Source: Cupriavidus taiwanensis LMG 19424 (GTDB taxonomy: Bacteria; Pseudomonadota; Gammaproteobacteria; Burkholderiales; Burkholderiaceae). From it: a DNA stretch of 64,000 bases. A program made the translations under genes and the position numbers. The notes beneath the pieces were generated by a model. That model had not been told where the DNA came from. It searched no databases and worked only from the letters and a program-made list of their open reading frames with translations. Shown in pieces: positions 1 to 64,000 of the stretch; positions within the stretch are counted from its first letter, which is position 1; each line of letters opens with the position of its first letter. The stretch lies in assembly GCF_000069785.1 (NCBI RefSeq), contig NC_010528.1, positions 1,736,001 to 1,800,000 on the forward strand, written 5' to 3'.

Positions 1-444
1 AACAGCGGCGCCGCGCCCACGCGCGTCGGCACCTTTACTGAGAGCGCACCCGGCGTGAAACACCCCATGTCGCTGCGCGCCAACAGCCTTGAGTCACCGT
101 ATGGCGGGACATGGTCGGCGTACCTCGCCGAGGCCGTGACGCGGGAGCTGACCATGGCGGGCAAGTTGTCGCCGACCGCCGATGTGGTGATCTCCGGCAC
201 GCTGCTGCGCAACGAGATCGATCCCGCGATCGTCACTGCCTCTGGCGACGTATCGGCGCGCTTCGTCGTCAAGAAAGGCGAGACCGTGCGTTACGACCAG
301 GTCAAGTCGGCCCATCGCGAATGGGATTCATCGTTCGCGGCGGCAGTGGCGATTCCGAAGGCTGTCAGCGAATACGGCTACACGGTGCAAGCGCTGCTCG
401 CCACGCTCTACGCCGACCCCGCTTTCCTCGACGCTTTGAAGTAA
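1..444 (+). CDS. Hypothetical exported or lipoprotein-like protein, 5' partial
   Basis: The reading frame is open from the first base of the window, so the true start lies upstream; a GTG at 55 is an internal in-frame candidate. The visible part is 147 codons and ends in a stop at 442-444. It has no motif that I can assign. A short stretch of alternating hydrophobic residues (DVVISGTLLRNEID) resembles the beta-rich body of small periplasmic lipoproteins. The next gene begins 32 bases later on the same strand and does encode a lipoprotein, so the two probably form an operon. Function is unknown. Confidence that this is a real gene is good because codon usage is clean and it is followed by an AAGGAG site for its neighbour. 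Confidence 0.7.
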   Translation, partial: NSGAAPTRVGTFTESAPGVKHPMSLRANSLESPYGGTWSAYLAEAVTRELTMAGKLSPTADVVISGTLLRNEIDPAIVTASGDVSARFVVKKGETVRYDQVKSAHREWDSSFAAAVAIPKAVSEYGYTVQALLATLYADPAFLDALK

Positions 445-476
445 CGCCCCTCACGACGCAAAAAAGGAGAAACACG

Positions 477-1112
477 ATGCGTGCCTGGTTCACGATCGCG
501 AGCCGCTGCGCGGCTGTTGCCGCGCTGATCGCGCTGACTGGCTGTGCCCACCCGATTCAGATTGCGACCGACAAGTCCGCGCCCGCCGCACCTGCGCAGA
601 AAAAGGTCGACAAGAACATCGGCTTCGTTATCCCGGACCCGCTACTGGCCAAGGAAGTCATCACGCCCGGCGGCGGTGGCGACAAGGTCAGCTACCTGCC
701 GTACCGCGACCTGGAGGTGCCGCTCTACAGCACCTTGTCCAACGTGTTCGCCAACGCTACCAAGCTCAAGGCGTCGGACGATCGCGCGGCAATCGACAAA
801 GCGCAGCTCGCCTATATCCTGACGCCCGAGATCTCGACCGATTCGTCGTCGGACAGCGCCTTCACCTGGCCACCGACCCGCTTCACAGTCAACCTTACCT
901 GCACCGTGACGGATCTCAGCGGCAAGGTCGTGTTCAAGAAAGTCGTCTCGGGCCAGGGCAACGCGGAGTTCTCGGAATTCAAGAGCAACTTCGCGCTGTC
1001 GGCACAGCGCGCCAGCGAGAATATGCTGAGCAACCTGCAAAAGGCGCTCAGCGAAGCCCCCGAGTTCAGTTCGGCTCTGCAGCCGGCGGCAGCGGTCGCC
1101 ACGGCACGCTGA
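477..1112 (+). CDS. Putative lipoprotein of unknown function
   Basis: The protein is 211 residues. The ATG at 477 was chosen because AAAAAGGAGAAACACG lies just upstream and because it gives a proper lipoprotein signal: a basic N-terminus, a hydrophobic stretch and the lipobox LTGC at residues 20-23. After the lipidated cysteine comes an Ala/Pro/Lys-rich linker, then a folded domain ending in several helices. I do not recognise the family. It follows the partial gene 1-444 by 32 bases, and the pair may act together at the outer membrane. This gene lies outside the proposed guaA-bounded island, so it would be part of the ancestral chromosome downstream of guaA. Confidence 0.8.
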   Translation: MRAWFTIASRCAAVAALIALTGCAHPIQIATDKSAPAAPAQKKVDKNIGFVIPDPLLAKEVITPGGGGDKVSYLPYRDLEVPLYSTLSNVFANATKLKASDDRAAIDKAQLAYILTPEISTDSSSDSAFTWPPTRFTVNLTCTVTDLSGKVVFKKVVSGQGNAEFSEFKSNFALSAQRASENMLSNLQKALSEAPEFSSALQPAAAVATAR

Positions 1113-1139
1113 GGTCTCGCGCGGCTCTCTGCGCGAAGC

Positions 1140-1163
1140 AAAAAAAGGCGCCTTGCAGGCGCC
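1140..1163 (-). terminator. Rho-independent terminator, minus-strand orientation
   Basis: Read on the minus strand, GGCGCC-TGCAA-GGCGCC is followed by seven T residues. On the plus strand the hairpin is preceded by the A-run and has no T-run after it, so it works for leftward transcription. The nearest complete minus-strand gene ends at 2512, with no minus gene in between. It lies 28 bases beyond a relic of the guaA stop at 1191, so it may be the original guaA terminator. Confidence 0.75.
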
Positions 1164-1190
1164 CGAGCATTCATTTAACGACCTGGCGGG

Positions 1191-1210
1191 TCACTCCCAC
1201 TCGATCATCA
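1191..1210 (-). repeat. Near-copy of guaA 3' end (candidate attachment site, distal copy)
   Basis: The 20 bases match the last 20 bases of guaA (16841-16860) at 18 positions, in the same orientation, with the first 16 bases identical. Read on the minus strand they encode MIEWE followed by TGA, the same ending as guaA (TIEWE). The 3' end of guaA is an established integration site for tyrosine-recombinase genomic islands. A second copy in direct orientation is what such an insertion leaves. The exact crossover is not determinable. Confidence 0.6.
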
Positions 1211-1532
1211 ACAGATCTTGCAAACCCATGTGGCTAAAGGGAGTTGCGGTGATCGACGTGGGCATTTACCGTCGCTTTCACCGTCATGACCGGAAACTGC
1301 GGGACGGCCTGTAGCGCGGTGACGGCTTCCAATCGATAGTCACCGCACGCGTCCAGCCCGTCATGGAGTGCCTTCCGGCCAATCGTCCAGGGCGCAACCG
1401 CAGCAGCCCTGAATTCACCTACATGGGGGCCGGCCCTATTCCCATAGCTTGACACGGATGCTATCGTGCAGCGCCTGCCGATGCCAACGCGACCACGCCG
1501 GCAAGTCGCTTAAAGGATTGCGTACCACCGCT

Positions 1533-2459
1533 ATGTCGAGACAGATTCCCCCACTGAACCCGCTCAGGGCGTTCGAAGTGGCTGCCCGGCATCTGAGCTT
1601 CACGCGGGCCGCGGAGGAATTGTTCGTCACACCGTCGGCGGTCAGCCACCAGATCAAGGCACTGGAAGAAAGCCTGGGCGTGCAGTTGTTTATCCGCGAC
1701 GCCAAGGCACTGGTCCTGACCCCGGCGGGCACGGCCTACCTGCCCAGCGTGCAACTGGCCTTCAAGCAGCTCGCCGATGCCACGCACCGCCTGCACAGCA
1801 AGGACCGCCCGGCGCTGAAGGTCAACATGCCGCCCACGTTCGCGGTCAAATGGCTGATCCCGCGCATGGACCGCTTCATGAAGGCGCACCCCGATATCGA
1901 CCTGAAGGTGTCGACCTCGAACCATCGCATCGACTTCGAGCGCGACGATTTCGACATGGCGATCCGCTATGGCCGCGGCGATTACCCCGGCCTGCACTGC
2001 GAGCTGTGCATGGCGGTCGAAGTCATCCCCGTGTGCAGCCCGGCGCTGCGGCACGGCCCGCAGCCGCTCGAAACACCGTCCGACCTGAAGCACCATACGC
2101 TGCTGCACGACGACAGCACCTATACGGACGTAAGCAACCCCGACTGGGCAATGTGGCTGGAGCACGCCGGCGTGACCGATGTCGACGCCAGCCGGGGGCC
2201 GTCGTTCTGGCCGAGCCACCTGGTCATCAACGCTGCGCTCAACGGCCTGGGCGTGGCGCTGGTGAAGAAGAACTGGATCGAGCAGGACCTGGCCGAGGGC
2301 CGGCTGGTGCGCCTGTTCGAATCGATCCGGCTGCCGGTCGAATTCTCCTACTTCGTGGTGTTCCCGAAGGAGCGGCTGGAGGATCGCCGCATCCGCAGCT
2401 TCACCGACTGGATCCGCGCGGAAGTGTCGGCGGATCAGCAGCAGCCGTCCCCCGTCTGA
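1533..2459 (+). CDS. LysR-type transcriptional regulator, GcvA-like
   Basis: The protein is 308 residues, the usual length for the family. An N-terminal winged helix-turn-helix is clear at about residues 15-70 (FTRAAEELFVTPSAVSHQI), followed by the periplasmic-binding-like effector domain. The opening IPPLNPLRAFEVAARH is typical of the GcvA subgroup. The ATG at 1533 was preferred over the upstream in-frame 1449 start because homologous regulators begin a few residues before this motif. The gene converges on the thioesterase gene at the end of the leftward catabolic unit. It is the only regulator in the cluster, so it probably controls the divergent promoters near 7.05-7.32 kb in response to a pathway acid. 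That role is inference. Confidence 0.9.
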   Translation: MSRQIPPLNPLRAFEVAARHLSFTRAAEELFVTPSAVSHQIKALEESLGVQLFIRDAKALVLTPAGTAYLPSVQLAFKQLADATHRLHSKDRPALKVNMPPTFAVKWLIPRMDRFMKAHPDIDLKVSTSNHRIDFERDDFDMAIRYGRGDYPGLHCELCMAVEVIPVCSPALRHGPQPLETPSDLKHHTLLHDDSTYTDVSNPDWAMWLEHAGVTDVDASRGPSFWPSHLVINAALNGLGVALVKKNWIEQDLAEGRLVRLFESIRLPVEFSYFVVFPKERLEDRRIRSFTDWIRAEVSADQQQPSPV

Positions 2460-2511
2460 GCACGGCTTGGGGGGCGCGTCCCGCAAGCTGCACGCGCCTG
2501 GCCGCGCGAAG

Positions 2512-2922
2512 TCAGACCGCGACGGGCATTGATGCCGTCTTTTTCTGCACGCGTGCGCGCAAGCGCTCGACATCGACCACGAAGCGGCGATGCGTGCCGC
2601 TGCAAACCCGCTCCACCGCATCGTCGGCGGTCACGCCGAAGGTGACACTGCGGCCATCGATGGCCGTGACCTCGACGTGGATGCGCACCTCGCCGCCCAG
2701 CGGCGTGGCACCGGTGTGCTGCACCGACACCTCCGCGCCCACCGAGCTTTCACCATCCTCGAGAAAGCCTTGCAGGAAATCGAGGCAAGTCTGTTCGATA
2801 TCGCGTACCAGCTCGGGCGTGGCGTAGATGCGCAGGCTCTCGCCAAGAAAATCGATGGTGCGCTGGCGGTCGACCGTCAGCGTGCGCGCGCAGGTCGCGC
2901 CAGGTTGCAATCCGTTCTTCAT
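2512..2922 (-). CDS. Thioesterase family protein (hotdog fold)
   Basis: The protein is 136 residues. It resembles the small hotdog-fold thioesterases related to fluoroacetyl-CoA thioesterase: an ATPELVRDIEQTCLDFL segment, a central GAEVSVQHTGATPLG motif, and a final beta strand FGVTADDAVERVCSGTHRRF. These enzymes hydrolyse small acyl-CoA thioesters in the cytoplasm. The second ATG at 2922 was chosen because AAAGGA sits at proper spacing before it; the frame is also open from an ATG at 2937. It is the last gene of the leftward unit, 84 bases after the amidohydrolase gene. It may release CoA from a pathway intermediate or a dead-end acyl-CoA. Substrate cannot be read from the sequence. Confidence 0.8.
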   Translation of the reverse strand: MKNGLQPGATCARTLTVDRQRTIDFLGESLRIYATPELVRDIEQTCLDFLQGFLEDGESSVGAEVSVQHTGATPLGGEVRIHVEVTAIDGRSVTFGVTADDAVERVCSGTHRRFVVDVERLRARVQKKTASMPVAV

Positions 2923-3006
2923 AAGTGGTCCTTTCAAGTGTAGGGACGAATCCGCCCGTCCCCCACGGCGCTAGCCGGGCGGGTGGCGGATCCTTGCAAT
3001 GCGCTG

Positions 3007-3933
3007 CTACAGGCGATAAAAGCGCGCGGCGTTGTCGTGCCACAGCGCGCGCTGCTGTTCGGGCGGATAGATGGCAATGGCGGCGCGGAAGCCCGCGACG
3101 ATGGTGCCGTAGCTCGCCACCAGGCTGTCCACCGGATAGTTGCTGGCGAACATGCAGCGTTCCGTGCCGAAGATGGCGATGGCGTCGCGGATCACGGGCA
3201 CATTGTCGGCCTGTGTCCATGGTTTTCCCGGCAAACCCAGGCCCGAGACCTTCACGGCGACATTGGGCTGCGCGGCCAGCTCGGCCATCGCGGCACGCCA
3301 GCCGGCCAGGCCGGCTTCACTGCGGTCGGCCGGCAGCCCGGTATGGTTCAGGATCAGCTGCGTGTCCGGGAAGTCCCGTGCCAGCGCGGCCGCCTGATCC
3401 AGGTTCCACCACGGCGCCTGCAGGTCGAAGGACATGCCGTGCCGCGCCAGCAAGGCATAGCCACGACGCCAGCGCTCATCGTCCATCGAGCCCGGCACGC
3501 CGCGCCGCGCATCCTCGCGCCGCGCCGCGGTCACCGGCTTGTTGCGGATGCCGCGCATGATCGCGCAGGCGGCATGGCCCGCCAGCACTTCCTCGACATC
3601 GCCGCGGTCAAGCTGGGCATGGCCGACGATCACCGTAGGCCGACCCGTCTGCGCGGCGAGCTGGGTCAGCCACGCGGTCTCGTCGACAGGATTGGCGCGC
3701 GCCCATTCGGCTTCGACATGCACCGTCTTCACCGGCGCGCAGCCAGCCGTATCGCGGGCGAGATCCTCGGGAAGATAGTTCCTGCGCAGCGCCGAATAGT
3801 CGCCATAGCGGAAGTTCGGCACCGTTTCGTCCTGCAGCCACGGGTACGGGTTGATCGCCAGGTTCCAGAAATGCTGATGCGCGTCGATAAAGGGCTCGAC
3901 GGACGCCGCGCCCGCCGCGGGTGTGTCGCGCAT
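3007..3933 (-). CDS. Amidohydrolase 2 family protein (lactonase-like)
   Basis: The protein is 308 residues and starts with the metal-binding motif IDAHQHFW at about residues 16-23. This is characteristic of the COG3618 branch of the amidohydrolase superfamily, which includes sugar lactonases and 2-pyrone-4,6-dicarboxylate lactonase. Other landmarks are HVEAEWA, LNHTGLP and a final WHDNAARFYRL. At the strand that normally carries the catalytic aspartate (SDWPV in related enzymes) it reads FASNYPV, with Asn265. It overlaps nothing and sits 4 bases after the Bug gene. A second copy of the family is encoded at 11744-12712 with the same Asn. It probably hydrolyses a lactone or related C-O bond in the pathway, but the unusual residue leaves this open. 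Confidence 0.85.
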   Translation of the reverse strand: MRDTPAAGAASVEPFIDAHQHFWNLAINPYPWLQDETVPNFRYGDYSALRRNYLPEDLARDTAGCAPVKTVHVEAEWARANPVDETAWLTQLAAQTGRPTVIVGHAQLDRGDVEEVLAGHAACAIMRGIRNKPVTAARREDARRGVPGSMDDERWRRGYALLARHGMSFDLQAPWWNLDQAAALARDFPDTQLILNHTGLPADRSEAGLAGWRAAMAELAAQPNVAVKVSGLGLPGKPWTQADNVPVIRDAIAIFGTERCMFASNYPVDSLVASYGTIVAGFRAAIAIYPPEQQRALWHDNAARFYRL

Positions 3934-3937
3934 GGGC

Positions 3938-4918
3938 TTACTCCTTGACGCTGATGCGGCCGGCGAGCTGCTTGAACTGCGCCGACTCCTTCACCATGGC
4001 GGCCTGCAGCGTCACGTCATCAGCATAGGTATCGGTGCTGAAGTGCAGCTTCTCCAGCGTCTGGCGCATCACCGGCTCCTGCACGGATTTCGCGATCGCC
4101 GTCTTCAGCACCGCGATCACCTCCGGCGGCGTGCCCTTCGGTGCCGAGATGCCGCGCCAGATCCCCATCGACAGGTCGATATTGCGCTCCTTCAGCGTTG
4201 GCACGTTGTCGAAGCCGCTGACCCGCTTGTCGGCCATCACCGCCAGCACCTTGAGCTTGCCCGCGGCGACATGCGTGAAGACCTCCGCCGTGCTGACCGT
4301 GACCGCGTCGATATGCCCGCCCAGCAGCGCGAGCGTGGCCGGAGCACCGCCGGCATAGGGGATATGGTTGAACTTCGCCCCGGTCTTGTCGGCCAGCGCG
4401 GCGGCTGCCATATGCCACGCGGAGCCCTGCCCGGCATTACCCACGCGGATATTGGCGTCCGGCTTGCGCGCATCGGCGACAAACTGTTCGATCGTGCTCC
4501 ACGGCGCATCGGCCCGGACCGCCACGGCGGCCGGGTCCGCATTCAGGCGTGCGATGGGGATCAGGTCCTGGTAGGTGAACTTGGCCAGCCCGAGGTAATT
4601 CAGGAAGGTCAGCTCGCTGGACGACAGCACCAGCTTGTACCCGTCCGGCTTCGCGTTGACCACTTCGCCCAGGCCTACCGAGCCGGTGGCACCCGGCTTG
4701 TTGATCACCACGATCGGCTGCGGCAGGTGTTTCGCGGCCGCGGCCGACAGCGCGCGCGCCACCACGTCGGCCCCACCGCCCGCCTGCCACGGCACGATCA
4801 GCTCGATGCGCCGGCTCGGGTAGGTTTCCGCGCTTGCCGTGGCCGTACCCCCCAGCAGCCCCAGCACCACGGCGGCCGGCATCGCCCAGCGCCGCATCAG
4901 CGAACGTGACATCGTCAT
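3938..4918 (-). CDS. Bug/TctC-family tripartite tricarboxylate transport substrate-binding protein
   Basis: The protein is 326 residues. A Sec signal peptide with a twin-positive start ends near residue 32 (ATASA-ETYPS). It is followed by the family hallmark YPSRRIELIVPWQAGGGAD and later NKPGATGSVGLGEV and FNHIPYAGGAPA. These periplasmic proteins bind carboxylates and usually pass them to a TctA/TctB membrane pair. No tctA or tctB is in the window, so this is an orphan Bug, as is common in Burkholderiales. ATG 4918 was chosen for its GGAGACGACC ribosome site. It lies between the CoA-transferase and amidohydrolase genes in the leftward unit. It may capture the pathway substrate. Confidence 0.9.
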   Translation of the reverse strand: MTMSRSLMRRWAMPAAVVLGLLGGTATASAETYPSRRIELIVPWQAGGGADVVARALSAAAAKHLPQPIVVINKPGATGSVGLGEVVNAKPDGYKLVLSSSELTFLNYLGLAKFTYQDLIPIARLNADPAAVAVRADAPWSTIEQFVADARKPDANIRVGNAGQGSAWHMAAAALADKTGAKFNHIPYAGGAPATLALLGGHIDAVTVSTAEVFTHVAAGKLKVLAVMADKRVSGFDNVPTLKERNIDLSMGIWRGISAPKGTPPEVIAVLKTAIAKSVQEPVMRQTLEKLHFSTDTYADDVTLQAAMVKESAQFKQLAGRISVKE

Positions 4919-4964
4919 GGTCGTCTCCTGTCTTTTATCGGTATAGATGATGGCCGCGGTGCGC

Positions 4965-6197
4965 TCAGGCGGCGCCGCGTTCCAGTTCCTGTGCCCGGGC
5001 CGGTGCGCCGAACGCCCCCTGCGCCCGCAGCCGCGTGACGGTGGCTGCGTCCAGCCCGAACTCGCCCAGCACCTCATCGGTATGCTGGCCCAGCAGCGGC
5101 GCCGGATAGCGCACCTGCTGCGGCGTGCCGCTCAGCTTGACCGGAAAGCCCAGCGCCTTGACCCGCCCCTCGACCGGATGATCGATCTCCAGCACCATGT
5201 CCCGCGCCACCGCCTGTTCGCTGGCCAGCGCTTCGTCGTAGGTGAAGATCGGTGCCGCCGGCACACCGGCCGCCAGCAGCGCATCGACCCATTCCGCCGC
5301 CGGCTTGCGCGCGAATTCTGCCTCAATTTCAGGAATCAGCGCGGCACGGTTGCGGATGCGGGCGGCGTTGTCGGTAAAGCGCGGGTCGGCAAGCAGGTCG
5401 GGCCGCTCGATCACCTCGCACAGCGCGGCCCACAGCTTGGGGTTGGCCGCGCCGATCACAAAGTGCCGGTCGGCGGCGCGCACCGCCTGGTATGGCGCGC
5501 TCATGCGGTTGGCGCTGCCGATCGGCACCGGCACGTCGCCGGTGCCCCAGAACTCGGCCGACTCCCATACCGACAGCCCCAGCGCCGTCTCGAACAGCGA
5601 CGCATCCACGTACTGCCCCTGTCCGGAATGCTCGCGCCCCATCAGCGCGCTGAGCACGCCATACGCGGTGAACAGCCCCGCCCCCAGGTCGGCGATCGGC
5701 ACGCTGGCCTTGACCGGCGGCGCGTCCGGGTGGCCCATCACGCTCATCACGCCCGACATGGCCTGCGCGATCAGGTCCAGCCCCGGGCGCCGCGACCACG
5801 GCCCGGTCTGGCCGAACCCGGAGATGCTGGCATAGACCAGGCGCGGATTGATCTCGCGCAGCACCGCGTAGTCGATCTTCAGGCGAGCGGCCACGCCCGG
5901 ACGGTTGTTCTCCACCAGCACGTCGGCGCCGCGCACCAGTTCATAGAAGGCCTCGAGGCCGGCCGGGTTCTTCAGGTCGATCTCGACACTGCGCTTGTTG
6001 CGGTTCAGCGCCAGGAAGCCGCCGCTGTCATCGCCCTTGAGCCGGAAGCCCATCGACTTGCGGGTCTGGTCGCCGGCGCCCGGCGCTTCGACCTTGATGA
6101 CGTCGGCGCCCATGTCGCCCAGCAGCATGCAGCAGAACGGACCCGCCATGATCTGGCTGACGTCCAGGACCTTGATTTTCGATAACGGCAAATTCAT
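4965..6197 (-). CDS. CaiB/BaiF-type (family III) CoA-transferase
   Basis: The protein is 410 residues. It begins with the family signature (LSKIKVLDVSQIMAGPF) and has GDMGADVIKVEAPG, NRNKRSVEIDLK and VLVENNRPG. The aspartate that forms the acyl anhydride in formyl-CoA transferase aligns with Asp170 (IADLGAG). Length and motifs are complete, so it should be active. It transfers CoA from an acyl-CoA to a free carboxylic acid in the cytoplasm. It is the second gene of the leftward unit after the crotonase gene. The likely job is activation of the imported acid so that the crotonase can act on it. The acid itself is not identifiable. Confidence 0.9.
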   Translation of the reverse strand: MNLPLSKIKVLDVSQIMAGPFCCMLLGDMGADVIKVEAPGAGDQTRKSMGFRLKGDDSGGFLALNRNKRSVEIDLKNPAGLEAFYELVRGADVLVENNRPGVAARLKIDYAVLREINPRLVYASISGFGQTGPWSRRPGLDLIAQAMSGVMSVMGHPDAPPVKASVPIADLGAGLFTAYGVLSALMGREHSGQGQYVDASLFETALGLSVWESAEFWGTGDVPVPIGSANRMSAPYQAVRAADRHFVIGAANPKLWAALCEVIERPDLLADPRFTDNAARIRNRAALIPEIEAEFARKPAAEWVDALLAAGVPAAPIFTYDEALASEQAVARDMVLEIDHPVEGRVKALGFPVKLSGTPQQVRYPAPLLGQHTDEVLGEFGLDAATVTRLRAQGAFGAPARAQELERGAA

Positions 6198-6268
6198 GGA
6201 TACCACCTGAGGTTGGGGGCGGCCGCATGGAAATGGCGGCGCCGCGATGCTTTGGATAAAAGGTGCTG

Positions 6269-7048
6269 TCAACGGCCCACGAACTGCGGCCGGGTCTTGT
6301 CGATGAAGGCGCGGTGGCCGATGCGAAAATCCTCGGTATCGAAGCAGGCATAGGACTCGGCATGCTCTTCCGGACGCAGCGGCGTGGGATCCAGCAGCCT
6401 GCGCACGAACTGCTTGTGCCAGCGCGCTACCAGCGGCGCGCCGGCGGCGATGCGCCGTGCCGCCGCGTAGGCTTCGTCCGGCACGGCCTCGTCCGCCACC
6501 ACGCGATTGACCAGGCGCTTGTGCAGGGCCTCGTCGGCATCGAATACGCGGCCCTCCAGGACAATCTCCAGCGCGGTCGCCGGTCCCGCCAGCGCCACCA
6601 GCCCGCCCAGTTCGCCATACGACATCACCAGCCCGAGCCGGTTGACCGGCACGCCGAAGCGGCTGGACCTGCCGCAGATGCGCAGGTCGCACATCGACGC
6701 GATTTCCAGCCCGCCGCCGACGCAGGCGCCCTGGATCAGCGCGATGGTCGGGTGCCGGCATTCGGCGATGGCGCGCATGGTGGCGTTGGTGATCTCGCCG
6801 TACTGCTGCGCCTGCGCGGCGTTGGCGCGCATGGTGTCGAACTCGGCGATGTCGGCGCCGGCGGCGAAGGCCTTGTCCCCGGCGCCGCGCAGCACCACGC
6901 AGCGCAATGTGTCGTCGGCCGACAGGCCCTGGATGGCTTCGGTCAGGCCCTGCCACATGGACAGGTCCATGGCATTGAGCTTGTCCGGATTGTTCAGCGT
7001 GATGGTGGCGACCTGCGCGTCGCGCTCGATCAGGATGGGTTGTCTCAT
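6269..7048 (-). CDS. Enoyl-CoA hydratase/isomerase (crotonase) family protein
   Basis: The protein is 259 residues. It has the crotonase fold motifs: the oxyanion-hole segment KAFAAGADIAEF at about 60-70 and GACVGGGLEIASMCDLRI at 107-124. The first catalytic glutamate of true hydratases is present (Glu115). The second position, normally in a GxPE motif, is Val135 (FGVPVNRLGL), so a simple hydratase reaction is not assured. An isomerase, decarboxylase or thioester hydrolase role is possible. ATG 7048 is the first gene of the leftward unit, facing the divergent promoter region. It would act on the CoA ester made by the neighbouring CoA-transferase. Confidence 0.85.
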   Translation of the reverse strand: MRQPILIERDAQVATITLNNPDKLNAMDLSMWQGLTEAIQGLSADDTLRCVVLRGAGDKAFAAGADIAEFDTMRANAAQAQQYGEITNATMRAIAECRHPTIALIQGACVGGGLEIASMCDLRICGRSSRFGVPVNRLGLVMSYGELGGLVALAGPATALEIVLEGRVFDADEALHKRLVNRVVADEAVPDEAYAAARRIAAGAPLVARWHKQFVRRLLDPTPLRPEEHAESYACFDTEDFRIGHRAFIDKTRPQFVGR

Positions 7049-7323
7049 GGTTGTCGTTGGTGTGGAGGAGGCCCGGCGGGTGCGGGCGGTGGTCCGGAAT
7101 CCGGCTGGTCTGCGCCAGTCTAGGGCCCGCGCCGCGCGCCGCAAAACGAGAAAATCTCAGCGCCGTTTCAAGAAAAACTAGGCGTCCGGTGCTGTGAGTT
7201 TTTCTTGGGCAGCCTTCAAGTAATTCCACGTTGTGACCCGCGGGCCTTGTTCCTAGACTTCGTCACCAATGCAGCCGGCCCGCCCCACGGCGCCCTGCTC
7301 ACCCCACACAGCATGGAGACAAG
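7049..7323. promoter_or_regulatory. Divergent control region of the catabolic cluster
   Basis: This 275-base spacer separates the leftward crotonase unit from the rightward alcohol dehydrogenase unit and must hold both promoters. It contains an 11-bp perfect inverted repeat (7169-7207, listed separately). It is locally A/T-richer than the surrounding genes between 7141 and 7240. I could not fix -35/-10 pairs with confidence. The LysR protein encoded at 1533-2459 is the obvious candidate to bind here. Confidence 0.6.
7169..7207. promoter_or_regulatory. Perfect 11-bp inverted repeat, candidate operator
   Basis: CAAGAAAAACT (7169-7179) is repeated as its exact reverse complement AGTTTTTCTTG (7197-7207), with 17 bases between. 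The half-site centres are 28 bases apart, close to three helical turns, so a dimer or tetramer of a LysR-type protein could bind both on one face. The position is between two divergent units. A hairpin role is less likely because it would lie in leaders in both directions. Confidence 0.55.
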
Positions 7324-8463
7324 ATGGCCCTGATCCACTACATCACCCAGATCCAGATCGACTTCGGCGCGATCGGGCTGCTGGCCCAGGAATGCGAACG
7401 CATCGGCATCACGCGGCCGCTGGTGGTCACCGACGCCGGCGTCAAGGCCGCCGGCATCGTGCAGCGCGTGCTGGAGCAGCTGCGCCCCGGCTGCGAGGCG
7501 GTGATCTACGACGGCACGCCGTCCAACCCGACCGAAGCCGCCATGCGCGAGGCCATGCGCCTCTATAGCGAGTACCGTTGCGACGGCATCATCGCGGTGG
7601 GCGGCGGCTCGCCGATCGACCTGGCCAAGGGGGTGGCGGTCTGCGCCACCCACGACGGCCCGCTGCGCCAGTTCGCCGCGATCGAGGGCGGCGTGGCGAG
7701 GATCACGGCCGCCACCGCACCGGTGATCGCGATCCCCACCACGGCCGGCACCGGCAGCGAAGTCGGCCGCGGCGCCGTGCTGATCCTCGACGACGGCCGC
7801 AAGGTCGGCGTGCTGTCGCCCTACCTGGTGCCGCGCGTGGCGATCTGCGATCCTGAGCTGACGCTGGGCCTGCCGCCGATGCTGACGGCGGCCACCGGCA
7901 TGGATGCCATCGCGCATTGCCTGGAAACCTTCATGGCGCCGGCCTTCAACCCGCCCGCCGACGGCATCGCGCTCGATGGCCTGCGCCGCGCCTGGCTGCA
8001 TATCGAGCGCGCGCGCCGCGATCCGCAGGACCGTGCCGCGCGCCTGGCCATGATGAGCGCATCGATGCAGGGCGCGCTCGCTTTTCAGAAGGGGCTGGGC
8101 TGCGTGCACAGCCTGAGCCATGCGCTGGGCGGGCTGATGCCGACGCTGCACCACGGCACCCTGAACGCCGTGCTCCTGCCGGCGGTGATCCGCTTCAACG
8201 CCGGCGCGCCGTCGATGCAGGCCGATGACAAGCTGGCCCGCATCGCGCTGGCCATGGGACTATCCGAGGCCAGCGCCATCGCCCCGGCCATCACCGACAT
8301 GAACCGGCGCCTGGGCCTGCCCGCCGGCCTGCGCGAGATGGGCGTCGATCCGGCCCTGTTCCCGCGCGTCATCGACTACGCGCTGGCCGACCACTGCCAC
8401 AAGACCAACCCGCGCGAAGCCAGCGCCGAGGACTACCTGGCGCTGCTGCAGGCTTCGCTGTAA
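7324..8463 (+). CDS. Iron-containing alcohol dehydrogenase (group III)
   Basis: The protein is 379 residues, full length for the family. It has the nucleotide-binding motif GGGSPIDLAKGVA at about 96-108 and IPTTAGTGSEV. The metal site is formed by Asp194, His198, His262 and His276 or His277 (GMDAIAHCLETF, GCVHSLSHALGG, LHHGTLN). The N-terminus (YITQIQIDFGAIGLL) resembles 4-hydroxybutyrate dehydrogenase-like members. It would interconvert a hydroxy acid or alcohol with the aldehyde or ketone using NAD(P). GGAGACAAG precedes the ATG. It is the first gene of the rightward unit. Substrate is unassigned; maleylacetate reductase and lactaldehyde reductase are relatives and cannot be excluded. Confidence 0.9.
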   Translation: MALIHYITQIQIDFGAIGLLAQECERIGITRPLVVTDAGVKAAGIVQRVLEQLRPGCEAVIYDGTPSNPTEAAMREAMRLYSEYRCDGIIAVGGGSPIDLAKGVAVCATHDGPLRQFAAIEGGVARITAATAPVIAIPTTAGTGSEVGRGAVLILDDGRKVGVLSPYLVPRVAICDPELTLGLPPMLTAATGMDAIAHCLETFMAPAFNPPADGIALDGLRRAWLHIERARRDPQDRAARLAMMSASMQGALAFQKGLGCVHSLSHALGGLMPTLHHGTLNAVLLPAVIRFNAGAPSMQADDKLARIALAMGLSEASAIAPAITDMNRRLGLPAGLREMGVDPALFPRVIDYALADHCHKTNPREASAEDYLALLQASL

Positions 8464-8508
8464 GGCCACCCCCTTCCCTACACCAACAACAACATCAGGA
8501 GACAACAC

Positions 8509-9474
8509 ATGCGACGTCGCACCTTCCTGTGCGCGGGCGCGGCCGCCTTGGCCACGCCGCTGGCAGCCTGGTCCCAGGCACTGCCGACCGGCCCGATCCG
8601 CATCATCGTGGGGTTCCCGCCCGGCGGCGGCACCGACGTGATGGCGCGCGTGATCGCGCAGCAGCTCTCGGCGCTGTGGCGGGTGCCGGTCATCGTCGAG
8701 AACCGGCCTGGCGCCGCCGGCGTGGTCGCCGCCGAGTACACCGCGCGCCAGGCGCCGGACGGCACCACGCTGCTGATGACCAATATCAGCAACCATGCCA
8801 TCGCGCCCAGCCTGTACCCGAAGCTGGGCTATTCGGTGGAGAAGGACTTCACCCCGCTCATGCTGGTCGGCGTCACGCCCAACCTGCTGATCTGCCATAC
8901 CGGCGGGCGCGCGCGCTCGGTGGCCGACGTGGTCGCGCTGTGCCGCAGCCAGCCGGGCAAGATCACCTTCGGCTCGTCCGGCGCCGGCGCGGCGCAGCAC
9001 CTGGCGCTGGAGATGTTCAAGCTGCGCGCCGGCGTGGATGCGCTGCACGTGCCGTATCGCGGCTCGGCGCCGATGCTGACCGACCTGATCGGAGGACAGA
9101 TCGACTTCAGCTTCGAGACCATGACTTCCGCCACGCCGCAGATCCAGGGCGGCAAGGTGGTGGCGATCGCGCAAACGCGCCCGCGCCGCGCGGCCAGCTA
9201 TCCCAACGTGCCCACGCTGGCGGAATCGGGTTTTCCCGGCTTCGATGCCGGCACCTGGTACGGGCTGGTCGGCCCCGCCGGGCTGCCCGCGCCCATGGTC
9301 CAGCGCATGAATGCAGACCTGAACAAGGTGCTGGCGCTGCCCGACGTGGCGGGCAAGCTTGCCGGCTTCGGTGCCGAGGACGGCGGCGGCAGCGCGGCGC
9401 GCTTCGCGCAGTTCATCGCCACGGAGCGCGCCAAGTGGGCGCGCGTGGTCAAGGACGCCAACGTGAAGGTGTGA
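8509..9474 (+). CDS. Bug/TctC-family substrate-binding protein (second copy)
   Basis: The protein is 321 residues with a short Arg-rich signal peptide (MRRRTFLCAGAAALATPLAAWSQA is the leader region), possibly Tat-compatible. The hallmark PIRIIVGFPPGGGTDVMAR follows, then ENRPGAAGVVAAEY and HVPYRGSAPMLTDL. It binds a carboxylate in the periplasm. No TctA/TctB membrane partner is encoded nearby. It differs clearly in sequence from the Bug protein at 3938-4918, so it is unlikely to be a recent duplicate. Its stop is one base before the start of the FAH-family gene, which points to tight co-expression. AGGAG precedes the ATG by 8 bases. Confidence 0.9.
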   Translation: MRRRTFLCAGAAALATPLAAWSQALPTGPIRIIVGFPPGGGTDVMARVIAQQLSALWRVPVIVENRPGAAGVVAAEYTARQAPDGTTLLMTNISNHAIAPSLYPKLGYSVEKDFTPLMLVGVTPNLLICHTGGRARSVADVVALCRSQPGKITFGSSGAGAAQHLALEMFKLRAGVDALHVPYRGSAPMLTDLIGGQIDFSFETMTSATPQIQGGKVVAIAQTRPRRAASYPNVPTLAESGFPGFDAGTWYGLVGPAGLPAPMVQRMNADLNKVLALPDVAGKLAGFGAEDGGGSAARFAQFIATERAKWARVVKDANVKV

Positions 9475-9475
9475 C

Positions 9476-10666
9476 ATGACACGACGCATCTCGGTTGAGG
9501 AAACCCTGCCGCGCGACGCGGACCGCGCCTTGCTGGTGGGACGCGCGTGGCTGCCCGGCCCGCACGGCGGTCCCGTGACGGTCGTCGTGCGCGGCGCGGA
9601 GTTGTTCGATATCACGGCCACCGCGCCCACCATTGCCGGCCTGCTGGCGCTCCCTGACTGCGCCGAACGCGTGCGGCAGGCCGGCGGGCCTTCGCTGGGG
9701 CCGCTGCAAGACTGGCTCGACTCGACCTGCGCGCACGGGCCGGACCCGGCGCATCGCCACCTGCTGGCGCCCAACGACCTGCAGGTGGTCAAGGCCGCCG
9801 GCGTGACCTTTGCCGCCAGCCTGGTCGAGCGCGTGATCGAGGAGCGCGCGCGCGGCGACGCGGCCAGCGCCGCCGCGGTGCGCGAGAGCGTCAGCGCCAT
9901 CCTCGGCACGGGCCTTGCCGCCATTCGCCCGGGTTCGCCCGAAGCCATGCGCATCAAGGATGTGCTGGTCGCGCAGGGATTGTGGTCGCAATACCTGGAA
10001 GTCGGCATCGGCCCGGACGCGGAGATCTTCACCAAGGCCGCGCCGCTGTCATCGGTGGGCACCGGCGTGGATGTCGGCCTGCATCCGGCATCGACCTGGA
10101 ACAACCCCGAGCCGGAGGTGGTGCTGGCGGTCTCGCCGCGCGGCGAGATCGTCGGCGCGGCGCTGGGCAACGACGTCAACCTGCGCGACTTCGAAGGCCG
10201 CAGCGCACTGCTGCTGGGCAAGGCCAAGGACAACAACGCGTCCTGTGGCATCGGCCCGTGGATCCGGCTGTGCGATGCGCATTTCGGCACCGACGAGATC
10301 GCGCGTACCGAGATCGGCCTGACCATCGAAGGCGAAGATGGCTTCGTGCTGCATGGCGCCAGCGCGATGACGCAGATCAGCCGTTCGCCGCGGGAACTGG
10401 TGGCGCATGCGATGGGCGCGCACCACCAGTACCCCGACGGCATGATGCTGTTCTGCGGCACGCTGTTCGCGCCGGTGCAGGATCGCGACGCGCCCGGCGC
10501 CGGCTTTACCCATCACCCCGGCGACCGCGTCAGCATCTCCGCGCCGCGCCTCGGCGGCCTGGTGAACTGGGTCGGCACCAGCGACGCGCTGCCGCCGTGG
10601 ACTTTCGGCATCGGCGCGCTGATGGCCAGCCTGGCCCAGCGCGGGCTGCTGCATCCGCCGCCCTGA
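9476..10666 (+). CDS. Fumarylacetoacetate hydrolase (FAH) family protein
   Basis: The protein is 396 residues. The N-terminal part is a family-specific domain and the C-terminal part carries the FAH fold, with metal-binding segments around GPDAEIFTKAAPLSSVGTG and NPEPEVVLAV. This longer type resembles 2-keto-3-deoxy-sugar-acid dehydratases rather than true fumarylacetoacetase. These enzymes use Mg2+ to cleave or dehydrate 2-oxo acids. It starts one base after the preceding Bug gene stop. In this cluster it would act on a 2-oxo acid, which could be produced by the hydroxyacid dehydrogenase at 14576-15742. The exact reaction is not known. Confidence 0.8.
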   Translation: MTRRISVEETLPRDADRALLVGRAWLPGPHGGPVTVVVRGAELFDITATAPTIAGLLALPDCAERVRQAGGPSLGPLQDWLDSTCAHGPDPAHRHLLAPNDLQVVKAAGVTFAASLVERVIEERARGDAASAAAVRESVSAILGTGLAAIRPGSPEAMRIKDVLVAQGLWSQYLEVGIGPDAEIFTKAAPLSSVGTGVDVGLHPASTWNNPEPEVVLAVSPRGEIVGAALGNDVNLRDFEGRSALLLGKAKDNNASCGIGPWIRLCDAHFGTDEIARTEIGLTIEGEDGFVLHGASAMTQISRSPRELVAHAMGAHHQYPDGMMLFCGTLFAPVQDRDAPGAGFTHHPGDRVSISAPRLGGLVNWVGTSDALPPWTFGIGALMASLAQRGLLHPPP

Positions 10667-10740
10667 TATCCGCCCCCGCACGGGGCGCCCCAGAGCCCGG
10701 CACTCATCGACCGGGCCGCATCACAAACCCAGGAGACACC

Positions 10741-11733
10741 ATGAAACACGTTATCCCGCATATCGTGCTGGCAGCGCTATTGTCCGTTGCCGGCGTGGCA
10801 CAGGCACAGGCACAGACGCAGGCACCGGTAAAGCTGCGCTTCGCCCATACCGTTCCGGAAACCGATTCGCAGCACCTGGCCGCGCTCGCCTTCAGCAAGA
10901 AGGTCAGGGAGCGCACCCAGGGCGGCGTCGAGATCCAGGTCTTTGCCAATAGCCAGCTCGGCAACGACACCACGCTGGTCACCGGCGTGCGCAGCGGCAC
11001 CATCGATATCGGCGCCACCGGCAATCCCTTCGTCACCGGCCTGGCACCACGCCTGAACGTGCTCGACCTGCCCTACCAGTTCGAGGACGGCCCCTCGGCC
11101 TACAAGGTGCTGGACGGCCCGGTCGGCCGTTCATTGCTGGAAGAACTGGGCGCCCACCGCATCAAGGGCCTGGCCTTCTGGGAGATCGGCTTCCGCAGCC
11201 TGGGCAACAACAAGCGCCCGGTCAACAAGGCCGAGGACATCCGCGGCCTGAAGATCCGCACCACGCCCAACCCCTCGCATATCAAGGCCTTCCAGCTGCT
11301 GGGCGCGAGCCCGCAGCCGATGCCGTTCGCCGAGGTCTTCGGCGCGCTGGAATCCGGCGCGGTCGACGGCCAGGAGAATCCGCCCACGCTGATGGTCTCG
11401 GCCAAGATGTACGAGGTGCAGAAGTACGTGTCGATGACGCGCCATGCCTATACCGCGCTGGTGGTGCTGATGAACAAGGCGAAGTTCGACGGGCTCAGGC
11501 CCGAGTACCAGAAGGTACTGCTGGAAGAGGCCGCTTCCGCCGCCACCTACCAGCGCAAGCTCAACACCGACAACGAGGCCGCGGCCATCGCCACGCTGCG
11601 CGCCAGGGGCGTGCAGGTCAACGAGCATCCCGACAACGCCGGCATCCGCAAGGTGGTGCGCGAGGAGACGCGCCATCTGTTCGTGCAAAAAAACGGCGAC
11701 GCCGTGCTGCGCGCCATGGACGCGCAGCGCTAG
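10741..11733 (+). CDS. TRAP transporter substrate-binding protein, DctP family
   Basis: The protein is 330 residues with a signal peptide ending near residue 26 (VAQAQAQTQA). Family landmarks are LRFAHTVPETDSQHLAAL, GNDTTLVTGVRSGTIDI, GLKIRTTPNPSHIKAF and FGALESGAVDGQENP. The conserved Arg in KIRTTPN binds the substrate carboxylate in studied members. The protein captures an organic acid in the periplasm for the DctQ/DctM membrane pair encoded just downstream (12742 and 13259). An amidohydrolase gene is inserted between dctP and dctQ. AGGAGACACC precedes the ATG. Because dctM is frameshifted, transport through this system may be lost. Confidence 0.92.
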   Translation: MKHVIPHIVLAALLSVAGVAQAQAQTQAPVKLRFAHTVPETDSQHLAALAFSKKVRERTQGGVEIQVFANSQLGNDTTLVTGVRSGTIDIGATGNPFVTGLAPRLNVLDLPYQFEDGPSAYKVLDGPVGRSLLEELGAHRIKGLAFWEIGFRSLGNNKRPVNKAEDIRGLKIRTTPNPSHIKAFQLLGASPQPMPFAEVFGALESGAVDGQENPPTLMVSAKMYEVQKYVSMTRHAYTALVVLMNKAKFDGLRPEYQKVLLEEAASAATYQRKLNTDNEAAAIATLRARGVQVNEHPDNAGIRKVVREETRHLFVQKNGDAVLRAMDAQR

Positions 11734-11743
11734 GAGGCCGGCC

Positions 11744-12712
11744 ATGTCCACCTCGTCCACCTCGTCCACCTCGTCCGCTTCGTCCACCTTGCCCGCCGCC
11801 ATCGTCGATAGCCACCACCACCTGTGGCGCCTCGGCCCGGCACGCTATCCCTGGCTGCAGGAGCGTTATGACGCCGCAGCGTTTTTTCTTGGCGACTACA
11901 CCGCGCTGCGGCAGGACTTCGCTCCTGCCGACTACCTGCGCCAGTGGGACGGCCTGCCCCTGGCCGCCAGCGTCCACGTGGAAGCCGAGCGGCATGCCGA
12001 CGAATCGGTGGCCGAGACCGCATGGCTGCATCAGGTACACGCGCGCCACGGCTTTCCCAACGCGGTGGTGGCGCATGCCGACTTCAACAGCGACACGCTG
12101 GCGGACCAGCTGCGCGCGCACCAGGCCTTCCCGCTGGTGCGGGGCGTGCGGTGCAAGCCGCGCACCAGCCGGACGGCGGATGACAGCGTGCGCGGGCAGC
12201 CCGGCACGCTGCAGGACCCGCGCTGGCAGTCCGGGCTGCAGCGGCTGGCCGAGCACGGCCTGGCGTGGGACCTGCGGGTGCCGTGGTGGCACCTGGAGGA
12301 AGCCGCCGAGGCGATCGCCGCGGTGCCGGGGCTCGACGTGGTGGTGGAACACACCGGCCTGCCGTGGGACCGCACCGAAGCCGGCCTGTCCGGCTGGCGC
12401 CGCGGGCTGGCGGCGCTGGCCAGCCTGCCCGGGGTGCACCTGAAGCTGTCCGAGTTCGGCTTGCCGGGCGCGTCGTGGGATCGCGCCGGCAATGCCGCCG
12501 TCATCCGCCAGGCGCTGGAGATCTTCGGCTGGCAGCGCTGCATGTTCGCCAGCAACCTGCCCGTGTCGGGGCTGCGCGCATCGCTGCATGAAATCGTCAA
12601 TACCGTAGCCGCCGCGCTGGAAGGCCTGCCCAACGCCGCCGCGCACGCGGTGTGGCACGACAACGCCATGCGCTTTTACAGGATCGGGGCGCCCGTGGCG
12701 AGCCTGCGCTGA
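11744..12712 (+). CDS. Amidohydrolase 2 family protein with Ser/Thr repeat N-terminus
   Basis: The protein is 322 residues. Its first 15 residues are a Ser/Thr stretch made by a 9-base repeat, then comes the family start IVDSHHHLWRLGPARYPWL. It shares SVHVEAER, VEHTGLPWDRTEAGLSGW and the ending WHDNAMRFYR with the protein at 3007-3933, so the two are paralogues. The usual catalytic Asp is again Asn (Asn271 in CMFASNLPV). It starts 11 bases after dctP in the rightward unit. It probably hydrolyses a lactone-like or cyclic intermediate. Two divergent copies in one cluster suggest two substrates or two steps. The N-terminal repeat is outside the conserved domain. Confidence 0.85.
   Translation: MSTSSTSSTSSASSTLPAAIVDSHHHLWRLGPARYPWLQERYDAAAFFLGDYTALRQDFAPADYLRQWDGLPLAASVHVEAERHADESVAETAWLHQVHARHGFPNAVVAHADFNSDTLADQLRAHQAFPLVRGVRCKPRTSRTADDSVRGQPGTLQDPRWQSGLQRLAEHGLAWDLRVPWWHLEEAAEAIAAVPGLDVVVEHTGLPWDRTEAGLSGWRRGLAALASLPGVHLKLSEFGLPGASWDRAGNAAVIRQALEIFGWQRCMFASNLPVSGLRASLHEIVNTVAAALEGLPNAAAHAVWHDNAMRFYRIGAPVASLR
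11747..11791 (+). repeat. 9-base coding repeat (TCCACCTCG units)
   Basis: Three exact copies of TCCACCTCG are followed by two variant copies (TCCGCTTCG and TCCACCTTG). They encode Ser-Thr-Ser units directly after the start codon of the amidohydrolase. Slippage by whole units would keep the frame. Confidence 0.8.
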
Positions 12713-12741
12713 GTCCCCGTCCCCCCCAGGAGTCCTCAATC

Positions 12742-13242
12742 ATGAACCGAATTACGCTGCGCCTGGTCCAGGGCGCGATGGTCGCCATGATGGCCGCCAT
12801 GATCGTGCTGGTCTTCGGCAACGTGGTCCTGCGCTACGTCTTCAATTCCGGCATTGCCTTCTCCGAGGAAGCCTCGCGCTTCATCTTCATGTGGCTGACG
12901 CTGACCGGCGCCCTGCTGGTGATGCATGACAAGGCCCACCTGGGGATGTCCACCGTGGTGTCGCGGCTGGGCGAGACCGGGCAGCGTGCCTGCCGGCTGC
13001 TCGCCGACGCGGGCGCCCTGGCCTGCTGCCTGCTGCTGGCCCATGGCGCCTGGCAGCTGGTGGCGATCGGCATGGACGACCGCGCGCCCGTCACCGGCGT
13101 GCCGCTGGGCGTGGTCTATGCCTGCCTGCTGGTGTGCAGCGTGGGCATGGCGGCGATGCTGCTGCACGGGCTGTGGCGCCTCGCCAGCGGCCGCATGGCA
13201 CAGCATGAACTGGTGCCGCAGTCCGGCGCCTCCGGCGAATAA
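12742..13242 (+). CDS. TRAP transporter small membrane subunit, DctQ family
   Basis: The protein is 166 residues with four predicted membrane helices, as in other DctQ proteins. It has the conserved features NVVLRYVFNSGIAFSEEASRF and FMWLTLTGALLV in the first half. It forms the small inner-membrane subunit that couples the DctP binding protein to the DctM channel. The ATG at 12742 follows CAGGAG by 9 bases. dctM starts 16 bases downstream. The gene itself looks intact, but its partner DctM is interrupted, so the complex may not form. Confidence 0.9.
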   Translation: MNRITLRLVQGAMVAMMAAMIVLVFGNVVLRYVFNSGIAFSEEASRFIFMWLTLTGALLVMHDKAHLGMSTVVSRLGETGQRACRLLADAGALACCLLLAHGAWQLVAIGMDDRAPVTGVPLGVVYACLLVCSVGMAAMLLHGLWRLASGRMAQHELVPQSGASGE

Positions 13243-13258
13243 GCGCAAGGAGCCAGCC

Positions 13259-14535
13259 ATGACCATCTTTGTCTTTGTCGGCTCGCTGCTGGGCGCGATG
13301 TCGCTCGGCATGCCCATCGCCTTTGCACTGCTCGCCTCCGGGGTCGCGCTGATGCTGCACCTGGGCAACTTCGATACGCAGATCCTCGCGCAGAACATGC
13401 TCGAGGGCGTCAACAACTATCCGCTGATGGCGGTGCCGTTCTTCATGCTGGCGGGCGAGTTGATGAACGCCGGCGGCCTGTCACGGCGCATCGTGCGCGT
13501 CGCCGACGCGGCGGTCGGGCACGTCCGTGGCGGGCTGGGCTACGTGGCGATCATCGCGGCGACGGTGGTGGCCAGCATTTCCGGCTCGGCCGTGGCCGAT
13601 ACCGCCGCGGTCGCAGCGCTGCTGATCCCGATGATGCGCAATGCCGGCTACAACGTGCCGCGCGCGGCGGGGCTGATCGCGGCGGGCGGCATCATCGCGC
13701 CGGTGATCCCGCCGTCGATCGCATCGTGGTGTTTGGCGTGGTCGCGCAGGTGTCGATCACCAAGCTGTTCCTCGCCGGCATCGCACCCGGCGCGATGATG
13801 GCGCTGACGCTCGCCGTCACCTGGCACTTCTGTGCGCGCAAGGAGAAGCTGGCGCCCACCGAACCCTTCAATGCCCGCCGCCTGGCTAGGGCCGCGCTCG
13901 ACGGCATCTGGGCGCTGGTGCTGCCAGTGGTGATCATCGGCGGCATGAAGATCGGCGCGTTCACGCCGACCGAGGCGGCAGTGGTGGCCGTGGTCTACGC
14001 CATGGTGGTCGGCCGCTTCGTCTACGGCGAACTGAAGCTGCGCGCGCTGCCGGAACTGATCGTCACCGCGGCCAAGACCTCCGCCACGGTGCTGTTCCTG
14101 GTCGCCTGCGCGCTGGTGTCGGCATGGCTGATCACCATCGCCAATATCCCGGCGCAGGTGACCGACCTGCTCGAGCCCTTCATCGACAACAAGATCCTGC
14201 TGATGTTCGTCATCATGATCCTGGTGATCGTGGTGGGCACCGCGCTCGACCTGATGCCGACGGTGCTGATCATGACCCCGATCCTGATGCCGGTGATCAC
14301 CAAGGCGGGCATCGACCCGGTGTATTTCGGCGTGATGTTCGTGCTCAACAACGCCATCGGCCTGCTGACGCCGCCGGTGGGCACGGTGCTCAACGTCGTG
14401 GCGGGCACCTCGCGCTGCAGCCTGGACAGCGTGATCGGCGGCGTCTGGCCGTTCCTGCTGAGCCTGACCGCGCTGATGTTCCTGTTCGTGCTGTTCCCGC
14501 AGCTGATCCTGGTGCCGGCCGCATGGCTGCACTAA
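13259..14535 (+). pseudogene. TRAP transporter large permease DctM, frameshifted
   Basis: The first part (13259 to about 13720) encodes a normal DctM N-terminus: FVGSLLGAMSLGMPIAFAL, VPFFMLAGELMNAGG, ISGSAVADTAAV and IIAPVIPPSIA. The frame is then lost. The continuation, from VVFGVVAQVSITKLFLAGI, is in the +1 frame and runs to 14535 (NNAIGLLTPPVGTVLNVV near the end). One base appears to be missing in GCATCGTGGTG at 13721-13731; a T inserted to make GCATTCGTGGTG would restore I-A-F-V-V-F-G and give 425 residues, the normal size. A sequencing error is possible. If real, TRAP transport by this cluster is inactive unless ribosomal frameshifting rescues it. Confidence 0.85.
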
Positions 14536-14575
14536 GGCCAGGCGCGCTCCACCTTCCATCCTTGCAGGACACAAG

Positions 14576-15742
14576 ATGTCATCCCTCAGCGATATCAACG
14601 AGATCGAGGACCTGCGCCGGCTCGCCCGGCAGCGGGTGCCGCGCATGTTCTATGAATACGCCGACTCCGGTTCGTGGACCGAGTCCACCTACCGCGCCAA
14701 CCAGCGCGAATTCGGCAACATCCTGCTGCGCCAGCGCGTGGCCGTAAATATCGGCGAGCGCCGCCTCGCCACGCGGATGCTGGGCCAGGACGTCGCCATG
14801 CCGGTGGCGATCGCCCCGACGGGGCTGGCCGGCATGCAGCACGCCGACGGCGAGATCCTGGCCGCCCGCGCCGCGCGCGATTTCGGCGTGCCGTTCACGC
14901 TGTCCACGGTCAGCATCTGCTCGATCGAGGACGTGGCCGAGGCCACCGGCGGGCATCCGTTCTGGTTCCAGCTCTATGTGATGCGCGACCGCGCCTTCGT
15001 CGAACGCCTGATGGACCGCGCCCGCGCCGCGGGCTGCCCGGCGCTGGTGCTGACGCTGGACCTGCCGGTCAGCGCGCAGCGCCACAAGGACCTGCGCAAC
15101 GGCCTGTCGGCGCCGCCGCGGCTGACGCCGTGGAACCTGCTCAACATGATGGGCAAGCCGCGCTGGTGCCTGGGCATGCTGGGCACGCGCCGCCGCACCT
15201 TCGGCAACATCATCGGCCATGTGCGGGGCGTCGACGACATGAGCTCGCTGGCCGACTGGTCGAGCCGCCAGTACGACCCGACGCTGGACTGGGACGACGT
15301 GGCATGGATCCGCCGCCGCTGGCCCGGCAAGCTGGTGCTCAAGGGCATCCAGGATGTCGAGGATGCGCGGCTGGCGTGCCAGTCGGGCGCGGACGCGCTG
15401 ATCGTGTCAAACCACGGCGGCCGCCAGCTCGACGGCGCGCCGGCATCGATCCGCGCCCTGCCCGCCATCGCGCAAGCCGTGGGCGAGCGCATCGAAGTCC
15501 ATATGGATGGCGGCATCCGCTCCGGGCAGGACGTGTTGAAGGCGGTCGCGCTCGGCGCCCGTGGCGTCTATATCGGCCGGCCGATGCTGTATGGGCTGGG
15601 CGCCATGGGACAGGCCGGCGTGACGCGCGCGCTGGAGATCATCCGCAAGGAACTCGACCTGACCATGGCCTTCTGCGGCCACACCGACATCCGCGCGGTC
15701 GGCACGGACATCCTGCTGCCGCCGCATCCGCCCGCCTCGTAG
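14576..15742 (+). CDS. FMN-dependent alpha-hydroxy acid dehydrogenase (lactate/mandelate dehydrogenase-like)
   Basis: The protein is 388 residues. It shows the full FMN-binding barrel: PRMFYEYADSGSW at 21-33, MPVAIAPTGLAGMQHADGE, FQLYVMRDR, LVLKGIQDVEDARL and the active-site signature SNHGGRQLDGAP, in which His280 is the base. It oxidises an L-2-hydroxy acid to the 2-oxo acid and usually passes electrons to the quinone pool. It starts 40 bases after dctM. Its product class suits the FAH-family enzyme at 9476. Lactate, mandelate or another 2-hydroxy acid are all possible substrates, so no symbol is given. Confidence 0.9.
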   Translation: MSSLSDINEIEDLRRLARQRVPRMFYEYADSGSWTESTYRANQREFGNILLRQRVAVNIGERRLATRMLGQDVAMPVAIAPTGLAGMQHADGEILAARAARDFGVPFTLSTVSICSIEDVAEATGGHPFWFQLYVMRDRAFVERLMDRARAAGCPALVLTLDLPVSAQRHKDLRNGLSAPPRLTPWNLLNMMGKPRWCLGMLGTRRRTFGNIIGHVRGVDDMSSLADWSSRQYDPTLDWDDVAWIRRRWPGKLVLKGIQDVEDARLACQSGADALIVSNHGGRQLDGAPASIRALPAIAQAVGERIEVHMDGGIRSGQDVLKAVALGARGVYIGRPMLYGLGAMGQAGVTRALEIIRKELDLTMAFCGHTDIRAVGTDILLPPHPPAS

Positions 15743-15796
15743 TTTTCTTGCCGTAGCCACAAACCAGACGCAAACAAACCAGACAGGAGACAACCG

Positions 15797-16408
15797 ATGA
15801 TGATCCTTCGCAAGACCCTGCGCGCCCGCCAGGCGCTCGCCACGTTCGCAGCGGCCACCGCCGTCGGCGCCGCCGCCCTGATGCCCGCCGCAGCCGCGGC
15901 GCAGCCGGCGCCATCCGCCGAATGCAAGGCGGCTCTGGACGCCCGTGCCCAGAACCCCAACTACCCGCGCGACAGCGTGCCGCGCTACATCAAGACCCCC
16001 ACCGGCTACCTGCTGGTGCTGCGCATGGGCGACAACGTGTTCGAGCAGATCGAAGCCTTTGCCATCTGCGAGAAGGTGCCCAGCGCGAGCCTGTCCGCGA
16101 TCGGCTTCGCCAACGTCACGTTCGGCTTCTGGGATGCCGCGAAGAAGCAGTTCAACCCGCGCACCTTCCGCAACGTGGAGATGGCCAGCATCGTCGGCAG
16201 CCTGGCGTGGAAGGAAGGCAAGCCGTCGATCCATGCGCATGGCGTGGCCGGTGACAGCAGCTTCGACACGTACGGCGGCCATATCCTGTCGATGGAGGTC
16301 GGCACCGGATCACTGGAGGTAACGGTCGTCACGCATCCACGGCGACTTGAACGTGCGACTGATCCGCGTATCGGTGCCAATGTGCTGGGATTGCACGATA
16401 CGCACTAG
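15797..16408 (+). CDS. Exported PCC/DUF296-domain protein
   Basis: The protein is 203 residues. It has a signal peptide (about 1-36, ending AAAAAQPAPS), followed by a PCC-type domain (formerly DUF296). That domain is seen in GYLLVLRMGDNVFEQIEAF, SASLSAIGFANVTFGFWD and SIHAHGVAGDSSFDTYGGHI, the last giving the two histidines often found near a bound metal or ligand. PCC domains are usually cytoplasmic or fused to AT-hooks in plants, so an exported one is unusual. It is the last gene of the rightward unit, 54 bases after the hydroxyacid dehydrogenase. AGGAGACAACCG precedes the ATG. It may bind a pathway molecule in the periplasm. Function is unknown. Confidence 0.8.
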   Translation: MMILRKTLRARQALATFAAATAVGAAALMPAAAAAQPAPSAECKAALDARAQNPNYPRDSVPRYIKTPTGYLLVLRMGDNVFEQIEAFAICEKVPSASLSAIGFANVTFGFWDAAKKQFNPRTFRNVEMASIVGSLAWKEGKPSIHAHGVAGDSSFDTYGGHILSMEVGTGSLEVTVVTHPRRLERATDPRIGANVLGLHDTH

Positions 16409-16840
16409 GTACGTTTCTGTGCGGCTTGGCAGATGCAAATGGAAGTCTGCCAGCCTTGGGTGCCGGCAGACGCTGCGCGAGCACGCACTCGCTGCAAGGC
16501 AGAGACCGGCTGCCACCGAAAGGACGTGCGGCGCGCCTTCAAGTCTCGCCGCAGCGGCCCGACGAAATCCAGCCGTTCGAAGGAAGCCGGGCATGGCCTC
16601 CAAACCGGTGGCTCAAAAAAAGGGGCAGCCAACAGAACCAGGACGTCGTCCTTGCGTAGGCGGGGATGACGAGTCTTCTTAGCCGCTCTAACCGCTGGAA
16701 GCACCTATCGCGGGTTGAGTCCGCCATCTGATAGCCCCGATCTTGCCGGACAGTGCCAACCGAGAATAAAAAAGCCCGCATTTTCGCGGGCTTCGAGGTG
16801 CTTTCGTGTTATTTAGTGCCGGCTCATGCCGGACCCGGGA
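16409..16840. other. Intergenic region between the PCC gene and guaA
   Basis: This 432-base stretch carries the guaA terminator at 16765-16793. A degenerate copy of the REP-like hairpin found at 23956-24037 lies at about 16647-16675. Several short frames on both strands lack ribosome sites, motifs or coherent codon use. No integrase remnant was recognised, although this is where an integrase of a guaA-targeted island would be expected. Confidence 0.5.
16765..16793 (-). terminator. Rho-independent terminator of guaA
   Basis: On the minus strand GCCCGC-GAAAAT-GCGGGC is followed by TTTTTTATTC. It lies about 50 bases after the guaA stop codon and ends leftward transcription from guaA. Confidence 0.85.
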
Positions 16841-18434
<1,594 letters not shown>

Positions 18435-18460
<26 letters not shown>

Positions 18461-19046
18461 GATGGGCCGATGGCTTGTCTTCCGGGATGGGCTCGGTCAC
18501 GACTTCCGTGCCGGGGCCATAGCCCGGCGGCGGCGTGATGACCGGCTCGCGCCGGTATTCTGGGGTATTCGTGGGGCGCGCCGCGGGGGCAACGCCGGGT
18601 TCCTTCCTGCTTTCCTGTTCCTGCAGCGCGCGTTCCATCTTCCGTTGCTGTTCGCGCACGCGCACGCGCTTGGCCGCCGGGATCTGCACCACGGCAAAGA
18701 ACAGCAGCACCACGGCCATGGTCGGCAGCCAGATCTTGCCGGCGCCTTCCAGCGGCAGCTCCATGAACACCATCCAGCCGATGATGAGCACCGCGCTGGC
18801 CAGGTTCACATAGCCTGCCGTGCGCGCCACCGGCACCGTCAGCTGGCCATTGAAGGCGGCCTGCCACAACAGCACCGACAGCCCCACCAGCGCCACGCCC
18901 AGCAGCTGCCCGAACAATGCCGGCTGCGGCTGCGGCAACTGCAGCGCCGCGTACAGCGTGGTGAACGGGGACATCAGCAGCAGGATGCCCAGCAGCAGGT
19001 CCACCAGGGCATCGAAGAACAGCACGGCTCGCAGCAACACCTTCAT
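18435..19046 (-). CDS. Membrane protein of unknown function
   Basis: The protein is 203 residues. About four hydrophobic segments fill residues 1-120 (first: [20 protein letters not shown]). A charged, Glu/Arg-rich helix and a Pro-rich tail ([12 protein letters not shown]) follow and are probably cytoplasmic. No family was recognised. AGGAGCGCC precedes the ATG. It lies between guaB and guaA, and its end overlaps the guaA start by 26 bases, so translation of guaA may be coupled to it. Its conservation in this position would mean a role linked only by expression to purine synthesis. Confidence 0.8.
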
Positions 19047-19224
19047 TGGCGCTCCTCGTCTTGGCCCCGGCCGGCGGTGCGGCGGGCATCAGGACAACGC
19101 CTGCATGGCGCGCGGCCAGGTTCGGATGGGATGGCGGGTCGGGCGCGGGCACGCGCCGGCGCGCCCTCGCCCGGATGCCGGCGGTCGCGCACCGCCTGCA
19201 GGGACGGTGCGCGGCCGCGGGGCA

Positions 19225-20720
<1,496 letters not shown>

Positions 20721-20811
20721 CAGGAATGCGCGATTTGCTGACGCCTGCCAACGGCCTTTCCGAGGTGCGGTCTGCTATGCTCGTGGTCTTTTTATCCGGG
20801 CACGGCGAAGT

Positions 20812-21771
20812 ATGGGAATCGGCGTATTGTGCGGGCTGCTGGCTGGCGCGTTCTGGGGCATGGTCTTCATCGCCCCCAAGCTGCTGCCCGTGTTTTCGCC
20901 GTGGGAACTGGCCATCGGCCGCTACCTGGCCTACGGGCTGGTGGCCTGCGTGGCCGCCCTGCCGCTGCTGCGGCGCATCGCCCGCAAGCTCACCCGCGCC
21001 GACTGCGTGGCGCTGCTGCGCCAGGCCTTTACCGGCAACCTGCTCTACTACGTGCTGCTGGCCTTCGGCGTGCAACTGGCCGGGGTAGGCCCGACCTCGC
21101 TGATCATCGGCATCCTGCCGATCTCGGTCACCATCATGGGGCGGCGCGACCACGGCGCGGTGCCGCTGTCGCGGCTGCTGTGGCCGCTGCTGGTGGTGGC
21201 CGCGGGCATTGCCTGCATCAACATCGACCTGTTCGGCGGCGGCCAGAGCGCCCATGCGGTTGCGGCCGGCGCGGTGGCGCGGCCGGTGTGGCAGAAGCTG
21301 GCCGGGGTCGGCTGCGCCACCGGTGCGCTGGTCTGCTGGACCCTGTACGCGGTCGACAACGCGCGCTACCTGCAGCGCAACCCGCATTACAGCGGCAATG
21401 AATGGTCCGCGCTGTACGGGCTGTCGACCGGCGCGGTGTCGGCGGTGCTGGCGCTGGTCGGCTGGATCATCGCCGGCGACACCCTGAGCGCCGCCGACAG
21501 CGGCCGCGACTGGCAGTGGTTCTGGATGGTCAACGCCGCGGTGGCGCTGGGCGCTTCGCTGATCGGCAACAACCTGTGGAATATCGCCAGCCGGCGCCTG
21601 CCGCTGACGCTGTCGGGCCAGATGATCGTGTTCGAAACACTGTTCGCGCTGGCCTATGGCTTTGTCTTTGACCAGCGCTGGCCGCGCCCGCTGGAAATCG
21701 CCGCGATCGTGTTGCTGATGATCGGCGTGGCCTGGTCGGTGCGCTTGCACGCCACCGACAAGTCTGCGTAG
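20812..21771 (+). CDS. DMT/EamA-family inner-membrane transporter
   Basis: The protein is 319 residues with about ten membrane helices in two EamA-like halves. Segments such as GVLCGLLAGAFWGMVFIAPK and GASLIGNNLWNIASRRLPL are typical of drug/metabolite exporters. The ATG at 20812 was chosen from the hydrophobic start; upstream in-frame sequence overlaps the divergent guaB promoter. It is divergent from guaB with a 123-base gap. It probably exports a metabolite, but substrate is unknown. A second member of the superfamily is encoded at 60397-61365. Confidence 0.85.
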   Translation: MGIGVLCGLLAGAFWGMVFIAPKLLPVFSPWELAIGRYLAYGLVACVAALPLLRRIARKLTRADCVALLRQAFTGNLLYYVLLAFGVQLAGVGPTSLIIGILPISVTIMGRRDHGAVPLSRLLWPLLVVAAGIACINIDLFGGGQSAHAVAAGAVARPVWQKLAGVGCATGALVCWTLYAVDNARYLQRNPHYSGNEWSALYGLSTGAVSAVLALVGWIIAGDTLSAADSGRDWQWFWMVNAAVALGASLIGNNLWNIASRRLPLTLSGQMIVFETLFALAYGFVFDQRWPRPLEIAAIVLLMIGVAWSVRLHATDKSA

Positions 21772-21957
21772 ACTAGCGAACCATGGCGCGGGGGTCACAC
21801 GCGCCACTTAAAAATACAACGTTCCAGGGTCAAACCGGCGCTACGCATTGCCATGCAGGCGAGGCGCCCGCGCTAATTGCCGCGGTGGTCTGCCGCGGCA
21901 TCGCCACGCATGCAGCCGGCGGCCCGTGCTTCCAGAGCCACTTTGAGACGTCCCGCC

Positions 21958-22479
21958 ATGCAACGATCGTCCGCGCCGTGCCTGCTTGCCGCTGCCCTTG
22001 CCGCCGTCCTGGTGTCGCCTGCGCCGGCCCTCGCTTACTGGCAATGGCGCGACGCCAACGGCCACATGGTCTACAGCGACGTGCCGCCGTCCACGGCCGC
22101 GGCCAGGGTCCTGCGCGCACCGGGCCGCCATGCCGGCGACTTCCAGCCGGTCCAGGCAATCCAGCCTGCCGATGCCGCCCCGCCTGCACCGTCTCCGGCC
22201 AAGGCATCGGCCAAGCCCAGTGCACCGACGCCCGAGGAAGCGTTCCAGAAGCGCCGCGAAGCCAGCCTGAAAGCCGCCGCCGAAGAAGCCCGCAGGGAAA
22301 CCGATGCGGCCGAGCGCGCCGCCCGTTGCGCGCAGCTGCGCAACTACGCCACCGGCCTGCAGCAGGGCATGCGCGCCGCGGTCGCGGGCCCCGATGGTTC
22401 GCTGCAGCACCTGAACAGCGAGCAGCGCCAGGCGGAAATCCTCAAGACCAGCGCCAACCTGGAAAAGCACTGCAACTGA
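21958..22479 (+). CDS. DUF4124-domain exported protein
   Basis: The protein is 173 residues. A signal peptide ends near residue 26 (APALA-YWQWRD). The DUF4124 motif follows directly (YWQWRDANGHMVYSDVPPS), a short beta-rich unit found in many proteobacterial envelope proteins. The rest is a Pro/Ala linker and a charged helical segment rich in Ala, Glu and Arg (about 100-150), probably a coiled coil. It stands alone between the DMT gene and a convergent terminator. The role is unknown; many relatives are linked to envelope integrity only by sequence. Confidence 0.85.
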   Translation: MQRSSAPCLLAAALAAVLVSPAPALAYWQWRDANGHMVYSDVPPSTAAARVLRAPGRHAGDFQPVQAIQPADAAPPAPSPAKASAKPSAPTPEEAFQKRREASLKAAAEEARRETDAAERAARCAQLRNYATGLQQGMRAAVAGPDGSLQHLNSEQRQAEILKTSANLEKHCN

Positions 22480-22489
22480 AGCCATGCAA

Positions 22490-22512
22490 AACGGGGCCGC
22501 ACGGGCCCCGTT
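22490..22512. terminator. Bidirectional rho-independent terminator
   Basis: AACGGGGCC-GCACG-GGCCCCGTT forms a nine-pair stem with A residues before and CGCTTT after. It lies between the convergent DUF4124 gene (ends 22479) and the rnfH-like gene (ends 22535) and can serve both. Confidence 0.75.
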
Positions 22513-22534
22513 CGCTTTGGCGGCAAGGCGCGGC

Positions 22535-22882
22535 TCAGCTATTGCCGCGCAGCCATTTCTGGCCCTCGCGCGTGCCGCTGGCGCGCTGCTTCTGTACCCG
22601 CTTGCGGCGTGCCTGCTTCGGATCCGCCGTCAGCGGCCGGTACACCTCGACGCGATCGCCGTCGCGCACCACCGTCTCCGGGGTCTTGAGCTTGCCGAAA
22701 ATGCCCACGCGCATGGTGGCCGGATCAACCTCCGGGCACGCCTGCTGCAATCCGGAGCCGACGATGGCCGCGGCAATGGTGGTGCCGGCAGGGACGTCGA
22801 TGGCCTTCAGGAACACGGCATCCGGACGCGCGTAGCAGACCGCGATATGCACCGTGCCGGCGCTGCGTTCAGCTGGTGCCAT
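22535..22882 (-). CDS. RnfH/RatB-family ubiquitin-like protein
   Basis: The protein is 115 residues. It has the small beta-grasp RnfH fold, visible in VHIAVCYARPDAVFLKAIDVPAG, RVGIFGKLKTPETVVRDGDRVEVYRPLTADPK (motif split here for length: VGIFGKLK and DGDRVEVYRPL) and a basic tail KQARRKRVQKQR. RatB is the neighbour name in enterobacteria. The start at 22882 (MAPAERSAG) was preferred to 22918 because the domain begins right after it. It overlaps the ratA stop by 14 bases, so the two are co-translated. Function is not settled for this family. Confidence 0.85.
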   Translation of the reverse strand: MAPAERSAGTVHIAVCYARPDAVFLKAIDVPAGTTIAAAIVGSGLQQACPEVDPATMRVGIFGKLKTPETVVRDGDRVEVYRPLTADPKQARRKRVQKQRASGTREGQKWLRGNS

Positions 22883-23306
22883 ACACCACCTCGGCGCGCT
22901 TGACGAAGGCATCGACAAAGGTATTGGCGATCATGCTGAAGACCGGGCCGATGAGCTTCTCCAGCAGCAGGCTGGAAAACTCGTAGTGCAGGTGGAACTC
23001 GATCTTGCAGGCGTCCTCGCGCAGCGGCGTAAAGCGCCATGACCCGTTGAAGGTCTTGAACGGCCCGTCGGCAAAGGTCATGTCGATGCGGGTGGGGCGT
23101 TCCTGGGTATTGCGCGTATGGAAGAACTGCTGGATGCCCTTGAAGTGGATATGGATCTTGGCGTCGAGCCTGGTCTCGGTCTGCTCGAACACCTCCACGC
23201 CACCGCACCATGGCAGGAACTTGGGATAGTCCTCCACGCGGGTGACCAGGTCATACATCTGCGCGGCGGAGTAACCGAGCAGGACGGATTTATGGACGTC
23301 TGCCAT
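22869..23306 (-). CDS. ratA: RatA-family protein (START/Coq10 fold)
   Basis: The protein is 145 residues. It has the family features YSAAQMYDLVTRVEDYPKFLPWC at the start, TRIDMTFADGPFKTFNG in the middle and a final amphipathic helix (MIANTFVDAFVKRAEVVYG). In E. coli RatA was described as blocking 70S assembly, and in other organisms the fold is linked to ubiquinone handling as Coq10. The sequence alone does not decide between these. It is transcribed with the rnfH-like gene and divergently from smpB, an arrangement common in proteobacteria. Confidence 0.9.
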   Translation of the reverse strand: MADVHKSVLLGYSAAQMYDLVTRVEDYPKFLPWCGGVEVFEQTETRLDAKIHIHFKGIQQFFHTRNTQERPTRIDMTFADGPFKTFNGSWRFTPLREDACKIEFHLHYEFSSLLLEKLIGPVFSMIANTFVDAFVKRAEVVYGTS

Positions 23307-23383
23307 GTAAGGGGAAATCTGGCTTGCGGCCCTGCCACGCGCGCTGCGCGGCAGGCATGCGCCTGTGCCGGGGGCTGGTTTGC

Positions 23384-23389
23384 TAGAAT
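23384..23389 (+). promoter_or_regulatory. Possible -10 box upstream of smpB
   Basis: TAGAAT lies 97 bases before the smpB start in the divergent spacer with ratA. No good -35 box is seen at 16-18 bases, so this is tentative. Confidence 0.3.
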
Positions 23390-23485
23390 CCCGATTTTAG
23401 CCGACCCGCGCGCCGCGCGGCATCCCGCCATGCGGCGCTGCAGCGAACCGGCCAGCATCCACCCTACCGCACCCTACCCGCACGC

Positions 23486-23935
23486 ATGACCATTGCAGAC
23501 AACAAGAAGGCCTTCTTCGACTATTTCATCGAGGAACGATACGAGGCCGGGATCGTGCTGGAAGGCTGGGAGGTCAAGGCCATCCGCGCCGGGCGGGTGC
23601 AGATCAAGGAAGGCTACGTGGTCGTGCGCGATGCCGAGATGTTCCTGATCGGCGCCCATATCAGCCCGCTGCAAAGCGCCTCCACCCACGTCAAGCCCGA
23701 TCCGGTGCGCACGCGCAAGCTGCTGCTCAAGGCCGACGAAATCAAGAAGCTGATCGGCAAGGTCGAGCAGCGCGGCTACACGCTGGTGCCGCTGAACCTG
23801 CATTACACGCGCGGCCGCGTGAAATGCGAGATCGGCCTGGCCAAGGGCAAGAAGCAGTTCGACAAGCGCGAGACCGAAAAGCAGCGCGACTGGCAGCGCG
23901 AGAAGGCGCGCATCATGAAGGGCGGCAAGGAATAA
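23486..23935 (+). CDS. smpB: SsrA-binding protein SmpB
   Basis: The protein is 149 residues. It has the conserved core [21 protein letters not shown], the RNA-binding strands with [19 protein letters not shown], and [24 protein letters not shown] toward the end (seen as LYYT-like and [12 protein letters not shown]). The basic C-terminal tail ([12 protein letters not shown]) enters the decoding centre during trans-translation. It binds tmRNA and rescues stalled ribosomes. Length and tail are complete. It is divergent from ratA. The ssrA gene itself is not in this window. Confidence 0.95.
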
Positions 23936-23955
23936 CGCATTACGCTTACCCGGTT

Positions 23956-24037
23956 GTCGTTCCCGCGAAGGCGGGAACCCAGTGACTTTTGCCTCGGCGA
24001 TCTAAAGACGCTGGATTCCCGCCCTCGCGGGAATGAC
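23956..24037. repeat. REP-like inverted pair (family A)
   Basis: Two GC-rich hairpins face each other: TCCCGCGAAGGCGGGAA on the left and TTCCCGCCCTCGCGGGAA on the right. Both carry flanking CCAGTG/CGCTGG and outer GTCGTT/AATGAC ends. The whole 82 bases forms an imperfect large palindrome. It lies between the convergent ends of smpB and the band-7 gene. A degenerate single unit is at about 16647-16675. This type is widespread in Burkholderiales intergenic DNA and may also stop transcription. Confidence 0.75.
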
Positions 24038-24080
24038 GATGGGCCGGTGGAGCCGTATCGCCTCGGCTTCAAGTCCGCGC

Positions 24081-25010
24081 TCAAGCCACCTTCTGCCCCT
24101 TCACGATCTGCAGCGCCGTCGCGATCATGCTGCTCATGTCGCCCATATTGCCCGGCACGATCAGCGTATTGCCCTGCTTGGCCAGGTTGCCGAACGCGGC
24201 CACGTATTCCTCGGCCACCTTCAGGTTGACCGCGTCCATGCCGCCTTCGGTGCGGATCGCATTGCCGATCTTCTGGATCGCCTGCGCATTGGCCTCGGCC
24301 ACCGCCAGGATCGCGCTGGCCTCGCCCTGGGCCTTGTTGATCGCCGCCTGGCGCTCACCCTCCGACTTCTGGATCGCCGCCTCGCGCGCGCCGGTGGCCA
24401 GGTTGATCTGCTCCTGGCGCTTGCCTTCGGACGCCGCGATCAGCGCGCGCTTCTCGCGCTCGGCGGTGATCTGCGCCTGCATCGCATGCAGGATCTCCTT
24501 GGGCGGGGTCAGGTCCTTGATCTCGTAGCGCAGCACCTTCACGCCCCAGTTGGAGGCGGCCTCGTCGAGCGCGTTGACCACGCTGTGGTTGATGAACTCC
24601 CGCTCCTCGAAGGTCTTGTCCAGTTCCAGCTTGCCGATCACCGAGCGCAGCGTGGTTTGCGACAGCTGCGTGATCGCCACCACGAAGTTGCTGGAACCGT
24701 ACGACGCTTTCATCGGGTCGGTAACCTGGAAGTACAGCACGCCGTCGACCTGCAACTGCGTGTTGTCCTTGGTGATGCAGACCTGGCTGGGCACGTCCAG
24801 CGGGATTTCCTTGAGCACATGCTTGTAGGCGACGCGGTCGACGAACGGCACCACGATCGACAGCCCCGGCGTCAGGGTCGCGTGATAGCGGCCCAGGCGC
24901 TCGAGCACCCAGGCGTGCTGTTGCGGCACGATCTTGATGCCCTTGGCAATCAGCACGATAACGGCGATAAGGATGATCAGCGGCAGCAAACCAAGCTGAA
25001 AAGCGAGCAT
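24081..25010 (-). CDS. SPFH/band-7 family membrane protein (stomatin-like, QmcA type)
   Basis: The protein is 309 residues. One N-terminal membrane anchor (LGLLPLIILIAVIVLIAKGI) is followed by the SPFH domain: PQQHAWVLERLGRYHATLTPG, CITKDNTQLQVDGVLYFQV and RSVIGKLELDKTFEERE. The C-terminal half is an Ala/Glu-rich coiled coil (EREKRALIAASEGKRQEQ) as in oligomeric stomatins. ATG 25010 follows GGAGGGTCGTTAC. The NfeD-family gene lies upstream on the same strand, 102 bases away, a pairing that is conserved across bacteria. The pair probably organises membrane microdomains or proteases. Confidence 0.92.
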   Translation of the reverse strand: MLAFQLGLLPLIILIAVIVLIAKGIKIVPQQHAWVLERLGRYHATLTPGLSIVVPFVDRVAYKHVLKEIPLDVPSQVCITKDNTQLQVDGVLYFQVTDPMKASYGSSNFVVAITQLSQTTLRSVIGKLELDKTFEEREFINHSVVNALDEAASNWGVKVLRYEIKDLTPPKEILHAMQAQITAEREKRALIAASEGKRQEQINLATGAREAAIQKSEGERQAAINKAQGEASAILAVAEANAQAIQKIGNAIRTEGGMDAVNLKVAEEYVAAFGNLAKQGNTLIVPGNMGDMSSMIATALQIVKGQKVA

Positions 25011-25112
25011 GTAACGACCCTCCAGGCAGAACACATCGGTACGGCGCCGCCGGTCGGCGGCAGGCGGAGCACATCGCGGCCGCGATGTGCAAAGGATTCG
25101 GAAGACAGGGCT

Positions 25113-25547
25113 TCAGCGGGGCGACACCACCAGCGTGCTGCCGCGCACCGCGACGATGCGGTAGCGCCCCGGCGCCAGCGCGTGATCGGGGGGACAATCT
25201 GGCGACAGCTCGACGGTCCAGTCGGCGCCGCGGTACGGCACGCGCGCGCGCCGGTTGGCGTCCCACGCCGGCACGTCGAGCTCCTCGCCGATATCGAGGT
25301 TGACGTCCGGATCGGCCGCGGCATTGCCGCGCCGCAGCTTGCCAAAGCGGGTGCGGCGCAGCCCGGCGATCAGCACCGCCGCGACCAGCGCCCCGATCAG
25401 TGCCTGCGCCGCGGGCGATGTTCCAAGCAAGGCGGCCACCCCGGCGGCAGCCAGGCCCACCGCCACCATCAGCAGGTAGAACGTGCCAGTATTCAGTTCG
25501 ACGATCACCAGCACCACCGCTGCCACGAACCAGATGTAGTACGCCAT
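25113..25547 (-). CDS. NfeD-family membrane protein
   Basis: The protein is 144 residues, the short type without a protease domain. Two to three membrane helices occupy residues 1-62 (WFVAAVVLVIVELNTGTFYLL), and a C-terminal OB-fold domain follows (NRRARVPYRGADWTVELSPD to GRYRIVAVRGSTLVV). It is encoded just before the band-7 protein on the same strand. Such pairs are thought to act together at the inner membrane. The start overlaps no other gene; a terminator for ppsA lies 43 bases upstream. Confidence 0.9.
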   Translation of the reverse strand: MAYYIWFVAAVVLVIVELNTGTFYLLMVAVGLAAAGVAALLGTSPAAQALIGALVAAVLIAGLRRTRFGKLRRGNAAADPDVNLDIGEELDVPAWDANRRARVPYRGADWTVELSPDCPPDHALAPGRYRIVAVRGSTLVVSPR

Positions 25548-25584
25548 CCAAGCTCCCGTTCGACCACGGATTTCCCGAACAAGT

Positions 25585-25622
25585 AAAAACCCCGCAGCGC
25601 CATACAGCGTCTGCGGGGCTTT
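25585..25622 (-). terminator. Rho-independent terminator after ppsA
   Basis: On the minus strand CTGCGGGG (stem) and CCCCGCAG pair across a 13-base loop and the stem is preceded by AAAG and followed by TTTTTAC in the leftward direction. It is about 80 bases beyond the ppsA stop and separates it from the NfeD gene. Confidence 0.8.
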
Positions 25623-25699
25623 GCAACACCTGACGCAGGGCCGGTGCTTCGGCCGGCTGCCCGAGGGCGCCGGCCATCGTTATTGTGACGTCAAATGCC

Positions 25700-28084
<2,385 letters not shown>

Positions 28085-28379
28085 GAGAGCCTCAAAACAA
28101 AGTAGAAAACTGGTTGCGCATGTCCGGTATGTTGTAGGTGTTCTGTTCCCGGACGGATCGCTTGGCTAAGCAACCCCGAACTGGCGCTGCGGACCTGGCG
28201 CTACGGCTCTCATCGCGTAGCGCGCATTGTCGACAATTCCGGGCACGGTTTGTGGCGTGGGCATGTTGCGGAGGCGCCCGCCCTATGGAATTGCTTAGCG
28301 AAAAGATCGCCGCTATTCTACCGTGCTGCGCCGCACTTTTCTGCGGAAGATTGAATCTATTTCTTAACGCGCCATCCCA
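28085..28379. promoter_or_regulatory. Divergent ppsA/ppsR promoter region
   Basis: The 295-base spacer holds both promoters. On the minus strand TACAAC at about 28128-28133 could be the ppsA -10, with no good -35. No other gene, repeat or RNA was recognised. Confidence 0.4.
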
Positions 28380-29309
28380 ATGTGCGCCATCCCCATGTCC
28401 CAGCCAGAAGCGCCCGGAACGGCGACACCCGGGCCCCAGCCTGGAACGCAGCCCGACACCCCTGTACCCGCACCCCAGGCGGCCGAGCGCCCCGCGATCC
28501 GCACCGTGTTCATCGTCTCGGATGGCACCGGCATCACCGCCGAGACCTTCAGCCACTCCATCCTGGCCCAGTTCGAGATGCGTTTCCGCAAGGTGCGCAT
28601 GCCTTTCGTCGATACCCCGGAAAAGGCACATATTGCCGTCGGCAAGATCAACGAGGCGTTCCACAACGAAGGGGTGCCGCCGATCGTCTTCACCACGCTG
28701 GTCAACCAGGAAGCCAACAAGGCGCTTCGCCGCGCCAAGGCGATGATCCTGGACATGTTCCAGACCTTTATCGAGCCGCTCGAGAAGGAACTGGGGCTGA
28801 AGTCCACCCACGCCATCGGCCGCTTCCACCAGAATGCGGACACCGAGGCCTACAAGAACCGGATCGAGGCGATCAACTTCTCGCTGGCGCATGATGACGG
28901 CCAGTCACACAAGAACCTCGAAGAAGCCGACGTGATCCTGGTGGGCGTGTCGCGCAGCGGCAAGACCCCGACCAGCCTCTACCTGGCCATGCAGTACGGG
29001 CTGAAGGCGGCCAACTATCCGCTGATCCCCGACGATTTCGAGCGCGGCAAGCTGCCGTCGGCGCTCTATGCGTTCAAGCCGAAGATCTTCGGCCTGTCGA
29101 TCGACCCGCAGCGCCTGACCGAGATCCGCAACGAGCGCCGCCCCGGCAGCAAGTACGCCGCGCTGGAAAACTGCCGCTACGAGGTCAACGAGGCCGAGGC
29201 GATGATGCGCCGCGAAGGCATCAAGTGGCTGTCGTCGACGCACAAGTCGATCGAGGAGATCGCGACCACGATCCTGCAGGAGATCAAGGTCGACCGCGAC
29301 AACTACTGA
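28380..29309 (+). CDS. ppsR: PEP synthase regulatory protein (bifunctional kinase/pyrophosphorylase)
   Basis: The protein is 309 residues from the ATG at 28380; an in-frame ATG at 28395 (MSQPEAPG) gives 304 and neither has a clear ribosome site. It belongs to the DUF299 family. After a Pro-rich N-terminal tail come TVFIVSDGTGITAETFSHS and the P-loop GVSRSGKTPTSLYLA near residue 190. The enzyme inactivates PEP synthase by ADP-dependent threonine phosphorylation and reactivates it by phosphate-dependent removal. Divergence from ppsA supports the assignment. A strong terminator follows the stop. Confidence 0.93.
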   Translation: MCAIPMSQPEAPGTATPGPQPGTQPDTPVPAPQAAERPAIRTVFIVSDGTGITAETFSHSILAQFEMRFRKVRMPFVDTPEKAHIAVGKINEAFHNEGVPPIVFTTLVNQEANKALRRAKAMILDMFQTFIEPLEKELGLKSTHAIGRFHQNADTEAYKNRIEAINFSLAHDDGQSHKNLEEADVILVGVSRSGKTPTSLYLAMQYGLKAANYPLIPDDFERGKLPSALYAFKPKIFGLSIDPQRLTEIRNERRPGSKYAALENCRYEVNEAEAMMRREGIKWLSSTHKSIEEIATTILQEIKVDRDNY

Positions 29310-29320
29310 AGCAAGAATAA

Positions 29321-29348
29321 AGAAAGCGGCCGCAGGGGCCGCTTTTTT
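29321..29348 (+). terminator. Rho-independent terminator after ppsR
   Basis: AGCGGCC-GCAGG-GGCCGCT is followed by TTTTTT, starting 16 bases after the ppsR stop. The A-rich side (AATAAAGAAA) may let it also work for the convergent RNA methyltransferase gene. Confidence 0.9.
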
Positions 29349-29380
29349 GTTGGCCGCGCCAGCGCGCTCAGTCGCTGCGC

Positions 29381-30163
29381 TCAGCCGGCGCGCCGCTGGC
29401 GCACCGCCTCGAACAGGCAGATCGCCGTGGCCGCGGCCACGTTCAGCGACTCCATCCCGCCCGGTTGCGGAATGCCGACCTTGCGCGTGACATGCGCCAT
29501 CCAGCCCTCGCTGACCCCTGCCCCTTCGTTGCCGACCACCCACGCCACCGGTCCGCGCAGGTCGGTATCGAATACCGCGGCCTCGGCGTGCGACGAGGTC
29601 GCCAGCAGCGGGATCGCCAGCCGCGGCGCCAGCGCCTCGAGCGTGCAATGCTCGACGATATTGAGGTGGAAGTTCGCGCCCATGCCGGCGCGCAGCGTCT
29701 TGACCGACCACGCGAAGGCGCAGCCGGTGGCCAGGAAGGCGTCACGGATGCCCGCCGCGGCCGCGCTGCGCAGGATCGAGCCGACATTGCCCGCGTCCTG
29801 CACCCCGTCCAGGATGATGCAGTCCTGCTCGATGCGCGCCGGCAGGTGGCCCGCCGGCGTCTCGATCACCAGCATCAGGTCGATGCCGTTGACCACGCCG
29901 CTGATCTGCGTGAACAGCGCATCGGCCAGCACCACCACGCGCTCGCTGTCCACCTCGGCCAGCAGAGGCGCGACTTCGGCGTGGTCGTAGTGGCGCTCCG
30001 ACACCAGGCAGGTCACGGGCTGGCCGCGCGCGGCCACGTAGGCCTGCGCCAGGTGCACGCCGTCGAGCAGCGACTGCCCGGCCTTGCGGCGCTGGTGCGT
30101 GGAACCGGCAAGCGCCTTCAGGTGCTTGAACAGCGCGTTGTCGCGCGAGGTGATGTGCTTCAC
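29381..30163 (-). CDS. TrmH/SpoU-family RNA 2'-O-methyltransferase
   Basis: The protein is 260 residues. The N-terminal substrate-binding domain starts with [18 protein letters not shown]. The SPOUT methyltransferase domain has the three motifs [30 protein letters not shown] and [18 protein letters not shown], which form the knotted SAM site. It methylates ribose in rRNA or tRNA; the target cannot be named. It starts with GTG, and the stop of rnhB overlaps this start by the sequence GTGA. It is the last gene of the long leftward run from rpsB. Confidence 0.92.
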
Positions 30164-30936
30164 GATGCTTCGGGTGGCAAGAACGTACCGTGCCGGGCGG
30201 CGGCCGCGGCACCAAGGGCGCCGGCGTCAGCGACGTGAGTGCCGTCAACGACCGGCGCGGCGGCCACCATGGCAGTGAATACCGGCCGCTGCGCCAGCGC
30301 CTCGCGCACGGGCGCGAACGAGCGGCGATGGTGCGGGGTCGCGCCGAACTCGGCCAGCGCGGCCATATGCTGCGGCGTGCCGTAGCCCACGTGCGAATCG
30401 AAGCCGTACTGCGGGTAGGCCGCGTGCAGTTCCATCAGGGCCCGGTCGCGTGCCACCTTGGCCAGGATCGAAGCCGCCGAGATCGCCTTGACCAGCGCAT
30501 CGCCCTTGACGATGGCTTCGACCGGGTAGGCAACCTGCGGGCAGCGGTTGCCGTCGACCTGCACCAGGTCCGGCACCACGCCGCTGGCGGCCAGGCCCTG
30601 CACGGCCCGCTGCATCGCCAGCATGCTGGCGTGCAGGATGTTGATGGTGTCGATTTCCTCGACCGTGGCGAAGGCGATATGCCAGCCCAGCGCGCGTTCG
30701 CAGATCTTCTCGTACAGCGCTTCGCGCTTGGCGGCGGTCAGGATCTTGGAATCGGCCAGGCCGCGGATCGGGCGTTTGGGGTCGAGCACCACCGCGGCGG
30801 CATAGACCGGCCCCGCCAGCGGGCCGCGGCCCGCCTCGTCGACGCCGCACAGGCGCTGGATGGCGCCGGCGGCCGGCGCCAGGTCCAGCCCCAGTTGCGC
30901 AGAGGTTGCACTGCGGGCAGCATCGCGGCGTGCCAT
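30160..30936 (-). CDS. rnhB: Ribonuclease HII
   Basis: The protein is 258 residues. Its signature [20 protein letters not shown] carries the first acidic residues. Further sites are [17 protein letters not shown] ([11 protein letters not shown]) and [12 protein letters not shown], all standard for type 2 RNase H. It removes ribonucleotides and RNA from DNA hybrids. The ATG at 30936 shares one base with the lpxB stop (TGATG), so the pair is translationally coupled. An Ala-rich C-terminal tail of about 25 residues is longer than in E. coli. Confidence 0.95.
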
Positions 30937-32153
30937 CAGGCGGTCCCCCGGCTGCGCATCAGGTCGACCACGACATCGGCCGCCAGTTGCGCGGTGTTGC
31001 ACTTGAGCGTCTCGTGCATGCGGGTGAAATGCTCGTACAGGAAGGCGGTATTGCCTTCGTCGTTGAGCTGCAGCAGGGTCTCGCGCGCCAGCGCCTCGGG
31101 CGTGGCGTCGTCCTGCAGCAGCTCGGGCACGACAAAGCGCCCTGACAGGATATTAGGCAATCCCACGTAGGGCAGATAACCCTGGCGCTTCATGATCTGC
31201 GCGGTCAGCCAGGGCACCTTGTACGAGATCACCATCGGCTTCTTGTACAGCGCCGCCTCGAGCGTGGCGGTGCCGCTCGCCAGCAGCACCACGTCGGCGG
31301 CTTCCATGGCCTGGTGCGACTTGCCGTCGACAATGGTGAGGCACAGTTCCGGATGCTGGTGGTGCAGGTCTTCGACGATGGCGCGCAGCGGCGCGCTGGC
31401 CGCCGGCAGCACGAACGCCAGCTTCGGATCCATGCGCTGCATGCGAGCCATCGCCGCGAAAAAGGTCGCGCCGAGGTTGCGTACCTCGGACTGGCGGCTG
31501 CCGGGCAGCACCGCCACCACGCGGTGACCCGCCGGCAGCCCCAGCGCGGCCCGCGCGCCGGCCACGTCGGGCACCATCGGGATCACGTCGGCCAGCGGAT
31601 GGCCCACGTAGGTGGCCGGAATGCCGGCCTTGGCGTAGATCTCGGGCTCGAACGGGAACAGGCAAAGGATGTGGTCGACTGCGCGCGCGATGGTACGGAT
31701 GCGCCCGCCGCGCCAGGCCCAGATCGACGGGCTGACGAAATGCACGACCGGGATGCCGGCGCGGCGCAGCGGCACTTCCAGCCCGAAATTGAAGTCCGGG
31801 GCATCGACCCCGATAAAGCATAGCGGGGGCTCTGCCAGCAGCCAGTCGCGCACCGCGCGCCGCGTGGCGAGGATCTCGCGCAGCGAGCCCAGCACCTCGA
31901 CATAGCCGTTGACCGACAGCGTTTCCATCGGCCAGCGCGAGGTGAAGCCCTGCGCCATCATGCGCTTGCCGCCGATGCCGGCGTAGTCCACCGCCTGGCC
32001 GGTCTCGGCCAGGCGGGCCTGCAGCCCGCCCATCATCAGCGAAGCCAGCAGGTCGCCCGAGGCCTCGCCGGCCACCATGGCGATGGTGCCGCGCTTGCCC
32101 GCGGCGCTGCCGCTGCCCGCGGGCAGGTCCTTCCGAATCGCGGCGTCAGCCAT
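30936..32153 (-). CDS. lpxB: Lipid-A-disaccharide synthase
   Basis: The protein is 405 residues. It joins UDP-diacylglucosamine and lipid X to form the disaccharide core of lipid A at the inner membrane. Diagnostic segments are [18 protein letters not shown] near the start, [48 protein letters not shown] and [21 protein letters not shown] 20-residue N-terminal extension precedes the domain. lpxA lies 12 bases upstream and rnhB overlaps downstream, the usual order. Confidence 0.96.
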
Positions 32154-32165
32154 GTGGGTCCGGTC

Positions 32166-32969
32166 TCAGCGCACGATGCCGCGCTGGGTGGCGGCAAGGA
32201 AGTCGACGAAGGCCTGCAGCGGCGCCGCGGTGCCGGCATCCACCTGGGCCAGCAATGCGGAAATCTCGGTGCGCGCCTCGTCGAAGCTGAGGTCGGACTT
32301 GTAAAGCAGCTTGTAGGCCTGCCGCAGCGCGGCGATCTGGCCGGCGTCGAAGCCGCGGCGGCGCAGCCCTTCGACGTTGATGCCGTGCGGCGTGGCCTTG
32401 TTGCCGCTCTTGTCGCTGGCCGCGATCACGAACGGGGGCACGTCCTGCACCAGCGCCGAGGCGCCGCCCAGCATCGCATGGGCGCCGATGCGCACGAACT
32501 GGTGCACGCCGCTCATGCCGCCCAGGATGGCCCAGTCGCCCACCTCGACGTGGCCGGCGATCTGCGCGTTGCTGGAAAACACGGTGTGGTTCCCGACCAT
32601 GCAGTCATGCGCGATATGGACGTAGGCCATGATCCAGTTGTCGTTGCCGATGCTGGTCAGGCCGCGGTCCTGCACCGTGCCGGTGTGGATCGTGGTGAAT
32701 TCGCGGATGGTGTTGCGGTCGCCGATTTCGAGCCGGGTCGGCTCGTTGCGGTATTTCATGTCCTGCGGCACGCCGCCGACCGAGGCATAGGGGCCGATGT
32801 TGTTGCCCGCGCCGATCGTGGTATGGCCCTCGACTGTCGTATGCGAGCCGATCCGGGTGCCGCTGCCGATCCGCACGTTGGGGCCGACGATGGAGAACGG
32901 TCCGACGCTGACGTCGGCGGCCAGTTCTGCCTTCGGGTCGACCAGTGCGGTGGGGTGGATTTGCGTCAT
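32166..32969 (-). CDS. lpxA: UDP-N-acetylglucosamine acyltransferase
   Basis: The protein is 267 residues. It transfers a hydroxyacyl group from ACP to UDP-GlcNAc, the first step of lipid A synthesis. The N-terminal two thirds is a left-handed beta helix of hexapeptide repeats starting at [20 protein letters not shown]. The catalytic histidine is in [15 protein letters not shown] near residue 125. The C-terminal helical domain ([19 protein letters not shown]) binds ACP. It follows fabZ by 145 bases, the largest gap inside the lpx group. Confidence 0.97.
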
Positions 32970-33114
32970 GCGTACTGTCCTGTGATGGGTCTGGTGAAGG
33001 ATGGGCCCATGCGCCGGGCAAAGGTTCCCTTCCGGGCCGTCCGCCCCCGCGGCGCGAAGGGGCGCGGGGGCTGCGGCAGTCAGCCCGCGGCGGCGCCGCG
33101 GGCCGCGGGCGGCC

Positions 33115-33564
33115 TCACTCGGCCTGCTTCACGGTGCACATCAGCTCCGCCTCGCAGGCCACCTTGTCGTCGACCGTGGCGAACGCCTTGAACTTCCAGA
33201 TGCCGCGGATATAGCGCTCGACCGTCACGTTCATGTGCAGCTGGTCGCCCGGGTACACCACCTGCTTGAAGCGGGCGCCGTCGATGCCGACGAAGTAGTA
33301 CAGCGCGCCTTCCTTGCGCTCCATGTCGGCGCCGAAGGTCAGCAGGCCGGCCGACTGCGCCAGCGCTTCCAGGATCATCACGCCCGGCATCACCGGCTGC
33401 TCGGGGAAATGGCCCTGGAAGTACGGCTCGTTGATGGTGACGTTCTTCAGGGTCTTGATGCGCTTCTGCGCCTCGAACTCCAGCACGCGGTCGACCAGCA
33501 GGAACGGGTACCGGTGCGGCAGCAGCTTGAGGATCTTGCGGATATCGATTTCGGCCGCGCTCAT
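33115..33564 (-). CDS. fabZ: 3-hydroxyacyl-ACP dehydratase FabZ
   Basis: The protein is 149 residues. It dehydrates 3-hydroxyacyl-ACP in fatty acid synthesis. The hotdog fold shows [18 protein letters not shown] and the active-site segment [20 protein letters not shown], in which His and Glu are catalytic. Competition with LpxA for hydroxyacyl-ACP explains why it sits between lpxD and lpxA. The spacing to lpxD is 12 bases. Confidence 0.97.
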
Positions 33565-33576
33565 GATGATTTCTCT

Positions 33577-34668
33577 TTAGTCTTGTGAGGGTTGGGACCC
33601 GGCGGCCTGGCCGCGCAGGCGGCGTTCCAGCGCCACCACCCGTTCGCGCAGCTTGCTCAGGCCGCGCACGATGGCTGCGTTGCGTTCCCACTCGCCGTGC
33701 GGCAGGAACGGGAACACGCTGGTGAAATGACCGCCGGGCTTGGTAATGGATTTGGTGATCGAGGTGCCGCCCGACACCGTGGTGCGGTCGGCAATGGTCA
33801 GGTGGCCGGCAAAGTTGGCCGCGCCGCCGATCACGCAGAAGCGACCGATGCGCGTGCTGCCCGACACCGCGGCGCAGCCGGCGATGACCGTATGCGCGCC
33901 GACCCGCACGTTGTGCGCGATCTGGACCTGGTTGTCGATCTTGCAGCCGTCCTCGATCACGGTGTCGGCCATGGCGCCGCGGTCGATTGCGGTATTGGCG
34001 CCGACTTCCACGTCATCGCCCAGCACCGCGCGTCCGGTTTGCGGGATCTTCACGTATTCGACGCCGCTCGCGCTGATGTCCGGCGCGAAGCCGAAGCCGT
34101 CGGCACCGATCACCACGCCGCTGTGCAGGATGGCGCGGGCGCCGACCACGCAGTGGTGGTAGACCGATACGTTGGCGTACAACAGCGCATCGTCGCCGAT
34201 CTGCGCGTGCGCGCCGACATAGCCGTTGGCCAGGATGCGCACGCGCTCGCCCAGGCGCGCGCCGGCTTCGATGACCACGTTGGGGCCGATGTAGCACGAA
34301 GCCGGCACCACGGCGTCGGGCGCCACGGTGGCGCGCGCGTCGATGCCGGTGCGCGCATCGGTATTGGCGGCGCGGTCGAAACGCTGCGCCACGCGGGCAA
34401 AGCATACGTAGGGATTGCGCGCCACCAGCCAGTTGCGGCCGTCGGCCTTGCCTTCGGCGCGCACGCGCTCGAGGTCGGCGGCCGAGACGATCACGGCGCC
34501 GGCCTTGGCATCCAGCGCCTGCTGCAGGTAGAGCGGATTGGACAGGAACGAGAGCTCGCCCGGTCCGGCCTGGTCCAGGGGGGCCAGGCCGGTGATCGCC
34601 AGGTCGGGGTCACCCACAACCTGCGCGCCGTTCTCGGTGGCGAGCTGACCCAGTGTGGGTGTCTGCAT
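33577..34668 (-). CDS. lpxD: UDP-3-O-acylglucosamine N-acyltransferase
   Basis: The protein is 363 residues. It adds the second hydroxyacyl chain in lipid A synthesis. An N-terminal uridine-binding domain (LGQLATENGAQVVGDPD onward) leads into a beta helix. The catalytic His lies in VQIAHNVRVGAHTVIAGC near 250, and a C-terminal helix holds RGLSKLRERVVALERRL. Complete length. It follows ompH by 49 bases in the bamA-ompH-lpxD order conserved in proteobacteria. Confidence 0.97.
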   Translation of the reverse strand: MQTPTLGQLATENGAQVVGDPDLAITGLAPLDQAGPGELSFLSNPLYLQQALDAKAGAVIVSAADLERVRAEGKADGRNWLVARNPYVCFARVAQRFDRAANTDARTGIDARATVAPDAVVPASCYIGPNVVIEAGARLGERVRILANGYVGAHAQIGDDALLYANVSVYHHCVVGARAILHSGVVIGADGFGFAPDISASGVEYVKIPQTGRAVLGDDVEVGANTAIDRGAMADTVIEDGCKIDNQVQIAHNVRVGAHTVIAGCAAVSGSTRIGRFCVIGGAANFAGHLTIADRTTVSGGTSITKSITKPGGHFTSVFPFLPHGEWERNAAIVRGLSKLRERVVALERRLRGQAAGSQPSQD

Positions 34669-34717
34669 GGCGGTACTTCCTGATGAAAGACGAACGAAGG
34701 AACGACGCGGCGGCGGC

Positions 34718-35245
34718 TTACTTGCCGCCGGCGTTCAGCACCTTCATCACGTCGTCGGTGATATCGATGCGCGGGTTCACGTACACCGCTTCCTGCACGA
34801 TCAGGTCGTATTTGCGCTGTTCGGCGAGCTGGCGGATCACGCGGTTGGCGCGCTCCAGCACCTGGGCCAGTTCCTCGTTGCGGCGCTGGTTCAGGTCTTC
34901 GCGGAATTCGCGCTGCTTGCGCTGGAACTCGCGGTCGAGGTCAGCCACTTCGCGCTGGCGGCGCTGGCGGTCGGAATCGGCCAGCACGGCCGTGTCCTTG
35001 TCCAGCTTGTCGGCCATGCCCTTGATCTTCTGGGCCATGTCCTGCAGCTCGCGGTCGCGCTTGGAGAACTCCTGCTCCAGCTTGACCTGGGCCGCCTTGG
35101 CGGGCTGCGAATCGCGCAGGATGCGCTCGGAATTGACCGCGGCGATGCGCGCTTCCTGGGCCGAGGCGGGCACCGCGGCACAGATCGCCGCGGTGGCGAG
35201 CGCGGCAGCGCCCAGGGACTTGACCAGTTTGAATGTTGTAGTCAT
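34718..35245 (-). CDS. OmpH/Skp-family periplasmic chaperone
   Basis: The protein is 175 residues. A signal peptide ends near residue 29 (AVPASA-QEAR). The mature protein starts with a short strand (RIAAVNSERIL) and then has a long charged coiled coil rich in Gln, Arg and Glu (ADSDRQRRQREVADLDREFQ), the tentacle of Skp. It ends with LIVQEAVYVNPRIDITDDVM. It carries unfolded outer-membrane proteins across the periplasm to BamA, encoded 22 bases upstream in the same operon. Confidence 0.95.
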   Translation of the reverse strand: MTTTFKLVKSLGAAALATAAICAAVPASAQEARIAAVNSERILRDSQPAKAAQVKLEQEFSKRDRELQDMAQKIKGMADKLDKDTAVLADSDRQRRQREVADLDREFQRKQREFREDLNQRRNEELAQVLERANRVIRQLAEQRKYDLIVQEAVYVNPRIDITDDVMKVLNAGGK

Positions 35246-35267
35246 GAAAACAGATCCTTTTACAGAA

Positions 35268-37577
35268 TCAGAATGCCGTGCCGATCTGGAACTGGAAGCG
35301 CTGGACCTTGTCGTTGTCGTCGCGCTTGAGCGGGAAGCCCATGCTGAGCTTCAGCGGCCCGATCGGCGACAGCCACGACATGCCGAAGCCGGTCGAGTAC
35401 TTCAGCTCGCTGAAGCGCAGCGGCTCGCCTTCCTGATAGACGTTACCGAAGTCGAAGAAGGTGAACAGGCGCAGCGTGCGGTCCACGCCCGAGCCCGGCA
35501 ACGGGAAGATGAATTCCACGTTGCCGATCATCTTGGAGGCGCCGCCCACCGGGTTGCCGTTCTGGTCCTTCGGGCCCAGCGTGCTGGTCTGGTAGCCGCG
35601 CACCGAGCCGATACCGCCGGCGTAGAAGTACTTGAACACCGGGAACGGCGTGTTGCCGTAGCCGTGGCCGTAGGCCACTTCGCCGTTCAGTGCCAGCGTG
35701 AAGGCCTTCGAGATCGGATAGAAGTACTGCTGCTGCACGCTGGCGCGGTAGTACTGCGTATCGCCGCCCGGCAGGCCGACTTCCAGGTTGGCCTGGGTGT
35801 ACGGGCCCTTGGTCGGGACCAGCGCGCTGTCGCGGCGGTCGCGCGCCCAGCCGATCGTGAACGGGAAGTTGTTGATGCCGTCGCCCGAGTTCTTGCCGAT
35901 CTCGGTCAGCCAGTTCTTGTACTGATTCGGCGTGTTGACCGAGGTGTACACCTGGGTGCGCTCGTAGCCGATGCCGAAGAACACGGTATCGACTTCCGAG
36001 AATGGCACGCCGAACTTGAAGCCGCCGCCGGCCGAGACGATCTTGTAGTCCTGGTCGCCGGTGTAGTACAGCGGGCGCGAAGTACGGTAGTAAATGTCGG
36101 TCGAGCGGCTGATGCCGTCCACCGTGAAGTACGGGTCGTACTGCGTCAGCGCAATGGTGCGGAACGACTTGGCGGTGTTCACGTCCAGGCCCAGGCTGGT
36201 ACCCGAGCCGAACACGTTGTCCTGGCGCAGGCCGGCCTGCAGCACCAGCTTGTCGGTGGACGAGAAACCCACGCCCAGGCTGATCTGGCCGGTCGGCTTT
36301 TCGGTCACGTTGACGTTCACATCGACCTGGTCGGGCGCGCCAGGCACGTCCTCGGTGGTGATGTTGGTGTCGGTAAAGTAGCCGGTGCGGTTGATGCGCG
36401 CCTGCGACTGCTGCAGCTTTTCGCTGTCGAACCACGAGCTTTCCATCTGGCGCATCTCGCGCCGCACCACTTCGTCGCGGGTCTTGCTGTTGCCGACCAC
36501 GTTGACGCGGCGCACGTAGACGCGGCGGCCCGGATCGACCATCAGGGTCAGCGCAACTTCACGCTTTTCCTTGTCGATCTGCGGCTGCGGGTTGATGGTA
36601 GTGAACGCGTAGCCATAGGTGCCGAGCAGGTCGGTAATGGCCTTGGTGCTCTGCGTCAGCTTCTCGGACGAGAAGATGTCGCCCTTCTTCAGCTGCAGCA
36701 GCTTTTCCATTTCCTCCTGCTTGCCCAGCAGCTCGCCCGCCAGGCGCACGTCGGAAACCTTGTACTGCTCGCCTTCCTTGATGTTCAGCGTCAGGAAGAT
36801 GTCTTTCTTGTCGGGCGTGATGGAAACCTGGGTCGATTCGATGGCGAATTCCAGGTAGCCGCGGTTCAGGTAGTACGAACGCAGCGATTCCAGGTCAGCG
36901 GTCAGCTTCTGCTTCGAGTACAGGTCGTTCTTGGTGTACCACGACAGCCAGTTGGGGGTGGACAGCTGCATTTCGTCGCGCAGCGTGCTTTCCTTGAACG
37001 CCTTGTTGCCGACGATATTGATCTGGCGGATCTTGGCGACCGGACCTTCGTCGACGTTGAACACCACCGAGACGCGGTTGCGGTCCACCGGCGTGATCGT
37101 GGTCTGCACGTCGGCGGCATAGTAGCCGCGCGCGACGTACTGGCGCTTGAGTTCCTGCTCGGCCTTGTCGATCAGGGCCTTGTCGTAGTAGCGGGCCTCT
37201 GCCACGCCCACCGCGCGCAGCGAGCGGCGCAGCGTGTCCTTGTCGAATTCCTTGATGCCGACGAACTCGAGCTGCGAAATCGCCGGGCGCTCTTCGACCT
37301 GCACCACCAGCACGCCTTCTTCTGCGCGGATCTGCACGTCCTTGAAGAAGCCGGTATTGTAGAGGGCACGGATGGCATCGGCGCCCTTGTCATCGGTGAA
37401 GGTTTCGCCGACGCGCACCGGCAGGTAGCCAAACACGGTACCCGGTTCCACGCGTTGCAGTCCCTCAACGCGGATGTCCCTGACGACGAACGGATCGGCA
37501 GCCCAGCCCGCCGGGCTCCAGGCTGCAATAACGGCACTCGCCAGCAAGCCCAGCGAAATGCGCTTATGTCTGATCAA
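35268..37577 (-). CDS. bamA: Outer membrane protein assembly factor BamA
   Basis: The protein is 769 residues from a TTG start at 37577. That start was chosen because GAGGGG lies 7 bases before it and it gives a signal peptide IRHKRISLGLLASAVIAAW ending ...GWA-ADPF. An ATG at 37601 in the same frame would add eight residues and is the alternative. Five POTRA repeats fill about residues 25-420 (first: FVVRDIRVEGLQRVEPGT). The 16-strand barrel follows and ends in FQFQIGTAF with a terminal Phe. Loop motif VRGYQ is at the expected place. It inserts barrel proteins in the outer membrane. rseP lies upstream and ompH downstream. Confidence 0.96.
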   Translation of the reverse strand: MIRHKRISLGLLASAVIAAWSPAGWAADPFVVRDIRVEGLQRVEPGTVFGYLPVRVGETFTDDKGADAIRALYNTGFFKDVQIRAEEGVLVVQVEERPAISQLEFVGIKEFDKDTLRRSLRAVGVAEARYYDKALIDKAEQELKRQYVARGYYAADVQTTITPVDRNRVSVVFNVDEGPVAKIRQINIVGNKAFKESTLRDEMQLSTPNWLSWYTKNDLYSKQKLTADLESLRSYYLNRGYLEFAIESTQVSITPDKKDIFLTLNIKEGEQYKVSDVRLAGELLGKQEEMEKLLQLKKGDIFSSEKLTQSTKAITDLLGTYGYAFTTINPQPQIDKEKREVALTLMVDPGRRVYVRRVNVVGNSKTRDEVVRREMRQMESSWFDSEKLQQSQARINRTGYFTDTNITTEDVPGAPDQVDVNVNVTEKPTGQISLGVGFSSTDKLVLQAGLRQDNVFGSGTSLGLDVNTAKSFRTIALTQYDPYFTVDGISRSTDIYYRTSRPLYYTGDQDYKIVSAGGGFKFGVPFSEVDTVFFGIGYERTQVYTSVNTPNQYKNWLTEIGKNSGDGINNFPFTIGWARDRRDSALVPTKGPYTQANLEVGLPGGDTQYYRASVQQQYFYPISKAFTLALNGEVAYGHGYGNTPFPVFKYFYAGGIGSVRGYQTSTLGPKDQNGNPVGGASKMIGNVEFIFPLPGSGVDRTLRLFTFFDFGNVYQEGEPLRFSELKYSTGFGMSWLSPIGPLKLSMGFPLKRDDNDKVQRFQFQIGTAF

Positions 37578-37700
37578 TGTTGATCCCCTCTTTGATTCCA
37601 TCCAGGATTGCGCTCCGATGCCTCGTTGGACTGCGCCTGGCAAATGGCGTCCCCGGCGACGGTGTCCGACGACACCACCACCCCTTGCCGACACACGTTT

Positions 37701-39104
37701 CTAGCCGTTCGCCAGAAACATTCGGCTGACGTCATTGAACAAAGCGAGCGAAGTCAGGAGCAAGATGCAGGCGATGCCAACCTTCTGCAGCATTGCCTGC
37801 CAGTGGTCTGGGACGGGCCGGCCAGTCAAAAATTCCACGCAATAATACAGCAAATGCCCCCCATCCAGAACCGGAATGGGTAACAAATTGAGTACGCCAA
37901 GACTAACGCTGACCAGTGCCAGAAAGCTGACAAAGGCCTGTATGCCGAGGTTTGCGGCGCGTCCCGCGTAGTCCGCCACGGTCAGCGGCCCGCTCAGGTT
38001 CTGCAGCGAGGCCTGCCCCACCAGCATCTTGCCCAGCAGCTTGAGCGACAGCACGCTGGTATCCCACACCTGCCCCGCCGCGCGCGCCAGCGCCTGGTCC
38101 GGCCGGTAGCGCACGGTCTCCATCTGCACCGCCTGGCTGAGCGCCGCACCCAGCTTGCCCGAGGGCGCCGGCGCGCTGGCGCTGGCATCCGTGGCGCCAT
38201 CGCGCGCCACGGCGGTGTCGAGCGTGACCGGCACGTCCAGGCGCTGGCCGTCGCGTTCGATGCCGAGCGTCACGGCCTGGCCCGGCTGGCTGCGCACCGC
38301 CTTGATCAGCGCGCTGGCCTGCGTCAGCGGGCTGCCCTGCCAGGCCACGATGCGGTCGCCCTTGCGCAGCCCGGCGCGCTCGGCGGCCGAATCCGGCAGC
38401 ACCTCGGTGATCGTCACCGGGCCGCCCTTCAGGTTCAGGCCCAGCGTGGCCAGCGGATCCTGCTCGGGATTGCCGCCGGTATTGGGCAGGCGCGGCAGCG
38501 TGACATCGCGCTCGGCGCCGTCGGCGCCGCGCACGCGCAGCACCGCGCGCGCATCGCCGAAGCCTTCGGCAAACACGGCCATGCGCAGGTCGTTCCAGGA
38601 GCGGACCGGCTCGGTGTGGCCGTTGGCGGTCAGCGACAGCACCCGGTCGCCGTCGCGCACGCCGGCCTGCGCCGCCATGGTGCCGGCCGCGGGTTCGGCC
38701 ACCACGGGCACGGGCTCGCGCATGCCGCCGGCAAACAGCGCGAAATACAGCACGATGGCGAGCGCGAAGTTGGCCAGCGGGCCCGCCGCGACGATGGCAA
38801 AGCGCTTGCCCACCGGCTGGCGATTGAAGGCGCGCGGCAGGTCGGCCGGGTCGATGGGGGTGTCGCGCGCGGGATCGAGCTCGCGCTCGTCGAGCATCTT
38901 GACGTAGCCGCCCAGCGGGATCATCGCCACGGTCCATTCGGTGCGGTCGCGGCTCTTCGAGATCCAGCGCAGCAGCGGCCGCCCGAAGCCGATGGAAAAA
39001 CGCAGCACCTTCACGCCGCAGGCGCGCGCGGCCAGGTAGTGGCCCATTTCGTGCACGTAGATCAGCACGCACAGGGCAACGATGAAAGCGAGTACGGTTT
39101 GCAT
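37701..39104 (-). CDS. rseP: Site-2 intramembrane zinc protease RseP
   Basis: The protein is 467 residues. The zinc motif HEMGH is at residues 18-22 in the first membrane helix, and a second metal residue is in the LDGGHLLYY segment near 415. Two PDZ domains lie in the periplasm (about 120-320; for example GVRDGDRVLSLTANG and AERAGLRKGDRIVAWQG). It cleaves anti-sigma-E after the first cut and so activates the envelope stress response. It lies between dxr and bamA, as in related bacteria. Confidence 0.96.
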   Translation of the reverse strand: MQTVLAFIVALCVLIYVHEMGHYLAARACGVKVLRFSIGFGRPLLRWISKSRDRTEWTVAMIPLGGYVKMLDERELDPARDTPIDPADLPRAFNRQPVGKRFAIVAAGPLANFALAIVLYFALFAGGMREPVPVVAEPAAGTMAAQAGVRDGDRVLSLTANGHTEPVRSWNDLRMAVFAEGFGDARAVLRVRGADGAERDVTLPRLPNTGGNPEQDPLATLGLNLKGGPVTITEVLPDSAAERAGLRKGDRIVAWQGSPLTQASALIKAVRSQPGQAVTLGIERDGQRLDVPVTLDTAVARDGATDASASAPAPSGKLGAALSQAVQMETVRYRPDQALARAAGQVWDTSVLSLKLLGKMLVGQASLQNLSGPLTVADYAGRAANLGIQAFVSFLALVSVSLGVLNLLPIPVLDGGHLLYYCVEFLTGRPVPDHWQAMLQKVGIACILLLTSLALFNDVSRMFLANG

Positions 39105-39208
39105 GGTGCGGGACGTCGGTAAGGTCGCTGGGCCGGCCCGCGCGGTCCCTCAGGGGACCGGCCGGCGCAGCCGCTATTGTCGCAGATGCGGCAGACCGCC
39201 CCGCCGGA

Positions 39209-40390
39209 TCAGCGGGCCGCGGCCCGCGCGGTGACGCCGGCCCTGGCCGCCTCGCGCGCCAGCGCGTCGGCGGCGAGCACGGCCTCGAGCGTGTCGGCGG
39301 GTCCGCTCGGTGCTTCCTCCAGCACCTGACGCACGATGCCGGCGATATCGGTAAAGCGCACCTGGCCCGCCAGGAATGCCTCTACCCCCACTTCATTGGC
39401 GGCATTGAGCACCGCGGGTGCCACCCCCGCCGCCCGCAGCGCGTCGAAGGCCAGCCCCAGGCACGGGAACCGCGCCAGGTCCGGCTTTTCGAAATGCAGG
39501 CCGCCGGCGAGGGTCAGGTCGAGCGGCGTCACGCCCGCGTCGATCCGTTCCGGATAGGCCAGGCCATAGGCGATTGGGGTGCGCATGTCGGGGTTGCCCA
39601 GCTGCGCCAGCACCGAGCCGTCGGTGTAGGCCACCATCGAATGCACGATGCTCTGCGGGTGGATCAGCACCTCGATGCGCTCGGCCGGGGCGCCGAACAG
39701 CCAGTGCGCCTCGATCACCTCGAGGCCTTTGTTCATCATGGTGGCCGAGTCGACCGAGATCTTGCGGCCCATGACCCAGTTGGGATGGGCGCAGGCCTGG
39801 TCAGGCGAGATATCGTGCAGCGTGGCCGGATCGCGGGTACGGAACGGCCCGCCCGACGCGGTCAGCAGCACCTTGGCCACGCCGCGGCCGTAGCGCGGGT
39901 CGTCGGCGGGCAGGCACTGGAAGATGGCGTTGTGCTCGCTGTCGATCGGCAGCAGCGTAGCGCCGTGCTCGCGCACCGCGTCCATGAAGATGCGCCCGGA
40001 CATGACCAGGGCTTCCTTGTTGGCCAGCAGCACGCGCTTGCCCGCGCGCGCCGCCGCCAGCGTCGGGCGCAGGCCCGCCGCGCCGACGATGGCGGCCATC
40101 ACCGCATCGGTCTGCGCGTCGGCGGCGATGGATTCCAGCGCGGCCTCGCCGTAGCTGACCTCGGTGGCCACGCTGGCATCGCGCAGCAGCGTTTCCAGTT
40201 CACGCGCCGCCTCGGCCGTCCCGACCACGGCGCGCGCCGGGCGGAACTCGATGCACTGGTCGGCCAGCTTGCGCACCTGCCGATGGGCGCTGAGCGCATG
40301 CGCCGCGTAACGGCCGGGATGGCGCCGGATCACGTCGAGCGTGCTTTCTCCGATGGAGCCGGTGGCGCCCAGGATGGTGATGCGATGCAT
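39209..40390 (-). CDS. dxr: 1-deoxy-D-xylulose 5-phosphate reductoisomerase
   Basis: The protein is 393 residues. It makes MEP, the committed step of the non-mevalonate isoprenoid pathway. The NADPH site is [17 protein letters not shown] at residues 3-19. Further landmarks are [39 protein letters not shown] and [20 protein letters not shown], which bind metal and substrate. The start at 40390 matches the known beginning of the family. It is 11 bases after cdsA. Confidence 0.97.
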
Positions 40391-40401
40391 AGCAGACGGC
40401 T

Positions 40402-41223
40402 TCAGAGAAAAATCAGCATCAGGGCGGCCAGCGGGAACACCGGCAGCAAGGCGTCGATGCGGTCCAGCACGCCGCCATGGCCGGGCAGCAGCCGGCTGCT
40501 GTCCTTCTTGCCGACCTGGCGCTTGAGCAGGGATTCGAACAGGTCGCCCACCACGCTGGCGGCGACCAGCAGCGTGGTCAGCGCGGCGACGAAGCCCAGT
40601 CCGCCGCGGTCGCCCATTGCCGAGAACCAGGTCGGGGCAAAGGCGTGGGTGGCCGCCAGCGCAAGGCCGATCACCAGCGCCAGCACCCAGCCGCCAATCG
40701 CGCCTTCCCACGACTTGCCCGGGCTGATGCCGGGCGCCAGCTTGCGCCGGCCGATGGCCTTGCCGGTGAAATACGCGCCGATATCGGCGGCCCATACCAG
40801 CACCGCGGCGGTCAGCAGCACGCCGATGCCGGCGCCGCGCAGGATCATGGTGGCATGGGCAAACGCAGGCAGCATCACCAGGCCCAGCACCGCGCCCAGC
40901 GCCGTGAACGCCGGGGTGGCGCTGCGCACGCCGCGCGCCAGCAGCACCACGGCCACGACCCAGCACACCACCGCGGCCTCGAGCAGCCAGGTGGTGGCAT
41001 GGCGCAGCGGCAGGTCATGCCAGGCGATGGTGGCGATCAGGCAGGCCAGCGCATAGACGTAGGGCCACGGCCCGCGCAGGCCGATCAGGCGGCCGAATTC
41101 CCAGCCGGCCAGCAGCACGATCACGCCGAGCAGGCCCGCCAGGCCCGCCGGCGGCGCCAGGAACAGGATCGGCAGGATCAGCAGCAACAGGCACAGGGCG
41201 GTGATGACGCGGGTGAGGAGCAT
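40402..41223 (-). CDS. cdsA: Phosphatidate cytidylyltransferase
   Basis: The protein is 273 residues with about eight membrane helices. It forms CDP-diacylglycerol from phosphatidate and CTP for phospholipid synthesis. The family signature is in the C-terminal half: [34 protein letters not shown] and [32 protein letters not shown] (split here: FESLLKRQ and [11 protein letters not shown]). Acidic residues there bind metal. It lies between uppS and dxr. Confidence 0.96.
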
Positions 41224-41259
41224 GCGCTGCGGTCCCGTGAAGAGTTGGAGCGGCCTGGC

Positions 41260-42030
41260 TCAGGCCGTGCCGGAAAGTCCCGGCGCGACCAGCTGCGCGC
41301 TGGTGCGGCCGAAGCGGCGTTCGCGCTGGCGGTACGAGGCAAAGGCCTTGTCGAGTTCCGCGGCGTCGAAATCCGGCCAGTAGACATCGGTGAAATACAG
41401 CTCGGAATAGGCGAGCTGCCACAGCAGGAAGTTGCTGATGCGCTGTTCGCCGCCGGTGCGGATGAACAGGTCCGGCTCCGGCGCATAGGCCATGGCCAGG
41501 TGCGGTGCCAGCAGGGACTCGTCGATCGTTTCCGGATCGAGCATGGGCGAGCGCGCCAGCATCTTGCGCATGGCCTGCAGCAGATCCCAGCGCCCGCCGT
41601 AGTTGGCGGCGATGGTGACGGTCAGGCCGGTATTGCCGGCGGTGCGCGCCTCGGCATCCTTGATCAGCCGCTGGATGCGCGGACTGAAGCGGCTCAGGTC
41701 GCCCACCACCCGCAGCCGGATGTTGTTGGCGTGCATCTTCACCACTTCGCGACGCAGCGACATCATGAACAGCCGCATCAGGAACGAGACCTCGTCGGCC
41801 GGACGCCGCCAGTTCTCGGAGCTGAACGCGAACAGCGTCAGGTACTGCACGCCCCTGGCGGCGCAGGCTTCCACCACCGCGCGCACAGCGTCCAGCCCCC
41901 GGCTGTGCCCCGCCACGCGCGGCAGATGCCGCTGGGTCGCCCAGCGGCCGTTGCCGTCCATGATGATGGCAACGTGCCTGGGCACGTAGGAAGTATCGGG
42001 TACGGCAAGCGTCGAGCTGATGTGCTGCAT
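41260..42030 (-). CDS. uppS: Undecaprenyl diphosphate synthase
   Basis: The protein is 256 residues. It extends farnesyl diphosphate to the C55 carrier for cell-wall and O-antigen synthesis. The catalytic aspartate is in [16 protein letters not shown] near residue 24. Other signatures are [30 protein letters not shown] and [19 protein letters not shown]. It is complete and sits between frr and cdsA. Confidence 0.97.
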
Positions 42031-42076
42031 GGGCGTGAGACGGTCGCTGACAGTCCCGGCAAGGCCGGGACGGGCG

Positions 42077-42637
42077 TCAGACCGTCATGATCTCCTTCTC
42101 TTTTTCGGCGACCATCCTGTCGATCTCGGCCACGTACTTGTCGGTCAGTTTCTGCACCTCGTCCTGGCCGCGGCGCTCTTCGTCCTCGGAAATGGTCTTG
42201 TCCTTGACCAGCTTCTTGAACTGCTCGTTGGCATCGCGGCGCAGGTTGCGCACGGCCACCTTGGCGCCCTCGGCCTCGCCCTTCACGACCTTGGTCAGCT
42301 CCTTGCGGCGCTCTTCGGTCAGTGCAGGCATCGGCACACGGATCACTTCGCCCATGGTGGCCGGATTCAGGCCCAGGTCGCAATCGCGGATGGCCTTTTC
42401 GACGGCGCTGACCATTTTCTTTTCCCACGGCTGCACCGTGATGGTACGGGCATCGGCCAGGCCGATCGCCGCCACCTGGCTGATGGGAACCATCGAGCCG
42501 TAGTAATCCACCTGAACGTGATCGAGCAGGCCGGTATGGGCACGACCGGTGCGGATCTTAGCCAGATCGGCCTTGAAGGCTTCGATCGACTTCTGCATTT
42601 TCTGCTCGGCGCTCTTCTTTGTGTCGGCGACGCTCAT
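42077..42637 (-). CDS. frr: Ribosome recycling factor
   Basis: The protein is 186 residues, standard length. It splits post-termination ribosomes with EF-G. The three-helix bundle begins with [20 protein letters not shown] and the conserved [13 protein letters not shown] follows. The central domain has [20 protein letters not shown] and the end has [20 protein letters not shown]. It is 141 bases after pyrH. Confidence 0.97.
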
Positions 42638-42778
42638 TTTTACCTCCGAAAATCAGCCAACCAAGATCCCCTCTGGTGGGGTTCGAAAATGAATCATTCT
42701 ACTCTTTGCCCGGCTGGATACCAGCGCCGCGGCCCGGCATCCGTTACCGGACTCACAGATGCGCCCCGGCGACGAGGA

Positions 42779-43489
42779 TCACACATGCACCAGCGTACCC
42801 TCATCCTCGCCCAGGATGACGCGCTTGAGCGCGCCCGGCTTCACGATCGAGAACACCTTGATCGGCAGCTTCTGGTCGCGGCACAGCGCAAACGCGGTGG
42901 CGTCCATCACTTGCAGGTTGCGCGAGATGGCCTCGTCGAAGCTGATGGTGGTGTAGCGCGTGGCGCTGGGATCCTTCTTCGGGTCGGCGGTGTACACGCC
43001 GTCGACCTTGGTGGCCTTCAGCACGATCTCGGCGCCGATCTCGGAGCCGCGCAGCGCGGCCGCGGTATCGGTGGTGAAGAACGGGTTGCCGGTGCCGGCG
43101 GCGAAGATCACCACCTTGCCCTCTTCCAGCTGGCGGATCGCGCGCGGGCGGATATAGGGCTCGACCACCTGGTCCATGCGCAGCGCCGACTGCACGCGGC
43201 CTTCGATATTGGCGTGGCGCATCGCGTCCTGCAGCGCCAGCGCGTTCATCATGGTGGCCAGCATGCCCATGTAGTCCGCGGTGGCGCGGTCCATGCCGGC
43301 AGCGCCGCCGGCAACGCCGCGGAAGATATTGCCGCCGCCGATCACCACCGCCACCTGCACGCCGAGCTTCACGATCTCGGCAATGTCGTTCACCATCGCC
43401 TCGATGGTGGAGCGGTTGATGCCGAAGGCATCGTCGCCCATCAGGGCTTCACCGGACAGTTTCAGAAGGACGCGCTTGTAGGCTGGCAT
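42779..43489 (-). CDS. pyrH: UMP kinase
   Basis: The protein is 236 residues. It phosphorylates UMP to UDP and belongs to the amino acid kinase fold. Landmarks are [17 protein letters not shown] at the start, [35 protein letters not shown] and a C-terminal [15 protein letters not shown]. The ATG at 43489 was chosen because the conserved N-terminus begins there; the frame is open further upstream but without any domain. It follows tsf at a distance of 286 bases. Confidence 0.97.
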
Positions 43490-43775
43490 GTTCACCCTCG
43501 GAAGGAGCAGTTCGCTCGGTTGAGACGATACTGGGACGAATGTTTTGGCACCGGTGGCACGGGTCATCGTGCCGCCGGCAGGAGAAAAGCCGGTTTTCGG
43601 GGTGCCCCGGACTGGACCGGACCACCGCGAAAACAGACTGCTGCCGCCGGACTGCCGTAGCGCAACGCGGCCGCGCCGTGCTGCACTACTTATGCAGAGG
43701 GGCACCTTGCGGCGCCCCTGCGGCATTATAGGCGCCCGGACCGGCACCGACGGCCGGCCCGGCGCGCCCCGGACA
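43490..43775. other. tsf-pyrH spacer
   Basis: The 286 bases contain a short hairpin at about 43695-43722 (AGGGGC/GCCCCT) without a T-run. It is too weak to call a terminator. I see no gene or clear promoter. Confidence 0.35.
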
Positions 43776-44654
43776 TCAGCCCTTCTGGGCAGCGGCCACC
43801 TGGGCGGCCACTTCGGCGGCGAAGTCGTCCTGCTTCTTCTCGATGCCTTCGCCCACGACATAGAGCGTGAAGCTCTTGACGGTCGTGTTGGCGGCCTTCA
43901 GCATCTGCTCGACGGTCTGCTTGTCGTTCTTCACGAACGGCTGGTTGAACAGCGAGACTTCCTTCAGGTACTTCTGCACCGAACCCTCGACCATCTTGGC
44001 GGCGATCTCGGCCGGCTTGCCCGACTCGGCGGCCTTCTGCTCGGCGATGCTGCGCTCCTTGGCGATCAGGTCGGCGGGGACCTGCTCGGCCGACAGCGAC
44101 ACCGGCTTCATCGCGGCCACGTGCATGGCGACGTCCTTGGCGGCGGCTTCGTCGCCGTCGAACTCGACCATCACGCCGATGCGGGTGCCGTGCAGGTACG
44201 AGACCAGCTTGCCGCCGTTGGCGTAGCGGGCAAAGCGGCGGATCGTCATGTTTTCGCCGATCTTGCCGATCAGGGCGGTACGGGTGGCTTCAACGCTCAC
44301 GCCGTCGATTTCCAGCGCCGACAGCGCGGCCACGTCGGCCGGGTTCTGCTTGGCGACCAGCTCGGCCACCTTGGCCGAGAAGGCCAGGAAGTCGTCGTTC
44401 TTGGAGACGAAATCGGTTTCGCAGTTCAGTTCGACCAGCGCGCCGGTGGTGCCGTCGATGAACGCAGCGACCACGCCTTCGGCGGTCACGCGCGAGGCAG
44501 CCTTGCTGGCCTTGTTGCCCAGCTTGACGCGCAGCAGCTCTTCAGCCTTGTTCAGGTCGCCGTCGGCCTCGGTCAGGGCCTTCTTGCATTCCATCATCGG
44601 CGCGTCGGTCTTCGCGCGCAGTTCTGCAACCATGCTTGCGGTAATTGCCGCCAT
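43776..44654 (-). CDS. tsf: Translation elongation factor Ts
   Basis: The protein is 292 residues. It exchanges GDP for GTP on EF-Tu. The N-terminal domain shows [20 protein letters not shown] and [20 protein letters not shown]. The core has [16 protein letters not shown], and the last part carries [17 protein letters not shown], all conserved. It is downstream of rpsB, separated by a 284-base spacer with a strong hairpin, and AGGAGTGAC precedes the ATG. Confidence 0.97.
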
Positions 44655-44774
44655 TTGTCACTCCTTGAATGGTTCGCGCCGGGTGCAGGCAGTCGCCCGC
44701 TGCACCCGGTCGGTGGGTCTTCAGCGCACCCGCGGCAGATCTTGCCTGCGGCGGATGACAACAATTCAAATTCG

Positions 44775-44807
44775 AAAAAAGGGGGCGCCAGATGTGCCCC
44801 CTTTTTT
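44775..44807. terminator. Hairpin terminator/attenuator between rpsB and tsf
   Basis: AAAAAA-GGGGGC-(9)-GCCCCC-TTTTTT is a symmetric terminator that reads in either direction. It lies 131 bases after the rpsB stop and 120 before tsf. A partial terminator between these genes is known in E. coli, where it lowers tsf transcription, so the same role is likely. Confidence 0.85.
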
Positions 44808-44938
44808 GCCCTGCTGCCGAAGTACCCCGGCTTGCGCCCTGCGCGCTGCCCGGCGTGCCGGGCGGCAGGCGACGCCTGCCTTGTCCTGTGTTGACGTGCG
44901 CGCTATCGGGTTCCTTTCAGCAGCGGGCCGGGAGGCTA

Positions 44939-45682
44939 TCAGCCTTCCTGCACTTCGACGAATTCGTCGTCGCCGCGGGCGGCTTCAACGACTTCCTGCA
45001 CGGCATTGGCACGGCCTTCCAGGATGGCGTCGGCCACGCCGCGCACGTACAGGGCCACGGCCTTGCTCGAGTCGTCGTTGCCCGGGATCACGTAATCGAT
45101 GCCTTCCGGCGAGTGGTTGGTATCGACCACGCCGATCACGGGGATGCCCAGCTTGTTGGCTTCGGTCACGGCGATCTTGTGGTAGCCGACGTCGACCACG
45201 AAGATGGCGTCAGGCACGCCGCCCATTTCCTTGATGCCGCCGATCGACTTTTCCAGCTTGATCATCTCGCGCTCGAACATCAGCGCTTCCTTCTTGCTCA
45301 TGGTTTCCAGCGCGCCGGCTTCCTTGGCGGCTTCCATGTCCTTCAGGCGCTTGATCGAGGTCTTGACCGTCTTGAAGTTGGTCAGCATGCCGCCGAGCCA
45401 GCGGGCGTCGACGTAAGGCATGCCGGCGCGGCCTGCTTCTTCAGCCAGGATTTCGCGCGACTGGCGCTTGGTGCCCACGAAAAGGATGGTGCCGCGATTG
45501 GCCGCCAGCTGACGCACGTACTTCATGGCGTCCTGGAACATCGGCAGCGTCTTTTCGAGGTTGATGATGTGGATCTTGTTGCGATGGCCGAAGATGAAGG
45601 GGGCCATCTTCGGGTTCCAGAAGCGGGTCTGGTGGCCGAAGTGGCAACCGGCTTCCAGCATTTCGCGCATGGTCACGGACAT
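44939..45682 (-). CDS. rpsB: 30S ribosomal protein S2
   Basis: The protein is 247 residues. The start [18 protein letters not shown] and the sequence [17 protein letters not shown] are canonical. It also has [36 protein letters not shown] and [20 protein letters not shown]. It binds the 30S head near S1. ATG 45682 was chosen from this N-terminus, with TTTGGAGATTCAC before it. It heads the long leftward gene run. A promoter lies about 160 bases upstream. Confidence 0.98.
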
Positions 45683-45838
45683 GTGAATCTCCAAAGGGTT
45701 AGGTCTGAAGCCCGCCCCGACATTCCTGAAAAGGAACACCCCGGATAGGCGGGCCAGCGATTTCAAGCGGCAGGAAGGCCCTGCCAGATAACCGAACCGG
45801 CCGGCGCAATTGCTGCGGCGCAACCAGATCAGCCCGCT

Positions 45839-45868
45839 ATTGTAGCAACAAAAGTGCCGCCCGCTCAA
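45839..45868 (-). promoter_or_regulatory. Sigma-70-type promoter of rpsB
   Basis: On the minus strand TTGAGC (-35, 45863-45868) and TACAAT (-10, 45839-45844) are 18 bases apart. It would give an rpsB leader of roughly 150 bases, long enough for feedback by S2, but no leader structure was worked out. Confidence 0.55.
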
Positions 45869-45945
45869 GCCGTGCGGGTCTCTCCCTCCTGGGGCGCGCT
45901 GGCGCGGGCGGCCCGGAACAGGCTGCGATCCGGCCTCGATGGTGC

Positions 45946-45951
45946 GATAAT
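45946..45951 (+). promoter_or_regulatory. Possible -10 box of map promoter
   Basis: GATAAT lies 66 bases before the map start, in the divergent spacer with rpsB. The -35 (CTGCGA at 17 bases) is weak. Confidence 0.35.
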
Positions 45952-46017
45952 CCCACTTTGCACCTTCGATTCAGGCGTGGCCCGTGGCCCCGCCTTCACT
46001 TTTTCTGGCGACGCAGC

Positions 46018-46836
46018 ATGAGCATTTACCTGAACACCGCCGAAGACATCGCCCACATGCGCGTGGCTTGCCGCCTTGCCTCCGAAGTCCTCGACTACAT
46101 CACGCCCTTCGTGCAACCCGGCGTCACCACCGGCGAACTCGACCGCCTGTGCCACGCCTATATGCGCGACGTGCAGGGCACGGTGCCGGCGCCGCTGAAT
46201 TATGCGCCCCCGGGATACCCGCCCTTCCCCGGCGCGATCTGCACCTCGGTCAACGACGTCATCTGCCACGGCATTCCCGGCGAGCGCGTGCTCAAGAGCG
46301 GCGACGCCGTCAATCTGGACATCACCGTCATCACCAAGGACGGCTACTACGGCGACACCAGCCGCATGTTCATCGTCGGCGAGGGCTCGATCCTGGCCAG
46401 GCGCCTGGCGCAGGTGACCTATGAGTGCATGTGGAAGGGCATCGCCCAGGTGCGCCACGGCGCCCGCCTCGGCGATATCGGCCACGCCATCCAGGTGCAC
46501 GCCGAAGCCGCCGGCTACAGCGTGGTGCGCGAGTACTGCGGCCACGGCATCGGCAAGAATTTCCACGAAGACCCGCAGATCCTGCACTACGGCCGCCCCG
46601 GCACCGGCGCCGAGATCAAGGCCGGCATGATCTTCACGGTGGAGCCGATGATCAACGCCGGCAAGCGCGATATCCGCACCATGCCCGACCAGTGGACCGT
46701 GAAGACCCGCGACCGCAGCCTGTCGGCGCAGTGGGAGCACACGGTACTGGTCACCGAGACCGGCTACGAAGTGCTGACGGTGTCCGCCGGCACCCCGGCG
46801 CCGCCGGCCTTCATTACCGATTCCGTGGCGGCCTGA
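46018..46836 (+). CDS. map: Type I methionine aminopeptidase
   Basis: The protein is 272 residues. It removes the initiator Met from new proteins. The metal ligands are in place: Asp residues in VNLDITVITKDGYYGDTS, His in CGHGIGKNFHEDP, Glu in GMIFTVEPMIN and Glu in WEHTVLVTETG. The substrate His is in NDVICHGIPG. The ATG at 46018 was preferred over 45958 because the fold starts at YLNTAEDIAHMR. It is divergent from rpsB, a common arrangement, and glnD follows 50 bases later. Confidence 0.96.
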   Translation: MSIYLNTAEDIAHMRVACRLASEVLDYITPFVQPGVTTGELDRLCHAYMRDVQGTVPAPLNYAPPGYPPFPGAICTSVNDVICHGIPGERVLKSGDAVNLDITVITKDGYYGDTSRMFIVGEGSILARRLAQVTYECMWKGIAQVRHGARLGDIGHAIQVHAEAAGYSVVREYCGHGIGKNFHEDPQILHYGRPGTGAEIKAGMIFTVEPMINAGKRDIRTMPDQWTVKTRDRSLSAQWEHTVLVTETGYEVLTVSAGTPAPPAFITDSVAA

Positions 46837-46886
46837 CGCCGCGCGCAAGCCAGGGCGCCTGACCGGGCGCCCTTCTTTTTCCAGCC

Positions 46887-49496
46887 GTGCCCACGAACCC
46901 TTCCGCCCTCCCCATGGACACCACGCCGGAACTGCTGCTGGCCGCGCGCGTGCGCGACCAGCTGAAAGCCGACAAGCAGGCGCTGTTTGCGGACTTCAAC
47001 GCCAGCGCCAATGCCGGCACGCTGACCACGCGGCTGCGCCGCGCCGTCGATGCCGCGCTCGGCGAGGCCTGGCGCGGGCTGGCGATGCCCGCGGACGCGG
47101 CGCTGGTGGCGGTGGGCGGCTACGGCCGCGGCGAACTGTTCCCGTACTCGGACGTCGACGTGCTGCTGTTGCTGCCGGCCGAACCCGACCGGGATACCGC
47201 CGGCAAGCTGGAACGCTTTATCGGCCTGTGCTGGGACCTGGGGCTCGAGATCGGCTCGGCCGTGCGCACCGTTGACGACTGCATCCGCGAGTCGCGCCAG
47301 GACGTCACCATCCAGACCTCGCTGCTCGAGGCGCGCCTGCTGACCGGCAACCGCAAGCTGTTCGAGGCGCTGCGCAGCCGCTACCAGGCCGACCTCGACC
47401 CGGCGGCGTTCTTCCAGGCCAAGCTGCTGGAAATGCGCCAGCGCCACGCCAAGTACCAGGACACGCCCTACGCGCTCGAGCCCAACTGCAAGGAGAGCCC
47501 GGGCGGGCTGCGCGACCTGCAGGTGATCCTGTGGATGACCAAGGCCGCGGGCCTGGGCGACAGCTGGAAGGAATTGTTCGAGAAGGGGCTGCTGACGCAG
47601 CGCGAAGCGCAGGAACTGGCCCGCAACGAGCGCCTGCTGAAGACCATCCGCGCGCGCCTGCACCTGGTCGCCGGGCGCCGCCAGGACGTGCTGGTGTTCG
47701 ACCTGCAGACCGCGCTGGCCGAGGCCTTCGGCTACCGCCAGAGTGCCCACAAGCGCGCCAGCGAGCAGCTGATGCGCCGCTACTACTGGGCCGCCAAGGC
47801 GGTGACCCAGCTCAACAGCGTGCTGCTGCTCAATATCGAGGCGATGCTGTTCCCCAGCGAGTCGCAGGTGACGCGCGTGCTCAACGAGCGCTTCGTCGAG
47901 CGCCAGGGCATGCTGGAAATCACCAGCGACGACCTCTACGAGCGCGACCCGCACGCCATCCTCGAGACCTTCCTGCTGTACGAGCGCACGCCCGGCGTGA
48001 AGGGACTGGCCCCGCGCACGCTGCGCGGGTTGTACAACGCCCGCACGGTGATGGACGCGCGCTGGCGCAACGACCCCGAGAACCGCCGGCTGTTCCTGGC
48101 CATCGTGCAGGAGCCGCAGGGCATTACCCATGCGCTGCGGCTGATGAACCAGACCAGCGTGCTGGGCCGCTACCTGATCAACTTCCGGCGCATCGTCGGG
48201 CAGATGCAGCACGACCTGTTCCACGTGTACACCGTGGATCAGCACATCCTGATGGTGGTGCGCAACATGCGCCGCTTCGCCATTGTCGAGCACACCCACG
48301 AGTTCCCGTTCTGCAGCCAGTTGATGGCCAGCTTCGACAAGCCCTGGGTGCTGTGGGTGGCGGCGCTGTTCCACGACATCGCCAAGGGCCGCGGCGGCGA
48401 CCATTCACGGCTCGGCACCGTCGATGCGCGCCGCTTCTGCAGGCAGCACGGCATTGCGCGCGAGGACGCCGACCTGATCTGCTGGCTGGTCGAGCACCAC
48501 CTGACCATGAGCCACGTCGCGCAGAAACAGGACCTGACCGATCCGGACGTGGTCCATGCCTTCGCCGAGGTGGTCGGCAGCGAACGCTACCTGACCGCGC
48601 TCTACCTGCTGACCGTCGCCGATATCCGTGGCACCAGCCCCAAGGTATGGAACGCCTGGAAGGGCAAGCTGCTGGAAGACCTGTACCACATCACGCTGCG
48701 CGTGCTGGGCGGCGCGCGGGTGGACCCGCACTCGCTGTGGTCGCAGCGCAAGGCGGACACCATCTCGGAACTGCGCCTGAAAGCGTTCGACCCGGCGCTG
48801 GGCAAGTCGCTGTGGGCGCAGCTGGACGTGGCCTTCTTCCTGCGCCACGATTCGCACGATATCGCCTGGCTGACGCGCCACCTGTACAACAAGGTCGACA
48901 GCCCGGTGCCGGTGGTCAAGGCGCGCGTGTCGCCGGCCGGCGAAGGCCTGCAGGTAGCGGTCTACATCAAGGACCAGCCCGACCTGTTCGCGCGCATCTG
49001 CGGCTATTTCGAGCGCAAGGCGTTTTCGATCCAGGACGCCAAGATCCACACCACGCGCCACGGCTACGCGCTCGATACGTTCCAGGTCACCGACCCCGGC
49101 ATGGCCGGCGACGGCGGCAATTACCGCGACATCATCGCGCTGGTCGAGCACGAGCTGTGCGAGCGGCTGCGCCTGCAGGGCGCGCTGCCCGAGCCCACGC
49201 AGGGGCGGCTGTCGCGCCAGTCGCGCAGCTTCCCGATCAAGCCGCGCGTCGACCTGCGCCCGGACGAGCGCGGCCAGTATTACCTGCTGTCGCTGTCCGC
49301 CAACGACCGCACCGGCCTGCTGTACGCCATCGCCCGCGTACTGGCGCGCCATCGCGTGTCCGTGCACACGGCACGCATCAACACTTTGGGCGAACGCGTC
49401 GAAGACGTGTTCCTGGTAGACGGCAGCCGCCTGGCCGCCGACAACCGATTGCAGATTCAGCTTGAACAGGACTTGCTCGCCGCCCTCGCCATCTGA
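46887..49496 (+). CDS. glnD: Bifunctional uridylyltransferase/uridylyl-removing enzyme GlnD
   Basis: The protein is 869 residues from a GTG at 46887; an ATG at 46914 ([12 protein letters not shown]) would give 860 and is equally possible. It adds and removes UMP on PII proteins in response to glutamine. The nucleotidyltransferase motif [19 protein letters not shown] lies near residue 75. The HD domain for UMP removal has [17 protein letters not shown] near 495. Two ACT domains that sense glutamine fill the C-terminus ([17 protein letters not shown] near 690; [17 protein letters not shown] near 805). Confidence 0.96.
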
Positions 49497-49518
49497 GGCG
49501 GGCGGGCATCATCAACCT

Positions 49519-51342
49519 ATGACCGACAGCAATTCGCCGAAGCGCAAGACGCTAGGCATCAAGGCCGCCAGCGATACCGGCACGGCCGCGCGCAAGGGCG
49601 GCACCCGCCCCGTGCGCGTGTCCGACCTGAACCGCAAGCGCGTGCAGGCCGTCTCCGAGGGCATCAAGCGCGCCCAGCAGCGCGCCGGCGGCAAGACCGG
49701 TGGCAGCGCCGCCCAGGGCGAAGCGCCAGCACAGCCGCGCCAGCCGCGTGCGCCCCGCCCCGCTGACAGCGAACGCCAGGCGCGTCCGCGCCGCCCGGAT
49801 GCCGGCGAGGCGCGCCCTCGACGCTTCGGCGACGACGAAAGCCGTCCGCGCCGCTATGGCGATGACCGCGGCGAAGCGCGCCCACGCCGCTTCGAAGGCA
49901 GCGAGTCGCGCCCGCCGCGCCGCTTCGGCGACGACGACAATCGTCCACGCCGTGCTGGCGATGACCGCGGCGAAGCGCGTCCGCGCCGCTTCGAAGGCAG
50001 CGAGTCGCGCCCGCCGCGCCGCTTCGGCGACGACGAAAGCCGTCCGCGCCGCTATGGCGATGACCGCGGCGAAGCACGCCCGCGCCGTTTCGAAGGCAGC
50101 GAGTCGCGCCCGCCGCGCCGCTATGGCGACGACGACAACCGTCCGCGCCGCACTGGCGACGACCGTGGCGAGGCGCGGCCGCGCCGCTTCGAAAGCAGCG
50201 AGTCGCGCCCGCCGCGCCGCTATGGCGACGACGACAACCGTCCGCGCCGCACTGGCGACGACCGTGGCGAGCCGCGCCCGCGCCGCTTCGAAGGCGCTGA
50301 CACCCGCCCGCGCCGCTTTGGTGACGACGACAAGCGCCCTCGCCGCTTCGAAGGCGCCGACTCGCGCCCGCGCCGCCATGGCGACGACGAGCGGCGCGCC
50401 CGCCCCGCGCCGTCGGGCGAGCGCCGCCGCGAAGGCACGGCACCGGCACGCCGCTTCAGCGACGCGGCCGACCGTATCCGCACCGCCGGGCCCGCACGCC
50501 CGGAACGCGCCCCGGCGCCAGCTTCGCGCCGCGAAGCGCCCGCGGCGCCGCGCGACGAATCCAGCCACGACGACGGCCTGGTACGCCTGTCCAAGCGCAT
50601 GTCCGAACTCGGCCTGTGCTCGCGCCGCGAGGCCGACGAATGGATCCCGCGCGGCTGGGTGCTGGTCGACGGCAAGCCCGTGACCGAACTCGGCAGCCGC
50701 ATCCGCCCGGACGCCGAGATCGAGATCCTGCAGGAAGCGCGCTCCGAGCAAGGCGAGCGCGTCACCGTGCTGCTGAACAAGCCGGTGGGCTACGTTTCCG
50801 GGCAGGCCGAGGATGGCTACGAGCCCGCCGCGGCGCTGTTCGCTCCGGAGAACCAGTGGGAAGGCGACCCCACGCGCAAGCGCTTTGCGCCGTGGCAACG
50901 CAAGAACCTGGCGCCGGCCGGCCGCCTCGATATCGACTCCACCGGCCTGCTGGTGCTGACCCAGGACGGCCGGGTCGCGCGCGCGCTGATCGGCGAAGAT
51001 TCGACCGTCGAGAAGGAATACCTGGTGCGCGTGGTCTGGCACTCGCCGCACGGGCCGGTCGAGCGCAACATCAGCGCCGAATTCCCGGCCGATGACCTGG
51101 AACTGCTGCGCCACGGCCTGTCGCTGGACGGCGTGCCGCTCAAGCCGGCCAAGGTCAGCTGGCAGAACGAAGAGCAGCTGCGCTTCGTGCTGCGCGAGGG
51201 CCGCAAGCGCCAGATCCGCCGCATGTGCGAACAGGTGGGGCTGCAGGTGGTGGGCCTCAAGCGCGTGCGCATGGGGCGCGTGGTGCTGGGCGATCTGCCG
51301 CCGGGCAAGTGGCGGTTCCTGGGGCAGTTCGAGAAGTTCTGA
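49519..51342 (+). CDS. rluB: 23S rRNA pseudouridine synthase RluB with repetitive N-terminal extension
   Basis: The protein is 607 residues, roughly twice the length of E. coli RluB. Residues 1-100 are basic. Residues 101-265 are five tandem 33-residue units rich in Arg, Asp and Glu, and a decayed repeat runs to about 300. The S4 RNA-binding domain starts near 355 ([20 protein letters not shown]). The catalytic Asp is in [15 protein letters not shown] near 470, and the family tail has [20 protein letters not shown]. It should modify U2605-equivalent in 23S rRNA. The ATG at 49519 was chosen for position; an earlier frame overlaps glnD. The extension is probably disordered and may bind RNA. Confidence 0.92.
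49819..50313 (+). repeat. Five tandem 99-bp coding repeats in rluB
   Basis: Units start at 49819, 49918, 50017, 50116 and 50215. Each encodes RR(F/Y)GDD(E/D)(S/N)RPRR-x-GDDRGE followed by [14 protein letters not shown] or close variants. A shorter, decayed copy follows to about 50400. Copies 1 and 3 are nearly identical, as are 4 and 5, which suggests duplication of a two-unit block. Confidence 0.9.
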
Positions 51343-51344
51343 TG

Positions 51345-51374
51345 TGAAAAAGCGGCCGGAATGGCCGCTTTTTT
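51345..51374 (+). terminator. Rho-independent terminator after rluB
   Basis: AGCGGCC-(GGAAT)-GGCCGCT is followed by TTTTT, beginning 8 bases after the rluB stop; the preceding A-run could allow leftward use too. Confidence 0.9.
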
Positions 51375-51421
51375 CGGGGGGGTGGGCAATCGCCACCGCC
51401 TCATCCCTGTACCGATTGCGT

Positions 51422-51545
51422 GCTCCCTCTCCCGCTTGCGGGAGAGGGTTGGGGAGAGGGCCGGCATGTCGACGAAGTGACAGGCGTCGGTATGCCAGCG
51501 CCTGCCCTCTCCCCCTGCCCCTCTCCCGCAAGCGGGAGAGGGGAG
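51422..51545. repeat. REP-like inverted pair (family B)
   Basis: The left unit contains CTCTCCCGCTTGCGGGAGAG and the right unit the same core as CTCTCCCGCAAGCGGGAGAG, with outer GCTCCC/GGGAGC and inner GGGGAGAGGGC/GCCCTCTCCCC arms. The whole 124 bases can fold as one large cruciform. It lies between the convergent rluB and def genes. A related element is at 62810-62926. Confidence 0.75.
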
Positions 51546-51577
51546 CAAACCGGCAGCGTGCCGATTGGCATTGCCAT

Positions 51578-52111
51578 TCAATCGTCGCTATTCGCCGGCA
51601 AATCCGGAAACAGCACCTCGGTAAACCCGAAGTTCGAAAAATCCTTGATCCGCATCGGATAAAGAATCCCCTGCAGATGGTCGCACTCATGCTGCACCAC
51701 GCGCGCATGGAAGCCCTCGGCCACGCGCTCGATGCGGTTGCCCATCAGGTCGTAGCCGCTGTACTTCAGCCGCAGGTGGCGCGGCACCACGCCGCGCAGG
51801 CCCGGCACCGACAGGCAGCCCTCCCAGCCGTCCTCCATCTCGTCGGACTGCATTTCCAGCACGGGGTTGATCAATACGGTCTTGGGCACGGTGGGCGCGT
51901 CCGGGTAGCGCGGATTGCGGTCGAAGCCGAAGATCACCACCTGCAGGTCGACGCCGATCTGCGGCGCGGCCAGGCCCGCGCCGTTGGCGTGGTCCATGGT
52001 GTCGAACATGTCTTCGATCAGCGTGCGCAGCTCCGGCGTGTTGAAGCGCTCCACCGGCCGCGCCACCTGCAGCAGGCGCGGATCACCCATCTTTAGAATC
52101 TCGCGGATCAT
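51578..52111 (-). CDS. def: Peptide deformylase
   Basis: The protein is 177 residues. It removes the formyl group from nascent chains. The three motifs are complete: [14 protein letters not shown] (about 45), [11 protein letters not shown] with the metal Cys (about 97) and [12 protein letters not shown] with two His and the catalytic Glu (about 140). It follows ligA by 15 bases on the same strand. An isolated def away from fmt is common for second copies in this group, so another def may exist elsewhere. Confidence 0.95.
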
Positions 52112-52126
52112 GGTTCCGTTCCCCGG

Positions 52127-55600
<3,474 letters not shown>

Positions 55601-55604
<4 letters not shown>

Positions 55605-58600
55605 GCTGCCTCCGCCATCGACACCGCCGCGTCCATATCCACGGCCACGATACGCGAAACGCCCTGCTCCTGCATGGTCACGCCAATGAGTTGATGAGCC
55701 ATTTCCATGGCGATCTTGTTATGTGAGATGAAAACGAATTGGGTCTTGTCCGACATGCGCGCCACCATATTGGCGTAGCGCTCGGTATTGGCGTCGTCCA
55801 GCGGCGCGTCGACCTCGTCCAGCAGGCAGAACGGCGCCGGGTTCAGCTGGAACATCGCGAACACCAGCGCGATCGCGGTCAGCGCCTTCTCGCCGCCCGA
55901 CAGCAGGTGGATGGTCGAGTTCTTCTTGCCCGGCGGCTGCGCCATCACCTGCACGCCGGCATCGAGGATTTCCTCGCCGGTCATGATCAGGCGCGCCTGG
56001 CCGCCGCCGAACAGCGACGGGAACAGCTCGCCGAAATGGTGGTTGACCTGGTCGAAGGTGCCCTGCAGCAGCGCGCGGGTCTCCTGGTCGATCTTGGCGA
56101 TCGCGTCCTCCAGCGTGCCGATGGCGTCGTTCAGGTCGGCCGACTGCGCGTCGAGGAAGGTCTTGCGCTCGCGCGCCGCGGCCAGTTCGTCGAGCGCGGC
56201 CATGTTGACCGGGCCCAGCGCATTGATGGCGTTGTTGATGCGCGTGACTTCGCCCTGCAGGTACGACGGCTTCAGGTCGCCGGTCAGCTTGCCGGCCAGC
56301 GCGGCCTCGTCCACCGCGGCGGCGCTCAGCTGCTCGCTGAACTGCTCCTGGTTCAGGCGCGCGGCCTGTTCCTTGAGCTGCAGCTCGGTGATGCGGTCGC
56401 GCAGCGGCTGCAGGCTGCGCTCGGCGGCCAGGCGCTGCTCGTCGTGCTGGCGCAGCTGTGCCGACAGCGCATCGAGCTCGGTGCGCGCGATGGTCAGCTT
56501 CTCTTCCTTCTCGGCACGGCGCTCCAGCGCTTCCTGCAGGCCGGTATGCGCGGTCTGCTCGTTGATGGTCTCGAGTTCGGCGCGGGCGTTCTCGAGCGAT
56601 TCGGCGATGCGCTCGGCCTGGTCCGCCGCCACCTGGATATTGCGGCGCAGCTCATCGATGCGGCTGGCCAGGTTGCGCTCGGCAAACAGCGCTTCCTGCG
56701 CGGCGCGCTCGAGGTCGCGCAACTGGTGGCGCGCGCCCGAGAGCTTGCTGTCCAGCGCCTCGAAGGCCATCTGCTGGTCTTCGTGGGTGGCCTGCATCTC
56801 GGCCAGCGCGGCGTCGTGCTGCTCGAAGCTGGCTTCGGATTCTGCGCGGATGGCGCGCTGCTCTTCGATCTGCGCGTGGATCTCTGCCAGTTCCTCGCGG
56901 ATCTGTCCGCTGCGGGCGGCATAGCGCTCCATCGCCTGCGACAGCTTGAGCACGTCCATCTGCAGCGTGTGCACGCGGCGCGTGGCCTGCTCGGCGCGCG
57001 CACGCGCTTCGCCCAGCGCCTGGCTGGCCTGGGTGTAGGCGGCTTCCGCCCGCACCGCCTCGGTCTTGGCTTCGTCGGACAGCAGCAGCTGCGCGCGCGC
57101 CTGCTTCTGCAGGTTTTCGATTTCCTGCTCGCGCGCGAGCATGCCGGCCTGCTCGGAATCGGCGGCGTAGATCTGGATCGCGTTACGGCCCACCAGGTGG
57201 CCTTCGGCGACCACGAACGAGGCACCGTCGGGCAGCGTGTTGCGCGCGGCCAGCGCCTGCGCCATGTCGGTGGCAACATAGACGTCGGCGAGCCAGTCCT
57301 GCATCACCGCGCGGATGCCCGGTTCGGTGATCTGCACCAGCGCCATCAGCGGGCGCAGGCCGGCGGGCGTTTCCAGCGGACGCGCGGCGGCCGGCGGCGA
57401 GTAGAACGCCAGCTTGGCCGGCGGCGCGTCGGACAGGAAGGCCTTGACCCAGTCCAGGTTCGACACTTCCAGCGCGGCCAGCTTCTCACGCAGCACGGAT
57501 TCGAGCGCGTTCTCCCAGCCCGGCTCGATATGCACTTTCTTCCACAGCCGCGGCAGCTCGGACAGTTCATGTTTGGCCAGCCACGGCTGCACCTTGCCGT
57601 CGGTCTGCACGTTTTCCTGCAGCTGGCGCAGCGCCGACAGGCGCGCCTCAATCGTAGCGATGGCGGCGGCTTCGCTGTGCACGCGCGCCTGCGCGGCGCG
57701 GCGCGCCTCATCCAGGCGCGGCACGCTCTCTTCGGCGTCGGCGAGCACCGCCTGGGCTTCCTCGACCAGCGCTTCCTGCTCGGCCAGCTCGGCGCGGGCC
57801 TGCTCCAGGCGGGTCTCGTCGGGGCGGTCCAGGCCCTTGTCTTCGGCCGACAGCCGTTCGCGCCGCTGCTCCAGCTGCTGCAGCATCTGGTCGGCGCTGC
57901 GCTGTTGCGCGGCTTCCAGCTTCAGCGCCTGCTCGGCCTGCATGATGCCGGCGCGCTGCTCGTTGAGCAGTTGCTGGGCGTCGCGCCATTGCGCTTCGAG
58001 CGTCGGCAGCTCGTCGTTCTGCTGCGCCACGGCTTCCTGGGCCTCGACCGTGCGGCCTTCCGCCACCGCCAGGTTTTCCTCGGCCTGCGCCAGCTCGTCG
58101 GTGGCCTGCTCGGCCTTGCCCTGCCATTGCTCGCGCTGCGCGGTCAGCGCGGCGATCTGCGCCTGCACGCGGTTGCGCGATTCCACCACGTAACGGATCT
58201 CGGCCTCGAGCTTGCTGACTTCGGCATTGGCCTCGTACAGCGCGCCCTGTGCGGCGTGCATGCCATCCGATGCGGCATAGTGCGCGGCGCGCAGGGTTTC
58301 CAGCTCGGCCTCGACATGGCGCAGCTGCGCGGTCTGCGCTTCCAGGTCGATCTGGGCCTGCTCGATGGCGCGCTGGTGGCGTTCCTGCTCCTGCTGCGCC
58401 TCGCGCTTGCGCAGCAGCCACAGCAGGTGCTGCTTCTCTTCGCCGTCGGCCTGCAGCGTCTTGAAGCGCTGCGCCACTTCGGCCTGGCCCTCGAGCTTTT
58501 CGAGGTTGCTGCCGAGTTCGCGCAGGATGTCTTCGACCCGGGTCAGGTTTTCGCGGGTATCCGACAGCCGGTTCTCGGTCTCGCGGCGGCGCTCCTTGTA

Positions 58601-59116
58601 CTTGGAGACCCCCGCCGCCTCTTCCAGGAAGATGCGCATGTCATCGGGCTTGGCCTCGATGATGCGCGAGATCATGCCTTGCCCGATGATGGCGTAGGCG
58701 CGCGGGCCCAGGCCCGTGCCCAGGAAGATGTCCTGGATGTCGCGCCGGCGCACCGGCTGGTTGTTGATGTAGTAGGAAGACGTGCCATCGCGGGTCAGCA
58801 CGCGCTTGACCGCCACTTCGGCGTACTGGCTCCACTGGCCTGCGGCGCGGCCTTCGGCGTTGTCGAACACCAGTTCGACGCTGGCGCGTCCGGCCTGCTT
58901 GCGCGCCGTGGAACCGTTGAAGATGACGTCCTGCATAGATTCGCCACGCAGCTCTGACGCGCGTGACTCGCCCAGCACCCAACGCACCGCGTCGATGATG
59001 TTGGATTTGCCGCAGCCGTTGGGACCGACGATGCCGACCAGTTGGCCCGGCACCTGGAAATTGGTGGGATCGACGAATGACTTGAAGCCCGCCAGCTTGA
59101 TCGAGGATAGTCGCAC
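55601..59116 (-). CDS. smc: Chromosome segregation protein SMC
   Basis: The protein is 1171 residues from a GTG at 59116 (VRLSSIKLAGFKSFVDP), which is where SMC proteins begin; the frame is open for 44 more codons without a domain. Walker A is GIVGPNGCGKSNIIDAVRW near 32. Two long coiled coils flank a hinge (about 500-640). The signature HLLSGGEKALTAIALVFAM and Walker B CLLDEVDAPLDD complete the ATPase head. It compacts and organises the chromosome. zipA overlaps its stop by four bases. Confidence 0.97.
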
Positions 59117-59556
59117 GGTTTCTCGTGTGGTATCGGCCACTCCGGCAGGAAAAGCGGGGGCGGCCAGGTATCGGGTATCGGGGCTATTGCTCGGTTCGGA
59201 AAAGCCGGGCTGCGCGGGAGTCGGCGCGGCGTGACGCCGGCACCTCAAAATACCCCCCGGGCCCGTGAATTGGGGCTAATCATACCATCGCAGATGCCTT
59301 CGCCGGCCCGTTTGGGCTCGTCCCGGGGATGGTCGCCGGGCCCCGGAATTCCCTTGCCTTTCCGACTCTTACAAGCGTTTTCGCAAGCACTTTGGCAGCC
59401 AACGCGTGGGCAGCCCGCCACGCTTGCGCGGCCCGGGCGCTGAAACTAATTAGGGTAAATGCTAGTCTCTGCTCTGTCGGCGTGATGCCGGATGCGCTCC
59501 GGCCCCACGCACCCTGAACGCCCCTTGCAGCCTTTGGCCAACCAGGAGGACAGAGC
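59117..59556. promoter_or_regulatory. Divergent region between smc and the ferritin-like gene
   Basis: This 440-base stretch has no gene. On the minus strand TATGAT at 59279-59284 could be a -10 for smc. On the plus side an A/T-rich patch (59441-59470, CTAATTAGGGTAAATGCTAG) may mark the other promoter. Neither has a clear -35 box. Confidence 0.4.
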
Positions 59557-60384
59557 ATGAGTGAACCGTCAGCGGCCAACCGGCCGTGGTCTGTCAACGA
59601 CATCCGATACGAGGCGATCGACCTCGCGCGCGTGCGCGGCGACCGCGACCTGTTCTACCTGCTGGTGTCGGCCTCGTTCATCGAGAGCGGCTCCGACACC
59701 TACGCGGGCAACCTTGCCACCTACTACGCCCGGGTGCCCGATGCGGCCGGCTGGCTGGCCGAGCAGTGGGAAGCCGAGGAGCTGCAGCATGGCCTGGCGC
59801 TGCGGCGCTATGTCGAGCACGTCTGGCCGGAATTCGACTGGGAGCGGGGCTACGCGCGCTTTTTCGCCGAGTACAGCCAGACCTGCTCGATCGACCAGTT
59901 CGAGCCGACCGAGGCACTGGAAATGGCGGCGCGCTGCGTGGTGGAAACCGGCACGGCGGCCTACTACCGGGCGCTCGAGCAGGCCAGCGACGAGCCGGTG
60001 CTGCGCGACCTGACGCGGCGCATCTCCAACGACGAGGTGCGGCACTACAAGCACTTCCTCCACTTCTTCAACCGCTTCGCCGAGGCCGAGCGCCTGGGCC
60101 GGCTGCGCGTGCTGGGCGCGGTGGCGCGCCGGCTGCTGGAAATCAAGAACGAGGACGCCGCGATCGCGCTGCGCAACGTGCTGCGCATGGAACGCGGGGT
60201 CGAGTCGATCCCGGAGGCGGAGGTGCGCGCGCTCAATACGCGCGTATCCGGCGTGATCCGCCGCAACATCCCGATCGAGATGACCGTCAAGATGCTGCTG
60301 CGGCCGCTGCAGCTGCACCGCGGCGTGGAGCGCGCGGTGCGCGCGCCGCTGGTGGCGATGGTGTCGCGCGTGATGCTGCATTGA
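59557..60384 (+). CDS. Ferritin-like fold protein
   Basis: The protein is 275 residues and almost all helical. Two ligand sets suggest a di-iron centre of the ferritin/desaturase kind: ESGSDTYAG and EAEELQHG (about 44 and 73-80), then [12 protein letters not shown] and [12 protein letters not shown] (about 129 and 155-166). The EExxH-like and DExRH patterns are spaced by about 80 residues. It might be an oxygenase, desaturase-like or iron-handling protein. Function is unknown. AGGAGGACAGAGC precedes the ATG. It is alone on the plus strand and convergent with the DMT gene, 12 bases away. Confidence 0.75.
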
Positions 60385-60396
60385 CCCGCGCCCGGG

Positions 60397-61365
60397 CTAG
60401 TGGCAGGCCGCGGCCTCCGCGCCTGCCTCCGGCGCGGGCGCGGCGCGGCTGCGGTGAACCAGCCCGGACAAGGCCCCGGCGGCGATGATGCACAGCCCGC
60501 CCGCGGCCTCCTTCCAGCTCAGCACCTCGGTGGCCAGCCACCACGACGACAGCGCGGCGATGACAATCTCGAACAGCATCAGCAGCGACACGCGGTTGGC
60601 CGGCAGCCGCTGCAGCCCGTACTGCACCACCGAATTGCTGACCACCAGCACCGCCGCCAGCCCCAGCACCAGCATCGCCGCGCTGACCTGCGCGCCCGGC
60701 ACCACCGCCACCGCCGGGCCGTCGAGCAGCAGCGCGGCCGGCACGCCGACCACGGTGCAGCCCAGGTAGACCACCACCGTGCGCACGCGGGCGTCGGTGT
60801 CCGGAAAGCGCTGCCCGGCGCGGCGCGACAGCACGTTGTTGACGGCAAAACCCATGCCGCCGATCAGCCCCGACCATTCCGCGGCGGAGCCCGGCAGCGG
60901 CACGCCGACCGCGGGCGTCCACAGCATCAGCCCGGCGCCGAACAGCGCCAGCCCCACCAGCGCCAGCCCGGCCGCGGACAGCCGCTCGCCCAGGAACAGC
61001 CGCGCGAACAGCGCGGTCCAGACCGGCGTCAGGTAGAACAGCAGCAGCACGCGCATCACATGGCCGTTGACGCTGCCCCAGACGAAGCCGGCGTTGGTCA
61101 CGCCCGCCGCCAGGCCGATCGCGACGAACAGCCAGTGCGGGCGCAACCCGCCCAGGTGGCGGCGGAAGGCCAGCAGCGACAGCACCGCCGCCACCGCGCT
61201 GACCAGCGCCGCGGCATGCATGCCGCCCAGCCCCCAGCCGGCCAGCACGCGGTACGGGAACCAGGCGATGCCCCACACCGAGGCGCCGATCAGGATGGAA
61301 AGCGATGCCTTGACCGCATGGCGGTCGGCCGGCGCCAGCGGCGCCGCAACGGAATTTGTGCTCAT
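60397..61365 (-). CDS. DMT/EamA-family inner-membrane transporter
   Basis: The protein is 322 residues with about ten membrane helices in two EamA repeats (first: KASLSILIGASVWGIAWFPY; second half: GLIGGMGFAVNNVLSRRAGQ). The ATG at 61365 was preferred because the frame upstream has no hydrophobic content. It is divergent from dapC. Gene-pair position alone does not show that it exports lysine-pathway compounds. Substrate unknown. The C-terminus is a short Ala/Glu tail with a final Cys-His. Confidence 0.85.
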   Translation of the reverse strand: MSTNSVAAPLAPADRHAVKASLSILIGASVWGIAWFPYRVLAGWGLGGMHAAALVSAVAAVLSLLAFRRHLGGLRPHWLFVAIGLAAGVTNAGFVWGSVNGHVMRVLLLFYLTPVWTALFARLFLGERLSAAGLALVGLALFGAGLMLWTPAVGVPLPGSAAEWSGLIGGMGFAVNNVLSRRAGQRFPDTDARVRTVVVYLGCTVVGVPAALLLDGPAVAVVPGAQVSAAMLVLGLAAVLVVSNSVVQYGLQRLPANRVSLLMLFEIVIAALSSWWLATEVLSWKEAAGGLCIIAAGALSGLVHRSRAAPAPEAGAEAAACH

Positions 61366-61536
61366 AAAGGGAATCGGTGCGAGGCGAGCCGGAGCGCCCG
61401 CCATGCGCGGCGGGCAGCGTCCGGACGGCGCCGGCGGCATCACCGTGGCGTGATGCCCGCCATCCATGCCGGCCCAACCCTCGCCAAAGACCGCCTGGCG
61501 GGCCGGGACCGCGCACGGAAACCCGCGCCGTTCCTC

Positions 61537-61542
61537 TATAAT
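61537..61542 (+). promoter_or_regulatory. -10 box of dapC promoter
   Basis: A perfect TATAAT lies 30 bases before the dapC GTG start. The matching -35 (CACGGA at 17 bases) is poor. Confidence 0.5.
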
Positions 61543-61572
61543 GCGTCGTTTTAACCGGCCCCGACTGACACT

Positions 61573-62787
61573 GTGAATCCGCGCCTCGACCTGCTCCAGC
61601 CCTACCCGTTCGAGAAACTGCGGGTGCTCTTTGCGCAAGTAAAGGCTGCCGACAAGCCGGCCATCAGCTTCGGCATCGGTGAACCCAAGCATCCGACGCC
61701 GGCATTCATCAAGCAAGCGCTGGCAGAGTCGCTTGCGGGGCTGGCGAATTATCCCACAACGGCCGGTTCCGATGCACTACGGCAGTGCATCGCGGGCTGG
61801 CTGGAGCGCCGCTACGGCCTGCCCAGTGTCAACGCCGCCACCGAAGTGCTGCCCGTGACCGGCTCGCGCGAGGCGCTGTTCGCCTTTGCCCAGACCGTGG
61901 TCGACGGCAGCCGTCCGGGCGCACTGGTGCTGTGCCCGAACCCGTTCTACCAGATCTATGAAGGCGCGGCGCTGCTGGCGGGCGCCACCCCGGTATTCGC
62001 CAACAGCGACCCGGCGCGCAACTTCGCCCCGGCGTTCGACCGCATTGCCGACGACGTCTGGCAGAAGGTGCAGCTGCTCTTTGTCTGCACGCCCGGCAAC
62101 CCGACCGGCGCGGTGCTGTCGCTGGAAGACTGGCAGCAGCTGTTCGCGCTGTCCGACCGCTACGGCTTCGTGATCGCCTCGGACGAGTGCTACTCCGAGA
62201 TCTATTTCGACGAGGGCCGCGCGCCGCTGGGCGCGCTCGAGGCCGCGCACAAGCTGGGCCGTGCGAACGGGGCCAACCCCTTCGAGCGCCTGGTGGTGTT
62301 CTCGAGCCTGTCCAAGCGCTCCAACGTGCCGGGCCTGCGCTCGGGCTTTGTTGCGGGCGACGCCGCGCTGCTGAAGCAGTTCCTGCTCTACCGCACCTAC
62401 CACGGCGGCGCCATGAACCCGGCGGTGCAGAGCGCCAGCATCGCCGCGTGGAACGACGAGTCGCATGTGCGCGAGAACCGCGCCGCCTATGTGCGCAAGT
62501 TCAGCGAAGTCACGCCGATGCTGGCCGAGGTGCTCGACGTGGCGCTGCCCGATGCCGGCTTCTACCTGTGGGCCGACGTCTCGCGCACCGGCCTCTCCGA
62601 TACCGAATTCGCCGCGCGGCTGCTGGCCGAACAGAACGTCACCGTGCTGCCCGGCAGCTACCTGGCGCGCGAGGCCGACGGCTTCAACCCCGGCGCCAAC
62701 CGCGTGCGCATGGCGCTGGTGGCGACGCCGGAGGAATGCGTGGAGGGGGCGCGGCGGATCGTGGAATTCTGCAAATCGCTGGGCTGA
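61573..62787 (+). CDS. dapC: Succinyldiaminopimelate transaminase
   Basis: The protein is 404 residues, a fold-type I aminotransferase. The PLP lysine is Lys248 in SSLSKRSNVPGLRSGF. Other marks are SFGIGEPKHPTP near 33, LVLCPNPFYQIYEG and FVCTPGNPTGAVL. It converts N-succinyl-2-amino-6-oxopimelate in the lysine and diaminopimelate pathway. Starting codon is GTG. dapD, the preceding enzyme of the pathway, lies downstream on the same strand with a REP-like element in the 184-base gap. Confidence 0.93.
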   Translation: MNPRLDLLQPYPFEKLRVLFAQVKAADKPAISFGIGEPKHPTPAFIKQALAESLAGLANYPTTAGSDALRQCIAGWLERRYGLPSVNAATEVLPVTGSREALFAFAQTVVDGSRPGALVLCPNPFYQIYEGAALLAGATPVFANSDPARNFAPAFDRIADDVWQKVQLLFVCTPGNPTGAVLSLEDWQQLFALSDRYGFVIASDECYSEIYFDEGRAPLGALEAAHKLGRANGANPFERLVVFSSLSKRSNVPGLRSGFVAGDAALLKQFLLYRTYHGGAMNPAVQSASIAAWNDESHVRENRAAYVRKFSEVTPMLAEVLDVALPDAGFYLWADVSRTGLSDTEFAARLLAEQNVTVLPGSYLAREADGFNPGANRVRMALVATPEECVEGARRIVEFCKSLG

Positions 62788-62809
62788 GACTTCTCCCGGC
62801 CGCCGGTTT

Positions 62810-62926
62810 GCTCCCCTCTCCCGCGAGCGGCAGAGGGGCCGGGGGAGAGGGCAGGCGGTTCTGCTAGCGGGATGCCTTGCTAGACCACCCCTCTCCCCGA
62901 CCCTCTCCCCCTGAGGGGAGAGGGAG
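62810..62926. repeat. REP-like inverted pair (family B, diverged)
   Basis: Left arm CTCCCCTCTCCCGCGAGCGGCAGAG and right arm CTCTCCCCCTGAGGGGAGAGGGAGA carry the same CTCTCCC cores and GGGGAGAGGGC arm as the element at 51422-51545 but with more mismatches. It occupies most of the dapC-dapD gap and may modulate expression or mRNA stability. Confidence 0.65.
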
Positions 62927-62971
62927 AACACAATTGGCAAAATTTCAACATTCACCACCTGAGAACCTAAC

Positions 62972-63799
62972 ATGACGCAAGCACTGCAAGCCCTGATCGA
63001 CCAGGCCTGGGAAGACCGCACCAGCCTGTCGCCGAAGTCCGCCCCCAACGACATCCGCGAGGCCGTCGCCAACGTCATCGGCCAGCTCGATGCCGGCACC
63101 CTGCGCGTGGCCGAGAAGCAAGGCAAGGACTGGATCGTCAACCAGTGGGTCAAGAAGGCCGTGCTGCTGTCGTTCCGCCTGGAAGACAACGCGCCGATGA
63201 GCGCCGGCGGCTTTGCCCAGTTCTACGACAAGGTGCCGACCAAGTTCGCCAACTGGAGCGGCGACGACTTCGCCAAGGCGGGCTTCCGCGTCGTGCCGCC
63301 CGCCGTGGCCCGCCGCGGTTCGTTCATCGCGAAGAACGCGGTGCTGATGCCGTCGTACGTCAACATCGGCGCCTATGTCGATGAAGGCACCATGGTCGAC
63401 ACCTGGGCCACCGTCGGTTCGTGCGCGCAGATCGGCAAGAACGTGCACCTGTCGGGCGGCGTGGGCATCGGCGGCGTGCTGGAGCCGCTGCAGGCCAACC
63501 CGGTGATCATCGAAGACAACTGCTTCATCGGCGCCCGTTCGGAAGTCGTGGAAGGCGTGATCGTCGAGGAAAACTCGGTGATCTCGATGGGCGTGTACCT
63601 GGGCCAGTCGACCAAGATCTACGACCGCGAAACCGGCGAGATCCACTATGGCCGCGTGCCGGCCGGCTCGGTGGTGGTGGCGGGCAACCTGCCGTCCAAG
63701 GATGGCAAGTACAGCCTGTACTGCGCCGTGATCGTGAAGAAGGTCGACGCGCAGACCCGCGCCAAGACCAGCCTGAACGACCTGCTGCGCGGCGACTGA
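62972..63799 (+). CDS. dapD: 2,3,4,5-tetrahydropyridine-2,6-dicarboxylate N-succinyltransferase
   Basis: The protein is 275 residues. It succinylates tetrahydrodipicolinate on the way to diaminopimelate and lysine. An N-terminal helical part leads into a left-handed beta helix with hexapeptide repeats ([40 protein letters not shown] are within it). The C-terminus has [20 protein letters not shown]. Length is standard. It lies downstream of dapC. Confidence 0.96.
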
Positions 63800-63888
63800 T
63801 CGCCGCTCGCGGCCCGCATGGGCCGCGCCGCCCCGGGGCCCTGCTCCGGGGCCGATTTACCGTCGTCACCCGCCTGGCCAGGCTGAAC

Positions 63889-64000
63889 ATGCCCTCCCTC
63901 CGCAAGCGACTCATGGCCCTGGATCCCACCACCGTCAGCACCGTGCTGTCCCTGCTGCCCACCATTCTCGAGCAGGCCAACAAGACCCTCGAGAAGCTGA
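63889..64000 (+). CDS. Unidentified gene, 3' partial
   Basis: An open frame starts at ATG 63889 (or the in-frame ATG 63913) and runs off the window. The visible protein begins MALDPTTVSTVLSLLPTIL from the second ATG and then EQANKTLEKL. This could be a short helix but no family can be named. It is 89 bases after dapD on the same strand. In this order a dapE-like gene would be expected, but these residues do not resemble its start. Confidence 0.5.
   Translation, partial: MPSLRKRLMALDPTTVSTVLSLLPTILEQANKTLEKL

Follow-up and report, generated by a model that had tools for sequence, protein, structure and literature searches.

A catabolic gene cluster beside guaA of Cupriavidus taiwanensis lies within a probable remnant of guaA-targeted genomic islands

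Introduction

The 3' end of guaA is a described docking site for mobile DNA, as GIsul2 and related islands are inserted there at a GAGTGGGA site (PMC9376610). In the genus Cupriavidus, the 97-kb island CMGI-3 of C. metallidurans is tabulated with guaA as a flanking gene (PMC7019866) and is described as a member of the Tn4371 family associated with CO2 fixation (PMC3384475). In a related genus, the 60-kb element ICERsy1 of Ralstonia syzygii is integrated into guaA (PMC7385641).

The locus presented here lies in a stretch of 64,000 nucleotides of Cupriavidus taiwanensis LMG 19424 (the window). It shares with the GIsul2 islands the guaA 3' end, the GAGTGGGA motif and att sites at the ends, but GIsul2 is described with an integrase, shown excision and resistance genes, whereas the window contains a 32-bp integrase-like scar and catabolic genes, the integrases being compared here by description (PMC9376610). 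Again by description, CMGI-3 is alike in genus, position beside guaA and metabolic cargo (PMC7019866, PMC3384475), but it is large and listed with trb/tra conjugation genes, none of which is among the cluster genes of the window. ICERsy1 is likened on the same basis, by its guaA site and by a cargo including aromatic-compound metabolism; unlike the window, it is reported to be an ICE that retains conserved conjugation features (PMC7385641). The locus is a degraded representative of a familiar type of island at an established site.

Results

The guaA gene of the window (16841–18460, minus strand) is intact and codes for a GMP synthase of 539 amino acids. A preliminary description of this DNA had claimed that the end of the gene recurs on the far side of the adjacent catabolic cluster in a manner very unlikely to be due to chance, and both claims held. 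Read on the plus strand, the guaA 3' end is TCACTCCCACTCGATCGTCG (16841–16860) and the far copy is TCACTCCCACTCGATCATCA (1191–1210), with 18 of 20 bases matching on the same strand and the first 16 identical. Allowing up to two mismatches, the 16-mer has only these two sites in the window; none of 100 dinucleotide shuffles contained two sites and a single one contained one. The genome-wide search proposed in the same description, performed with TCACTCCCACTCGATCRTC and up to two mismatches, returned these two sites only in 6.48 Mb, so the repeat is not scattered. As also claimed, the far copy reads ...LLMIEWE-stop in frame on the guaA strand. The window therefore contains a direct repeat including GAGTGGGA at the guaA 3' end, and we refer to the last 16 bases of guaA with the stop codon (16841–16856, minus strand) as the near att core (attR) and to their exact copy (1191–1206, minus strand) as the far att core (attL). 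Among 60 genomes of the genus, including that of the window (G000), GATNGARTGGGARTRA had 70 exact hits in 59 genomes, compared with none for the reversed control. Of these hits, 59 were the guaA ends themselves and the other 11 were extra copies spread over eight genomes; all ten extra cores that share a contig with guaA lie downstream of it in the same orientation, and the eleventh, in G074, is on another contig and has no placement relative to guaA.

An empty site of the kind sought in the preliminary description was found in Cupriavidus sp. WGlv3 (G078), which has the same left flank. Its guaA leads directly into the DNA found to the left of position 1191 in the window: the counterpart of the 1146–1164 terminator comes 26 bases after the guaA stop codon, and the lipoprotein gene follows. 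G078 and the window are collinear from about −15400 to 1206 (93.2%), at which point G078 enters guaA, and window positions 1113–1206 are 95% identical to the stretch joining the lipoprotein gene and guaA in G078. Positions 1113–1190 (minus strand) represent the former guaA downstream tail, which we label B-type. Because the pattern scan found one terminator against 0.6 expected and 50 of 200 shuffles folded as well as the 1146–1164 stem, we regard this terminator as putative, based on its sequence pattern. Immediately beyond the left scar, a lipoprotein-like gene (477–1112, plus strand) neighbours a small ORF (55–444) and is 98% identical to the gene directly downstream of guaA in G078. With relatives in only eight of the 60 genomes, the window's included, it is itself accessory; its product had no match in a Pfam search, and the putative label is a reading of the N-terminus, made in the preliminary description and by us. 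Still further to the left lies a conserved gene homologous to uppP/bacA; 16 of the 60 genomes contain a close orthologue, and 10 have it beside guaA.

On the other side of the interval, the DNA that follows guaA matches, over about 100 bases, the guaA-side arm of G015 and G021. This arm (16740–16840, minus strand), which we label A-type, is 73.6% identical over 106 bases to G021, where an integrase gene follows, and 97.3% identical over 73 bases to G014. It contains a terminator at 16771–16794, obtained by scan and folding, which 4 of 200 shuffles matched in folding. Abutting the arm is a 32-bp scar (16708–16739, minus strand), apparently left by a tyrosine integrase gene of the P4 type: 28 of its 32 bases agree with the integrase genes of G015 and G021, and its peptide RGYQMADSTRD agrees with the G015 integrase in 11 of 11 residues. 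It is the best place for the G015/G021 integrase match on both strands of the 64 kb (next best, 25/32) and the top hit of a whole-window tblastn search, with an E value of 0.057 and a length of only 32 bp. The integrase genes of G020, G031 and G009 gave no comparable match to 16708–16739. The earlier statement that no integrase was found is thus correct for an integrase gene, but this scar was overlooked. Because no intact integrase gene adjoins guaA in the window, only the 32-bp scar, the locus would be filed as a relic rather than a working island. There was no sign of a close recombinase elsewhere in G000, where three relatives of the G020 integrase are 26–30% identical and none is near guaA. 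Att sites in tRNA genes were also considered, and no tRNA was found in the window. The right junction DNA occupies 16407–16707, and 16400–16509 resembles, at 75%, the end of the G078 cluster copy.

The left core is followed by an element arm (1207–1286, minus strand; our type I), which together with the core is 82% identical to G020 over 96 bases. The stretch 1191–1286 also matches 13 further places beyond G020 at 73–79%; outside the window, 14 places in 11 of the 59 other genomes match it at 73% or more across 79 bases or more. Two GACGGT repeats in this arm (ACCGTC on the plus strand; 1268–1273 and 1280–1285) are putative arm-type integrase sites. The adjoining left junction DNA (1287–1389) was covered by no hit except the window's own when 1207–1420 was compared with the collected loci by blastn (E ≤ 1e-3). 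The att logic is therefore visible in three places: attB of G078 consists of guaA, core and B-type tail, attR of the window of guaA, core and A-type arm, and attL of the window of type I arm, core and B-type tail as in the attB of G078. Judged from the empty site in G078, the island-like arms at both cores and the integrase scar, the repeat at 1191 is an att scar.

Each of the two arms has counterparts in islands with a retained integrase, the left one in G020 and the right one in G015 and G021; the two arms belong to different subfamilies. In G020, a full-length tyrosine integrase gene lies 0.3 kb from guaA and an attL 60 kb away; from these ends, the type I island there seems to be complete. 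G015 represents the type II case, with guaA, A-type arm, integrase gene, 27.8 kb, a core copy and a B-type tail, although its far core agrees with its own guaA end in 13 of 16 bases only. Downstream of guaA, the 60 genomes gave six integrase matches of near full length and ten partial ones; in 15 genomes, the searchable downstream DNA amounted to 1.5 kb or less. An A-type tail is present in 13 genomes, two with an integrase of near full length (G015, G021), two with a partial one (G014, G063) and nine with none; the last group includes the window's genome, and four of the nine had at most 1.5 kb searchable. Because most A-type tails occur without an integrase hit and G003 has such a tail outside its far core (87.7% over 73 bp), the A-type arm alone could be an older guaA tail. 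The pairing of type I attL with integrase I was viewed in four genomes (G020, G031, G003, G015), which is too few for a rule.

The cluster between the scars (1390–16406, limits from 12 relatives) was said to be accessory metabolism, in agreement with the 15 genes called there, all metabolic, transport or regulatory. They include genes for a LysR regulator, an FlK-type thioesterase, two amidohydrolases, two TctC receptors, a type III CoA-transferase, an enoyl-CoA hydratase, a 4-hydroxybutyrate dehydrogenase of the Fe-ADH family (7324–8463, plus strand; NCBIfam NF058672, 648.6 bits at a cut-off of 500), an FAH-like protein, a TRAP transporter (DctP/Q/M), an FMN-dependent alpha-hydroxyacid dehydrogenase and a PCC-domain protein of unassigned role. 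The gene for the large transporter subunit, dctM (13250–14535, plus strand, start approximate), is split into two ORFs in different frames by a frameshift near 13,720 that is absent from all 12 aligned relatives; its second half matches positions 154–413 of PF06808. No relaxase or mating-pair genes were present among the 15 genes in 1390–16406, which match Pfam metabolic, regulatory or transport families. With a G+C content of 68.5%, compared with 67.5% right of 16840, the cluster is not foreign-looking.

The left limit of the cluster falls at 1385–1431 in 10 of the 12 relatives (1524 in G026, 1533 in G011) and the right limit at 16406–16407 in nine (16383 in G011, 16447 in G008, 16509 in G078); inner parts are missing in G066, G030 and G019. 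These limits (about 1390 and 16406) do not coincide with the att scars. In G008, the cluster also occupies the uppP–guaA interval, directly beside uppP and without a left scar, beginning 72 bp away from where the flank match ends. Six genomes (G033, G003, G025, G035, G066, G019) have it beside homologues of G000 sequence about 40–44 kb left of the window, and their cluster contigs contain no exact core copy besides that of guaA. The cluster is 96.4% identical to that of G033; guaA together with 1.5 kb of upstream DNA reaches 91.3%. The cluster tree joins G000 first to G033 (support 0.928) and next to G008 (0.999), whereas the core tree groups G000 with G014 and G071 (0.962). Because of this excess identity and tree conflict, we consider the cluster to have a horizontal history of exchange between lineages; the trees are unrooted and leave the direction of transfer unfixed. 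The place of the cluster in G033 and G003 corresponds to a 178-bp gap in G000, about 44 kb left of the window. Relocation within the G000 chromosome was considered but taken to be the less likely origin, as the similarity to G033 favours inter-lineage exchange. A 31-bp match of window positions 1406–1436 to many genomes, followed at G000:C1:1960450 inside an ORF that we take to be a cytochrome oxidase (ccoN-like) gene, was regarded as a chance or minor match.

Discussion

We interpret the interval 1191–16856 as the decayed remains of at least one genomic island whose tyrosine integrase used the 16-bp 3' end of guaA for crossover, with a probability of about 0.85. The cores, the arms, the empty site, the integrase-like scar and the tree conflict were observed directly. 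The island reading of the preliminary description stands in that a guaA-targeted tyrosine-recombinase island was inserted and decayed, as indicated by the G078 site, the arms and the scar. Its view of the whole 15.6 kb as one element is not established, because the arms belong to different subfamilies, the cluster limits lie off the repeats, the cluster occurs elsewhere without att copies and G008 lacks the left scar.

Stacking, the order of loss, the direction of transfer and the role of the cluster as cargo belong to our reconstruction of events. Before insertion, the order would have been uppP, lipoprotein genes, B-type tail and guaA, as in G078. Integration would have rebuilt the final guaA codons at one boundary while leaving an additional 16-bp core at the opposite one, and the guaA-side arm, judging from its sequence, may have supplied a new guaA terminator. 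Since the left and right arms come from different integrase subfamilies, two islands most likely became stacked at guaA and lost their inner ends, so that the interval would be a stack of two or more islands that has collapsed. Later reduction of the integrase gene to the 32-bp scar and loss of any transfer genes would have fixed the interval. We think it rather probable that an island carried the cluster in, with an arrival in G000 presumably from a lineage near G033.

The most serious alternative accepts the scars as genuine and assumes that other recombination placed the cluster into the uppP–guaA interval as a general hotspot. This interval ranges from 0.9 to 52 kb in the ten genomes with uppP near guaA, and its gene content differs among G008, G014 and G071. 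The G008 arrangement, the six genomes with another address and the offset cluster limits fit such a hotspot, as do G073, G062, G070 and G083, which have a type I guaA-side arm without the cluster here. Against it, both genomes with the cluster in the interval keep a type I arm, G000 at attL and G008 on the guaA side (80% over 134 bp to G066), and their clusters are close in the tree, together with G033. Type I arms on the guaA side are widespread, occurring in 16 of the 60 genomes, so the arm of G008 is weak evidence of linkage. Overall, we consider the hotspot explanation somewhat unlikely. Duplication of or recombination at guaA without a site-specific recombinase could draw on the lipoprotein gene and tail beside guaA in G078, since recombination with a differently arranged strain could displace a guaA end. 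However, homologous displacement is expected to carry more of guaA, whereas identity stops at the core and is followed by an arm common to islands elsewhere, which makes this origin very improbable. A chance match has the shortness of 16 bp in its favour and is refuted by the shuffle and genome controls, the empty site and the conserved arm, leaving it a negligible probability.

The island-remnant reading accounts for the possible route by which catabolic genes, among them one for a 4-hydroxybutyrate dehydrogenase, reached a position beside the essential gene guaA. More tentatively, and with slightly less than even confidence, we propose that the guaA 3' end of Cupriavidus is a site at which islands are serially docked and discarded: each would restore the last codons of guaA and bring a new terminator, islands would stack and lose integrases and inner ends, and metabolic cargo would remain between arms of different parentage. 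The interval would then be the fossil of two or more stacked islands whose arms derive from two integrase subfamilies, and the guaA terminator a domesticated island part. The genome set includes empty, integrase-bearing, partly decayed and fully decayed cases, in which the conversion of a mobile island into a fixed gene cluster can be traced at one site. The reading also suggests that incoming islands repeatedly replace the transcription terminator of guaA.

Attachment core at the end of guaA

The guaA gene is located at 16841–18460 on the minus strand, and its final 20 bases recur at 1191–1210 with 18 matches, the first 16 being identical, as claimed in the preliminary description. We refer to these 16 bases as the core (16841–16856, attR; far copy at 1191–1206, attL). 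At up to two mismatches, the 16-mer has two sites in the window, which arose in none of 100 shuffles of the window, and the proposed genome-wide search with a 19-base pattern (up to two mismatches) returned just these two sites in 6.48 Mb. Among 60 compared Cupriavidus genomes (designated by G-numbers and including the window's own, G000), the core pattern GATNGARTGGGARTRA gave 70 exact matches in 59 genomes, consisting of guaA itself (59) and 11 extra copies in eight genomes, while its reversed control gave none. All ten extra cores on the same contig as guaA lie downstream of it on the same strand. This distribution is characteristic of a site-specific attachment core. Two genomes each contain two extra cores one after the other downstream of guaA (G079, contig C177, 93564–112443; G030, contig C3, 2013737–2029669), as would be expected for stacked islands.

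An empty site had been predicted in which a terminator-like stem follows guaA, and it was found in Cupriavidus sp. WGlv3 (G078). In window coordinates, the DNA of this strain is collinear at 93.2% identity between −15400 (approximate) and 1206 and then directly enters guaA, the segment at 1113–1206 being 95% identical to the spacer between its lipoprotein gene and guaA. It follows that the stem at 1146–1164 lay downstream of guaA before the insertion. Its status as a candidate terminator rests on a sequence pattern, with one hit in the pattern scan vs. 0.6 expected and a folding equalled by 50 of 200 shuffles. In the alignment of att sites, attB of strain WGlv3 consists of guaA, the core and the B-type tail (the former tail, 1113–1190 in the window), attR of the window of guaA, the core and a tail other than B, and attL of another arm, the core and the same B-type tail as in WGlv3, which is consistent with an insertion. 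The lipoprotein-like gene at 477–1112 is accessory, with relatives in 8 of the 60 genomes including the window's own, and is on a different contig from guaA in five of these eight (G069, G062, G076, G028, G079).

Arms of two island types

The left arm (1191–1290) matches at least 14 other places with at least 73% identity over at least 79 bases, in at least 11 of the other 59 genomes, with up to 15 best candidates scored per genome and shorter matches in four further genomes (G002, G006, G011, G018) left out of the count. The best of the matches listed (82% over 96 bases) lies 60 kb from guaA in G020, whose integrase of 424 aa, carrying Arm-DNA-bind_3 and Phage_integrase domains, begins 0.3 kb after guaA. 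Within the conserved stretch, which stops at 1286, two GACGGT repeats are putative arm-type integrase sites. We assign this arm to the integrase subfamily of G020 (type I).

The right arm, i.e., the bases after guaA, resembles the guaA-integrase spacers of G021 (73.6% over 106 bases) and G015 (73% over 122 bases, guaA end included), which precede the second integrase type. It is also similar to the tail of guaA in G014 (97.3% over 73 bases), and there this kind of tail precedes a partial integrase gene of the other type. The arm is abutted by a 32-base scar at 16708–16739 that matches an internal stretch of the integrase genes of G015 and G021 in 28 of 32 bases, the encoded peptide RGYQMADSTRD agreeing with the G015 integrase in 11 of 11 residues. 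Scanning both strands of the window with these two genes gave the scar as the best place (runner-up 25/32), and tblastn over the whole window yielded an E value of 0.057, yet as the top match; at the scar, no match was seen to the G020, G031 and G009 integrase genes. Compared with G015, the junction of arm and scar corresponds to a single deletion of ~0.5 kb. We assign the right arm and scar to the G015/G021 subfamily (type II). In G015, the far core lies 27.8 kb from guaA, shares 13 of 16 bases with the guaA end of that genome, and has a different arm and a B-type tail on its outward side. The stretch of 27.8 kb from guaA, which is accompanied by a full-length integrase of the second type, to this imperfect core (loci L129, ~10330, and L035, ~16760–18280) looks like a whole guaA island.

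Because a single island is expected to carry a matched pair of arms and those of the window are of two types, our preferred reading is that two or more islands were stacked at guaA and that their inner ends were lost; an exchange of modules between islands is an alternative. Classing the 60 guaA tails (160 bases each, E up to 1e-3) gave 16 type I-like, 13 A-like (the kind that follows guaA in the window) and 4 B-like tails and 27 of none of these kinds. Tails of the A type can be older guaA tails, since G003 has one on the outer side of its far core (87.7% over 73 bp) and just 4 of the 13 genomes with such tails have an integrase match, near full-length in two and partial in two.

The catabolic cluster and its relatives

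The cluster between the far core and guaA (~1390–16406) holds fifteen genes, coding for a LysR regulator (GcvA subfamily model, above cut-off), an FlK-type thioesterase, two amidohydrolases, two TctC receptors, a type III CoA-transferase, an enoyl-CoA hydratase, a 4-hydroxybutyrate dehydrogenase (NF058672, above cut-off), an FAH-like protein, a TRAP transporter (DctP/Q/M), an FMN-dependent dehydrogenase of the L-lactate type and a PCC-domain protein. The dctM gene (13250–14535) contains a frameshift near 13,720 that none of the 12 aligned relatives shares; barring a sequencing error, it may impair transport. The G+C content of the cluster is 68.5% vs. 67.5% for 16841–64000, and its composition is therefore not foreign; the two junction stretches have 58.5% and 61.1%.

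A 5.4 kb cluster probe, with the best five candidates per genome scored, gave near full-length matches in at least 11 of the 60 genomes, at 89–100% identity in G000, G033, G008, G003, G078, G073, G025, G035 and G026 and at lower identity in G011 (80%) and G004 (75%). Among the matches listed, pieces occur in G019, G066, G030, G028, G027, G005, G018 and G080, and the remaining ones look mostly like single related genes. For the majority of 12 relatives, the block extends from ~1390 to ~16406. In G033, G003, G025, G035, G066 and G019, it adjoins homologues of a region ~40 kb left of the window, as checked on both flanks for G033 and G003. The window's own genome has a 178-bp gap ~44 kb left of the window (contig C1, ~1691600–1691780) where the latter two have the cluster.

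The cluster tree conflicts with the core tree, and the cluster of G000 is 96.4% identical to that of G033 and 95.4% to that of G008, vs. 91.3% and 97.1% for guaA with 1.5 kb upstream; the left flank is 92.5% identical to that of G008. This conflict and the contrast in identities indicate that the cluster was exchanged between lineages, and we infer that it entered the G000 lineage from one near G033. A sharp identity jump at −52698 to −46452 (loci L172 and L171; 6 kb at 94% to G033, neighbour 82%) may represent a further block of recombination or of strong conservation.

A uppP/bacA homologue (PF02673) borders the interval on its left and has close orthologues (at least 71%) in 16 of the 60 genomes. 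It lies beside guaA in ten, at intervals of 0.9 (G071), 1.7 (G078), 4 (G070), 8.2 (G069), 8.4 (G083), 9.7 (G014), 17.3 (G000), 26.7 (G008), 46 (G015) and 52 kb (G062), and among the matches listed only G000 and G008 have the cluster inside. The left scar is absent in G008, and its guaA-side arm is of type I (80% over 134 bp to G066). Because G008 keeps the type I guaA-side arm and G000 the type I left arm, the simplest reading would be a single type I island that carried the cluster and decayed complementarily in both genomes. We regard this reading as tentative, because the guaA-side type I arm occurs in 16 of the 60 genomes, and in four genomes with this arm (G073, G062, G070 and G083) the cluster is missing at this site (among the matches listed). 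Alternatively, the cluster may have arrived independently in a hotspot in G000 and G008.

Relation to known guaA islands

Both insertion at GAGTGGGA in the 3′ end of guaA and excision have been described for GIsul2 (PMC9376610); guaA is given as a flank of CMGI-3 of C. metallidurans (PMC7019866), and ICERsy1 of R. syzygii is stated to reside in guaA (PMC7385641). In the titles and beginnings of abstracts of a partly covered literature, we found no publication treating the cluster as a relic of a guaA island. The insertion site and mechanism are thus already known, and the interval in the window is a degraded member of the guaA islands with a plausible multi-island history.
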